DNA of 64,000 nt, taken from positions 28,056,080-28,120,079 of the forward strand of contig NC_091929.1 in NCBI RefSeq assembly GCF_041260155.1, read 5' to 3'. Origin of the DNA: Ptychodera flava. Lineage: Eukaryota > Hemichordata > Enteropneusta > Ptychoderidae. The position numbers and the translations under genes are program-made. The first letter of the stretch is position 1; each line of letters opens with the position of its first letter. The notes beneath the pieces were generated by a model. It worked only from the letters and a program-made list of their open reading frames with translations. It made no database searches and was not told where the DNA came from. Below are positions 1 through 64,000 of this stretch, one piece after another.

Positions 1-339
1 TGTATTTTAGCCCAGAAAAGAAATTATGGTAAAATCAACCTCGGGACGGATATTAGGACTTCTATAGCCTGTTACCATTTTGAAGCTTATGGAACAAATA
101 AAGTTCTCATCGGCTTAGTTTTGTGAAGCTCGGGAATTGTGTTGTCCCCAAAGAAATAACACAGGATTTCAAATATCGGTAAATATTGGGTAATTTGTTT
201 CTCTAGTACCACCATTGGCAGGGTAACCAACAGACAAGTAAACACAAAAGACAAGTAAACAGGTGGAAGTAAAAGATGGTAACACTTTTGTCAATGTCGC
301 TTTGATAAGCATAATTTCACACAGGAACAAAACATTGCC
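1..339. other. Left-edge AT-rich sequence with MITE fragment
   Basis: No gene is visible. Around 160-225 there is a piece of the dispersed repeat that recurs through the window (the 'ATATCGGTAAAT...GGGTAATTTG' block, as also near 11240 and 27360). The rest is unassigned and runs directly into the LINE fragment. Confidence 0.4.
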
Positions 340-1945
340 AGAAACATTGTGAGAAGTAAACTGGTACACTCAGATATATCTCAAATATCAGAGGAGCAGC
401 TCAGTTCACTTTCAAGGGCATTAATCCAAGTAAAGCACAGGGTCCAGATAATATATCTGGTAGACTCCTACAGCATTGCCACGTATATAACTGGCTGGTG
501 TCTTCACAATTCTTTTCAACTAACTGGTCTCTTTCTACACATACAATACCAACTATATGAAAAACTTCGGCTATTTCACCTTTTTCAAAAATAATCATCT
601 TATCAAATTATATAATTACAGACCGATTGCTTTAACATCAATTATAATGAAAACGTGTGGAACGCTTTGTGCTAGCACGACTGGTAGACAAGGTTAAGAT
701 CTTGTTGATCCACTTGCTTACAGGGCTAGCAGATCAGTAGAAGATACTGTTATAACTCTACTTCACCAAGTTTTTACTCATGTAGAGGAGCCCAAATCAC
801 ATGTTCGTATGTAGACTTTTCATCAGCTTTCAATACCATACAGCCACATTTGATGGTTAATAAGTCAAACAACATGAATGTCAACCCCAATATAATATTG
901 TGGGTGTTAGATTTTCTCACAAATAGACATCAATATGTCAGAGTAAATAACACAGGTCTGAGTAAGGAAGCCTTGTCTGCAATTGTGTACAGTATGCGCA
1001 GTACGTCTACTGGGGCTCCACAAGGCTCGGTGATCTCCCCTGTTTTGTTTTCTTTGTATACAAACGATCTTCAAAGTACAAATGACCAGGCAAATATGGT
1101 CAAACATGCAGACGATACATCACTTGGAGATTATTCAAACAATGAACAACACTTTGAAAATCAGGTGCAACACTTAAAACAATGGTGTGACAAAAACTAT
1201 CTTGATTTAAATACTGGCAAACCAAAGGAAATGATCATTGACTTCATAAGGGCAAAGAAGGAATCGATTCCCTTAAAATAAATTCTGAAGTTGTAGAGCG
1301 TGTTTCAATATACCGTTATCTCGGATCACTCATAGATGACAAATTGACATTTCAACAGAACACTGAATCCATATACAAGAAAAGTAAACAGCGAATGTAC
1401 CTACTGCGCAAACTGAGATCACTGAATATTCATCCGCATATATTGAAAACGTTCTACTCTATAGTCACATTGAAAGTGTAATTACCTTCTCATTTTTGAG
1501 CTGGTATGGAGGTCTGACCGTTTCGAACTTGAACAACCTACAAACAATTGTTAAACCTGTTCCAAAATCTGTTGCGTGAATGTAAGAGCATATCACTGTA
1601 CGAGAACAGAACTTTTGTCAAAGCTGTTAAAGTCATCGGGGATCCTTCCCATTCATTGGCTCAGCATTTTGAGGAGCTCCCGTCAGGTCGCAGGTATAAA
1701 ACTCTAGCTTTAAGAACACGTCGTTCTCGACTTAGTTATGTACCCTATGCCATCCGACTTCTCAATCAGAGAATGTCTTAAGTCCACTGTTCAACACTTA
1801 TTGTAACAAGGTTTTATTTTGTAATTTTGATGTGTATTATCCTTTTTATCACCGTATTTTTAATGTTGTTTGTCTGTGCCATTGCAAAACAAGTTTCCCA
1901 TTTTTAGGGACAATAAAGTTTAATAAATAAATAAAAAAATAATAA
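340..1945 (+). mobile_element. Decayed non-LTR retrotransposon (CR1/L2/Jockey-like LINE), 3' part
   Basis: Reverse-transcriptase remains are readable in several plus-strand frames. Near 400-450 there is a KAxGPDNI-like block. At 850-1281 an open stretch holds TGAPQGSVISPVLFSLYTND, then the catalytic-motif remnant HADDTS (family norm FADD), then WCDKNYLDLN and a KEMIIDF-like stretch. From about 1285 a second frame gives YRYLGSLIDD and the C-terminal part; 1548-1781 ends with LPSGRRYKTLALRTRRSR, typical of the tail of these ORF2 proteins. The element ends with a short AT-rich A/TAAA tail at about 1915-1945, which marks the 3' end and the plus orientation. The RT frame is interrupted by several stops and frameshifts (for example near 600-840, 1281 and 1480), and the endonuclease and 5' end are missing, so this is a dead, 5'-truncated copy. 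The exact clade is uncertain without a tree. Confidence 0.85.
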
Positions 1946-2170
1946 CCACCGATTTTTTTGTCTTGATTTTTAAAGAGAACGGTTGAAAGTTTGCGAAAGT
2001 TGATATCTTTCAATTTCGTGGCGCGAACTATCACAAAGGAAACTTTTAACTTCCAGCAAAACTTGGAATGACTACATAACACAAATGATTTTTTTTTGAA
2101 ATTACACTGCAAGGAAAATAAGTCGGAGAGAGAGGGAGATCAAAAACATGTACGACGTACCACAATTTAA

Positions 2171-2173
<3 letters not shown>
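1946..2173. other. Unassigned AT-rich spacer
   Basis: This short spacer lies between the LINE tail and the AT microsatellite. It carries fragments resembling the 'TTCTTGATTT...GAGAACGGTTGAAAG' block of the dispersed MITE family. No gene is supported. Confidence 0.4.
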
Positions 2174-2255
<82 letters not shown>

Positions 2256-2275
2256 AATATATATTTATATATAAT

Positions 2276-2346
<71 letters not shown>
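2174..2346. repeat. (AT)n microsatellite
   Basis: Two long AT-dinucleotide tracts flank a short interruption (about 2247-2278) that is itself nearly self-complementary. The open frames of alternating Tyr and Ile across this tract are artefacts of the repeat. Confidence 0.97.
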
Positions 2347-2349
<3 letters not shown>

Positions 2350-2580
2350 TGTACGAACTTTGACGAAGCAAACACGTCTCCACTTGCCCTTGTGTCTCAG
2401 AGAAGTCACACAAAGTCTTGATCACGTGACAAACTACGGGACAAAATAAACGCAGTTTGACAGAATTCTATGGTATTAAAGTAATGGTCGTAGTTTTCAA
2501 CCTCGCGTTCTCTTTGTTTTAACCGACGACAATAAAAATGTTACGACTCTTTTTATTGTACTTAATTTTATTGCTATTTA

Positions 2581-2945
2581 AGGTAGTATGTGCCTCGAAA
2601 GTGAAAGACTTAAACTTTTGCTCAAATTTAGCTGAACTAAACCTTCAACCACTCTCTTATCAAACCAACAATAAAAATTGAGGGTCACTGAGCAAAGTTT
2701 GGAACTAGCGAAACAAATTACCCAACCGTTTTGCGATATTTTAAATTCAAAATGGCCGACATTTCTCTGTTAACTCTATGGCGGAAAATTAAATTTTCAG
2801 ATTTTCGAAAAACTAAAACAGTGAAAGTTGTTCTTTCTCCAAGAGCTTTAAAATGAGATCCCACAAGTGGTATATCAGAAAAGAATTGTAGAAATTTGAG
2901 GGTCCGACTATCTGTCAACGAGGCGCGTTCTTTACAGATGAAATA
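2581..2945. repeat. Dispersed MITE of the AAGGTAGTATG/AGGCGC family
   Basis: The left end reads AAGGTAGTATGTGCCTCG. The right side ends with AGGCGCGTTCTTTA, a degenerate inverted copy. The interior shares the 'AAAATGGCCGACATT...' and 'GATTTTCGAAAAACTAAAAC' blocks with copies at 5900-7600, 21280-21490, 36630-36840 and 45090-45290. No coding capacity is seen, and short inverted ends suggest a non-autonomous DNA transposon. Confidence 0.6.
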
Positions 2946-3664
2946 TTATTAATGCTCGCTATGTCATATGTAAGATAGATAGACAGTGTGAGTGCACGTA
3001 CACAGCAACACCTAGTATAGGTTCAAACATTGATATAAGCACGATACGACAACATCAAAAAGTGCTAAATGTTAACTTAGGATTTTTACAACCTACCTGC
3101 TGTAGCTTGAAAACTCCGGATGTAAATGCAGTACACGGCAACGCAACGTTCGCACCTCTGACGTCTGATCAGACGTGTTAAAACCTTAAATACCAACTTT
3201 AACAGAAAGGGAAGCGCGCCGATGTGATGACATAGCGTCGAGTTTCCTGTGTCTACTTAAGAATCAATTTTGTAACTTGTTGACCGTCGAGATCCAGACC
3301 TCCTTTCCACCAAAGGGTTAAGAGTTCATCAACATCTTCTGAAGTGTTTAAAAGAATACAAAGCAGACACTTATATCGGTCTGTCAAGCGATATTTCCGG
3401 TATTGCTGCTATTTTTACCATCATCGAGAAATTTCCCAATGCACCCTAGGATCGAATTGACAATGTCAATCATGTCTTGTATTTTGTTGATAGCGCGTGT
3501 ACACTATGTCCAATAGTGTAAATCGATGGAGACATAGACAAGATTTTGAAACTTAGATTCCTATTAACGTGTGATAGCCACCTTTTGCTTTCCAATGCTT
3601 GCCGCCCTGACCACACCAACGCAAGACACAGGTTGCTAAAGTTAATAATAGTCTCCAGGCGCAG
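2946..3664. other. Unassigned sequence left of the duplication array
   Basis: No reading frame or repeat is recognised. On the minus strand CAG|GTAGGT near 3095-3105 is a good splice-donor consensus, but nothing else supports an exon. The last bases (GGCGCAG, ending 3664) are the native left flank of the first duplication unit. Confidence 0.4.
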
Positions 3665-3762
3665 ACAAGCTTCATTAGAACAACTTCAAAGCATCGTCAT
3701 ATTTCAGTAAAAATATGGATCGAGGCGTGTGCAATACAGTAACTGTAGCATATGTGAAGAGA

Positions 3763-4492
3763 GGCTACCCACAATTCTCCATGATCTGTACACACGGAGA
3801 TCACTCACTGAACTGAAGCAAATTTCTTCTATACAGAGAACAACTCGGTCCATTTTTCAAAATTCTGGCAACATAGTTCTGATCATTATAATTTTCTGAT
3901 TTCTCTCTGTAAATAATGAGGAGATCAACCCCTTTTACGCGGAAGAGATAGCAATTTTTAATTTTGTCGACATAGATTTTTGACAGCCATACACAACATT
4001 TTTAAGGAAACTAAGGGAATAAGTTGCATCTATGTTGGCAAAAGAAAGGATATTGATTTTTTTAATGTTCGGAACAACGGAAATTTGCATGTCTGACAGG
4101 TAGTATGATGAGACCATCTTAGTTGCAGATAATTTTATCTTGACAAGTGTGCAATTTTAGCTTAGCCCTCCAAACATCGACTTCTCATTCAATTTACTTT
4201 TGAATTTTAAGCATAATCAATAATTTTGGAACATAACAGGTGGTATGATGAGACCATCTTAGTTGCTTATAACTTTATATTGACAAGTGTGCAATTTTAG
4301 CACCTCCAAACATCGACTTCTCATTCAATTTATTTTTGAATTTTAAGCATAATCAATAATTTTGGAACATAGTTTTAACAAATAATCCTGAACTTAAATT
4401 GTAAGTTAAAAATTGTTAAGAAACTGATAAAATTGAAAATCCTTTAGCAAAAAATGTCTGAGTGAACAAATCAAAGGGAATTGTGGGTAGCC
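3763..4492. mobile_element. 730-bp MITE-like insertion in unit 1
   Basis: The ends are inverted repeats: GGCTACCCACAATTCTCC at the left and, reverse-complemented, GGCTACCCACAATTCCC at the right. The sequence GCATATGTGAAGA flanks both sides (3748-3760 and 4504-4516). Units 2-4 have uninterrupted sequence at the matching place (for example 12105-12145), so this is an insertion in unit 1. The interior is AT-rich and non-coding. The flanking repeats are not flush with the inverted repeats, so the superfamily is undetermined. Confidence 0.65.
4097..4378. repeat. Two-copy internal tandem repeat, ~140 bp
   Basis: The block beginning AGGTAGTATGATGAGACC and running through the 'TGACAAGTGTGCAATTTTAG' and 'CATCGACTTCTCATTCAATT' stretches occurs twice in tandem inside the 3763-4492 insertion, with few differences. 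Confidence 0.75.
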
Positions 4493-5640
4493 TCACTTAC
4501 TGTGCATATGTGAAGACAAGTTTCCTCCGCCTCGTGGACTGATGAGAGCGATTTCAGTCCTGGACTCGTGTGACACCAATTTACCGATTGACGTACACTA
4601 ATACATGGTAAATGTCCAATTTGTAGTCATCTGTCAGTTAACCGTTTATTGATGTACAATAATGACAATTAAGTTATTCAGCCTAATGAAAGAAATTGCA
4701 ATTTTCACAAGGCATCATATTTTTTATTTAACATAAAGCAGATATGAAACTAAAGAGACACAAAGTGTATTTCCAGCGATTGGGGAAAAAGGATTGCCAC
4801 TTGACTAGAGCTGTATCTGCAAATTGCCACCAACAAGAAAAAGTCTTAGGACATATATGATTAGAACCCTCATATATCAAATGAGGCCTTGAATTTTGCC
4901 CGGTCAGGTGCACATTGTCGCTGTTCGAGTAAGTTTGTTGAAAGCACTTAAACATGCCACGTTAACGGGTCCCATCACTTGAAGATCCCTAAAAAACTTG
5001 AACGACATGAAGGTGATTTTTACAGCTTGTTCCGCTAAGGAAATGCACAAACGAAAATTGATTTTTGCTGATCACTTGACTTAGAGTGAAGTGTAAGCCA
5101 CAGCGGCGTGTGTCAAGTTCACAGGCATCTGTAGGTTGACCTGTATGCTGATTTTACATAACTTGACCTGTAGATTATGTCGATCGACGAGTACCGTTTG
5201 AAAGATTCTGAGGAATGCAAACGACCTGATTGTTCACGCGCCATATTGAATTTAACACTTGGAATAATCGATCTTGTTGAGGGATGGAATTATTGATAAT
5301 GTAAGTGTAAAAATATTTCTGTTCTAGAGGTTCCTGAGAAAGTGTGTCATTTTGCACACCTGTGTATACCACTACAAGTCGTGGCTGTTAAACATGATGT
5401 ACTTACAGAAGTCTCACTTTGCGTCCAATCAAATGAAAGCGATATATGTGAGACGTCAGGGGGTGTTTTCATTGGTTAAGACATAAACTAATGCACAATT
5501 AAGCTGAGAACAGTAGCGGCGGTGAGGTTTATTAATAGTCGATGAAGAGTTTGGGGCCTTGGTTACATCGATTTTCAAGTACTGAAATCGATTAAAGCGG
5601 ATGCATAAATAACGATGTTTATGGCTGCCATATTTTTTGC

Positions 5641-7604
5641 ATTTGTCGGTCTGCAACCTACATGTCTTTAATAGTTATTCAGTAGTTGCCAATCGCAACC
5701 TGTACCACAAAAAAGAAACATAACATCTGGTATTTTAGATTTTTAAGCTAGCATGCGCCTCGCTTGTGAAATACTTAGGCTTTCGCTCAAACTTTCCTAA
5801 AGAATCTTTCAACCACTCTCTTTCTAATCGATAATAAAAATCAGGGGGCAACGTGTAAAATTTGGTTGTAGAGAAACAAATTACCAAAAAATTATCGACA
5901 TTTGAAATTTAAAATGGCCTTGTGTTAAGGTAGAACGCGCCTCGGGGATAGAAATTTGGACTCTCAAATTTCTACAATTCTTTTCTGATCTACCACTTGT
6001 TTGAGCTCATTTTCAAGCTCTCCATCGAGAAAGAAAGAAACATTTTCACCGTCTTAGTTTTTCGAAAATCAAAAAATTTACTTTTTTCCATAGAGTTGAC
6101 ACATGGATGGCGGCCATTTTGAATTTTTTGCATTTGTCGGTCTGCAACCTACATGTCTTTAATAGTTATTCAGTAGTTGCCAATCGCAACCTGTACCACA
6201 AAAAGAAACAAAACATCTCGTATTTTAGATTTTTAAGCTAGCATGCGCCTCGCTTGTGAAATACTTAGGATTTCGCCCAAACTTTCCTCAAAGAATCTTT
6301 CAACCTTTCTCTTTCTAATCGATAATAAAAATCAGGGGGCAGCGTGTAAAATTTGGTTGTAGAGAAACAAATTACCCAAAATTTATCGACATTTGAAATT
6401 TAAAATGGCCTTGTGTTAAGGTAGAACGCGCCTCGGGATAGAAATTTGGACTCTCAAATTTCTACAATTCTTTTCTGATCTACCACTTGTTTGGGCTCAT
6501 TTTCAAGCTCTCCATCGAGAAAGAAAGAAACATTTTCACCGTCTTAGTTTTTCGAAAATCAAAAAAATTTACTTTTTCCCATAGAGTTGACACATGGATG
6601 GCGGCCATTTTGAATTTTTTGCATTTGTCGGTCTGCAACCTACATGTCTTTAATAGTTATTCAGTAGTTGCCAATCGCAACCTGTACCACAAAAAAGAAA
6701 CAAAACATCTCGTATTTTAGATTTTTAAGCTAGCATGCGCCTCGCTTGTGAAATACTTAGGATTTCGCCCAAACTTTCCTCAAAGAATCTTTCAACCTTT
6801 CTCTTTCGAATCGATGATAAAAATCAGGGATCAGCGTGCAAAATTGGTTGTAGAGAAACAAATTACCCAAAATTTATCGACATTTGAAATTTAAAATGGC
6901 CTTGTGTTAAGGTAGAACGCGCCTCGGGGATAGAAATTTGGACTCTCAAATTTCTACAATTCTTTTCTGATCTACCACTTGTTGGGCTCATTTTCAAGCT
7001 CTCCATCGAGAAAGAAAGAAACATTTTCACCGTCTTAGTTTTTCGAAAATCAAAAAAATTTACTTTTTCCCATAGAGTTGACACATGGATGGCGGCCATT
7101 TTGAATTTTTTGCATTTGTCGGTCTGCAACCTACATGTCTTTAATAGTTATTCAGTAGTTGCCAATCGCAACCTGTACCACAAAAAAGAAACAAAACATC
7201 TTGTATTTTAGATTTTTAAGCTAGCATGCGCCTCGCTTGTGAAATACTTAGGATTTCGCCCAAACTTTCCTCAAAGAATCTTTCAACCTTTCTCTTTCGA
7301 ATCGATGATAAAAATCAGGGATCAGCGTGCAAAATTTGGTTGTAGAGAAACAAATTACCCAAATTTTATCGACATTTGAAATTTAAAATGGCCTTGTGTT
7401 AAGGTAGAACGCGCCTCGGGGATAGAAATTTGGACTCTCAAATTTCTACAATTCTTTTCTGATCTACCACTTGTTTGAGCTCATTTTCAAGCTCTCCATC
7501 GAGAAAGAAAGAAACATTTTCACCGTCTTAGTTTTTCGAAAATCAAAAAATTTACTTTTTTCCATAGAGTTGACACATGGATGGCGGCCATTTTGAATTT
7601 CAAG
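5641..7604. repeat. Satellite array, ~490-bp monomer, about four copies
   Basis: The anchor CATTTGTCGGTCTGCAACC recurs at 5641, 6131, 6622 and 7113, a period of 490-491 bp. Each monomer contains one AAGGTAGAACGCGCCTCGG-type MITE ending in GGATGGCGGCCATTTTGAA. Units 2, 3 and 4 carry only one monomer at the matching position (about 20998-21490, 36345-36835, 44795-45290), so the expansion is specific to unit 1. Copies two and three are nearly identical, which suggests recent amplification. The short frames across it are not genes. Confidence 0.85.
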
Positions 7605-8777
7605 TATGGAAAAATGTTCAGTGGGTATTTTTTTTTCTTGTTTTTAAACTTTGTACGGTGACCCCGATTTTAGTTGTTGATTTGGTAAGAGAATGGTTGA
7701 AAGTTTCATTTAGGGAATTTTAAGCAAACGTTGAAGGTGATACAATTTTTTGATTGTCACAAAAATATGCCTGTGAAAACTTTTTTCCCTCTATGAGTTT
7801 CAAATTGAGCCCTCATAAATTGTAGGCCAAAAAGTAAAAGTTTATAAGCTTTTTCAGACATGTATCCCTAAGGCGCATTCCATCCTAGTTTGTAATTTGT
7901 GGACTATGAACTATCCTAAAGTATGTAGATTATGTTAGCACGGAAAAATTGTTTGCTTCTTTTGATGGCTGACCAAAGCTGTTCCTCTTTTTCAGACCAT
8001 TTTCATGATGCTTCGATCAGTCATCATCAAAGAACACATTCGTCAACATTACTGATCACGAGTCCGAATCCTCAGTGGAAAACAACCTGATGGGTATTTT
8101 AAATAGCCGCTGAGTACTTCCCTGTTTGTTCCCGCAAAGTTATCTAGGACGCTTTGGATCATGGATGCTATAAAAACACATTTTGGCAGGGCAAGAGAAT
8201 CAAAGTCTTTGCCGTTGAGTTTACAGCAGACGATCGAATATCGCCGTCTGCATCTTTGATCGTTATCTGGCACGTTGTTGTCATCGAGTTAGTGCAATCT
8301 AAAGTGTAAGGAACGACTTTTCTATCGAGAGTTAATTGCACCAACAGACAGACACGAAGAGATAAGAGCGTCTACAGTGCATTCGCCTAAACCGGTGAGA
8401 CAATTAAACAGCGAGAAAGAAAAATAGCCCAAAATATATTTCGTCTTATTGATCGATTTTAAAAAGAGATTTCGAGAGAGGAATGTAAAACATACAGTAC
8501 TGATGAGAAATATACCTTTATCGTTGTTTAGCCTGTACCTTTAAATGCAAAATAATCGAATCCCGTTTTAATACTTCGTTCAAAGCATAGCCATTTTGTG
8601 TAGAATACTCTGTTTTGAGTACGGTAATTACTGACGTCATCAGCAGTTTATTGACTTGTTTACAAGTCCAACTTCGCGAACATGGTCGATAAAATCTGAG
8701 GATATTGGAATGTGCAACGAATTCCTGTAATTGTACTTGTTTTGAGTACAAAAACAGTTTACAAGAATCCCCCCTTT

Positions 8778-8780
<3 letters not shown>
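7605..8780. other. Downstream flank of ILP-1, no gene
   Basis: This block recurs in all units (about 21500-22860, 36850-38200, 45310-46470). A minus-strand frame at 8049-8273 contains RRRYSIVCC and looks superficially like an insulin A chain, but its cysteine spacing is wrong and the true A-chain exon lies elsewhere (9584-9771). No gene is supported. Confidence 0.6.

Positions 8781-8815
<35 letters not shown>
8781..8815. repeat. (CT)n microsatellite, unit 1
   Basis: Pure CT dinucleotide tract. The orthologous tract in the other units is longer (22865-22917, 38203-38252, 46477-46562), so it is a length-variable marker of the array. Confidence 0.95.
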
Positions 8816-8817
<2 letters not shown>

Positions 8818-9163
8818 CATCTGTATAAAGTGATCGTGACGCAACTGGACGTGCCTTGTATGTCAACATGACCGCTTATATGCGTTCAGTTAAAGAGGGG
8901 GCTTGAATATAAGTTACTCAGACGAAGAAGATCTTCTTTGCAAAATTGACATCTCTAAATTTATTATCCAGGGAGACAAATTCAATACGAATTGCGACTC
9001 TAAAAGAATACAATATCATAATATACTGTAATGAATATGCATAACAAAATATGTTGTCGATTGTGAAGTTAGAGAAAGGATAAAATATCCAGACGACATT
9101 TGCACCCATCTTCGATTAAAATTCAACTTGGACCGTCTTCGTCGACCCTAAAACTCGGTGAAA

Positions 9164-9169
9164 TTTATT
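9164..9169 (-). terminator. Putative poly(A) signal of ILP-1
   Basis: AATAAA on the minus strand, about 415 bases after the ILP-1 stop. It is conserved at the matching position in the other three units. Confidence 0.4.
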
Positions 9170-9583
9170 TCATAAGTAAATGTGTATTTTAAATAAATCA
9201 AACACATATTTAATACCTTCTGAAGTTTGATAACAGAAAAAATTCATCGCGAAATATAATTGATTCCGTTCCGTCTGGTGAAAACCATGCCATTCAAAAG
9301 AGACGTAACTGTGGCGGGCATGTTCCGCTTTGAATTTTCACACGGTTAGAAAAGTTTTTATAACTTTAATTTCGTTCCCATTTGTAGATGAAGATTATTG
9401 CTGTGAAATCTAAGGTGACTTCATGTTTCTTGTGTCGAAATAGAGCTAGTCTTGATGCTTGTAAACATCAATATTCCAGTTTCTTTTGCCGGAGACGAAT
9501 GGCGTAAATTGCGGCAAGTTCATCGTGGCGTAATCGCAGAAAAAAAGGGTAATTAAAGGAAACCGATTGCGAATCATTTCGGA

Positions 9584-10402
9584 TTACGATCTGTATCCGT
9601 ACTTGAATAAAGCGAACTCTTTCTGGATTTCGTAGCAACAGTACTGAATCTTCCGCTCGAGAGAACAGGTACCACGGCAACATTCATCGATAACTCCTCG
9701 CTGTATCTTGTTCCTTGGATTTGTTGAGGTCGGTATAAACGATGATGCAAGGCGTTTGTTGACCGTGACTCCTGGTTATAAAAAAATGAAAAAAGGAAAG
9801 ATAAGTGTGTGCGAAATAAAAGTTAATTTCTGCTATAAGTAAACACAATAGTTCCTAAAAATAAAGTACCCGTAGTGAATTACTTGAAAGACTGGCAAAC
9901 TGTCGCTTTTTGATGAATCAAGTTTGCATTTCAGAAAACTAAAAAAGTATAGTAATATAACCTGTTATGAACTTTACTTCATACTGTCAATGGTGACTAT
10001 AAATTAAGGCAGTTCGCGCCTTGAAATTGAAAGTCATTGTGGAATCGAAATGTGAACCAAACTGCATCAGTAGTATTTGATTTGATTTTACCACTGAGAA
10101 CATTCTATTTAGTGTATTTCGCTCTAGTTAATAGAGATATACACACACTATCTAGCGAAGTAAATGCCAAACTTTTCAAAGGGCTCCTCTGATAAAAATC
10201 AAAACATACCTTGACCGGTAGCGTAGCATCCCCTACAGATAAAGGACAGGGTTGTTGCCAGGCGACCACAATGCCAGTTCCCCCTGCTGTTGGCTGAATT
10301 GCTATAATCACCGTTTCCCGGAAGAAGATCCGTGCGTACTTGTCCTATCGCAAACGCCACCAACAGGGCAGTCGAGAGAAGAAAGGTCCGCTCTTGAATC
10401 AT
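9584..10402 (-). CDS. ILP-1, insulin-like peptide with eight cysteines (two coding exons)
   Basis: Secreted prepro-insulin-like peptide of 126 residues. Coding exons on the minus strand: 10210-10402 (64 codons plus one base) and 9584-9771. The 438-bp intron starts GTATGT and ends CAG, phase 1, the phase of the C-peptide intron in vertebrate insulin and relaxin genes. Residues 1-20 are a signal peptide (FLLSTALLVAFAIG core). The B chain has C45, C56, C59 (HCGRLATTLSFICRGC). K70-R71 is a dibasic cleavage site; KIQR (86-89) is a K-x-x-R site just before the A chain. The A chain begins GVIDECC and has C95, C96, C100, C109, C110, the superfamily signature CC-x3-C-x8-C plus one extra Cys. The extra Cys in each chain (C59, C110) suggests a fourth disulfide. 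The B-chain spacing C-x10-C is one residue shorter than insulin's C-x11-C. Function as hormone or growth factor is inferred from family; the receptor is unknown. Confidence 0.88.
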
Positions 10403-10409
10403 GTTCTCA

Positions 10410-10760
10410 GAGGTTATGTCTATTGATAGTAAAATAATGCAATGAAGTCAGTAACCTCCCAAACTTTTCTATCCTCTTTTTTCTATCCTCTGCCTGTGTC
10501 TCTGCCTACTAGAATTTCATTGAGTTTCATACAGCGCATGCATATTCTGTAATGGTCGGCCTATCTAAGTAAACGACCGTTCTGTCTGGACGAAAATGTT
10601 CCTGTTTGTTATCGCCTGTTTGTTATTTTTATTCCGAGAGATAATAAACGAGTTTTTGTATTTACAACAAATTAGTCACTTCACTTCGAAAAACCCATAA
10701 CTCCTACATTTTCGTGAAGTTTATGTCACAGACGTGAAAAATGTTCTGATTCACTGTACC
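10410..10760 (-). other. Candidate 5'UTR intron of ILP-1
   Basis: On the minus strand an acceptor-like ATCAATAG ends at 10420, 17 bases before the ATG, and a donor-like CAG|GTACAG lies at 10760/10759. Insulin-family genes often have an intron just upstream of the start codon. Both sites are conserved in all four units. No transcript evidence is available here. Confidence 0.35.
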
Positions 10761-10879
10761 TGTATAATTTGTTCGCTTCCCTCTCACTTTCTTCGGGTTC
10801 TCTTCGTCTGTGAGTGGATTGCAGTCTAGCAGTGCGCCGGTACAGCTCTAGGAAGGCCAGTTCGCCCTTTATTTTATTC
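10760..10879 (-). promoter_or_regulatory. Candidate 5'UTR exon and core promoter of ILP-1
   Basis: A block conserved in all four units. Read on the minus strand, AATAAAATAAAGGGCG (10868-10879 and just beyond) could serve as a TATA-like element; about 30-110 bases downstream lies a GA-rich stretch ending at the donor-like CAG|GTACAG. This is inference from conservation and motif order only. Confidence 0.3.
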
Positions 10880-11132
10880 TGTTAGGCTATCTGAAGCAAT
10901 AGAACTCAATTTGGCTGACAGGTTGAGTCAGATGTCACCTTCGCACGAAGAGAAGTCGGTCAAGACAACCATTATTGATCCGTATCACTTGCCGATGAGA
11001 AGAAAACCGCGTAGTGTGGCTTTGAGCAGCATACAAAGTGCTCTTTATCACCAACTATACTATAACAACAGTTCCCGCACCCTCAACCATATGTTACCGA
11101 TCATGATTGGCAGTTTGCCTAAGGCACGTTGA
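10880..11132 (+). other. Conserved plus-strand open frame, unrecognised, probably not a gene (unit 1)
   Basis: An open frame (ATG at 10911) gives about 73 residues including RLSQMSPSHEEK and KTTIIDPYHLPMRRK. It matches frames at 27009-27260 and 42351-42602. Nearly all differences between units 1 and 2 change amino acids (I/V, Q/E, Y/N, R/G, P/H), with few silent changes, and the unit-4 copy has stops. That pattern argues against a constrained protein. No family is recognised. Confidence 0.35.
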
Positions 11133-11145
11133 CATGAGTCTCTTT

Positions 11146-11789
11146 AAGGTACAATGCGCACCGGGGACACATATGGGAATCACAAATTTTTCTTCGTAGA
11201 GTTTAACACAGGGATGGCGGCCATTTTGAATTTTGAATATCGGTAAATCTTGGGTAATTTGTATCTCTGGTACCAAAATTTGCACGGTGACCCCCGATTC
11301 CTATTCTTGATTGATAGAATGGGAATTTGATAAAAGATAGAATGACTCTCGGGGACACATGAACTTCGAAAATGTCATTTTTCTTCATAGAGTTAACACA
11401 GGTATGGCAGCCATTTTGAATATTGAATAGCTGTAAATCTTGGGTAATTTGTTTCTGTAGTATCAAATTATCCCCAATTTTTATTCTTGATTTGAAAGAG
11501 AATGATGGAAAGATTCCTTGAACACGATTGGAATAATTGGGATAACTGGATTTTCATATTTTGCAAATTTCTCAAAAGTGTTAGGTGCCATATAGCTGAA
11601 TGTTGCAATATTGCAAATTACTCATAAAAACAAGTGTGTAATGTATAAAGAAAAGAAGATGAGATAACATTTGTAGATTAAATCGTCATTACTTCATCAT
11701 CCACTTATCCTAAATTAGTTCAAATCGTGTTCTTGAGGAAAGTTTGAGCAAAAGCTGAAGTCTTTCATTTTCCAGGCGCATGCTGCCTT
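11146..11789. repeat. MITE pair of the AAGGTA...TGCGCC family (unit 1)
   Basis: Left end AAGGTACAATGCGCACC, right end GGCGCATGCTGCCTT, roughly inverted copies. The interior holds two tandem partial copies of the 'GAGTTAACACAGGNATGGC...CCATTTTGAAT' block. Related copies lie at 27274-27921, 42616-43274 and, in single short form, 51343-51595. Confidence 0.6.
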
Positions 11790-11893
11790 CAAAAGTTCAA
11801 GTACCCACGGGCATTTAAAGCATTGCATTTTGGCCAAATGTACGTTTAATATTTCGTGGGTTTTTTTTGCGAAATCATATTTTTGCCTTCGTC

Positions 11894-12047
11894 TAGCGAA
11901 GTACTTGAAGTTCCCCTTTCCTTTGGTTGTCTGGATGCAGTAAGTACTGTACGCGGAAGTGACGTCTAAATGAGGGCGCTAAACAGGAAGTGAAAGACAC
12001 GAAAAAGGAGGTAACACAAATGGTTGGCGTACGTTCTCAGTTGTCTG
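11894..12047 (-). pseudogene. ILP-5-type 3' stub at the unit 1/2 junction
   Basis: These ~154 bases match 53046-53198, the 3' flank of ILP-5 and the last 11 bases of its coding region, including the TGA stop (12037-12039 on the minus strand). Homology stops abruptly at 12047, where unit 2 begins. It is a truncated gene end created by the tandem duplication and has no coding capacity. Confidence 0.85.
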
Positions 12048-12339
12048 ACAAGCTTCATTAGAGCAACTGCAAAGCGTTGCTCATTAAAGTGAAAAAATGG
12101 ATCGAGGCGTGTGCAATACAGTTACTGGTTTCTTCCGCCTCATGGTTTCAGTCCTGGACTCCTGTGACACCAATTTCCCAATGTTCATACATTAATACAT
12201 GGTAAATGTCCACTTTGTGGTCACCTTTCATCTGGCAGATTACCGTTTACTGATGAACAATCATGATATTCAAGTTATGCACTCTAATGGAAAAATAAAT
12301 TACAGCTTTCACTAGGCATCACCGTTTTATTGAACATAA

Positions 12340-12730
12340 AGCAGATATGAAACTAAAGAGACATAAAAAGTTTGTTTCCAGCAATGGGGAGAAAGGATTG
12401 CCGACTGACTGGAGCTGTATCTGCAAATTGCCACCAAAAAAGTCTTAATTTACAATGAAGGAGGACATACACGATTAGAACCCTCATATACCAAAACGAG
12501 GCCTTGAACCTTTTCAGGTCAGGTGCACAGTGTCGCTGTTCTAAGTTTGTTGAAAGCACTTAAACATGCTACATTAACGGGTCCATCACTTGAAGATCCC
12601 TACAAAACTTGAACGACATGAAGGTGACTTTGACAACTAGTTCCGCTAAAAAATTGCGCAATAAAGAAAATTGATTTTTACAGATCACTTGACCTAAGTG
12701 TGAAGTGTAGGCCTCAGCGATGTGTCCCAA
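12340..12730. other. Left block of unit 2 up to transposon insertion
   Basis: Repeated block also found near 4730-5100, 28480-28908 and 43850-44270. The minus-strand frame here (ending SFLPIAGNKLFMSL) varies in frame and length between copies, so it is not treated as a gene. It ends at the target site GTCCCAA (12724-12730). Confidence 0.5.
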
Positions 12731-14378
12731 TACGGCGCGCCAAATGTTTCAAAAATATTTATCGATTCAGTGCAAAAATAAACTGTTTTTCTCAATTGAA
12801 ATAAAAATTCGGTCTCATTGGGAAGGAAATAAGTAAGAAAAGTATAATTAAAAAATAAAAGACAGAAATGCCATTTAATACTTCATTTTAACTTGAGAAA
12901 AAATCTTTTAAGCGTAATTAGGAAATAAACAATTTTCAACGATTTGAAAAAGTCATACATCCATACTTATCGACATACATACACGTATATAGTTCGCGAA
13001 AAAGGTGCAATGAGTGCTGATTTTACAAAAAGAAAAATATGTTATACGTCCAAAAATTCACAAGAAAATCACTAAAAATCACTACTACCACTCGGAAAAA
13101 TAGTACAAAAAAAAACGTGACCCACATACAGAAAATAATTGTAAAAGAATCAGACAAAAAAGCCATGCACACATAAAATTATTTATGTACTTCAGAAAAT
13201 TAAAAGTACTACGTCTCATAATAAACGTATTATAGATTATCAAAAATATAATATGAATCACCAGCCGCTTTGACAGTAAAGAGAGAAATCAGAGAAAAAT
13301 TCGGCAGTGATGGCTCTAGACAAAAGTGGATCTCATCTACAAAAAATAAAATAAAATAAAATAAAAACGAAAAAAATAAAAAAATGCCATGAACAGAGAT
13401 ACAAAAAAAACCGCGTAGGCCTGTGGAAAGAAAAAAATAAATGAGGACTCGCCACAGCAAAAAAAAAAAAAAAAAAAAAAAAGGAAAAAGAAAAACAAGA
13501 AAAAAACAAGCACTCGCCAAAGAAAAAAAACAAGCCCGAAATTACAATTATTTTATTCAAAAAACTCATGGTTCACGTTCCTTCGATCGATGAATCCCCA
13601 ACAGCGGGGAATCCGATCACCACATACTCCAGTGTTTGACGAAATATAAATCGAGCATTTCAGTGATAACGTGACATCTTGAAACCTAGCTCTGTTTGGC
13701 TGGGCCCTGCTCTACTTGAAACCATACTTGATGAAATGAAGTGGGCAAGTATCACCTAAAGAACGTCCAAGTTAAGAGTAAATAGTTCCAGAGAGTCAAG
13801 TTAACTGAGCCAATTTCAGGCAGTCCACAGGTCAGATCACGAGCGAGACGTACAACCCATGACCCTTCATAGCAACACTGCGAACATATCGATGCCTTAG
13901 GCGCGGTATGGCAGGGAGCCCACTGCAGGCCTTCCACCGAGCCGCACTGTCATCGCCGTTTGGCCTACATGATTTCTACATAGTTTTATACGTATGGTTC
14001 GATACATCGGGTTCAAATACCATGATAATAAACCACCTCGTTGTTTGCTAATTCCTCGTCTATCCTCAAAGATCACCCAAATCATGATAAAATGAATAGT
14101 TTTGAAGAAATCTGCTGCGTGTTGAGAGAACGTCCATCGCTTTTCGTGTTCGACAAGACAAGCGACGCAACTGTACAAGCCTTACCTTACGACTACGAGT
14201 ATGGCGAGAGTGTCCGGCCTTCGCAACGCCAGACACTCTCACTATACTCGCAGGGCTAGACAGGTACATACACGACATGTCGATCCCCATTGCAGAAATC
14301 TTTATATCCACACAGTCCAATATATGGAGCTACGATATTTGTGCAGTAGCCTATACATAGCTCTTGGTGGCAGGGCAG

Positions 14379-14460
14379 GGCTGTGAGTTACCGGCGTTAT
14401 ACGGCCTGGCCGTATAACGCCGGTGTTATACGGCCTGGCCGTATCCGGTAACTCACAGCC
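14379..14460. repeat. Palindrome in E1 core
   Basis: GGCTGTGAGTTACCGG at the left pairs with CCGGTAACTCACAGCC at the right. Between them sits a doubled inner palindrome of the type GTTATACGGCC/GGCCGTATAAC. The same structure occurs in E3 (near 30554-30632) and E4 (near 33768-33848), and in simpler form in E2 (near 19250-19310). Confidence 0.9.
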
Positions 14461-14589
14461 CGGCCTTGCTGCGGTTCCGTAGCCCTACCACTCCCTTTGC
14501 TGGTTGTGTTGAGCTACAGTATACAGAGAAATAGCGGCTGCTTGATCAGTGTTTGTCAAGTCGGGCGCGTTCGCGTTCTACAGGTACTA

Positions 14590-14810
14590 AACCCACGGGA
14601 TACGTGTGTGGTTCGATACATAGCGGCCGCTGCTAGCTTTGTATGGCAGGGCTGTGTACGTTTACCGGCGTCATACGGGAGGCCGTGTCACGCCGGTAAC
14701 ACACAGCCCTACCATGCAGAACTAGGCCGCAGCGTGCTGCATGGTATGCAATTTTACTATGCATACCCACACGGCGGCCGCTGTGTATCGAACCACACGT
14801 AACCGTGGGC
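14590..14810. repeat. Nested inverted repeat in E1 core
   Basis: Outer arms: CCCACGG..TACGTGTGTGG..TTCGATACATAGCGGCCGC on the left against GCGGCCGCTGTGTATCGAACC and ACGTAACCGTGGG on the right. Inside are two more hairpins, AGGGCTGTGTACG../..CACACAGCCCT and TGGTATGCA../..TGCATACC. It is repeated in E3 and E4. Confidence 0.88.
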
Positions 14811-15327
14811 TAGCGGCAAGCCATCGTTTTGTTGGGGTTTGGGCACAGACTGTCTATGGTTTGGGAGAGGCGGCCCTACACTTTACAGCGAGGGGATCGC
14901 TGGTTGCCGGCGTGTAGGCCTACTGTACTAGCGACGGGACCGCCGGCCGCTGGCTTACCACTTCGAGTGTACATTGGAGCCAGGGGACCGCTGGCAGCCG
15001 ACGAACCACCACGAGTGTTTTGTCCACTTTTAACAAAAACTGGTAACTGTTTAATATAGAATGGGACGTGTCGGTAACTTGGACGTCCATGAGATGATAT
15101 TGAAGACTAGAAGCTGAGAGTTATCGCTGAAATACCCCAAATATCATGTCCAACATCCGAGTGTGATGATCCCAAACCCTCTGGCATTAAACTGTAACAA
15201 TCATGACGTTGACAATTATTCAATTTTCATGTTGGGCTTTTTCTGCGGGGTGTCCCACTCTGTTTTCTTTTCTCGAACGGGCCTCTTTTTTTTCTACTGA
15301 GTTTTTTTTTTTTTTTTTTTTGGGTAA

Positions 15328-15360
<33 letters not shown>

Positions 15361-17484
15361 GTAACCTCGCTTTGGTTTTTTTTCCAAGCTGACCTCGTTT
15401 TGGTTTCTTTACAGCCTCAACGCCGGCGCGATCTCGGTCGACTTTTCAATTGTGATTCTCTTTCTTTTTTTAGTCAGACCTGATGGTGGTTCGTTTTGTT
15501 TATTGTAGTAGTGCAAGTACTATTTGTGGTTTTGTTTTTAATCATTTCAATATTTTTTGTGTGTGCTTGATCTTTTTCTTTTTTCCCTTATAATCAGCAT
15601 TCATTGCACCTTTATATCAAATACACGTGTATGTGTACGTCAATAAGTATGGGAGTGTGGTATTTCCAAATTTTTGAAAAGTTTATCTTCTCATTACGGT
15701 TTAAAGAATATTTTACAATTAAGCATTACATAACATTCTGCCCTTTTTTTGCAATAATACTTTTCTCGTTTATTTTCTTCCGTAATTCCATCGAATTTTT
15801 ATTTCAATCAAGAAAGGCGGTTGCCCGTCATCTGTATCTGTACAGGCACATTCAAATATTTAATGACACGTATTTTCAAATGAATGCTATTTTTATGAAA
15901 AGGTACATTAATAAAATGCAATGATATGGACGAAAGAACTTTTTTCTTTATTATTCATACACGTTTAAGACTTGTTTTTAGAAAGAAAATTTGACAGTTT
16001 ATTTTTACTCTATGACGATAAATATTTTTGAAACATTTGGCGCGCCGTAGTACGGCGCGCCAAATGTTTCAAAAATATTTATCGATTCAGTGCAAAAATA
16101 AACTGTCTTTCTCGATTGAAATAAAAATTAGGTGTCATTACGGAAGGAAATAAGTAAGAAAAGTATAATTAAAAAACAAAAGATAGAAATGTCATTCAAT
16201 ACTTCATTTTAACTTGAGAATATTCTTTAAAGCGTAATTAGGAAATAAACAATTTTCAACGATTTGAAAAAGTCATATATCCATACTTTCGACATACATA
16301 CACGTATAATAGTTCGCGTAAAAGGTGCAATTAGTGGTGCTGATTTTACGAAAAAAGTATAAGATGTTTACAGTGGTACGTACACAAAAATCACAGGAAA
16401 ATCACTAAAAAACCAGTACTACCACTCGGAAAAAAAAATTACAAAAAATTAAAATGTGAACCACATACAGAAAATCATTATAAAAGAATCAGACAAAAAA
16501 GCCATGCATACATAAAATTATTTATGTACTTAAGAAAATTAAAAAGCAGTACGTCTCATAAAAAACGTATTGTAGATAATCAAAAATATATATGAACCAC
16601 CAGCCGCTTTAACAGTAAAGAGAGAAAATCACAGAAAAAATTCGGCAGTGATGGCTCTAGACAAAAGTGGACATCATCTACTAAAAAAAATAAATAAATA
16701 AAATAAAATAAAAAATAAAAAATGCCATGGACACAGCAAATACAAAAAAAAACCGCGTGGGCCTGTGGAAAGAAAAAACAAATGAGCACTCGCCACAGCA
16801 AAAAAAAAAGAAGAAAAAACGGAAAAAAAAAAAACAAAAAAACAAAAAAAAAAACCCCGAGCACTCGCCACACACACAAAAAAAAAAACCAAACGCGCGA
16901 AATTACAATTAATTTATTCAAAAAACTCATGGTTCACGTTTCCTTCGATCGATGAATCCCCAACAGCCGGGAATTCGATCACCACATACTCAAATGTTTG
17001 ACGAAATATTAATTGAGCATTTCAGTGATAACTTTGACATCTTGAATCCTAGCTCTGTTTGGCTGGGCCCAGCCAAGCAGAGCTACTTGAAACCGTACTT
17101 GATGAAGTGAAGTGCAATATCACCTAAAGAACGTCCAGGTTAACAGTGAATAGTTCCAGAGAGTCAAGTTAACTGAGCCAATTTGAGACAGTCCACAGTT
17201 CAGATCACGAGCGAGACCGTACAACCCATGTCCCTTCATAGCAACACTGCGAACATATGGATGCCTTAGGTGCGATACGGCAGGGGGCTCACATGCAGGC
17301 CTTGCACCGAGCCGCTCTGTCATCGCCGTTATATGATTTCTACACGGTTACGTGTGGTTCGATACATAGCGGCCGGCGTGTTGAGAGAACGTCCATCGTT
17401 TTCCCTGTTCGACAAGATGAGCGAGGCAACTATAAACACGCACTATGATGCAACCGCGATCCCTCAGGACCGGCACAAGCCTAA

Positions 17485-19063
17485 GGGGTGGACCATTTGA
17501 TATCCTGGGGGGGCTTGGAAGATTGGTGGAGAGCCATTATTTTTTTTCCCACCTGCTTCACCATGAATTATTTTTTTTCTACAGGGCATATGCTGGCAAC
17601 TTTTTTTTCACTTTCCTTCTTCGAGATATATTTTATTTTTACCAAATTTCGGTGCAATGTTTGTTTGCTTGGTTTTTCACACCCAGTAACAAGACGCTGT
17701 TCTATCGCACACAGACTATATTCAAGAAACTAAATAAAGATATGTAAATACATGTACATTTTTGATTCACTTTACAAAAACATATTTGTAAAATCATGTA
17801 CATTTATGGCATTTACTTGTCAGTGTTGTACTTACATTGAAAGTAACTTGGTAATTTAAGAAAGTAGACGGGTGGACTGCGAGGGGAGCGAAACGACTGA
17901 GTGGCGAGTGAGCGTAGCCAACGAGGGGGGAGAGCACGAGAGGGGGGTGTCCTCCCTCTCGCAAGGCGAAAAATGAAATTTTGGAGTGGAAATGGTTTTC
18001 TCTGGTGGCATCTGAGGTGACATTTACAGACTGAAACAGTACTTTTGTTGTGTGTCTTGGACGTGGCTCACATACAACAAAACAAACAAATATGATTTTG
18101 TTTTGTTTGTATTATTTATGACACACTTATGGTTTTATTTGCAGTGAAGATGTAACATTTAATCTTAAATCACCTGCTGTCTGCTCATTTCATCGCCCAT
18201 TTCCCATTCTTCATTACCATATAGTAGTTTCCCAAAAACCATAAAACTCATTCAATTCTAATCAAAACACATTCGCTTTTGTTAAAGGGCCATTATTTGT
18301 AACTTTTGACCAAATTTTACCCCGGAAAATTCCATGTTGGAGGCTCATATTTGTTGCAAAATGTTGTTTTACGAAGAAACAAACATGATTAGTGATGTTA
18401 TAGCCACATAAAACTGCTAATTTTTGTCCAAACGTGTTGCCCTTCTGAGCTCGTTTGTCGACGTCTGGCATGCTCAGCGTGCTGGGGAGAACGCAGATAT
18501 GGTGTTCGCATTTACGAATAAAACATGCGTATATAGAAAATTCATAACAATGAAAAAATGTGTAGAGAGTCGATCCAATGCGTAATAATATTATGCATTG
18601 GATTGAGTCTCTACGCATTTTTTCATTGTTATTAGTTTTCTATACGCAAACGATAATAGTAAAATGTTTGCAGGCTGTCTCTCTTCTTGTGGTATTTTGA
18701 CAAAATCCATACATTCAGATTTACACATTTCTGGAAAACACTGGTGGGCAATTTCAATTTCAGCATACTTCCTCTAATCAGAAGGTCATGTATACTGTAC
18801 AATTGTTCATATTCAGTTATTGTTCCTCAAGCTTGAAATGGTTTATGCTTTGTAAAACTCCAGAGCTACTGCTTGATTTTTATTGATGCTGCAGTGTGCA
18901 TCGAACAATTGCCAAGATTTTTTTTTCCGAGTCGCAATGGTCCATATTGTTTTTTCCATCAGCCACTTAAAGCCAGATTTTTTTTCGAGCAACTCCACCT
19001 GGCATCTTTTTTTTCCCCCAATCTTCCAAGCCGCCCCCCCCAGGATATCAAATGGTCCACCCC
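17485..19063. mobile_element. Nested DNA transposon in E2, TAA target duplication (PIF/Harbinger-like, non-autonomous)
   Basis: Inverted ends GGGGTGGACCATTTGATATC extend for about 40 bp through the run of G and GCTTGGAAGATTGG. The duplicated TAA at 17482-17484 and 19064-19066 fits the TWA preference of PIF/Harbinger. No transposase frame is seen. The interior includes a G-rich block near 17870-17960 and a hairpin at 18535-18650. The superfamily assignment rests on the 3-bp target only. Confidence 0.65.
18535..18650. repeat. Hairpin inside the nested element
   Basis: Long arms (GAAAATTCATAACAATGAAA... with GTAGAGA..GATCCAATGC, against GCATTGGATTGAGTCTCTAC...TTTCATTGTTAT) meet at a short TAATAATATTA loop. 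The stem is over 45 bp with few mismatches. Confidence 0.85.
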
Positions 19064-19398
19064 TAACGAGTATGGCGAGAGTGTCCTGCCTTCGCAACGC
19101 CAGACACTCTCATTATACTCGCAGGGCTAGACCGGCACATACACGACATGTCGATCCCCACTGCAGAAAGCTTTATTTCCACACAGTCCAATATATGGAG
19201 CTACGATATTTGTGCAGTAGCTTATACATAGCTCTGGGTGCCAGGGCGGTGAGTTACCGGCGTTATACGGTCTGGCCGTGTAACGCCAGTAACTCACAGC
19301 CCTGCCACCCACAGCTACATTAATCAGTTATACAGAGAAATAGCGGCTGCTTGATCAGTGTTTGTCAAGTCGGGCGCGATCGCGTTCTACATGTACAA

Positions 19399-19477
19399 CT
19401 GAAAACTTTGCCTCGAATCTAAACGGAGTGTTTTAGCCTGAGTATTTTATCCTTTGCCACACTCCGTTTAGAGGCTA
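19399..19477. repeat. Optional ~79-bp module with inverted repeat (E2 copy)
   Basis: The module contains AAACGGAGTGT and its inverse ACACTCCGTTT. It is present in E2 and E4 (33978-34056) but absent from E1 and E3, which run straight from GTACTA into AACCCACG. It may be a micro-insertion or a deletable module. Confidence 0.7.
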
Positions 19478-20882
19478 AACCCACGGTTACATGTACCATG
19501 GATGTTTTTACATCCGTGCATGTACGTGTGGTTCGATACATAGCGGCCGCCGCGTGGTATGCAATTTTACTGTGCAACTATGCATACCCACACGGCGGCC
19601 GCTATGTATTGAATCACACACGTAACCGTGGGCTAGCGGCTAGCCATCGTTTTATTGGGGTAGGACTCCATGGCTTTGGCACAGACTGTCTATGGTTTGG
19701 GAGAGGCGGCCCTACACTGTACAGCGAGGGGATCGCTGGTCTCCGGCGCGGCGTGTACTGTACTAGCGACGGGACCGCCGACCGCTAGCTAACCATCTCA
19801 AAGGGGTACATTGAGGCACGCCATGAGCGAGGGGACCGCTGGCAGCCGACGAACCACCACGAATGTTTTGTCCACTTGTAACTGTTTAATATAGAATGGG
19901 ACGTATCGGTAACTTGGACGTCCATGAGATGATATTGAAGACTAGAAGCTGAGAGTTATCGCTGAAATACCCAAAATATCTTGTCCAACATCCGAGTGTG
20001 ATGATCCAAAACCCTCTGGCACTAAACTCTGACAATCTAATTGAGAATTATTCAATTTACATGTTAGCCTTTTTCTGCGGGGTGTTCCACTCTAAATTCT
20101 TTTCTCGAACGGGCCTCTCTTTTTTCTACTTTTTTTTTTTTTTTTTTTTTTTTTTATTGGTAACCTCGTTTTCGTTTTTTTTTGTAACCTCGTTTTGGTT
20201 TTTTTTCAAGCTGACCTCGTTTTGGTTTCTTTTCAGCCTCAACGCCAGCGCGATCTCGGTCGACTTTTCAGTTTTGATTTTCTTTCTTTTTTAGTCAGAC
20301 CTGATGGTGGTTCGCTTTGTTTTTTTTGTAGTAGTGAAAGTACTATTTTTGGTTTTGTTTTTAAGCATTTCAATATTTTGTTTTGTGTGTGCTTGATTTT
20401 TTTTTTTTTTTTGCTTTTTCCCTTACAATCAGCATTCATTGCACCTTTATATCAAATACACGTGTATGTACGTCAATAAGTATGGGATTGTGGTATTTTC
20501 AAATTTTTGCAAACAGTTTATCTTCTCATTACGGTTTAAAGGGTATTTTACAATTAAGTATTACATAACATTCTCCCCTTTTTTTGCAATAATACTTTTC
20601 TCGTTTATTTTCTTCCGTAATTCCATCGAATTTTTATTTCAATCGAGAACGACGGTTGCACGTCATCTTTATCTGTACAGACACATTCAAATATTTAATG
20701 ACACATATTTTCATATGAATGTTATTTTTGTGAAAAAGTACATAATAAAATAAAATGATATGGACGAAAGAATTTTTTTCTTTGTTATTCATACACGTTT
20801 AAGACTTTATCTAGAAAGAAAAATTGACAGTTTATTTTTACTCTATGACGATAAATATTTTTGAAACATTTGGCGCGCCGTA

Positions 20883-22858
20883 GAGGTTTAGTCGATGAAG
20901 AGTGGAGTCACGGCAGGTTTCAGCAATTCTCAACAACTGACATTGATTTAAGTAGATGCATAAATAACAATACTTATAGCTGTCATTTTTTTTTCATTTG
21001 TCGGTGTGAAACCCACATGTCTGTGAAAGTTAGCAATTGCCCATCGTCACTTGTACAACAACAAAAAGAAACGTAATATAACATCTGGTACTTTAGATTT
21101 TTAAGTTAGTATGCTCCTCGCTTGTAAAAGACTTAGGCTTTTGATCAAACTTTCCCCAAGGAATCTTTCAACCTATCTCTTTCGAATCGATGATAAAAAT
21201 CAGGGGGCAGCGTGCACAATTATTTGTAGAGAAACAAATTACCCAAAATTTATCGACATTTGAAATTTAAAATGGCCTTGTGTTAAGGTAGAACGCGCCT
21301 CGGGGATAGAAATTTGGACTCTCAAATTTCTACAATTCTTTTCTGATCTACCACTTGTTTGGGCTCATTTATTTTTCAAGCTCTCCATCGAGGAAGAAAG
21401 AAAAATTTTCACCGTCTTAGTTTTTCGAAAATCAAAACATTTACTTTTTCCCCATAGAGTTGACACATGAATGTCGGCCATTTTGAATTTCAAGTATCGC
21501 AAAGTGTTCAGTGGGTACTTTGTTTTTCTAGCTCCAAACTTTGCACGGTGACCCCGATTTTAGTTGTTGATTTGGTAAGAGAATGGTTGAAAGTTTCATT
21601 TAGGGAATTTTAAGCAAACGTTTAAGGCGATACAACTTTTTGATTGTCACAAAAATATGCTTGTGAAAACTTTTTTCCCTCCATGAGTTTCAAATTGAGC
21701 CCTCATAAATTGTAGGCCAAAAAGTAAAAGTTTATAAGCTTTTTAAGGTATGTGTACCTGGGGCGCATTCCATCCTAATTTGTAATTTTTGGACTATAAA
21801 CTATCCTAAAGTCTGTAAATGATGTTAGCACGGAAAATTGTCTGCTTCTTCTGATGTCTGACTAAATCTGTTCCTCTTTTTCAGATAATTTCTATGATGC
21901 TTGGATCAGTCATCATCAAAGAACACTATCGTCAACATTACTCATCACGACGAGGAGTCCGAAACCTCTGCGGAGAAACCACTTGATAGGAATTTTAAAG
22001 GTATACTGTCACCTGGTCCAATTTTGCCACAGTTACCATTGAAAGAGAAAATCTAACCAATCACAGATTTTAAGCGGGTGGCCGCTTTTTAAAAACAGCG
22101 CCCTCACATGGGATTTTGAATACCAAGGAACGCCCCTTTGACCATATATGGGCATAACTAGATTACAGGTGACTGTATACCTTTGAATAGCGGCTGAGTA
22201 CTTCCCTGTTTGTGTCCTCAAAGTTATCTGGGACGCTTTGGATGCTATAGAAACACACTTTGACAGGGCAAGCGACATAAGAGTCTATGCCGTTGAGTTT
22301 ACAGCAGACGATCGAATATCGTCGTCTGCATCTTTGAATCGTTATCTGGCGCGTTGTTGTCATCAAGTTTGTGCAATCTAAATTGTAAGGAACGACTTTT
22401 CTATCGAGAGTTAATTGCACCTACAGACGTACGTCAAGAAGAGATAGGTGTCTAAAGTGCATTCACCTATGCTGGTCAGACAAATAAACAGCGAGAAAGA
22501 AAATGGCTCAAAACATTTTACGACTTATCGATCGATTTTAAGACGAGATTTAGAGGGAGCCATATAGATTATAAATACACCTTTATCATTGTGTAGCCTG
22601 TATGATGTTACACCTTTAACTGCAAAATAATCAAATTCCGTTTTAATACGTCCACTGTTTTTACTTCGTTCAGGGCATAGCAATTTTGTGTAGAATACTC
22701 TACTTTGGATACGGTAATTGCTGACGTCATCAGCTTGTTTATTGACTTGTTTACAAGTCCAACTTCGCGTACATGGTCGATAAAATCTGAGGATACTAGA
22801 ATGTGCAACAAATTCCTGTAATTGTACTTGTTTTGAGTACAAAACAGTTCACAAGACT

Positions 22859-22864
<6 letters not shown>
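20883..22864. other. Unit 2 sequence between transposons and CT tract
   Basis: It contains one satellite monomer (about 20998-21490), the repeated ILP downstream block and a 184-bp MITE (21999-22182). Minus-strand frames at 22033-22278 and 22163-22420 are shadows of repeat sequence; the second holds RRRYSIVCC but is not an insulin exon. No gene is supported. Confidence 0.6.
21999..22182. mobile_element. 184-bp MITE, AGGTATACTGTCACC family (unit 2)
   Basis: Terminal inverted repeats AGGTATACTGTCACCTG and CAGGTGACTGTATACCT. It is absent from the matching place in units 1 (near 8100) and 4 (near 45795) and present in unit 3 at 37342-37525. A third copy lies at 36019-36202. The target duplication is short and AT-rich. 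Confidence 0.85.

Positions 22865-22917
<53 letters not shown>
22865..22917. repeat. (CT)n microsatellite, unit 2
   Basis: Pure CT tract orthologous to 8781-8815, and longer. Confidence 0.95.
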
Positions 22918-22918
<1 letters not shown>

Positions 22919-24661
22919 CAAAAGTCAACGACACTCATTCCTCATTGTTCGTAGTTTGTGTCACAGGTTCCGATGAAATGTCCGTGGACTGTAAAATGCT
23001 CTCTCTTAGATTTCTTTCGAGACGGAGAACTTAGATATGTAATATCTAATTATAATATGTAAATGCTCTAGATCTAGTATGGCCATTTCAAACGAAGTCA
23101 TGGCAGTGACAATTGTCGATACGGATATTCGTAAATGGCCGCCTTTTCCAGTGTCGTCAGACATTTCCTCTTGGATATTCATATAGATAGACATAAAACT
23201 GCCCAAAATCCAATATGCCTTCAGGTAGCGTTGGACCCAAACCACTATACTTTTTTTCAAAGCAATTTTTCTCATCAGAGGTGTCATGAACCCCCCCCCC
23301 CATTATATAAACAGAGACAATCTAAAGTTAAGTATGGTAGCAATAGTTTCCTCCAAGGATGAAGGGATACATTTCTGAGGTAGAAAACCTCAATTTTGGT
23401 ATTAATGATAAAAATCAATTTAAGTCAAAAACTTGATAACACTTTATGAAATTTTATAACCCATTTGAATAAGAGAATATGTACAAAAAATACGAAAATT
23501 TTGTTTTACGTTGTCTATTCTCTTCGAGGGTTGAAAGACTGACATTCAACATAGGGATAAAAATCATGATAAGCAAAACCGAAACGACTCTTATTCAAAA
23601 TGTAATAACTTTATCGCCAAGCAAAATTGTCGTTTTCTATAGGATTTGAAGAACATAGCGTAAAAAATCACAAAATCTGACCCAGCCAGAGTGGAATTTT
23701 TTTTTGAGATGTTGAACACTGGAGGAGCCAGGAAGTCGGGTGATTAGCATAAATTCGCATAAATTTACACTAATCTTTGGTGAACAAATAAATAAAATTG
23801 AATTAATCTTTCCAAAAAGTTATTTTGAGCAAAGTGCACTGTGTTTATATGTGCAACGCCACCCTAAGATTAATAATCTTCATGATCGAGTTTAAGTAAC
23901 TTCACACCGTCTTTGGGTTGCTTTTAAGAGCTAATGTACTTCGGTTATGGTTTTTACCGACACTGAAATTGTAACAAAACTTTTTTGGTCTTCTACATGT
24001 GTGAGCAAATTTTGAAGTCCTTGGAGTAAATTGATAAGTTTGAGCTTAAATTTGCAACGTCTTGTTTTGAATGTCTGTTTTTGTTTTCGCTTTTCAGATT
24101 GTCCCGAACAGATTTGAGACAGCGATAACTACTACCGTAAACATACAAATATCAACAATTTAGGTAATTTATTTCTACAATACCGTACTTTGAATGACCC
24201 TAGATTTACATTCTTGATCATGAAATAGATTGGTGGGAAAGTTTAAGAAAAGTTGCAAATTTCCTGTTTTGAGGCGCACACCGTACCAATACAGTATGGT
24301 CATCACAGAAAGTCCACATCTGGATAAAGTGAACTTGACGCAACTTGACGTGACTTGTATGTCAACATGACCGCTATATGCATTCAGTACAAGAGGGGGC
24401 TTGAACATGAAACACTCAGACAAAGAAGATATTCTTTGCAAAATTGACATCTCTAAATTTATTATCCAGAGAGACAAATTCAATACGTATTGCAACTCTA
24501 AAAGAATACAATATCATAATATACTGTAATGAATATGCATAACAAAATATGTTGTCGATTGTGAAGTTAGAGAAAGGATAAAATATCCAGACGACATTTG
24601 CACCCATCTTCGATTAAAATTCAACTTGGAACGTCTCCGTCAACCCTAAAACTCGGTGAAA
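22918..24661. other. Intergenic sequence downstream of ILP-2
   Basis: AT-rich and shared almost base for base with unit 3 (38253-40002). Minus-strand frames at 23006-23287, 24175-24495 and 24416-24607 have no recognisable domain and change between units. No gene is supported. Confidence 0.5.
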
Positions 24662-24667
24662 TTTATT
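24662..24667 (-). terminator. Putative poly(A) signal of ILP-2
   Basis: AATAAA on the minus strand, only about 70 bases after the stop. A stretch of about 345 bases present in units 1 and 4 between stop and signal is missing here. Confidence 0.4.
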
Positions 24668-24734
24668 TCATAAGTAAATGTGTACTTGAAATACATCAAA
24701 CACATATTTGATACCGATTGCGAATCATTTCGGA

Positions 24735-25647
24735 TTATGATCCAAATAGGGACAAGAATAAGGCTAACTCTTCCTGGATTTCGTCACAACAGTACTGAAT
24801 CTTCCGCTGCAAAGAGCAGCGACTGTGGCAACATTCATCGATAATGCCCCGCTGTATCTTGTTCCTTGGACTGGTTGTAGTTGGTATAAACGATGACGCA
24901 AGACGTTTGTTGACCGTGACTCCTTATTTTAAAAAAGTGAAAAAGAAGAAAGATAAGTGGGTGCCAAATAAAAAATTTTCTCTCCATAAAGTAAACACAA
25001 TATTTCCTAAAAATAAAGTACCCATTGTGAGTTATTAAAATACTGTCAAATTATACTTGTCGCGTTTGATGAAACAAGTTTGCAAATCAGAAAACTAAAA
25101 AAGTATGTTAATTTAACCTGTTACAAGCTTTACTTTACACTTGTGTAAGTAAGACAGATCGTGCCTCGAAATTGATTGAAATGTGAACCAAACTACTACA
25201 GTAGTATTTGATTTTATCTTACCACTGAGAAAATGTTTAGATTTACTGAAAGTTTATTAATAAGGTGATACCTTAGAAGTCAGCATATACAATTATCGCG
25301 TCAGTGCTATTAGTTTCTCACAAACCACGGCGATTGACATAAATGCTGTTAAACGCAGGTGTATTTTGCTTCGGTTGGTAGAGATATACACACTATCGAG
25401 CGAAGTAAATGCCAAAGTTATCAAAGGGTTCCTCTGATAAAAATCAAAACACACCTTGATCGGTAGCGTAGCATCCCCTACATATGAACGACATGCTTTC
25501 TATCAGGAGACTGCAATCCAAGTCCCTCCTGCCTTTGGCTGAATTGCTGTAATCACCGTCTCCCGGTAGTAGATCAGTGCGTACTTGTCCAATCGCAAAC
25601 GCCACCAACAGGGCAGTCGAGAGAAGAAAGGCTCGCACTAGAATCAT
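24735..25647 (-). CDS. ILP-2, insulin-like peptide with eight cysteines (two coding exons)
   Basis: 126-residue secreted prepropeptide. Minus-strand exons: 25455-25647 and 24735-24922; the 532-bp intron starts GTGTGT and ends AAG, phase 1. The signal peptide matches ILP-1 over the core FLLSTALLVAFAIG. GRR (39-41) just before the B chain could be an extra processing site. B chain: DLDCSLLIESMSFICRGC, with C45, C56, C59. K70-R71 and KIQR (86-89) bracket an 18-residue C-peptide. The A chain begins GIIDECCHSRC and has C95, C96, C100, C109, C110, a full CC-x3-C-x8-CC. 'GI(I/V)xxCC' is the classic start of insulin A chains. The protein is identical to ILP-3. A paracrine or hormonal ligand role is inferred from the family. 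Confidence is high for family and exon structure, none for physiology. Confidence 0.9.
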
Positions 25648-25664
25648 GTTCGCAGAGGTTCTGT

Positions 25665-27006
25665 CTATTGATAGTAAAATAATGCAATGAAGTCAGAAAC
25701 TCAAACTTTTCTATCATTTTCTTTTTTCTATCCTCTGCCTGTGTTCCCCTGCCTAGTGGAATTTTATTAAGTTATGTCTTCTAAACAGGGCATGTATTTT
25801 CTGTAACGGTGGGCCTACCTAAGTAAACGACCGTTCTGTCTATACTCAGCTTTCTGTCTCTGCTGCCTGCTCGGATCTCTGACCGCTCGCTTGACTGTCC
25901 GTCCGTATGAGCAAACGTGCACTGGTCAGGCTGCCTTAAAGCCACAAAGTCGGCCATTTTTCAGGATGAATTTTGTTTGATACGAAATACAATTTGTATT
26001 GTTTTACATGTTGACAGATACTAAATAAATTGGTGACCATGAATATATACGACCCCGGTTTTAGAAAAATTAAATGAAACCATCGCGAGAATGAATTAAT
26101 AGTGAATTCATTTTCGCGATGGTTTCAATTATTGTGTCTAAATCTAGGGTTGAATATATGCATGGTCATAAATTCATTCAGTATCTTTCAACATGTCAAA
26201 CAATAGAAAGAGAATTTCGTATCAAACAAAATTCATGAAAAATTGCCAAATTTGTCCCTTGAAGGTAGTATGCACCTCAAAATTTAAAAACCCACTTTCG
26301 CAAGGAAACTTTCAACCAATATCTTTCAAAGGAAAAAAAATAAAACTCGGGGAGTAACGGTGCAAATTTTGTTACGGTGGAAACAAATACTTTACCCACT
26401 ACTTGAAAATCAAAATGGCCGCCATTCGTTTCTTCGATTACAACAAAACTAAGATTACGAAGATTTCAAAATGAGCCCCAAACAAGCGGTACACGAGAAA
26501 AGTATTGTTAAATGAATTGTAAAATTTTAGTGCAAAATTTTACCAATTTTTTATTAATATTTTTCTGTGATGTTTTGATAATTTTGAACCAAATGGACAT
26601 CAAATTTCATTGGCTACAGTTTTTTTCTCAAAATTGACTTTGGCGCTCAAAGGGTTAATGCCTATCTTTTCTTTGCGGTAACATAATTTAGCACATGATT
26701 ATCGCCAGACGAAAATTGTCCTGTTTGTTATCGCCTGATTGTCATCAATCCTAAAGATAATGAACGAGTTTCAGTCACTTCACTTCAAAAAACCAAACAC
26801 AGAAACTACTACATTTTCGTGATTTTTATGACACACTGAGAAGTAAAAACATTCTTCAGAATTTCAGTACGGGTCGATTCACTGTACCTGTATAATTTGT
26901 TCGTCTGCCTCTCTCTTTCTTCGGGTTCTCTTCGTCTGTGAGTGGATTGCAGTCTAGCGGTGCGCCGGTACAGTTCTAGGAACGCTAGTTCGCCCTTTAT
27001 TTTATT
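25665..27006 (-). promoter_or_regulatory. Candidate 5'UTR intron, 5'UTR exon and promoter of ILP-2
   Basis: Minus-strand acceptor-like ATCAATAG ends at 25665; donor-like CAG|GTACAG is at 26888/26887; the TATA-like AATAAAATAAAG is at 26996-27006. The intron would be about 1.2 kb here against 340 bp in ILP-1 because of the foldback MITE and neighbouring insertions. This is inferred from motif order and conservation. Confidence 0.3.
25934..26265. mobile_element. 332-bp foldback MITE upstream of ILP-2
   Basis: Nearly the whole element is an imperfect palindrome: CCTTAAAGC...TGAATTTTGTTTGATACG pairs with CGTATCAAACAAAATTCA...CCCTTGAAGG, meeting at ACCATCGCGA/TCGCGATGGT and a GAATT-rich loop. Copies occupy the same place in units 3 and 4 but not unit 1. 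It would lie within the candidate 5'UTR intron. Confidence 0.85.
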
Positions 27007-27008
27007 CT

Positions 27009-27260
27009 GTGGGGTTATCTGAAGTAATAGAACTCAATTTGGCTGACAGGTTGAGTCAGATGTCACCTTCGCACGCAGAGAAGTTGGTCAAGACGACCAT
27101 TATTGATCCGTATCACTTGCCGATGAGAAGAAAACCGCGAAGTGTGGCTTTGAGCAGCGTACAAAGTGCTCTGTATCACGAACTATACAATAACAACAGT
27201 TCCGGCACCCTCAACCATATGTTACCGATCATGATTGGCAGTTTGCATAAGGCACGTTGA
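27009..27260 (+). other. Conserved plus-strand open frame, unrecognised, probably not a gene (unit 2)
   Basis: 83-codon frame from ATG, containing LSQMSPSHAEK and DPYHLPMRRKPRSVALSS. It is immediately upstream of the ILP promoter candidate on the other strand. Differences from unit 1 are mostly amino-acid changing, so protein constraint is doubtful. Confidence 0.35.
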
Positions 27261-27273
27261 AATGAGTCCATTT

Positions 27274-27921
27274 AAGGTAGAATGCGCCCCGGGGATACAA
27301 AATGGAGTCAAAAATTTTTCTTCATAGAGTTAACACAGGGATGGCAGCCATTTTGAATTTTGAATATCGGTAAATCTTGGGTAATTTGTATCTCTGGTAC
27401 CAAAATTTGCACAATGACCACCGATTCTTATTCTTGATTGATAGAATTGGAATTTGATAAAGATAGAATGACTCTCGGCAACAAATGAAAATCGAAAATG
27501 TCATTTTTCTTCTATAGAGTTAACACTGGTATGGCAGCCATTTTGAATATTGAATAGCTGTAAATCTTGGGTAATTTGTTTCTCTAGTATCAAAATTTGC
27601 ACAGTTATCCCCGATTTTATTCTTTTTGAAAGAGAATGGTGGAAAGATTCCTTGAACACGATTGGAATAATTGGGATAACTGGATTTTCATATTTTGCAA
27701 ATTTCTCAAAAGTGTTAGGTGCCATATAGCTGAATGTTGCAATATTGCAAATTACAATAAAAACAAGTGTGTAATGTATAAAGAAAAGAAGATGAGATAA
27801 CATTTGTAGATTAAATCGTCATTACTTCATCATCCACTTATCCTAATTAGTTCAAATCGTGTTCTTGAGGAAAGTTTGAGCAAAAGCTGAAGTCTTTCAT
27901 TTTCCAGGCGCATGCTGCCTT
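27274..27921. repeat. MITE pair of the AAGGTA...TGCGCC family (unit 2)
   Basis: Same structure and position as 11146-11789, with degenerate inverted ends AAGGTAGAATGCGCC and GGCGCATGCTGCCTT. Confidence 0.6.
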
Positions 27922-28023
27922 CAAAAGCTCAAGTACCCACGGGCATTTAAAGCATTGCATTTTGGCCAAATGTACGTCAAAGATTTCGTGGTTTTTTTGC
28001 GAAATCATATTTTCGCCTTCGTC

Positions 28024-28177
28024 TAGCGAAGTACTTGAAGTTCCCCTTTCCCTTGGTTGTCTGGGTGCAGTAAGTACCGTACGCGGAAGTGACGTCTAAG
28101 TGAGGGCGCTAAACAGGAAGTGAAAAACACGAAAAAGGAGGTAACACAAATGGTTGGCGTACGTTCTCAGTTGTCTG
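28024..28177 (-). pseudogene. ILP-5-type 3' stub at the unit 2/3 junction
   Basis: Same truncated gene end as at 11894-12047, ending at TTGTCTG (28177) and followed at once by ACAAGCTTC of unit 3. Confidence 0.85.
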
Positions 28178-28908
28178 ACAAGCTTCATTAGAGCAACTGC
28201 AAAGCGTTGTCACGTTACAGTGAAAAAAATGGATCGAGGCGTGTGCAATACAGTTACTGGTTTCTTCCGCCTCATGGTTTCAGTCCTGGACTCCTGTGAC
28301 ACCAATTTCCCAATGTTCATACATTAATACATGGTAAATGTCCACTTTGTGGTCACCTTTCATCTGGCAGATTACCGTTTACTGATGAACAATCATGATA
28401 TTCAAGTTCTGCACTCTAATGGAAAAATAAATTACAGCTTTCACTAGGCATCACCGTTTTATTGAACATAAAGCAGATATGAAACTAAAGAGACATAAAA
28501 AGTTTGTTTCCAGCAATGGGGAGAAAGGATTGCCGACTGACTGGAGCTGTATCTGCAAATTGCCACCAAAAAAGTCTTAATTTACAATGAAGGAGGACAT
28601 ACACGATTAGAACCCTCATATACCAAAACGAGGCTTTGAACCTTTCCCGACGTACACGATTAGAACCCTCATATACCAAAACGAGGCCTTGAACCTTTCC
28701 AGGTCAGGTGCACAGTGTCGCTGTTCCAAGTTTGTTGAAAGCACTTAAACATGCCTATTCCCATCACTTGAAGATCCCTACAAAACTTGAACGACATGAA
28801 GGTGACTTTGACAACTAGTTCCGCTAAAAAATTGCGCAATAAAGAAAATTGATTTTTACAGATCACTTGACCTAAGTGTGAAGTGTAGGCCTCAGCGATG
28901 TGTCCCAA

Positions 28909-31499
28909 TACGGCGCGCCAAATGTTTCAAAAATATTTATCGATTCAGTGCAAAAATAAACTGTTTTTCTCAATTGAAATAAAAATTCGGTCTCATTGGG
29001 AAGGAAATAAGTAAGAAAAGTATAATTAAAAAATAAAAGACAGAAATGCCATTTAATACTTCATTTTAACTTGAGAAAAAATCTTTTAAGCGTAATTAGG
29101 AAATAAACAATTTTCAACGATTTGAAAAAGTCATACATCCATACTTATCGACATACATACACGTATAATAGTTCGCGAAAAAGGTGCAATGAGTGCTGAT
29201 TTTACAAAAAGAAAAATATGTTATACGTCCAAAAAATTCACAAGAAAATCACTAAAAATCACTACTACCACTCGGAAAAAATAGTACAAAAATAAAAACG
29301 TGACCCACATACAGAAAATAATTGTAAAAGAATCAGACAAAAAAAGCCATGCACACATAAAATTATTTATGTACTTCAGAAAATTAAAAAGTACTACGTC
29401 TCATAATAAACGTATTATAGATTATCAAAAATATAATATGAATCACCAGCCGCTTTGACAGTAAAGAGAGAAAATCAGAGAAAAAATTCGGCAGTGATGG
29501 CTCTAGACAAAAGTGGATCTCATCTACAAAAAAATAAAATAAAATAAAATAAAAACGAAAAAAATAAAAAAATGCCATGAACAGAGATACAAAAAAAAAC
29601 CGCGTAGGCCTGTGGAAAGAAAAAAATAAATGAGGACTCGCCACAGCAAAAAAAAAAAAAAAAAAGGAAAAAGAAAAAACAAGAAAAAAACAAGCACTCG
29701 CCAAAGAAAAAAAACAAGCCCGAAATTACAATTATTTTATTCAAAAAACTCATGGTTCACGTTTCCTTCGATCGATGAATCCCCAACAGCGGGGAATCCG
29801 ATCACCACATATTGACGAAATATTAATCGAGCATTTCAGTGATAACGTGACATCTTGAAACCTAGCTCTGTTTGGCTGGGCCCTGCTCTACTTGAAACCA
29901 TACTTGATGAAATGAAGTGGGCAATATCACCTAAAGAACGTCCAAGTTAAGAGTAAATAGTTCCAGAGAGTCAAGTTAACTGAGCCAATTTCAGGCAGTC
30001 CACAGGTAAGATCACGAGCGAGACGTACAACCCATGACCCTTCATAGCAACACTGCGAACATATCGATGCCTTAGGCGCGGTATGGCAGGGAGCCCACTG
30101 CAGGCCTTCCACCGAGCCGCACTGTCATCGCCGTTTGGCCGACATGATTTATACACAGTTTTATACGTGTGGTTCGATACATCGGGTTCAAATACCATGA
30201 TAATAAACCACCTCGTTGTTTGCTAATTCCTCGTCTATCCTCAAAGATCACCCAAATCATGATAAAATGGATAGTTTTGAAGAAATCTGCTGCGTGTTGA
30301 GAGAACGTCCATCGCTTTCTGTGTTCGACAAGACAAGCGACGCAACTGTACAAGCCTTACCTTACGACTACGAGTATGGCGAGAGTGTCCGGCCTTCGCA
30401 ACGCCAGACACTCTCACTATACTCGCAGGGCTAGACTGGCACATACACGACATGTCGATCCCCATTGCAGAAATCTTTATATCCACACAGTCCAATATAT
30501 GGAGCTACGATATTTGTGCAGTAGCCTATACATAGCTCTTGGTGGCAGGGCAGGGCTGTGAGTTACCGGCGTTATACGGCCTGGCCGTATAACGCGCGGT
30601 GTTATACGGCCTGGCCGTATCCGGTAACTCACAGCCCGGCCTTGCTGCGGTTCCGTAGCCCTACCACTCCCTTTGCTGGTTGTGTTGAGCTACAGTATAC
30701 AGAGAAATAGCGGCTGCTTGATCAGTGTTTGTCAGTCGGGCGTGTTCGCGTTCTACAGGTACTAAACCCACGGGATACGTGTGTGGTTCGATACATAGCG
30801 GCCGCTGCTAGCTTTGCATGGCAGGGCTGTGTACGTTTACCGGCGTCATACGGGAGGCCGTGTCACGCCGGTAACACACAGCCCTACCATGCAGAACTAG
30901 GCCGCAGCGTGCTGCATGGTATGCAATTTTACTATGCATACCCACACGGCGGCCGCTGTGTATCGAACCACACGTAACCGTGGGCTAGCGGCAAGCCATC
31001 GTTTTGTTGGGGTTTGGGCACAGACTGTCTATGGTTTGGGAGAGGCGGCCCTACACTTTACAGCGAGGGGATCGCTGGTTGCCGGCGTGTAGGCCTACTG
31101 TACTAGCGACGGGACCGCCGGCCGCTGGCTTACCACTTCGAGTGTACATTGGAGCCAGGGGACCGCTGGCAGCCGACGAACCACCACGAGTGTTTTGTCC
31201 ACTTTTAACAAAAACTGGTAACTGTTTAATATAGAATGGGACGTGTCGGTAACTTGGACGTCCATGAGATGATATTGAAGACTAGAAGCTGAGAGTTATC
31301 GCTGAAATACCCCAAATATCATGTCCAACATCCGAGTGTGATGATCCCAAACCCTCTGGCATTAAACTGTAACAATCATGACGTTGACAATTATTCAATT
31401 TTCATGTTGGGCTTTTTCTGCAGGGTGTCCCACTCTGTTTTCTTTTCTCGAACGGGCCTCTTTTTTTTCTACTGAGTTTTTTTTTTTTTTTTTTGGTAG

Positions 31500-31531
<32 letters not shown>

Positions 31532-32097
31532 GTAACCTCGCTTTGGTTTTTTTTCCAAGCTGACCTCGTTTTGGTTTCTTTACAGCCTCAACGCCGGCGC
31601 GATCTCGGTCGACTTTTCAATTGTGATTCTCTTTCTTTTTTTAGTCAGACCTGATGGTGGTTCGTTTTGTTTATTGTAGTAGTGCAAGTACTATTTGTGG
31701 TTTGTGTTTTAATCATTTCAATATTTTTTGTGTGTGCTTGATCTTTTTCTTTTTTCCCTTATAATCAGCATTCATTGCACCTTTATATCAAATACACGTG
31801 TATGTGTACGTCAATAAGTATGGGAGTGTGGTATTTCCAATTTTTGAAAAGTTTATCTTCTCATTACGGTTTAAAGAATATTTTACAATTAAGCATTACA
31901 TAACATTCTGCCCTTTTTTGCAATAATACTTTTCTCGTTTATTTTCTTCCGTAATTCCATCGAATTTTTATTTCAATCAAGAAAGGCGGTTGCCCGTCAT
32001 CTGTATCTGTACAGGCACATTCAAATATTTAATGACACGTATTTTCAAATGAATGCTATTTTTATGAAAAGGTACATTAATAAAATGCAATGATATG
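28909..32097. mobile_element. TACGG element E3, left part (interrupted by E4)
   Basis: This copy is closest to E1 and inserted at the same site: left flank GTCCCAA (28902-28908). It is split by E4 near its right end; its remaining right terminus is at 35499-35620, followed by GTCCCAA (35621-35627). The 7-bp duplication therefore flanks the complete E3. The shared site shows that E1 and E3 descend from a single insertion copied with the unit. Confidence 0.85.
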
Positions 32098-35000
32098 TAC
32101 GGCGCGCCAAATGTTTCAAAAATATTTATCGATTCAGTGCAAAAATAAACTGTTTTTCTCAATTGAAATAAAAATTCGGTCTCATTAGGAAGGAAATAAG
32201 TAAGAAAGTATAATTAAAAAATAAAAGACAGAAATGCCATTTAATACTTCATTTTAACTTGAGAAAAATCTTTTAAGCGTAATTAGGAAATTAACAATTT
32301 TCAACGATTTGAAAAAGTCATACATCCATACTTATCGACATACATACACGTAAAATAGTTCGCGAAAAAGGTGCAATGAGTGCTGATTTTACAAAAAGAA
32401 AAAAGAAAAATATGTTGTACAGTGATACGTCCAAAAAATTCACAAGAAAATCACTAAAACCCACTACTACCACTCGGAAAAAATAGTACAAAAATAAAAA
32501 CGTGAACCACATACAGAAAATAATTGTAAAAGAATCAGACAAAAAAAGCCATGCACACATAAAATTATTTATGTACTTCAGAAAATAAAAAGCACTACGT
32601 CTCATAATAAACGTATTATAGATAATCAAAAATATAATATGAATCACCAGCCGCTTTGACAGTAAAAGAGAAAAATCAGAGAAAAAATTCGGCAGTGATG
32701 GCTGTAGACAAAAGTGGATCTCATCTACAAAAAAATAAAATAAAATAAAATAAAACGGAAAAAATAAAAAATGCATGAACAGAGATAAAAAAAACCGCGT
32801 AGGCCTGTGGAAAGAAAAAAATAAATGAGGACTCGCCACAGCAAAAAAAAAAAAAAAAAAAAAAAAAGAAAAAAGAAAAAACAAGAAAAAAAACAAGCAC
32901 TCGCCACAGAAAAAAAACAAGCCCGAAATTACAATTATTTTATTCAAAAAACTCATGGTTCACGGTTCCTTCGATCGATGAATCCCCAACAGCGGGGAAT
33001 CCGATCACCACATACTCCAATGTTTGACGAAATATTAATCGAGCATTTCAGTGATAACGTGACATCTTGAAACCTAGCTCTGTTTGGCTGGGCCCTGCTC
33101 TACTTGAAACCATACTTGATGAAATGAAGTGGGCAATATCACCTAAAGAACGTCCGAGTTAACAGTGAATAGTTCCAGAGAGTCAAGTTAACTGAGCCAA
33201 TTTCAGGCAGTCCCACAGGTCAGATCACGAGCGAGACGTACAACCCATGACCCTTCATAGCAACACTGCGAACATATCGATGCCTTAGGCGCGGTATGGC
33301 TGGGAGCCCACTGCAGGCCTTCCACCGAGCCGCACTGTCATCGCCGTTTGGCCGACATGATTTCTACATAGTTTTATACGTATGGTTCGATACATCAGGT
33401 TCAAATACCATGATAATAAACCACCTCGTTGTTTGCTAATTCCTCGTCTATCCTAAAAGATCACCCAAATCATGATAAAATGAATAGTTTTGAAGAAATC
33501 TGCCGTGTGTTGAGAGAACGTCCATTGCTTTCCGTGTTCGACAAGACAAGCGACGCAACTGTACAAGCCTTACCTTACGACTACGAGTATGGCGAGAGTG
33601 TCCGGCCTTCGCAACGCCAGACACTCTCACTATACTCGCAGGGCTAGACAGGCACATACACGACATGTCGATCCCCATTGCAGAAATCTTTATATCCACA
33701 CAGTCCAATATATGGAGCTACGATATTTGTGCAGTAGCCTATACATAGCTCTTGGTGGCAGGGCAGGGCTGTGAGTTACCGGCGTTATACGGCCTGGCCG
33801 TATAACGCCGGTGTTATACGGCCTGGCCGTATCCGGTAACTCACAGCCCGGCCTTGCTGCGGTTCCGTAGCCCTACCACTCCCTTTGCTGGTTGTGTTGA
33901 GCTACAGTATACAGAGAAATAGCGGCTGCTTGATCAGTGTTTGTCAAGTCGGGCGCGTTCGCGTTCTACAGGTACTAGTGAAAACGTTGCCTCGAATTTA
34001 AACGGAGTGTTTCAGCCCGAGTATTTTTGCCTTTGCCACACTCCGTTTAGAGGCTAAACCCACGTGATACGTGTGTAGGTTCGATACATAGCGGCCGCTG
34101 CTAGCTTTGCATGGCAGGGCTGTGTACGTGTTACCGGCGTTATACGGGAGGCCGTGTCACGCCGGTAACACACAGCCCTGCCATGCAGAACTAGGCCGCA
34201 GCGTGCTGCGTGGTATGCAATTTTACTATGCAATACCCACACGGCGGCCGCTGTGTATCGAACCACACTTAACCGTGGGCTAGCGGCAAGCCATCGTTTT
34301 GTTGGGTTTGGGCACAGACTGTCTATGGTTTGGGAGAGGCGGCCCAACACTTTACAGCGAGGGGATCGCTGGTTGCCGGCGTGTAGGCCTACTGTACTAG
34401 CGACGGGCGGTCCGCCGGCCGCTGGCTTACCACCTCGAGTGTACATTGGAGCGAGGGGACCGCTGGCAGCCGACGAACCACCATGAGTGTTTTGTCCACT
34501 TTTAACCAAAACTGGTAACTGTTTAATATAGAATGGGACGTGTCGGTAACTTGGACGTCCATGATGTGATATTGAAGACTAGAAGCTAAGAGTTATCGCT
34601 GAAATACCCCAAATTTCATGTCCATCATCCGAGTGTGATGATCCCAAACCCTCTGGCATTAAACTGTAACAATCATGACGTTGACAATTATTCAATTTTC
34701 ATGTTGGGCTTTTTCTGCGGGGTGTCCCACTCTGTTTCCTTTTCTCGAACGGGCCTCTTTTTTTTCTACCGAGTTTTTTTTGGTAACCTCTTTTTTTTTT
34801 TTTTTTTGTAACCTCGCTTTGGTTTTTTTTCCAAGCTGACCTCGTTTTGGTTTCTTTACAGCCTCAACGCCGGCGCGATCTCGGTCGACTTTTCAATTGT
34901 GATTCTCTTTCTTTTTTTAGTCAGACCTGATGGTGGTTCGTTTTGTTATTTGTAGTAGTGCAAGTACTATTGGTGGTTTTGTTTTAATCATTTCAATATT

Positions 35001-35492
35001 TTTTGTGTGTGCTTGATTTTTTTTCTTTTTTCCCTTATAATCAGCATTCATTGCACCTTTATATCAAATACACGTGTATGTGTACGTCAATAAGTATGGG
35101 AGTGTGGTATTTCCAATTTTTGAAAAGTTTATCTTCTCATTACGGTTTAAAGAATATTTTACAATTAAGCATTACATAACATTCTGCCCTTTTTTGCAAT
35201 AATACTTTTCTCGTTTATTTTCTTCCGTAATTCCATCGAATTTTATTTCAATCAAGAAAGGCGGTTGCCCGTCATCTGTATCTGTACAGGCACATTCAAA
35301 TATTTAATGACACGTATTTTCAAATGAATGCTATTTTTATGAAAAGGTACATTAATAAAATGCAATGATATGGACGAAAGAACTTTTTCTTTATTATTCA
35401 TACACGTTTAAGACTTGTTTTTAGAAAGAAAATTTGACAGTTTATTTTTACTCTATGACGATAAATATTTTTGAAACATTTGGCGCGCCGTA
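32098..35492. mobile_element. TACGG element E4, inserted into E3
   Basis: Complete 3395-bp copy with TACGGCGCGCC ends, flanked by GATATG on both sides (32092-32097 and 35493-35498), a 6-bp duplication of E3 sequence. It carries the 79-bp optional module (33978-34056), the palindromic core and the A-rich/T-rich arms. No transposase frame was found. Confidence 0.87.
33978..34056. repeat. Optional ~79-bp module with inverted repeat (E4 copy)
   Basis: AAACGGAGTGT and ACACTCCGTTT face each other inside it. It is bounded by CTA on each side and missing from E1 and E3. Confidence 0.7.
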
Positions 35493-35498
35493 GATATG

Positions 35499-35620
35499 GA
35501 CGAAAGAACTTTTTTCTTTTTATTATCATACACGTTTAAGACTTGTTTTTAGAAAGAAAATTTGACAGTTTATTTTTACTCTATGACGATAAATATTTTT
35601 GAAACATTTGGCGCGCCGTA
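35499..35620. mobile_element. Right terminus of element E3
   Basis: The last ~122 bases of E3 displaced by E4, ending GGCGCGCCGTA at 35620 and followed by the target duplicate GTCCCAA. Confidence 0.85.
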
Positions 35621-36018
35621 GTCCCAAGCTCACAGGCATCTGCAGGGTGGGTTGATGTGCATGCTGATTTTACACAAAGTGACCTGTAGTTTATGTCGAT
35701 CGACGAGTAACATTTTGAAGATTCTTGGGGCTGCAAACGACCTGATTGTTCAGGCGCCATGTTGACTCTAACACTTGGAATAATCGATTTTGTTGAAGGA
35801 TGGAATTATTGATAAATGTAAGTGCAAAAATATTTCCGTTGAGAAGTTCCTGAGAAAGTGTGTCACTCTGCACACCTGTGTATATCACTACAAGTCGTCG
35901 CTGTTAAACATGATGTACTTACAGAAGTCTCACTTTGCGTCCAATCAAACGTAAGCGATGAATGTGAGACGTCAGGGGCTGTTTTCATTGGTTAAGACAT
36001 AAACTAATACACATTTAT

Positions 36019-36202
36019 AGGTATACTGTCACCTGTTCCAATTTTGCCACAGTTACCATGGAAAGAGAAAATCTAACCAATCACAGATTTTAAGCGGGTG
36101 GCCGCTTTTTAAAAACAGCGCCCTGACATTGGCATTTTGAATACAAGGAACGCCCCTTTGACCATATATGGGCATATTCAGATCACAATTTACTGTATAC
36201 CT
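36019..36202. mobile_element. 184-bp MITE, AGGTATACTGTCACC family
   Basis: Inverted ends AGGTATACTGTCACC and TACTGTATACCT; it interrupts sequence that is continuous in unit 4 near 44650. Confidence 0.85.
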
Positions 36203-37341
36203 TTAAGCTGAAAACGATAACAGCTGTGAGGTTTAGTCGATGAAGAGTTTGGAGTCACGGCAGGTTTCAGCAATTCTCAACAACTGACATTGATTTAAGT
36301 AGATGCATAAATAACAATACTTATAGCTGTCATATTTTTTTATTTGTCGGTGTGCAACCCACATGTCTGTGAAAGTTAGCAATTGCCCATCGTCACTTGT
36401 ACAACAACAAAAAGAAACGTAATATAACATCTGGTACTTTAGATTTTTAAGTTAGTATGCTCCTCGCTTGTAAAAGACTTAGGCTTTTGATCAAACTTTC
36501 CCCAAGGAATCTTTCAACCTATCTCTTTCGAATCGATGATAAAAATCAGGGGGCAGCGTGCACAATTATTTGTAGAGAAACAAATTACCCAAAATTTATC
36601 GACATTTGAAATTTAAAATGGCCTTGTGTTAAGGTAGAACGCGCCTCGGGGATATAAATTTGGACTCTCAAATATATACAATTCTTTTCTGATCTACCAC
36701 TTGTTTGGGCTCATTTATTTTTCAAGCTCTCCATCGAGGAAGAGGGAAAAAATTTCACCGTCTTAGTTTTTCGAAAATTAAAAAATTTACTTTTTCCAAT
36801 AGAGTTGACATATGAATGGCGGCCATTTTGAATTGCAAGTAACGCAAAATGTTCAGTGGGTACTTTGTTTTCTAGTTCCAAACTTTGCACGGTGACCCCG
36901 ATTTCAGTTGTTGATTTGGTAAGAGAATGGTTGAAAGTTTCATTTAGGGAATTTTAAGCAAACGTTTAAGGCGATACAATTTTTTGATTGTCACAAAAAT
37001 ATGCCTGTGAAATTTTTTTCCCTCCATGAGTTTCAAATTGAGCCCCAATAAATTTTAGGCCGAAAAGTAAAAGTTTATAAGCTTTTTAAAATATGTGTAC
37101 CTCGGGGGCATTCCATCCTAATTTGTAATTTTTGGACTATAAACTATCCTAAAGTCTGTAGATGATGTTAGCATGGGAAATTGTTTGCTTCTTCTGATGT
37201 CTGACTAAATCTGTTCCTCTTTTTCAGATAATTTCCATGATGCTTGGATCAGTCATCAACAAATGACACATTTGTCAACATTACTCATCACGACGAGGAG
37301 TCCGAAACCTCTGCGGAGAAACCACTTGATGGGATTTTTAA

Positions 37342-37525
37342 AGGTATACTGTCACCTGGTCCAATTTTGCCACAGTTACCATGGCAAGAGAAAATCTAAC
37401 CAATCACAGATTTTAAGCGGGCGGCCGCTTTTTAAAAACAGCGCCCTCACATGGGATTTTGAATACCAAGGAACGCCCCTTTGACCATATATGGGCATAA
37501 CTAGATTACAGGTGACTGTATACCT
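37342..37525. mobile_element. 184-bp MITE, AGGTATACTGTCACC family (unit 3)
   Basis: Same insertion as 21999-22182 in unit 2, so it predates the split of units 2 and 3 but not that of units 1 and 4. Confidence 0.85.
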
Positions 37526-38202
37526 TTGAATAGCGGCTGAGTACTTCCCTGTTTGTGTCCTCAAAGTTATCTGGGACGCTTTGGATGCTATAGAAACACA
37601 CTTTGACAGGGCAAGCGACATAAGAGTCTATGCCGTTGAGTTTACAGCAGACGATCGAATATCGTCGTCTGCATCTTTGAATCGTTATCTGGCGCGTTGT
37701 TGTCATCAAGTTTGTGCAATCTAAATTGTAAGGAACGACTTTTCTATCGAGAGTTAATTGCACCTACAGACGTACGTCAAGAAGAGATAGGTGTCTAAAG
37801 TGCATTCACCTATGCTGGTCAGACAAATAAACAGCGAGAAAGAAAATGGCTCAAAACATTTTACGACTTATCGATCGATTTTAAGACGAGATTTAGAGGG
37901 AGCCATATAGATTATAAATACACCTTTATCATTGTGTAGCCTGTATGATGTTACACCTTTAACTGCAAAATAATCAAATTCCGTTTTAATACGTCCACTG
38001 TTTTTACTTCGTTCAGGGCATAGCAATTTTGTGTAGAATACTCTACTTTGGATACGGTAATTGCTGACGTCATCAGCTTGTTTATTGACTTGTTTACAAG
38101 TCCAACTTCGCGAACATGGTCGATAAAATCTGAGGATACTAGAATGTGCAACAAATTCCTGTAATTGTACTTGTTTTGAGTACAAAACAGTTTACAAGAC
38201 TC

Positions 38203-38252
<50 letters not shown>
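38203..38252. repeat. (CT)n microsatellite, unit 3
   Basis: Pure CT tract, orthologous to those of the other units. Confidence 0.95.
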
Positions 38253-38254
<2 letters not shown>

Positions 38255-40002
38255 CAAAAGTCAACGACACTCATTCCTCATTGTTCGTAGTTTGTGTCAC
38301 AGGTTCCGATGAAATGTCCGTGGACTGTAAAATGCTCTCTCTTAAGATTTCTTTCGAGACGGAGAACTTAGATATGTAATATCTAATTATAATATGTAAA
38401 TGCTCTAGATCTAGTATGGCCATTTCAAACGAAGTCATGGCAGTGACAATTGTCGATACGGATATTCGTAAATGGCCGCCTTTTCCAGTGTCGTCAGACA
38501 TTTCCTCTTGGATATTCATATAGATAGACATAAAACTGCCCAAAATCCAATATGCCTTCAGGTAGCGTTGGACCCAAACCACTATACTTTTTTTCAAAGC
38601 AATTTTTCTCATCAGAGGTGTCATGAACCCCCCCCTCCCCCATTATATAAAAACAGAGACAATCTAAAGTTAAGTATGGTAGCAATAGTTTCCTCCAAGG
38701 ATGAAGGGATACATTTCTGAGGTAGAAAACCTCAATTTTGGTATTAATGATAAAAATCAATTTAAGTCAAAAACTTGATAACACTTTATGAAATTTTATA
38801 ACCCATTTGAATAAGAGAATATGTACAAAAAATACGAAAATTTTGTTTTACGTTGTCTATTCTCTTCGAGGGTTGAAAGACTGACATTCAACATAGGGAT
38901 AAAAATCATGATAAGCAAAACCGAAACGACTCTTATTCAAAATGTAATAACTTTATCGCCAAGCAAAATTGTCGTTTTCTATAGGATTTGAAGAACATAG
39001 CGTAAAAAATCACAAAATCTGACCCAGCCAGAGTGGAGTTTTTTTTTTTGAGATGTTGAAAACTGGAGGAGCCAGGAAGTCGGGTGATTAGCATAAATTC
39101 GCATAAATTTACACTAATCTTTGGTGAACAAATAAATAAAATTGAATTAATCTTTCCAAAAAGTTATTTTGAGCAAAGTGCACTGTGTTTATATGTGCAA
39201 CGCCACCCTAAGATTAATAATCTTCATGATCGAGTTTAAGTAACTTCACACCGTCTTTGGGTTGCTTTTAAGAGCTAATGTACTTCGGTTATGGTTTTTA
39301 CCGACACTGAAATTGTAACAAAACTTTTTTGGTCTTCTACATGTGTGAGCAAATTTTGAAGTCCTTGGAGTAAATTGATAAGTTTGAGCTTAATTTGCAA
39401 CGTCTGTTTTGAATGTCTGTTTTTGTTTTCGCTTTTCAGATTGTCCCGAACAGATTTGAGACAGCGATAACTACTACCGTAAACATACAAATATCAACAA
39501 TTTAGGTAATTTATTTCTACAATACCGTACTTTGAATGACCCTAGATTTACATTCTTGATCATGAAATAGATTGGTGGGAAAGTTTAAGAAAAGTTGCAA
39601 ATTTCCTGTTTTGAGGCGCACACCGTACCAATACAGTATGGTCATCACAGAAAGTCCACATCTGGATAAAGTGAACTTGACGCAACTTGACGTGACTTGT
39701 ATGTCAACATGACCGCTATATGCATTCAGTACAAGAGGGGGCTTGAACATGAAACACTCAGACAAAGAAGATATTCTTTGCAAAATTGACATCTCTAAAT
39801 TATTATCCAGAGAGACAAATTCAATACGTATTGCAACTCTAAAAGAATACAATATCATAATATACTGTAATGAATATGCATAACAAAATATGTTGTCGAT
39901 TGTGAAGTTAGAGAAAGGATAAAATATCCAGACGACATTTGCACCCATCTTCGATTAAAATTCAACTTGGAACGTCTCCGTCAACCCTAAAACTCGGTGA
40001 AA
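38253..40002. other. Intergenic sequence downstream of ILP-3
   Basis: Near-identical to 22918-24661. The longer minus-strand frame here (39517-39948) arises from a one-base difference joining two frames that are separate in unit 2, which shows these frames are not conserved genes. Confidence 0.5.
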
Positions 40003-40008
40003 TTTATT
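40003..40008 (-). terminator. Putative poly(A) signal of ILP-3
   Basis: Minus-strand AATAAA about 70 bases past the stop, as in ILP-2. Confidence 0.4.
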
Positions 40009-40075
40009 TCATAAGTAAATGTGTACTTGAAATACATCAAACACATATTTGATACCGATTGCGAATCATTTCGGA

Positions 40076-40992
40076 TTATGATCCAAATAGGGACAAGAAT
40101 AAGGCTAACTCTTCCTGGATTTCGTCACAACAGTACTGAATCTTCCGCTGCAAAGAGCAGCGACTGTGGCAACATTCATCGATAATGCCCCGCTGTATCT
40201 TGTTCCTTGGACTGGTTGTAGTTGGTATAAACGATGACGCAAGACGTTTGTTGACCGTGACTCCTTATTTTAAAAAAAGTGAAAAAGAAGAAAGATAAGT
40301 GGGTGCCAAATAAAAAATGTTCTCTCCATAAAGTAAACACAATATTTCCTAAAAATAAAGTACCCATTGTGAGTTATTTAAAATACTGTCAAATTATACT
40401 TGTCGCGTTTTGATGAAACAAGTTTGCAAATCAGAAAACTAAAAAAGTATGTTAATTTAACCTGTTACAAGCTTTACTTTACACTTGTGTAAGTTAAGAC
40501 AGATCGTGCCTCGAAATTGATTGAAATGTGAACCAAACTACTACAGTAGTATTTGATTTTATCTTACCACTGAGAAAATGTTTAGATTTACTGAAAGTTT
40601 ATTAATAAGGTGATACCTTAGAAGTCAGCATATACAATTATCGCGTCAGTGCTATTAGTTTCTCACAAACCACGGCGATTGACATAAATGCTGTTAAACG
40701 CAGGTGTATTTTGCTTCGGTTGGTAGAGATATACACACTATCGAGCGAAGTAAATGCCAAAGTTATCAAAGGGTTCCTCTGATAAAAATCAAAACACACC
40801 TTGATCGGTAGCGTAGCATCCCCTACATATGAACGACATGCTTTCTATCAGGAGACTGCAATCCAAGTCCCTCCTGCCTTTGGCTGAATTGCTGTAATCA
40901 CCGTCTCCCGGGAGTAGATCAGTGCGTACTTGTCCAATCGCAAACGCCACCAACAGGGCAGTCGAGAGAAGAAAGGCTCGCACTAGAATCAT
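40076..40992 (-). CDS. ILP-3, insulin-like peptide with eight cysteines (two coding exons)
   Basis: 126 residues, same amino-acid sequence as ILP-2. Minus-strand exons: 40800-40992 and 40076-40263; intron 536 bp, GTGTGT...AAG, phase 1. Signal peptide, then B chain with C45, C56, C59; K70-R71; 18-residue C-peptide ending KIQR; A chain GIIDECCHSRC with C95, C96, C100, C109, C110. The intron is a few bases longer than in ILP-2 (poly-A/T length), one of very few differences, so the duplication or a conversion event is recent. Both copies look functional; together they may simply raise the dose of one hormone. The eight-cysteine pattern predicts three insulin-type disulfides plus one linking C59 and C110, by analogy and not shown here. 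Confidence 0.9.
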
Positions 40993-41009
40993 GTTCGCAG
41001 AGGTTCTGT

Positions 41010-42349
41010 CTATTGATAGTAAAATAATGCAATGAAGTCAGAAACTCAAACTTTTCTATCATTTTCTTTTTTCTATCCTCTGCCTGTGTTCCCCTGCCTA
41101 GTGGAATTTTATTAAGTTATGTCTTCTAAACAGGGCATGTATTTTCTGTAACGGTGGGCCTACCTAAGTAAACGACCGTTCTGTCTATACTCAGTTTTCT
41201 GTCTCTGCTGCCTGCCCGGATCTCTGACCGCTCGCTTGACTGTCCGTCCGTATGAGCAAACGTGCACTGGTCAGGCTGCCTTAAAGCGACAAAGTCGGCC
41301 ATTTTTCATGATGAATTTTGTTTGATACGAAATACAATTTGTATTGTTTTACATGTTGACAGATACTAAATAAATGGGTGACCATGAATATATACGACCC
41401 CGGTTTTAGAAAAATTAAATGAAACCATCGCGAGAATGAATTAATGGTGAATTCATTTTCGCGATGGTTTCAATTATGTGTCTAAATCTAGGGTTGAATA
41501 TATGCATGGTCATAAATTCATTCAGTATCTTTCAACATGTCAAACAATAGAAAGAGAATTTCGTATCAAACAAAATTCATGAAAAATTGCCAAATTTGTC
41601 CCTTGAAGGTAGTATGCACCTCAAAATTTAAAAACCCACTTTCGCAAGGAAACTTTCAACCAATATCTTTCAAAGGAAAAAAAATAAAACTCGGGGAGTA
41701 ACGGTGCAAATTTGTTACGGTGGAAACAAATACTTTACCCACTACTTGAAAATCAAAATGGCCGCCATTCGTTTCTTCGATTCCAACAAAACTAAGATTA
41801 CGAAGATTTCAAAATGAGCCCCAAACAAGCGGTACACGAGAAAAGTATTGTAAAATGAATTGTAAAATTTTAGTGAAAAATTTTACCAATTTTTATGAAT
41901 ATTTTTCTGTGATGTTTTGATAATTTTGAACCAAATGGACATAAAATTTCATTGGCTACAGTTTTTTTCTCAAAATTGACTTTGGCGCTCAAAGGGTTAA
42001 TGCCTATCTTTTCTTTGCGGTAACATAATTTAGCACATGATTATCGCCAGACGAAAATTGTCCTGTTTGTTATCGCCTGATTGTCATCAATCCTAAAGAT
42101 AATGAACGAGTTTCAGTCACTTCACTTCAAAAAACCAAACACAGAAACTACTACATTTTCGTGATTTTTATGACACACTGAGAAGTGAAAACATTCTTCA
42201 GAATTTCAGTACGGGTCGATTCACTGTACCTGTATAATTTGTTCGTCTGCCTCTCTCTTTCTTCGGGTTCTCTTCGTCTGTGAGTGGATTGCAGTCTAGC
42301 GGTGCGCCGGTACAGTTCTAGGAACGCTAGTTCGCCCTTTATTTTATTC
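41010..42349 (-). promoter_or_regulatory. Candidate 5'UTR intron, 5'UTR exon and promoter of ILP-3
   Basis: Acceptor-like site ends at 41010, donor-like CAG|GTACAG at 42230/42229, TATA-like AATAAAATAAAG at 42338-42349, all on the minus strand and matching the other units. Inference only. Confidence 0.3.
41279..41609. mobile_element. 331-bp foldback MITE upstream of ILP-3
   Basis: Same palindromic element and position as 25934-26265. Its outer arms pair CCTTAAAGCGACAAAG with TTTGTCCCTTGAAGG. Confidence 0.85.
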
Positions 42350-42350
42350 T

Positions 42351-42602
42351 GTGGGGTTATCTGAAGTAATAGAACTCAATTTGGCTGACAGGTTGAGTCA
42401 GATGTCACCTTCGCACGCAGAGAAGTTGGTCAAGACGACCATTATTGATCCGTATCACTTGCCGATGAGAAGAAAACCGCGAAGTGTGGCTTTGAGCAGC
42501 ATACAAAGTGCTCTTTATCACCAACTATACAATAACAACAGTTCCGGCACCCTCAACCATATGTTACCGATCATGATTGGCAGTTTGCATAAGGCACGTT
42601 GA
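42351..42602 (+). other. Conserved plus-strand open frame, unrecognised, probably not a gene (unit 3)
   Basis: 83-codon frame nearly identical to that at 27009-27260. No domain is recognised; see the unit 1 entry for why it is doubted. Confidence 0.35.
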
Positions 42603-42615
42603 AATGAGTCCATTT

Positions 42616-43274
42616 AAGGTAGAATGCGCCCCGGGGATACAAAATGGAGTCAAAAATTTTTCTTCATAGAGTTAACACAGGGATGGCAGCCATTTTGAAT
42701 TTTGAATATCGGTAAATCTTGGGTAATTTGTATCTCTGGTACCAAAATTTGCACAATGACCACCGATTCTTATTCTTGATCGATAGAATTGGAATTTGAT
42801 AAAGATAGAATGACTCTCGGCAACAAATGAAAATCGAAAATGTCATTTTTCTTCTGTAGAGTTAACACTGGTATGGCAGCCATTTTGAATATTGAATAGC
42901 TGTAAATCTTGGGTAATTTGTTTCTCTAGTATCAAAATTTGCACAGTTATCCCCGATTTTTATTCTTAATTTGAAAGTGAATGGTGGAAAGATTCCTTGA
43001 ACACGATTGGAATAATTGGGATAACTGGATTTTCATATTTTGCAAATTTCTCAAAAGTGTTAGGTGCCATATAGCTGAATGTTGCAATACTAGTATTGCA
43101 AATTACTCATAAAAACAAGTGTGTAAAGTATAAAGAAAAGAAGATGAGATAACATTTGTAGATTAAATCGTCATTACTTCATCATCCACTTATCCTAAAT
43201 TAGTTCAAATCGTGTTCTTGAGGAAAGTTTGAGCAAAAGCTGAAGTCTTTCATTTTCCAGGCGCATGCTGCCTT
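42616..43274. repeat. MITE pair of the AAGGTA...TGCGCC family (unit 3)
   Basis: Same structure and position as in units 1 and 2. Confidence 0.6.
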
Positions 43275-43379
43275 CAAAAGCTCAAGTACCCACGGGCATT
43301 TAAAGCATTGCATTTTGGCCAAATGTACGTTTAATATTTCGTGGGTTTTTTTTGCGAAATCATATTTTTGCCTTCGTCT

Positions 43380-43532
43380 AGCGAAGTACTTGAAGTTCCC
43401 CTTTCCTTTGGTTGTCTGGATGCAGTAAGTACTGTACGCGGAAGTGACGTCTAAATGAGGGCGCTAAACAGGAAGTGAAAGACACGAAAAAGGAGGTAAC
43501 ACAAATGGTTGGCGTACGTTCTCAGTTGTCTG
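43380..43532 (-). pseudogene. ILP-5-type 3' stub at the unit 3/4 junction
   Basis: Truncated ILP-5-like gene end, as at the other junctions, stopping at TTGTCTG (43532). Unit 4 follows with AAAAGCTTCATTAG, one base changed from ACAAGCTTC. Confidence 0.83.
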
Positions 43533-44254
43533 AAAAGCTTCATTAGAGCAACTGCAAAGCGTTGCTCATTAAAGTGAAAAAATGGATCGAGGCGTGTGCA
43601 ATACAGTTACTGGTTTCTTCCGCCTCGTGGACTAATAAGAACGATTTCAGTCCTGGACTCGTGTGACACCAATTTCCCAATGTTCATACATTAATACATG
43701 GTAAATGTCCACTTTGTAGTTATCTTTCATCTGGCAGATTACCTTTTACTGATGTACAATCATGATATTCAAGTTATGCAATCTAATGGAAAAAAAATAC
43801 AATTTTCACTAGGCATCACCTTTTTTATTGAACATAAAACAGATATAAAACTACAGAGACAAAAATAGTTTTTTCCAGCGATGGGGGAGAGAAAATTGCC
43901 GGCCGACCGGAGCTGTATCTGCAAATTGCCACCAAAAAAGTCTTAATTTACAATGAAGGAGGACATACACGGTTAGAACCCTCGTATACCAAAACGAGGC
44001 CTTGAACCTTTCCCGATTAGAACCCTCAACCACAACGAGGCCTTGAAACTTTCCCGGTCGGGTGCACAGTATCGCTGTTCCAAGTTTGTTGAAAGCACTT
44101 AAACATGCTATTCCCATCACTTGAAGATCCCTACAAAACTTGAACGACATGAAGGTGACTTTGACAACTAGTTCCGCTAAAAAATTGCGCAATAAAGAAA
44201 AATTATTTTTACAGATCACTTGACCTAAGAGTGAAGTGTAGGCCTCAGCGATGT

Positions 44255-46471
44255 GTCTCAAGTTCACAGGCATCTGCAGGATGGGTTGACGTGCATGCTG
44301 ATTTTACACAACTTGACCTGTAGTTTGTGTCGATCGACGAGTAACATTTTGAAGATTCTGAGGACTGCAAACGACCTGATTGTTCACGCGCCATGTTGAC
44401 TCTAACACTTGGAATAATCGATTTGTTGAAGGATGGCATTATTGATAAATGTAAGTGCAAAAATATTTCCGTCGAGGAGGTTCCTGAGAAAGTGTGTCAC
44501 TCTTCACACCTGTGTATATCACTACAAGTCGTCGATGTTAAACATGATGTACTTACAACTTGAAAAGTGTCACTTTGCGTCCAATCAAACGTAAGCGATG
44601 AATGTGAAACGTCAGGGGCTGTTTTCATTGGTTAAGACATAAACTAACACGTACTTAAGCTGAACATGGTAACAGCTGTGAGGTTTAGTCGATGAAGAGT
44701 TTGGGGCCACGGCAGGTTTCAGCAATTTTCAACAACTGACATTGATTTAAATAGATGCATAAAATAACAATATTTATAGCTGTCATATTTTTGCATTTGT
44801 CGGTTTGCAACCTACATGTCTGTGAAAGTTAGCAATTACCCATCGTCACTTGTACAACAAAAAAAGAAACGTAATATAACATCTTGTACTTTAGTTTTTT
44901 AAGGTAGTATGCTCCTCGCTTGTGAAAGACTTAAGCTTTTGATCAAACTTTCCTCAAGGAATCTTTCAACCATTCTCTTTCGAGTTGATGATAAAAATCA
45001 GTGGTCAGCGTGCAAAATTTGATTGTAGAGAAACAAATTAGACAAAATTTATCGACACTTGAAATTTAAAATGGCCTTGTGTTAAGGTAGAACGCGCCTC
45101 GGGGATAGAAATTTGGACTCTCAAATTTCTACAATTCTTTTCTGATCTACCACTTGTTTGGGCTCATTTATTTTTCAAGCTCTCCATCGAGGAAGAAAGA
45201 AAAATTTTCACCGTCTTAGTTTTTCGAAAATCAAAAAATTTACTTTTTCCCCATAGAGTTAACACATGGATGGCGGCCATTTTGAATTGCAAGTATCGCA
45301 AAATGTTTAGTTGGTACTTTGTTTTTCTAGCTCCAAACTTTGCACGGTGACCTCGATTTTAGTTGTTGATTTGGTGAGAGATTGGTTGAAATTTTCATTG
45401 AGGGAATTTCCAGCAAAAGTTTAAAGCGATACAATTTTTGATTGTCACAAAAATATGCCTATGAAAACTTTTTTTCCTTCATGAGTTTCAAATTGAGCCC
45501 CAATAAATTGAAGGCCAAAAAGTAAAAGTTTATAAGCTTTTTAAGATATGTGTACCTGAGGCGCATTCCATCCTACTTTGTGATTTTTGGACTATAAACT
45601 ATCCTAAAGTCTGTAAATGATGTTAGCACGGAAAATTGTTTGCTTCTTCTGATGTCTGACTAAATCTGTTCCTCTTTTTCAGATACTTTCTATGATGCTT
45701 GGATCAGTCATCAACAAATGACACATTCGTCAACATTACTCATTACGACGAGGAGTCCGAAACCTCTGCGGAAAAACCACTTGATGGGAATTTTAAATAG
45801 CGGCTGAGTACTTCCCTGTTTGTGTCCGCAAAGTTATCTGGGACGCGTTTGGTGCTATAGAAACACATTTTGACAGGGCAAGCGACATAAGAGTCTATGG
45901 CGTTGAGTTTACAGCAGACGATCGAATATCGTCGTCTGCATCTTTGAATCGTTATCTGGCGCGTTGTTGTCATCGAGTTTGTGCAATGTAAATTGTAAGG
46001 AACGACTTTTCTATCGAGAGTTAATTGCACCTACAGACGTACGTCAAGAAGAGATAGGTGTCTAAAGTGCATTCACCTATGCCGGTCAGACAAATAAACA
46101 GCGAGAAAGAGATAGCTCAAAACATTTTACGAATATCGATCGATTTTAAGACGAGATTTAGAGGGAGCCATATAGATTATAAATATACCTTTATCATTGT
46201 GTAGCCTGTGCAATGTTACACCTTTAAATGCAAAATAATCGCATCCCGGATTAATACGTCCACTGTTTTTACTTCGTTCAGGACATAACCATTTTGTGTA
46301 GAATACTCTATTTTGGATACAGTAATTACTGCCGTCATCAGCTAGTTTATTGACTTGTTTACAAGTCCAACTTCGCGAACATGGTCGATAAAATCTGAGG
46401 ATGCTGGAATGTGCAACGAATTCCTGTAATTGTACTTGTTTTGAGTACAAAACAGTTTACAAGAACCCCCC

Positions 46472-46476
<5 letters not shown>
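44255..46476. other. Unit 4 left block and ILP-4 downstream block
   Basis: It holds one satellite monomer (about 44795-45290) and lacks the 184-bp MITEs. The minus-strand frame 45743-46030 with RRRYSIVCC is the same non-insulin shadow seen in the other units. No gene is supported. Confidence 0.55.

Positions 46477-46562
<86 letters not shown>
46477..46562. repeat. (CT)n microsatellite, unit 4
   Basis: Longest of the four orthologous CT tracts. Confidence 0.95.
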
Positions 46563-46563
<1 letters not shown>

Positions 46564-48382
46564 CAAAAGTCAACAACACCAATTCCTCATTGTTCGTAGT
46601 TTGTGTCACAGGTTCCGATGAAATGTTCGTGGACTATAAAATGCCCTCTCTTGAGATTTCTTTCGAGACGGGGAACTTACATATGCATTAATTAATTTTA
46701 TAATAAGTAAATGCTCTAGAATTTGATAACTGGTATGGCCATTTCAAACGAAGTCATGGCTGTGACAATTTTCGATAAGGATATTCGTGAATGGCCGCCT
46801 TTCCAGTGTCGTCAGACGTTTCCTCTTTGATATTCATATAGATGGACATAAAACTGTCCAAAATCCAATATGCCTTCAGGTAGCGTTGGACCCAAACCAC
46901 TATACTTTTTTTTCAAAGCAATATTTCTCATCAGAGATGTCATGATCCCCCCCACCCCCATTATATAAAAACAGAGAATCTAAAGCTAAGTACGGTAGCA
47001 ATAGTTTCTCCAAGAATGAAGGGGTACATATTTGGGGTAGAAAACCTCAATTTTGGTATTAATGATAAAAATCAATTTAATTCAAAACCTTGATAACACT
47101 TTATGAAATTTTATAACCCATTTGAATAAGAGAATATGTACAAAAATACGACAATTTTGTTTTACATTATCTATTAACATTACGGGTTGAAAGACTGGCA
47201 TTCAGCGTAGGGATTAAAGTCATGATAAGCAAAACTGAACCGACTCTTATTCAAAATGTAATAACTTTATCGCCAAGCAAAATTGTCGTTTTCTATAGTA
47301 TTTTAAGTTCACAAGTTCACAAAAAGTTCACAAAATTTGACCAAGCCAGAGTGGAGGTTCTTTTGAGATGTTGAAAACAGGAGGAAAAAGAAGCCATGAA
47401 TGTCGGGTGATTAGCATAAATGTGCATAAATTTACACTTCTCTCTCACCCAACTTACAATTGCTTGTCATGCTAAAATTGAACTCAACCAATATTTTCAT
47501 CTTTGTCAACAAATAAATGAAATTAAATTAATCTTTGCAAAAAGTTATTTTGAGCAAAATACACTTTGTTTGTGTATGTGCAACGCCACCTCAAGATTAA
47601 TATCTTCATGATCGAGTTCAAGTAACTTCACACCGCCTTTGTTTTTCTTTTAAGAGCTAACGTACTTCGGTTATAGTTTTTACCGACACTGAAATTGTAA
47701 CAAAACATTTTTGGTCTGCTACATGTGCAAGCAAATTTCCTTGGAGTAAATTAATTAGTTTAAGCTGAAATTTGCAACGTATTGTTTTGAATGTCTGTTT
47801 TTGTTTTCGCTTTTCAGATTGTCCCAAACATATTTGACACAGCGATAACTACTACTGTAAACATACAAATATCAACAATTTAGGTAATTTATTTCTATAA
47901 TACCGTACTTTGAATGACCCTAGATTTACATTCTTGACCGTGAAATAGATTGGTGGGAAAGTTAAAGAAAAGTTGCAAATTTACTGTTTTGAGGCGCATA
48001 CCCAACCAATACAGTGTGGTCATCACAGAAAGTCCACATCTGGATAAAGTGAACTTGACGCAACTTGACGTGACTTGTATGTCAACATGACCGCTTATAT
48101 GCGTTCAGTACAAGAAGGGGCTTGAACATGAAACACTCAGACAAAGAAGATATTCTTTGCAAAATTGATATCTCTAAATTTATTATCCAGAGAGACAAAT
48201 TCAATACGACTTGCAACTCTAAAAGAATACAATATCATAATATACTGTAATGAATATGCATAACAAAATATGTTGTCGATTGTGAAGTTAGAGAAAGGAT
48301 AAAATATCCAGACGAGATTTGCACCCATCTTCGATTAAAATTCAACTTGGACCGTCTTCGTCGACCCTAAAACTCGGTGACA
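46563..48382. other. Intergenic sequence downstream of ILP-4
   Basis: Diverged copy of 22918-24661, with some extra sequence near 47440-47505. No coding region is recognised. Confidence 0.5.
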
Positions 48383-48388
48383 TTTATT
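48383..48388 (-). terminator. Putative poly(A) signal of ILP-4
   Basis: Minus-strand AATAAA about 400 bases past the stop, as in ILP-1. Confidence 0.4.
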
Positions 48389-48785
48389 TCATAAGTTAAT
48401 TTGTATTTTAAATACATCAAACACATATTTGATACCTTCTGTTTGCTAAACAGAAAAATTTCATTGCGAAATATAATTGACTCTGTCCGTCCTGGAAAAC
48501 ATGTCATTCAAAAGAGACGTGACTGTGGTGGGTATGTCCAGTTTTGAATTTTCACAAGGTCAGTTTTTATAACCTTTGTTTCTATTTGCAGGGGAAGATT
48601 ATTGCTGTGAAATCTAAGGTGAAGTCATGTTTTTTGTGTCGAAATAGAGCGAGTCTTGATGCGTCGAAACCTTAGTATCCCAGTTTCTTTTGCCGGAGAC
48701 GAGTGGCGTAAATTGCGCAAAGTTCATCGTGGCGTGATTGCAGAAAAATGGTAATTAAAGGAAACCGATTGCGAATCATTTCGAA

Positions 48786-49698
48786 TTATGATCTGTATCC
48801 GGACTTGAATAAGGCGAACTCTTGCTGGACTGCGTTACAACAGTATTGAATCTTCCGCTCGAAAGAGCAGTACGTGTGGCAACATTCATGGATAAAGTCC
48901 TGCTGCATCTTCTTACTTGGACTGATTGTAGTTGGTATAAACGATGATGCATGACGTTTGTCGACCGTGACTCCTTGTTATAAAAGAAAGTGACAAAGAA
49001 GAAAGATAAGTGGGTGCCAAATAAAAATTGTCCTCTGCTATAAGTAAACACAATACTTCCTAAAAATAAATCACCCGTTGTGAGTTAGTTTAAATACTGT
49101 CAAATTCTACTTGTCGCGTTTTGATGAATCAAGTTTGCTTTTCAGAAAACTAACAAAGTATAGTATAACCTGTTAGGAGCTTCAATGTACACTCTTAATA
49201 ATGTGTAAACAGACATTTCGCGCCTCGAAATTGATTGAAACGTGAACCAAACTACTGCAGTAGTATTTGATTTAATCTTACCACAGAGAAAATTCTACTG
49301 AAAATTTGTTAATAAAGTGATACCTTGGAAGTCAGCGTATACAATTATCGCGTCAGTGCTGTTAACGTCTCACAAACCACGGCGTTTGACGTAAATGCTG
49401 GTAAGCGCAAGTGTATTTTGCTTCAGTTGGTAGAGATACACACACTAGCGAGCGAAGTAAATGTCAAACTCTGAAAAGGTTCCTCTTTATGAAATCAAAA
49501 CATACCTTGATCGGTAGCATAGCATCCCCTACAGATGAAGGACATGATATCTACCAGGTGAGTGCAATCCAAGTCCCTCCTGTCTTTGGCTGACTTGCTG
49601 TAATCACCGTCTCCCGGGAGTAGATCAGTGCGTACTTGTCCAATCGCAAACGCCACCAACAGGGCAGTCGAGAGAAGAAAGGCTCGCACTTGAATCAT
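48786..49698 (-). CDS. ILP-4, insulin-like peptide with eight cysteines and altered processing site
   Basis: 126 residues. Minus-strand exons: 49506-49698 and 48786-48973; intron 532 bp, GTATGT...AAG, phase 1. Signal peptide as in ILP-1 to ILP-3. DRR (39-41) precedes the B chain DLDCTHLVDIMSFICRGC (C45, C56, C59). K70-R71 is kept. The C-peptide/A-chain junction differs: the KIQR|G of the other copies reads KMQQ|D here, so the K-x-x-R site is lost; an upstream K85-K86 pair may replace it and would give an A chain longer by three or four residues. The A chain reads DFIHECCHTYC and has C95, C96, C100, C109, C110. The loss of the usual Gly at the A-chain start and its Ile/Val-rich context is unusual for insulins, but all cysteines and the reading frame are intact, so the gene is probably functional with a changed product. 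Confidence 0.87.
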
Positions 49699-49715
49699 GT
49701 TCGCAGAGGTTCTGT

Positions 49716-51075
49716 CTATTGGTAGTAAAATAATGCAATGAAGTCAGAAACCCAAACTTTTGTATCACTTTCTTTTTTCTATCCTCTGCCTGTGACCCCC
49801 TGCCTAGTGGAATTTTATTAAGTTATGTATTCTAAACAGGGCATGTATTTTCTGTAACGGTCGGCCTACCTAAGTAAACGACCGTTCTGTCTATACTAAG
49901 CTTTCTGTCTCTGCTGCCTGCCCGGATCTCTGACCGCTCGCTTGACTGTCCGTCCGTCTGAGCAAAAGTCCACTAGTCAGGCTGCCTTAAAGCGACAAAG
50001 TCAGCCATTTTTCATGATGAATTTTGTTTGATACGAGATACGATTTGTATTGTTTTACATGTTGACAGATACTGAATAAATGGGTGACCATGAATATATT
50101 CGACCCCGGTTTTAGAGAAATTAAATGAAACCATCGCGAGAATGAATTAATGGTGAATTCATTTTCGCGATGGTTTCATCTATTGTGTCTAAATCTAGGG
50201 TCGAATATATGCATGGTCATAAATTCATTCAGTATCTTTCAACATGTCAAACAATAGAAAGAGCATTTCGTATCAAACAAAATTCATGAAAAATTGCCAA
50301 ATTTGTCCCTTGAAGGTAGTATGCACCTCAAAATTTAAAAACCCGCTTTCGCAAGGAAACTTTCCACCAATCTCTTTCAAAGGAAAAAAAATAAAACTCG
50401 GGGAGTCACGGTGAAAATTTTGTTACGGTGGAAACAAATACTTTACCACTACTTGAAAATCAAACTGACCGCCATTCGTTTCTTCGATTTCAACAAAACT
50501 AAGATTATGAAGATTTCAAAATGAGCCCCAAACAAGCGGTACACAAGAAAAGTATTGTTAAATGAATTGTAAAATTTTAGTGCAAAATTTTACCAATTTT
50601 TATGAATTTTTCTGTAATGTTTTGATGATTTTGAACCAAATGGACATAAAATTTCATTGGCTACAGTTTTTTCTCAAAATTGTGGCAAAAATCAGAGAAA
50701 AATTGAAAGGCAAAAAAATAGACTGGCGCTCAAAGGGTTAATACCTATCTTTTCTTTGCGGTAACATAATTTAGCACATGGTTATCGTCAGACGAAAATT
50801 GTCCTGTTTGCTATCGCCTTATTGTCATCAATCCGAAAGATAATGAACGAGTTTCAGTCACTTCACTTCAAAAAACCAAACACAGAAACTACATTTTCGT
50901 GATTTTTATGACATAGAAGTGAAAACATTCTTCAGAATTTCAATACGGGTCGATTCACTGTACCTGTATAATTTGTTCGCCTGCCTCTCTCTTTCTTCGG
51001 GTTCTCTTCGTCGGATTGTAGTCTAGAAGTGCGCCGGTACAGCTCTAGGAAGGCTAGTTCGCCCTTTATTTTATT
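49716..51075 (-). promoter_or_regulatory. Candidate 5'UTR intron, 5'UTR exon and promoter of ILP-4
   Basis: Acceptor-like site ends at 49716, donor-like CAG|GTACAG at 50964/50963, TATA-like AATAAAATAAAG at 51064-51075 (minus strand). Inference from conservation with other units. Confidence 0.28.
49985..50316. mobile_element. 332-bp foldback MITE upstream of ILP-4
   Basis: Diverged copy of the palindromic element at 25934-26265, at the matching place. Confidence 0.83.
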
Positions 51076-51330
51076 CTGTGAGGCTATCGGAAGCAATAGA
51101 ACTCAATTTGGCTGACAGGTTGAATCAATTGTAACTTTCGCACGAAGAGAAGTCGGTCAAGACGACCATTATTGATCCGTGTCACTTGCCGATGAGATGA
51201 AAACTGTGTAGTGTGGCTCTGAGCAGCATACAAAGTGATCTACATCACCAACTATACAATAACAACAGTTCCGGCAATCTCAAACATATGTTTGAGATCA
51301 TGATTGGCAGTTTGAATAAGGCACGTGGAA
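51076..51330 (+). pseudogene. Broken copy of the unrecognised plus-strand frame (unit 4)
   Basis: Matches the frame at 27009-27260 but has in-frame stops (for example in AATTGTAAC and GAGATGAAAAC contexts) and other changes. It supports the view that the frame is not a maintained gene. Confidence 0.45.
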
Positions 51331-51342
51331 ATGAGTTCCTTT

Positions 51343-51595
51343 AAGGTAGAATGCGCCCCGGGGATACATAATGGAGTCAAAAATGGTATTTTTCATCATA
51401 GAGTTAACACAGGGATGGCAGCCATTTTGAACTTCATATGTTGGCAAATCTTGGGCAATTTGTTTCTCAAATACCAAAATTTGCACGGTGACCACCAATT
51501 GCTATGCTTTATTCGAAAGAGAATGGTTGAAAGATTACTTGAGGAAAGTTTTAGCAAAAGATGAAGTCTTTCACTTTCCAGGCGCATACTATCTT
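51343..51595. mobile_element. 253-bp MITE of the AAGGTA...TGCGCC family
   Basis: The cleanest single copy: left end AAGGTAGAATGCGCC, right end GGCGCATACTATCTT, inverted with few mismatches. It defines the ends of the family that is scattered through the window. Confidence 0.7.
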
Positions 51596-51599
51596 GAAA

Positions 51600-53045
51600 A
51601 TCTCAAGTACCCACGGGCATTTAAAGTATTGCAGTTTGGCCGAATGTTAGTCGAAGATTTCGTTGTTTTTTTATGTTTTTTTCAAAGTTGGCTTTCAGAG
51701 TTCTTGTCCTAGGGCTTCAGGAAAAGCAATATTTTTTCCTTCGTCTAGCCACTGTGAAAAAATTTAAAATATCAAATTTCACCGAAGAATTAAAACGGAT
51801 ATTGGTGGCCATTTTTGAATATCAAATGAGGGCAAATAAGATTTCAGTGGCACTTTACAGACAGTACAACTCTTGGCCTAGATTTTCATTATTACTTACG
51901 AGTCAGAATAAATTAGAGTCTCCTGAAACAAGTATTGACAAAAGATCACAAATCTTATTCTGGGGGATCATTATTTTATAGCTCAATTAAATGTAGCTTT
52001 TGATTTATTTTCTGACCGTAAAACACAATATCTTGTCTACGCCAAAACCTCTTGTCGAAATATTAATGCTCAACTCCCAACTCTGCCGAAATCAGCCTTG
52101 AATACTAGTCCAGAGTAGATTCATTTTTACAATATTAACATAACATAGCATATTTCACACAAAACGCTCTTTACAGACTGTAAAATCATGAAAATATAAT
52201 AGTCTTCGACAACTAACATAATGTAAATATTATCAAAACTTACAGCTATAATTTCTTGTGTTTTATTCATTGTAAGGTTTGGATGTTTAACTCTCGGCAA
52301 AAATCAAGTACCGAGCAATTTTCTCTTATTACCAAGTGAAAAGAGCAGTTAGCACGCATCAAGTCCAAATCAACATCCTTTTTTGCTATGAGACAACACC
52401 TTTATTAGCAAACAAATGTAAAATAAATAGATTACATAACACAATCATTACAATATGTACAAAATAGTGAAATAAAGAGATGGGTGTGCGAACTTCTTTA
52501 CTCGTAAATGATTCAATGCCGATTCGGGAGGGCATAAGATCCGTGCTCAACAGTGTACTATGAATGTAGACTATCAGCAATGTAAAGGAAACGTGTCTCT
52601 GAGGGATATTTGTCGAAAATTTTGCGGGTTCTCTGTATCGAAAATATGACAGCTTTCGGAAAGAGTTAAATATTAATTGAAGCTGTGATATATTTTACAG
52701 GTGGAATCTGGATAAAACTAACTTCAAGCATGTAGGCACTGGTTACTGTTCAATTTGCAAACAGAAAACGTGCACGTGGGTCCACTGTGGGGATGAAGGT
52801 ATATTGTCCCGAGACGTCGGCATCGGATGTGGATTCATGTTATTCACACAGTATTGCCGATATCAATTCTCTATGGGTCCGTAACGCCTGGGTCGAACGG
52901 TATTTTACCAAAACATTTCGGTGGTGTACTTCAAGAAAACGCTGAGTTGTAATAAAATTCGCCTCGCTGTTCGACTTCGAACGGGCACCAGTTCACGATG
53001 TCATCGTGTAACATGGGCAGCCATTGTCTTTTTCTGATTAGTATC
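51600..53045. other. Unit 4-specific stretch between MITE and ILP-5
   Basis: The first ~120 bases match the other units (about 11795-11890). Then about 1.3 kb is found only here, before the ILP-5 3' flank begins at 53046. The plus-strand frame 51673-51981 shows no recognisable domain. The ILP-5 3'UTR may extend into it; minus-strand AATAAA occurs near 52390. Confidence 0.4.
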
Positions 53046-53187
53046 GGCGAAGTACTTGAAGTTCCCCTTTCCCTCGGTTGTCTGGGTGCAATAAGTACTG
53101 TAAGCGGAAGTGACGTCTAAATGAGGGCGCTAAACAGGAAGTGAAAGTCACGAAAAAGGAGGTAACACAAATGGCGGGCGTACGTTC

Positions 53188-56078
53188 TCAGTTGTCTGTG
53201 TTCCCCATTAGTGCCAAAAATTTGTGAAATTCGTTTCGCCTTGCTTCACAACAAAATTGCATCATTTTATGGATGGTACAGCGTCGATTGCAGCACTTGT
53301 CCCTTATCTTTTCCCTCAAATCTTCATCTTGAATTTGAACGGATTCATTCATGGCCGACTCACCTAGAAAGAGAACGCAAAGGACAACATTAGAATGATA
53401 AAATTCCAACATATATTTGTGTTGTCATCAATTTTGAAATATCAGTACACAGTAGATTCAGTTTGGAGAAAAAAATCAGTACCTTACAATACATGCAATT
53501 TTACATAGGTAATATTATTCATAAGTGAAACTTTATGCACAGTTATGCAAATCACCCGATTTACTGGTTTCTTTTTTCCCTTACATTCCTCTGTTATGAT
53601 ACGCCACCTGCAGTAGTTTTGTGAGTCTTAGGGAGGGCGCCATCGTGGTTTGGGGCATAATTTACTGGCAGTAAAGAGCTTAATCTTTGGAGTGAACAAT
53701 TAAATTTTTGCACCTTGTAAAATAAAATACCAACAAGTGTTTTTGGATATTTTTTTCAGACACTTTGATTAAAATAACTTTAGCCAACAGAAAATGATGT
53801 CAATTAGGTCCATAACTGTAAAGGAATTCCATAACTAGATATGAACTGAATGTGCTCACGTGTTGATATCCAGTGAACAGACTAGAAAATTTTAGCATTT
53901 ACTCAACCGAACAACGAGTGCTAATGTGACCCCTGAATGGAAGGAATGACGTGTTATATGAATGACTGGTACAGATTTTGAGTTTGACAAAATTACAAAC
54001 TTGGTTATCAAGCTTGAAATTGACTGCTGATGACTCGACATGTATTGACATTGATCAGACACTACTGGACGCATGAAATAATACAGTATGACATGAATTA
54101 ATGCATACTTTTTGACTGTTATAAAATTGTGTAAAACAATTGTACCTAAGACCTGTCTCAAACGACGACGAGCAAGGAGATGTTACGCAACATTTGCAGA
54201 CCTCAGATTAATCACTAACCAAAACACAAGAACAAAGACAGACAGTGTACATTCTGACAGCAGTTCAATTGAGCACACGACGCGGAGTGGAAGACAGACT
54301 TCTGACAAGACTATAAGTGTATACGTTCTACTGCCAGAGTAACTATCTCTGACGAGGATTTATTGTATTATGTTTTTCGATATTCCTGTCAATAAACCCA
54401 ATTCATACCAATATAATGGACACCGTGTGAGGCGTGTGATAAGAACCGTCAGATATCTGTTATATCATTATATGTGGCAGGTTTCATCAACTTTCGCACA
54501 GTACTCTCAGAGTTAAATCTCTAATTACAAAACTTTATTTAATATGTAAATGAGCTAATTATTAACTTGACACGCCCAATGCTTCTCAGTACAATTGAAT
54601 ATTTATCAGATCAATATCTGTAGCAAGTTTCATCAAATGTAATGCTGTAATTTTGGAGTAATGTCACTAATTGCAAAGTTCGTTAAATATGCAAATGAAC
54701 CCTTAATTAACTCCACACAACTAAATGCTTTACACCACAATTAGATATCTATCGGATTAGTATCTGCAGCAGATTCATCAAATTTGGTGCAGTTATTTTG
54801 GAGTTATATGACTAATTACAAAACTTCATAAAATATGCAAATGAGCTATTTGTTAACTTGACACTGCCAAATGCTTGTCAGTACAATTAGATATTTATCA
54901 GATCAATATCTGTACCAGATTTCACTGACTTGGGTGCCGTAATTTCAGAGTGATATACCTAATTACTAAGTTCATTAAATATGCAAATGAACCCTTAATC
55001 AACTTGACACTATTAAGTGCTTTACACCACAGTTAGATATCAGTCAGATCAGTATCTGCAGCAGAATTCATCAAATTTCGTGCAGTTATATCAGAGTTAT
55101 ATGACTAATAATAAAACTTCATAAAATATGCAAATAAGCTATTTAATAACTTGACACAGCCCAATGCTTCTAAGTATAATTAGATATATATCAGATCAAT
55201 ATTTGTTGCACGTATCATCAAGTCTGGTGCAGGAATTTTAGAGTTATGTCACTAATAACAAAAGTTCATTAATATGCAAATGAGCAGATAATTGACATGA
55301 CACTCACAGTATCATCATTATGTTCTGAGATTGTCATCTGTGAAAAGTTTCATGCAGTTTTGTGCAGTATTTCTTGATATATGCCTACACTGTCATTACC
55401 GTCTCCATAGGGAAACCATTGTACGGAAAAAAATGATATCGCATAACTTCATTAATATGCAAGCAACACTAACTAAAACCTAATCAGTTCTTGCAAGTAG
55501 CATATGGTACCTGTGTAGCAAATCTGACTTGAATCTGTTCAGGTGTTTTTGAGTTATCGTTTAAACAGACAGACAGACACACACACACACACACACAAAC
55601 ACACACACGGACAGACAGACAGACATCACTATGACATTAGCACACGTGTGAACACGTGAGCTAAAAATGCATAAATTAGTAAAATGTTGTACTAAAATTT
55701 TGGCGGGAAATATTATGGCGCTCAAACGGTTCAGACTCCTAAGACAGACATGCAGCCTGCAAGACAGACAGACAAATAGAAAGGATGACGGAACTTTACA
55801 TTCCGCCCCTGTTCAATGTAAAATTGCATTGTTGAGACTTCAAATTATTTTTTTCTAAAACAAGACGATGGAAAGGCGAAAAAAATGAATAGTCTACAGT
55901 TCTTACTTTTAGGGCTGGAATCCTGAGTCGTTGCGTAGCAACCATCGCATACGCTCTCAACCATGCTGTAAGTTCTGGAGCAGAATACATCGTCACCTTG
56001 GTTACGTGGACGAGCGTAGCAGTTTGCTACAAACAAAATCGTCACCATGACAGCGAAGATTACCTGATTTATTTCCAT
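53188..56078 (-). CDS. ILP-5, diverged insulin-like peptide with eight cysteines (two coding exons)
   Basis: 115-residue secreted peptide. Minus-strand exons: 55907-56078 (57 codons plus one base) and 53188-53363; the 2543-bp intron starts GTAAGA and ends in a pyrimidine tract plus CTAG, phase 1, as in ILP-1 to ILP-4. Signal peptide residues 1-22 (VIFAVMVTILFVANCYA). B chain: FCSRTYSMVESVCDGCYATT with C33, C44, C47, the same C-x10-C-x2-C. A chain: KCCNRRCTIHKMMQFCC with C81, C82, C86, C95, C96, exactly CC-x3-C-x8-CC. There is no dibasic KR between the chains; only single basic residues (R74, K76, R78, K80) are available, so it may be cut at monobasic sites or stay single-chain like IGF. A good acceptor (TTTTGCAG) lies five bases before the ATG, suggesting a 5'UTR intron. 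Its 3' end is the source of the stubs at the unit junctions. Confidence 0.88.
54440..55670. mobile_element. Tandem-repeat element in the ILP-5 intron (pearl/HINE-like)
   Basis: About six tandem copies of a ~145-bp unit, each with ATATGCAAATGA-type and TTAACTTGACAC blocks (anchors near 54543, 54690, 54836, 54980, 55129, 55274). Then follows a (CAGA)n/(CA)n microsatellite (55565-55625), and finally CACGTGTGAACACGTG, a perfect small hairpin followed by AGCTAA. Repeat core, ACAG microsatellite, and a terminal hairpin plus CTRR resemble Helentron-related non-autonomous elements described in molluscs and flies. That match is from memory. No coding capacity. Confidence 0.5.
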
Positions 56079-56189
56079 GGTTACTGCAAAATTAAAGTAA
56101 AAAAATAATCAGTCAGTGCTCTTCAAAAGATCTGAGTGTGAATGGGAAACTTACAAAAGGTTGTGCTTGTCTTGCGGATTTCCCCATAT

Positions 56190-56695
56190 GCTATATCCCG
56201 GCTGTGGATCCTCCACATATGCTATCCTGTGGATGCCCCATATGATATCCCCTGGATTCTCCCCACTTGCTATCATGTTGATTCTCCCACATGCTATCCT
56301 GTGTATTCTTCCCACATGCTATTCTGTATATTCTCCCCATATGCTATTCTGTGTATCCTCCCCACATGCTATTCTGTACATTCTCCCCATATGCTATCCT
56401 GTGTATTCTTCCCACATACTATGCTGTGTATTTTCCCCACATAATATCCCACGGATTCTCCCCACATGCTATCCTATGGATTCTCCCCACATGCTATTCT
56501 GTATATTCTCCCCATATGCTATCCTGTGTATTCTCCCCACATGCTATCCTGTGTATTTCCCCCATATGCTATCCTGTGTATTCTTCCCACATACTATGCT
56601 GTGTATTTTCCCCACATAATATCCCACGGATTCTCCCCACATGCTTTCCTATGGATTCTCCCCACATGTTATCCTGTAGATTCTCCCAATGACAC
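56190..56695. repeat. 25-bp minisatellite, about 20 copies
   Basis: Tandem units of the form TTCTCCCCACATGCTATCCTG (plus a few bases), with common variants CATATGCTATTC and CACATACTATGC. Because 25 is not a multiple of three, the same repeat reads open in all plus frames as Cys/Pro/Tyr-rich peptides; none is a gene. It lies about 110 bp upstream of the ILP-5 start codon. Confidence 0.9.
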
Positions 56696-56938
56696 ATTTT
56701 GAAAAGTAGGTGCAAGAATACATTGCATGATAAATGGTTGATGCCTTCCTATCTCTCTAAGGCTGTTTATGGATTTGTTTTATTATCAACACATAGATAA
56801 ACGAAAGAATGAAAAATGGGAGGTAAAATGTTGTCATTGAGAAAATAATTCTGTGAAGAAAAGAAATATTATATATCGCATACACACATATATGTGTGTA
56901 TCATTGTGAGAATAATTACATAAACAAATGCATGCATG

Positions 56939-56941
<3 letters not shown>

Positions 56942-57004
<63 letters not shown>

Positions 57005-57031
57005 TATATATACATATATATAAATTTTATA

Positions 57032-57117
<86 letters not shown>

Positions 57118-57120
57118 ATG
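56942..57120. repeat. Compound (AT)n/(GT)n/(GTAT)n microsatellite
   Basis: AT-rich tract to about 57046, then GT dinucleotides to about 57102, then GTAT units. Tyr/Ile and Val/Cys frames across it are artefacts. Confidence 0.97.
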
Positions 57121-57874
57121 TGTAAACTTTTTAATGCAAAGTACCCGAAAAACCACACTCACGAAGATACAACTGCAATAAAATGTTGCTCATGAGAAGA
57201 TGTGAAACCATGTACTTATTGCTACCCATGAAATTGCATTGCACAGCGCCCTCAGTAGGTAAATTCTTTACTTTCTCGCCGCTATTTATGGGGAACTTTT
57301 ACCTCCATTATATTGCCAACATTGTTAAAAGTATATACCTTTGTCGACTCTTGACGGTCTAAATAAAGAGTCCTACTTCCTAGGTTGATCAAAAACATAT
57401 TAAACGGTTTTGATGATATAGGTACACCCAGAGGAATAGCGCCGTTTTTCGACAGATTAGCCAAGCATATTGTAAAGTGTAACTATAACTTTGAAAGTTG
57501 ATTTTGAAAATTTATTTCATTTTTAATCTTACACAATATTGAGAATGCTCTTCACTTTTACCGTCTTGGCTTTATTGGAGTCCAAACTGAAGATACTGAA
57601 GGATTAAACTTTTTGAAATGATGTCGACGGGATTACCATGTCTTTTGAGGCGCGAGCGCGTCGTTGATAACGAAAGCTTAGCGAGGCACTTTCCGAAGTA
57701 CCAGAGTGCGAAAGCACGATAAATACAGATGAGAACTTATTCAGTGAAAGACAGTAGTTCAAGAAAACATGGCACATGAACGAGTGAATATTCACTCCAT
57801 GGTTTTTTTTATTGAAGGGCGACAAAGTTAAGCGCCAAGCCACTATTAGGCTAAGCTAAGCCTAGTTTTTAACG
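57121..57874. other. Unassigned sequence right of microsatellites
   Basis: No recognised gene or repeat. Minus-strand frames at 57282-57464 and 57604-57843 have no identifiable domain. Confidence 0.4.
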
Positions 57875-57878
57875 TTAA

Positions 57879-58090
57879 ACCTTTGAGCGCCAAAGTCAAT
57901 TTTTGTTGCCTTTATAAAATATACCCCAGTCAATTTATTTCGTATGTCTGCAAAAATTTTGATTAAAATTTTAGCAGATAAAATGCAATGCACGTTTTGT
58001 CCAAAATTATCCAAATAACTACAGAAAAAATAATAATAATTGGTAAAATGTACTAAAATTTTGGTGGGAAAAATCACAGCACTCAAAGGG
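57879..58090. mobile_element. 212-bp TTAA-flanked MITE (piggyBac-like)
   Basis: TTAA lies on both sides (57875-57878 and 58091-58094). The ends ACCTTTGAGCGCC and, inverted, CCCTTTGAGTGC are short inverted repeats. TTAA targets are the hallmark of piggyBac-type elements. The same end, GGCGCTCAAAGGGTTAA, occurs upstream of ILP-2, ILP-3 and ILP-4 (near 26643, 41983 and 50727), and a related end lies near 55720. Confidence 0.65.
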
Positions 58091-58149
58091 TTAAGATCTG
58101 AATGCACGTGTGTATGTCAGCTAATCACCTTCAAGGTCACTGCAAAAAC

Positions 58150-58443
58150 TGTATACTGGGAAGGCGTAGTGCTTTGGGGTATCAGTGCTTGACTCACTGT
58201 CGGAGTCTGGCGAGTTGGAAACCTGGCCAAGTAAGTCTCTGGGTAGGCGACTCACTATTGACAAATAGTGAGATCGAGATAGGGGCTCGAGACTCGAGTA
58301 GGGCGGTGTGTCTCGAAGTCAGGCAGTTTACGCCCCCATCGTTCTATGGAGTACCGGGCAGTGGGCCGTATCGTGACTTTCGCATGCTGGATGATGCCTT
58401 CAAAAAATCAAACGAAGAAATAAATAAATGGATAAATAAATAA
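58150..58443 (+). mobile_element. SINE-like element with A/TAAA tail
   Basis: It starts with an A-box-like GGCGTAGTGCTTTGG followed by a degenerate B-box-like GAGTTGGAAACC about 40 bases on. Some 200 bases later it ends in an AAATAAATGGATAAATAAAT tail. This arrangement suggests a tRNA-derived SINE with a 3' tail. The open frame across it (58102-58443) is probably incidental. Target duplications were not identified. Confidence 0.45.
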
Positions 58444-61079
58444 CAAGAAAAACAATTAGCGTTCGCGCCATTCAACAAGCTCACTTGAACACGGCCCGTG
58501 GAGACTGGGAAAAGCTTGCGTTCTTTGTGATAGATTTTTTTCACATTGCCTGGCCAAACTTAACAAGTAGGAGTTGCTTCAAGATTTTGAATGTAGTCGT
58601 AGCTCAGTGAAATTATATTCGATCGTTGAAATTTTACATTTATGAATATTCCAGTGGTAGATACCAAGACACATCGATCCCTGACACATCAAAAACGATG
58701 TCAATATTTTAGTCATTGCAATTTGCATCCCAAAACTGTTCGCAAAGCGTTTTGAGACCATTCATGTTCGGGGAAACGACAGAAATATCAAAGCAGCCCG
58801 ATACACACACATGTCGAAGCTTTGTAAAAATCTTTAAGCTTAGTAGTCAAGTGCAATAGGCTATTGCAATCTCTGCTCAATACTCTAATATTGCGATCAA
58901 CTTTGAGGATATCCGGGAGTTGATGAGTCCACCATTTTCAAATCGACGCACATGGAAAAATTGAAGCTAAAAAGTAATTCGACTGTGGCGCATCGTGTAC
59001 TATATTGAAGCGCCCTCTTTAGACACAGGCAATCTATGAGTGTTCGTTTCCAGGGCGATGCTCAGCAACCTTGAAGTCGTTACCTTTTTGTTTCATCAAC
59101 AACATGTGAATGGCTTTCCCAATCGAAACACAAAACGCGTTATTGCTGAGCTCTCAAACTGATTCCCATATCTTATTACACGATGCGACTTTATCCCCGG
59201 GCAGACGGTGTGATACGCTCTCGCTAAGGCACGGCCGCCTGAGTTATTCTTTATTCCTTCCACGCCCTCATCGCCTCGGGATCAAAACACGATGAAATAA
59301 CACGGATGAGTCACGGAATCGACACAGCTTGCTGAAGACAGCGGAATCGCTTCGATTCTTATCTCACGTTCAATCCCGATATTTAAACTTCGCTTAGCAT
59401 TCTTTGTTTAACTGATGGTGTTGAGTTTACAGGGTCGTTCCCTATTAAGTGCGTAATGCCGTATTTCGATTACGGGGATTGCTGGCAATTGATTTGAATT
59501 TCCTGTCATCATTACTAATTTGTTATCCTTCTGTGCAAACTACGTCTGTCTGTTTGTCTGGCTCATGGTCTAAATCCGTGGCCTTTCACTGTCTGTATCT
59601 TTCCTCCATAGAACATTAGAAGGTCTTTCCTGTGTTTTCTCTCCTTTCTTCTGTAAAGTTCTCTGACTGTCTGACTGCCCATGTCCTGTATTTCTATTTG
59701 TCACTGCTTCTCTGTCTGTCTTACTATGTGTGTATTTCTTTCTTTCACCTTTCTCGGTCTGTCTTTCTGTGTTTTTGTGTCCGTCAATGCAACTCCCCCT
59801 GCCCTGGCCGCCCTCTCAGTTGTTTTTGGGTAATACGAGATCAAGAATATACACCAGGCTTGTATTAAAGCAAAACGAATCGCTGTTTTGTTGCTATGAC
59901 AATTCTACTATGTCAAGAGCCGGCTATATTAGCTCCATGTCCCTCCTGTGAAGGTAAAATTGTACAGAATGTAATATTTCGATCACAAAGGGGTTGTTCA
60001 CCATCGATGACTTTGAAATCGCACTCTAAATGCAGGAAGCCTACCGCCAAAGCAGAAGTCGTGACTTGCAGAACTTCTCTGCAGAGTCCGGGCGGTTGCA
60101 CACTTCTCGTCAACAAATGCGACTCTAAATTTAACAAGACAAACAGAATGCTTGCGTTTTGACGATACATCTATTAAAGTATTCCCGTGGTACGATAAGG
60201 GAAAAAGCTGGACGACGGTGTACTAAAAGGCAGTTGTGCCCTGCATACCGATTCAAAAACAGAATAATTACATTGCAGACGACAAGAATATTTTTGGCGG
60301 GAAACGCTTCCCAAATAGTACTTTAGCACAATATCAGACAAAACCATTTTCTACATAAAAACATTCAAAAATAAAGAAACTTCTCTGCATTGAAAACGTC
60401 ACGAATAAATAGCGAATATTGGCAGTGCTTTCAATTGAAACAAAATTCACACATTTTTTACATTCAAGTTTGGAAATAAAGAAACTTCAACAACATTTAA
60501 AACGTCACGGGTAAACAGCGCGTATGCAGCGCTTTCGATTGAAACAAAATTCATTTCGACGTTACGGAACAAAGTTCGGCAAAATATTGCCGAAAAGATC
60601 AGATGGGAATACTTATGAAGAAAACTAGTGCTTATAGTATGTCATGATCAATTTGAGATCGCATGTGGAACTGAAAGTAAGAAAGAAGATTGCGCGTCCG
60701 GCGAACCAGTACGTTAAAAGCCGAAAGATGACTTATTGAACCCTGCCTTTTTCGGCAGCGTGTTTCTTTCGATGCCGCTGACTACAAGTAACACCTATCG
60801 CCCGGAGATACTTCAACAGAAAGTCAAGAATCTTGTCAAAACAATCGCTACGATGCACTGCCTGACCTTGTCGGGTGACGAGGTCACGGTATCCGATTTT
60901 GCGTTTCCAAATATAAAATCGAGGCGACAGTTTCTGATCCTAACGGGTAACGTCAGAAAGTCTGAAGCTGGGGAATGGAAAAGTGCTCGCATGAACACCT
61001 CAATGACAGTATTCGAGCCAGACATTGGAAATGTAATCTATCGCCGTGGAAGAGAATGTCTGAATGTCTTCGACTTCTC
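58444..61079. other. Unassigned single-copy-looking sequence
   Basis: Less AT-rich than the array. It includes a TCTG/CTGT-rich stretch (59530-59780). A plus-strand frame at 59896-60162 is rich in Cys and Lys but shows no known pattern. Another at 60736-61275 runs into the GA microsatellite and is likely spurious. No exon can be supported by splice signals plus a family match. Confidence 0.4.

Positions 61080-61080
<1 letters not shown>

Positions 61081-61163
<83 letters not shown>
61081..61163. repeat. (GA)n microsatellite
   Basis: Long pure AG/GA tract. Arg-Glu repeat frames across it are artefacts. Confidence 0.97.
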
Positions 61164-61166
<3 letters not shown>

Positions 61167-64000
61167 TAAAGGCAAACATACCGAATGGTCGTCGAAATGC
61201 CCGGACCGACAGGTTTGGTTTTATCGCCGACGAGTCACTGGACCTAACACCCGCTTCAACACGCTTTTATTTTAAAGAGATCGATCGATTCATGAATCAG
61301 CACCCGTTAACATAATGCTAATTTTTTTGTTTTGTTTGTTTTCTTCGTTCTCGCCTAAGGAGACGACCATTCGAAGTCTGGGGGCGGGCCTAGAATATTT
61401 GGTGGAAACGATCTATCGAGCAGCACCCCCGAGAAATTCCAACATGAGTTGGCGATGTAGGAAAAAATAGCAACCGGAAAAAATATCCTTGGACAAACTT
61501 CAGCCGGCACTGACCGGCGGTTCATACATTAATTTAGATATATGACAGCGCGTTCTTTCGGCGTGATATTCTGAAAATCTATTTTTGCACATGTCTACAT
61601 ATCACTTTTTGGTTTCCAAGTGTAATTGAATTTTTTATGAGACAATTTAGCTGATGGTGACCTGCATTCTACAACAACACAACACCGGATACAAGGAAGC
61701 TTTGCTAGTTTTAACGGTCTTGACTTGAGTGGGCAGCCCACTTGTTTCCTTTGTCGTGTTGAACTGCTGCGAATCGCCGTGGACAAAATATAAACTTAAA
61801 AGATTTAGCATGAATCGATAAAACCGCGCAAGGCAGTCTTGCAGGGGGATAGGGGGAATTTTAAAAACATGGAAAAAACTAATCTTGTATCTCGACTCCG
61901 TGTTTTTGAGTATTGGCGAAGGCCCAGACACGCGGTAGAGATACCGGACAAAAACCTGCAACGACGCGAATCTTCCATGTCCCCTCCAGTTGTTACAAAG
62001 TATACTCCTACATCAAAAACAAACTGTTTTACGCACGCTGGACACGTGTCCCTGGTACAGGCATGGCAATGATAGAGCGGATACAAACAATCTCAAAACA
62101 TCTTCCAGTGCCTCTTTTCATCGCGAGCGCTCATTATTCCAGCTTGAATTTCAAGCCAGCAGCAACGAGCTGAAACGAGACGGTCGCATGCGCAGGAAGG
62201 CGAGCGCGACGTGAACAGTTATCGGCTCCTGTCTCCGTCTCACCTGATCTCGTGAAAGATTGCTGGGGCTGACTGCTCAAGTCCCAAGCGTACCATTTCC
62301 CATGGTCCGAGGAAATCATACTGAATAAGGCAATTTCTTTTCAATATGAAAGTAATTAGCCGTTTACACATATGAGGATTGCGCGCTCGTGTTTGTTCAC
62401 TCTACACGATTGCCTCACGTGGCCAGAACAAGAACACGTGTGTGGGCGACAAAATCCGGGGATTTTTTTTTCGATTTGGCACAAATATGAGGCAAATAAT
62501 TACAGTAGCCTATAGAGGAAAATTGTCGTCCAGTATTGATTACAGACCGCCGTTTCATCTAATCGTAAATTATTAATTTCATCATGAAATTACATTGTCG
62601 ACTGAAATGAACATTTTGTTTTGACATTTTACGCAACGCTCAAGGCCATGGCGTGTGCGCTGCGCATGCGCCGCTGTACTAAAATGAAATCATCGGAGAT
62701 TGCTTTACGAGTACACTCAGTGACGGCTAAACTTTTACTGAAGATATTTTTTATTAAGTTCGCATCCAGAAGCTCCGGGAAAGATACGGCGAACTAGCAA
62801 CATAATGTTGCAGATACTTTCGTATTTTTCTGGACATTGGGAAACACTCCCCCTTCCCCCCCCCCCCCAAAAAAAGCAGACCGGTGCTCGATTGAATTTA
62901 TGAGAACACGGAAGGAACATAGCTTCAGGCTTTTGGAGAGCCACATCAGACGACACCCCCTCTCTAAACTTCCGTTGTTCACATGCTAGATATTCTTTAA
63001 ACATGCATTGCCTGATCTCAAATGAATGTTTATTTTTAGCAGAGAGCGTGCACGTGCACAATACCGGGAATGCAGGACACTCATGGGTACACGCTGAATA
63101 ACGATATACTTTTGCATCTCGATTGCGAATGAAAGAAAAAAGCCAAGTGTGATTCTATTTCCTAACTTCCCCAAAGTTTGTTTGTAATTTTTATAATGGT
63201 CTAGGGTTTTTTATTTATAACGGTTACCCTACGTTTTCATTAATCGTTGTCTGTCCGTGAGTTTGTTTAAGGTTGTGGGGTGGATTTTCAGCAACCATAC
63301 ACTTTGAAATTCATATAAACTCTGTCCTGCCACTTGTTCGTAATATTTGATGACGAAATAAGTAGTTTTATGACATTTCAAAATATTAACCTTATTTTCT
63401 TTGACCCTATATTGTATCGACTGGTTTTCAAACCTGCAAAATGTTTTGCACTTTGATAGTCTTATTGTAGTCCAGTCAATTTTACGCAATAGGTGAATAC
63501 AGAATTGGCCATTTTATTTTATCATACTCTAGTTTATCTACTCCAAATTTTCCAAACCAACCCCGACCTCTTCAGGGTATTTTTGATTGTAAAGGATTCT
63601 GGAATTATTCGTTGAAGTTTCCTCAAGCTAAGGATGATTTAAAGTATTAACTTTCATTTTCGTTTCGCGTGCACCCTAAAACTGAAAATGATTTCAAAAT
63701 ACCCTTGGATCCTATTACGACCCCTTCACACCGTGATCTAATCCATACTTTACGAATATGAATCCAAAACGGTTGATTCTGAAAATGGTTTCAAAGACAA
63801 ACTAGAGGACGAGATGGAGCAGGCAGTAGGTCATAATATTTACGGCCCTGATACGGGTTTTGCTGACCGCGATCGTGAGGCGGAAGGGCCAGAGCGCGCG
63901 AGGGCCCGTACGCCGTACGACCTCGATCAATATTTCTCTCAAAGATGCCTTGACACATTGACGAAAATTCTGAAAGAGACTTCTTTTCGGGATTGCGCGG
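61164..64000. other. Unassigned right-edge sequence
   Basis: No gene is recognised. Notable local features are a C/A homopolymer pair near 62855-62876 and a GC-rich stretch at 63840-63930 (GGCCCTGATACGGG...CGTACGCCGTACGACC) that looks like part of a repeat continuing beyond the window. Minus-strand frames at 61647-62086 have no identifiable domain. Confidence 0.4.

Follow-up and report, generated by a model that had tools for sequence, protein, structure and literature searches.

A probable octinsulin-type tandem array of insulin-related peptide genes, most likely from a hemichordate

The window, the 64-kb stretch of DNA analysed here, carries five two-exon genes (G1 to G5), all on the minus strand, which are very probably tandem insulin-related peptide genes of the octinsulin type; the animal that carries them is most likely a hemichordate. 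Octinsulin is the best label for the array, judged by comparison with descriptions of the published octinsulins rather than by alignment. Both the hormone type and its multiplication in acorn worms were known before. In this array, however, copies (G2 or G3 compared with G4) diverge more in the hormone-coding part than in the surrounding DNA.

Structure of the genes and their precursors

The ten exons form matching B-chain and A-chain pairs, in order on a single strand (Table 1), and each gene has one intron in phase 1 with GT-AG ends (438 bp in G1, 532 bp in G2, 536 bp in G3, 532 bp in G4 and 2543 bp in G5). All five genes were found where the original prediction had placed them and with the intron phase that it gave. 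The frames, splice sites and all eight cysteines are unbroken in 5 of 5 genes, in agreement with its claim of intact frames. The A-chain exon was said not to be the longest open frame of its region in four genes; this was true for only three of the five (G1, G2 and G4) when frames overlapping the A exon by at least 90 bases were counted. The G5 ATG lies 5 bases past a possible 3′ splice site, and a 5′-UTR intron is therefore possible in that gene. The G2 and G3 proteins are identical, their coding sequences differing at one synonymous site, so that the five genes encode four distinct peptides. Scans of the window with Rfam models and ARAGORN gave no matches, nor did a bacterial promoter and terminator scan, which is ill-suited to an animal gene.

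Table 1. Positions in the window of the exons of the array and of the repeated segments around them
Feature	Positions	Strand	Gene start or end	Basis
G1 exon 1 (signal peptide, propeptide, B chain C-x10-C-x2-C)	10210..10402	-	start 10402	sequence
G1 exon 2 (C peptide with KR, A chain CC-x3-C-x8-CC, 16-residue tail, stop)	9584..9771	-	end 9584	sequence
G2 exon 1	25455..25647	-	start 25647	sequence
G2 exon 2	24735..24922	-	end 24735	sequence
G3 exon 1 (protein as in G2)	40800..40992	-	start 40992	sequence
G3 exon 2	40076..40263	-	end 40076	sequence
G4 exon 1	49506..49698	-	start 49698	sequence
G4 exon 2 (Gln replaces the pre-A-chain Arg of G1 to G3)	48786..48973	-	end 48786	sequence
G5 exon 1 (divergent member)	55907..56078	-	start 56078	sequence
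G5 exon 2 (A chain CC-x3-C-x8-CC; precursor without KR site)	53188..53363	-	end 53188	sequence
G5 3′ end (last 11 nt of coding sequence and downstream), copied in other units	53047..53198	-		sequence comparison
Copy of G5 3′ end upstream of G1 (94.7% identical, duplication scar)	11896..12047	-		sequence comparison
Copy of G5 3′ end upstream of G2 (94.1% identical)	28026..28177	-		sequence comparison
Copy of G5 3′ end upstream of G3 (94.7% identical)	43381..43532	-		sequence comparison
Repeat unit around G2 (97.6% identical to G3 unit)	20883..28908	.		sequence comparison
Repeat unit around G3	36228..44261	.		sequence comparison

The N-terminus is hydrophobic in all five precursors (highest mean hydropathy over 12 residues 2.55 for G1 to G4 and 3.18 for G5), and the eight cysteines are divided 3+5 between a B chain with C-x10-C-x2-C and an A chain with CC-x3-C-x8-CC, as had been proposed together with the signal peptide. 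G5 has a ninth cysteine at residue 20, within the presumed signal peptide. A KR site is present at the B-C side in four of the five precursors (G1 to G4) and absent from G5, and the A side has a single Arg in G1 to G3 and Gln in G4. The B-to-A cysteine interval of G1 to G4 is 35 residues including KR. Ambulacrarian IGF was rejected as a family, since a large basic C-terminal extension is expected there and these precursors end only 16 (G1 to G4) or 19 (G5) residues after their last cysteine.

Each gene would give rise to a secreted precursor, which would lose its signal peptide and be cut, at KR in G1 to G4, into B and A chains. Four disulfides are predicted in each peptide, namely the three usual insulin bonds and a fourth joining the extra B-chain cysteine (of C-x2-C) to the last A-chain cysteine (of CC), and the product would be released as a hormone or neuropeptide.

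Insulin-superfamily membership

Membership of the insulin superfamily is supported by Pfam scores and by a match of G2 to IGF-1 among PDB sequences (E 1.9e-4). The expectation of an insulin profile match was borne out in part: all four distinct proteins match Pfam Insulin (PF00049), and only G2 (= G3), at 23.9 bits, exceeds the cut-off of 23 bits, with G1 (21.4), G5 (18.8) and G4 (14.9) below it. G5 had no match among PDB sequences up to E 10; its A exon matches that of G2 (tblastn within the window, E 7.5e-7). Two traits of the superfamily, the A-chain motif CCx3Cx8C and a phase-1 intron that separates the B from the A cysteines, occur in 5 of 5 genes. Within the window this A-chain motif is confined to the five genes, and no IGF or dilp7 neighbour was found.

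The exact A-chain pattern of the array occurs five times in the six frames of the window, always within G1 to G5, and not once in 100 first-order Markov simulated sequences. The B-chain pattern alone is weak, with 11 occurrences against a mean of 2.3 and a maximum of 12 in 100 such sequences. In collections that may contain few animals, a protein search yielded 25 candidates for G2, none at E<=1, and zero for G5, and 73 pattern matches in viral contigs and 73 in prokaryote genomes included none that was confirmed.

Comparison with known peptide families

Octinsulins have eight cysteines and a single phase-1 coding intron, and hemichordates carry several such genes (Veenstra 2021, PMC8286064); those shown in that source all have typical KR sites. 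The octinsulin label of the original prediction is supported, though short of proven, by the 3+5 division of the eight cysteines, the lone phase-1 intron of the coding sequence, the multiple copies and the Cx10C motif of the B chain, which is also reported for the sea-cucumber peptide AjILP. Eight cysteines, a single phase-1 coding intron as modelled and Cx10C with a third B-chain cysteine were found in 5 of 5 genes, and KR in G1 to G4. The array differs from the octinsulins of PMC8286064 in the missing KR of G5 and in having no IGF or dilp7 gene nearby in the window. Features that sit less easily with an octinsulin array are this lack of KR, the lack of Arg before the A chain of G4 and the sub-cut-off Pfam scores of G1, G4 and G5. 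In the searched passages of a hemichordate genome paper (PMC11175523), the word insulin is absent.

The sea cucumber Apostichopus japonicus has a close counterpart, AjILP (PMC6586643), which like the array peptides has three B-chain cysteines with a short Cx10C, five A-chain cysteines with CCx3Cx8C, and residues past the last cysteine. The A-chain part of AjILP is longer (53 residues), and dibasic sites flank its C peptide, whereas the array has KR at the B-C side (G1 to G4) and Arg (G1 to G3) or Gln (G4) at the A side. We infer that AjILP is an octinsulin. Arthropod gonadulin (Dilp8), proposed by Veenstra to be the octinsulin ortholog, has the six-cysteine insulin arrangement (PMC7357564, PMC8286064), in contrast to the eight cysteines found here.

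It is distinctly unlikely that the array belongs to an independent eight-cysteine insulin family of another animal phylum, with a fourth bond acquired convergently as in nematode beta-type peptides. Such a pattern can arise elsewhere, since the solved nematode beta-type peptide (PDB 8tk9, 2kji), which we take to be INS-6, has the same A-chain pattern CC-x3-C-x8-CC and also a third B-chain cysteine after the usual two. It may serve as a precedent for the fourth-bond layout predicted for the array peptides; its pairing was not given in the parts of the literature searched. However, its B chain is Cx11Cx3C instead of Cx10Cx2C, and 11 residues separate its B and A cysteines, compared to 35 with KR in G1 to G4. 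Pfam Ins_beta (PF03488) was reported for G5 only, whose score of 10.6 bits lies below the cut-off of 21, and nematode beta-type insulin was rejected as an assignment. Cx10C with three B-chain cysteines is moreover known from AjILP (PMC6586643). Molluscan insulin-related peptides share eight cysteines and four predicted disulfides with the array, but their extra cysteines precede the A-chain CC and lie towards the B-chain N-terminus (PMC5996578, PMC9221753); their motif (CxCCx3Cx8C; Cx9-14Cx11C, PMC5996578) differs from the CCx3Cx8CC and Cx10Cx2C of the array, and this family was likewise rejected.

Another ambulacrarian family, the multinsulins of Asterozoa, is clustered and amplified in a genome, and some of its members have eight cysteines and four predicted disulfides (PMC8286064). 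Multinsulins typically have four coding exons, with further phase-2 and phase-1 introns, against the two exons and one intron of the array genes, and their extra cysteines are at positions other than those of octinsulins (PMC8286064). We rejected this assignment, which appears extremely improbable.

Duplication and divergence of the copies

Copies of the 3′ end of G5 lie upstream of G1, G2 and G3 and mark the duplication unit. Local unequal duplication probably enlarged the octinsulin-type array, the duplicated unit beginning at the 3′ end of G5; G2 and G3 form the youngest pair.

When the collinear unit shared by G2 or G3 with G4 is compared in 700-bp stretches, divergence is highest in the hormone-coding core (13.9%, versus 6.4-6.5% outside); the G2-G4 and G3-G4 peaks are not independent, since G2 and G3 are nearly identical. 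For G1 and G4 the flank test was reversed (core 0.186, flanks 0.254, P 4.5e-4), because the G1 flanks reach non-aligning stretches. Differences peak just past the first B-chain cysteine and in the A-chain loop, hinting at receptor-facing diversification. Sites where G1, G2 and G4 all differ are clustered, with 5 of them falling within 6 codons (P 0.0012 by permutation), in a region noticed before testing; variable sites as a whole among these genes show no clustering (permutation P 0.80). Over the whole coding sequence, dN/dS was 1.36 for G2-G4 (34.5 nonsynonymous and 7.5 synonymous changes), 0.54 for G1-G4 and 0.43 for G1-G2. Positive selection was not accepted as proven, the value of 1.36 being a point estimate and the other pairs having lower ones.

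The exons of G1, G2 and G4 show no length changes, compared to 7-8 indel events in the introns (P of zero changes 0.004-0.007), which fits the proposal that the locus is probably active. Part of the array could instead be dead: some copies might not be expressed, or might be pseudogenes that owe their preservation to recent duplication or gene conversion. The near identity of G2 and G3 means that an intact G3 adds no separate evidence, a processing residue has been lost from G4, and the G2-G4 ratio exceeds one. Against this, the cysteines, splice sites and frames are intact in every copy, exon lengths are unchanged, and the ratios of G1-G2 and G1-G4 are below one, and we regard partial death of the array as unlikely.

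Biological implications

Beyond the octinsulin-type array itself, we tentatively raise the possibility, still a doubtful one, that the copies form a diversifying hormone set. Recombination would homogenise the signal peptide and flanks, while selection would maintain or drive divergence of the mature peptide, chiefly at the B-helix residues directly after the first B-chain cysteine and in the A-chain loop, and neighbouring copies would be four-disulfide hormones with different receptor-binding faces. If so, the copies would act on a single octinsulin receptor, should there be only one, as graded agonists or antagonists, and would otherwise address different receptors. In the parts of the literature searched, octinsulins are scarcely named and no octinsulin receptor is shown. 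The array offers four distinct, related peptides of natural origin, their frames conserved and their putative contact residues varied, which would constitute a probe set for finding that receptor and would make it possible to test whether additional copies acquire new functions.

Gene structures and cysteine pattern

The window (64,000 bases, 38.1% G+C) carries five tandem insulin-like genes (G1-G5, G5 being the divergent member), with start-to-start spacings of 6,380, 8,706, 15,345 and 15,245 bases from G5 through G4, G3 and G2 to G1. The original prediction had placed five minus-strand genes at exactly the coordinates obtained here, and its cysteine spacing, C-x10-C-x2-C in the B exon and CC-x3-C-x8-CC in the A exon, was present in all five together with the phase-1 intron; the frames it called intact proved to be so, and the genes are real. 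All introns have GT/AG ends. Precursors of G1-G4 have 126 residues (exons of 193 and 188 bases), and that of G5 has 115. Across six frames of the window, the exact A pattern occurred five times, always within G1-G5, and in 0 of 100 simulated first-order Markov sequences; no further superfamily A-chain motif was seen in the window outside these genes. By the same simulation the B pattern alone did not exceed chance: it occurred 11 times in the window, and the simulated sequences had a mean of 2.3 and reached 12 at most. A 102-codon open frame (48779-49084, minus strand) overlaps and covers the A exon of G4; a stop interrupts its counterpart in G2 and G3, and it is therefore probably due to chance.

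Coordinates of the insulin-like genes, copies of the G5 3' end and the reverse transcriptase fragment
Feature	Position	Strand	Remarks
G5	56078-53188	minus	two exons; first in transcription order
G4	49698-48786	minus	two exons; second in transcription order
G3	40992-40076	minus	two exons; third in transcription order
G2	25647-24735	minus	two exons; fourth in transcription order
G1	10402-9584	minus	two exons; last in transcription order
G5 3'-end copy	11896-12047		upstream of G1
G5 3'-end copy	28026-28177		upstream of G2
G5 3'-end copy	43381-43532		upstream of G3
Reverse transcriptase fragment	730-1281	plus	Pfam RVT_1, E 5.3e-16, above cut-off

Other features of the window

Ten other open frames of the window were scanned with Pfam to E 0.1: one (730-1278) exceeded the cut-off, two gave weak or low-complexity matches below it, and seven gave no match. 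The first, the reverse transcriptase fragment, is, in our reading of its type, a decayed non-LTR-like element. Frames next to it show matches with stops. The G5 intron contains a tandem repeat of about 146/293 bp (54451-55304) with motifs like TTTGCATATTTAATGAA, and a 25-bp minisatellite (56202-56687) lies directly upstream of G5. Long, perfect TC/GA runs occur at 46478-46561 and 61082-61163. A plus-strand 100-codon open frame is conserved in three units (10830-11132, 26958-27260 and 42300-42602); its copy at 10830 had no Pfam match.

Insulin-superfamily membership and predicted processing

The insulin-profile search proposed in the original prediction gave a Pfam Insulin match for all four distinct proteins of the array, but only G2, whose protein is common to G3, exceeded the cut-off of 23 bits (G2 23.9, G1 21.4, G5 18.8, G4 14.9). 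Against solved structures, the G2 sequence matched chains of IGF-1 and of insulin, at best with E 1.9e-4, a profile built from the four proteins matched an insulin construct (best E 0.0088), and G5 alone matched nothing up to E 10. Inside the window, the G5 A exon matched that of G2 (tblastn E 7.5e-7). No relatives of G2 or G5 were found in a large protein collection, and none in viral or prokaryote contigs.

A signal peptide routes precursors of this superfamily to the secretory path, and that of G1-G5, which varies at 3 of 21 residues among G1, G2 and G4, would do the same. KR stands at residues 70-71 in G1-G4 and is missing from G5; RR lies three residues ahead of the first B Cys in G2-G4 and is absent from G1; and a single Arg immediately precedes the A chain in G1-G3, with Gln at that place in G4. 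The A chain of G1-G3 starts with GVIDECC or GIIDECC, resembling GIVDECC of IGF-1 in the alignment. In a nematode beta-type peptide, the third B Cys is bonded to the last A Cys, and the fourth disulfide here would join the same pair. We infer that the array would be expressed, its precursors processed and their disulfides formed.

Probable assignment to the octinsulins

In PMC8286064, octinsulins are characterised by KR sites, eight Cys and a coding sequence interrupted by one phase-1 intron, with one copy reported in echinoderms and several in hemichordates. AjILP, a sea-cucumber insulin-like peptide which we infer to be an octinsulin, has three B Cys, five A Cys, residues beyond the last Cys and an unusually short Cx10C B motif, according to PMC6586643. 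Every trait listed in these sources is present in the window peptides, except KR in G5. A potential octinsulin is also reported from Xenoturbella (PMC11521371). In comparison, molluscan peptides carry the extra Cys at other places (PMC5996578, PMC9221753). The A pattern recurs in the nematode beta-type peptide (PDB 8tk9/2kji), whose B chain is Cx11Cx3C rather than Cx10Cx2C and in which just 11 residues separate the B and A cysteines. Multinsulins have four coding exons (PMC8286064), against two in G1-G5, and this identity was rejected. Octinsulin is therefore the best-supported assignment short of a tree. The array is a real and intact set of five genes for four octinsulin-type peptides, a kind already known, as multi-copy hemichordate octinsulins are in print (PMC8286064).

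Probable growth and maintenance of the array

The units of G2 and G3, about 8 kb each, are 97.6% identical, and their coding sequences, differing at one synonymous site, encode one protein. A 152-base piece of the G5 3' end (the final 11 coding bases and downstream sequence) has 94-95% identical copies upstream of G1, G2 and G3, and the corresponding place upstream of G4 is the 3' end of G5 itself. This arrangement suggests that the duplicated unit starts at the end of G5 and that G1-G4 derive from a G5-G4 pair.

Downstream of G1, a 491-bp unit is repeated four times in tandem (5632-7600), and related single stretches occur in the units around G2, G3 and G4. Additional spacer composed of internal repeats lies between G1 and G2 (12731-20884) and between G2 and G3 (28909-35494); none of that sort was seen between G3 and G4. 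About 340 bp directly 3' of G1 (9218-9558) are common to G4 and absent from G2 and G3, whose 3' region is therefore different.

The exons of G1, G2 and G4 have the same length and align without gaps, whereas their introns show 7-8 indel events per pair; 4.9-5.5 exon indels were expected from the intron rate (chance of zero 0.004-0.007). This supports functional lineages rather than a function for each single copy, and G3 is too young for maintenance to be judged.

Divergence peak over the hormone-coding core

Across the 6,329 bases of the collinear unit aligned between G2 and G4 and the 6,323 between G3 and G4 (nearly one and the same comparison), divergence averaged 7.3-7.4%, with 13.9% in the core (B chain to stop, with the intron) and 6.4-6.5% outside. 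The most divergent 700-base stretch lies within the gene (24743-25453 in G2, 40084-40794 in G3); the highest outside the gene reached 10.6-10.9%, and none attained the core value. Against the nearest 1.2-1.3 kb, the core differed at 110/794 versus 107/2,240 sites for G2-G4 (Fisher P 1e-15) and 111/798 versus 98/2,235 for G3-G4 (P 2e-17), neighbouring sites being non-independent. The nearest-flank test for G1-G4 gave no core peak (core 18.6%, partly unalignable flanks 25.4%). Since the intron inside the core is also high (13.6%), the peak is accounted for equally well by linkage, or by a more ancient origin of the core, and by amino-acid selection. No earlier description of this peak or of the G5 3'-end copies was found in the consulted passages of the papers cited here.

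Variation among G1, G2 and G4 is greatest directly after the first B Cys, where 6 of 8 residues vary at 45-52 and five differ in all three, and the adjoining ten residues (53-62) are invariant. The A chain has 6 variable residues among the 11 at 90-100, and at 98 and 99 each of the three proteins has a residue of its own. Because these stretches fall at surface positions near receptor contacts in insulin and relaxin, it is conceivable, though rather unlikely, that the array is a diversifying hormone set whose copies have different receptor-binding faces.
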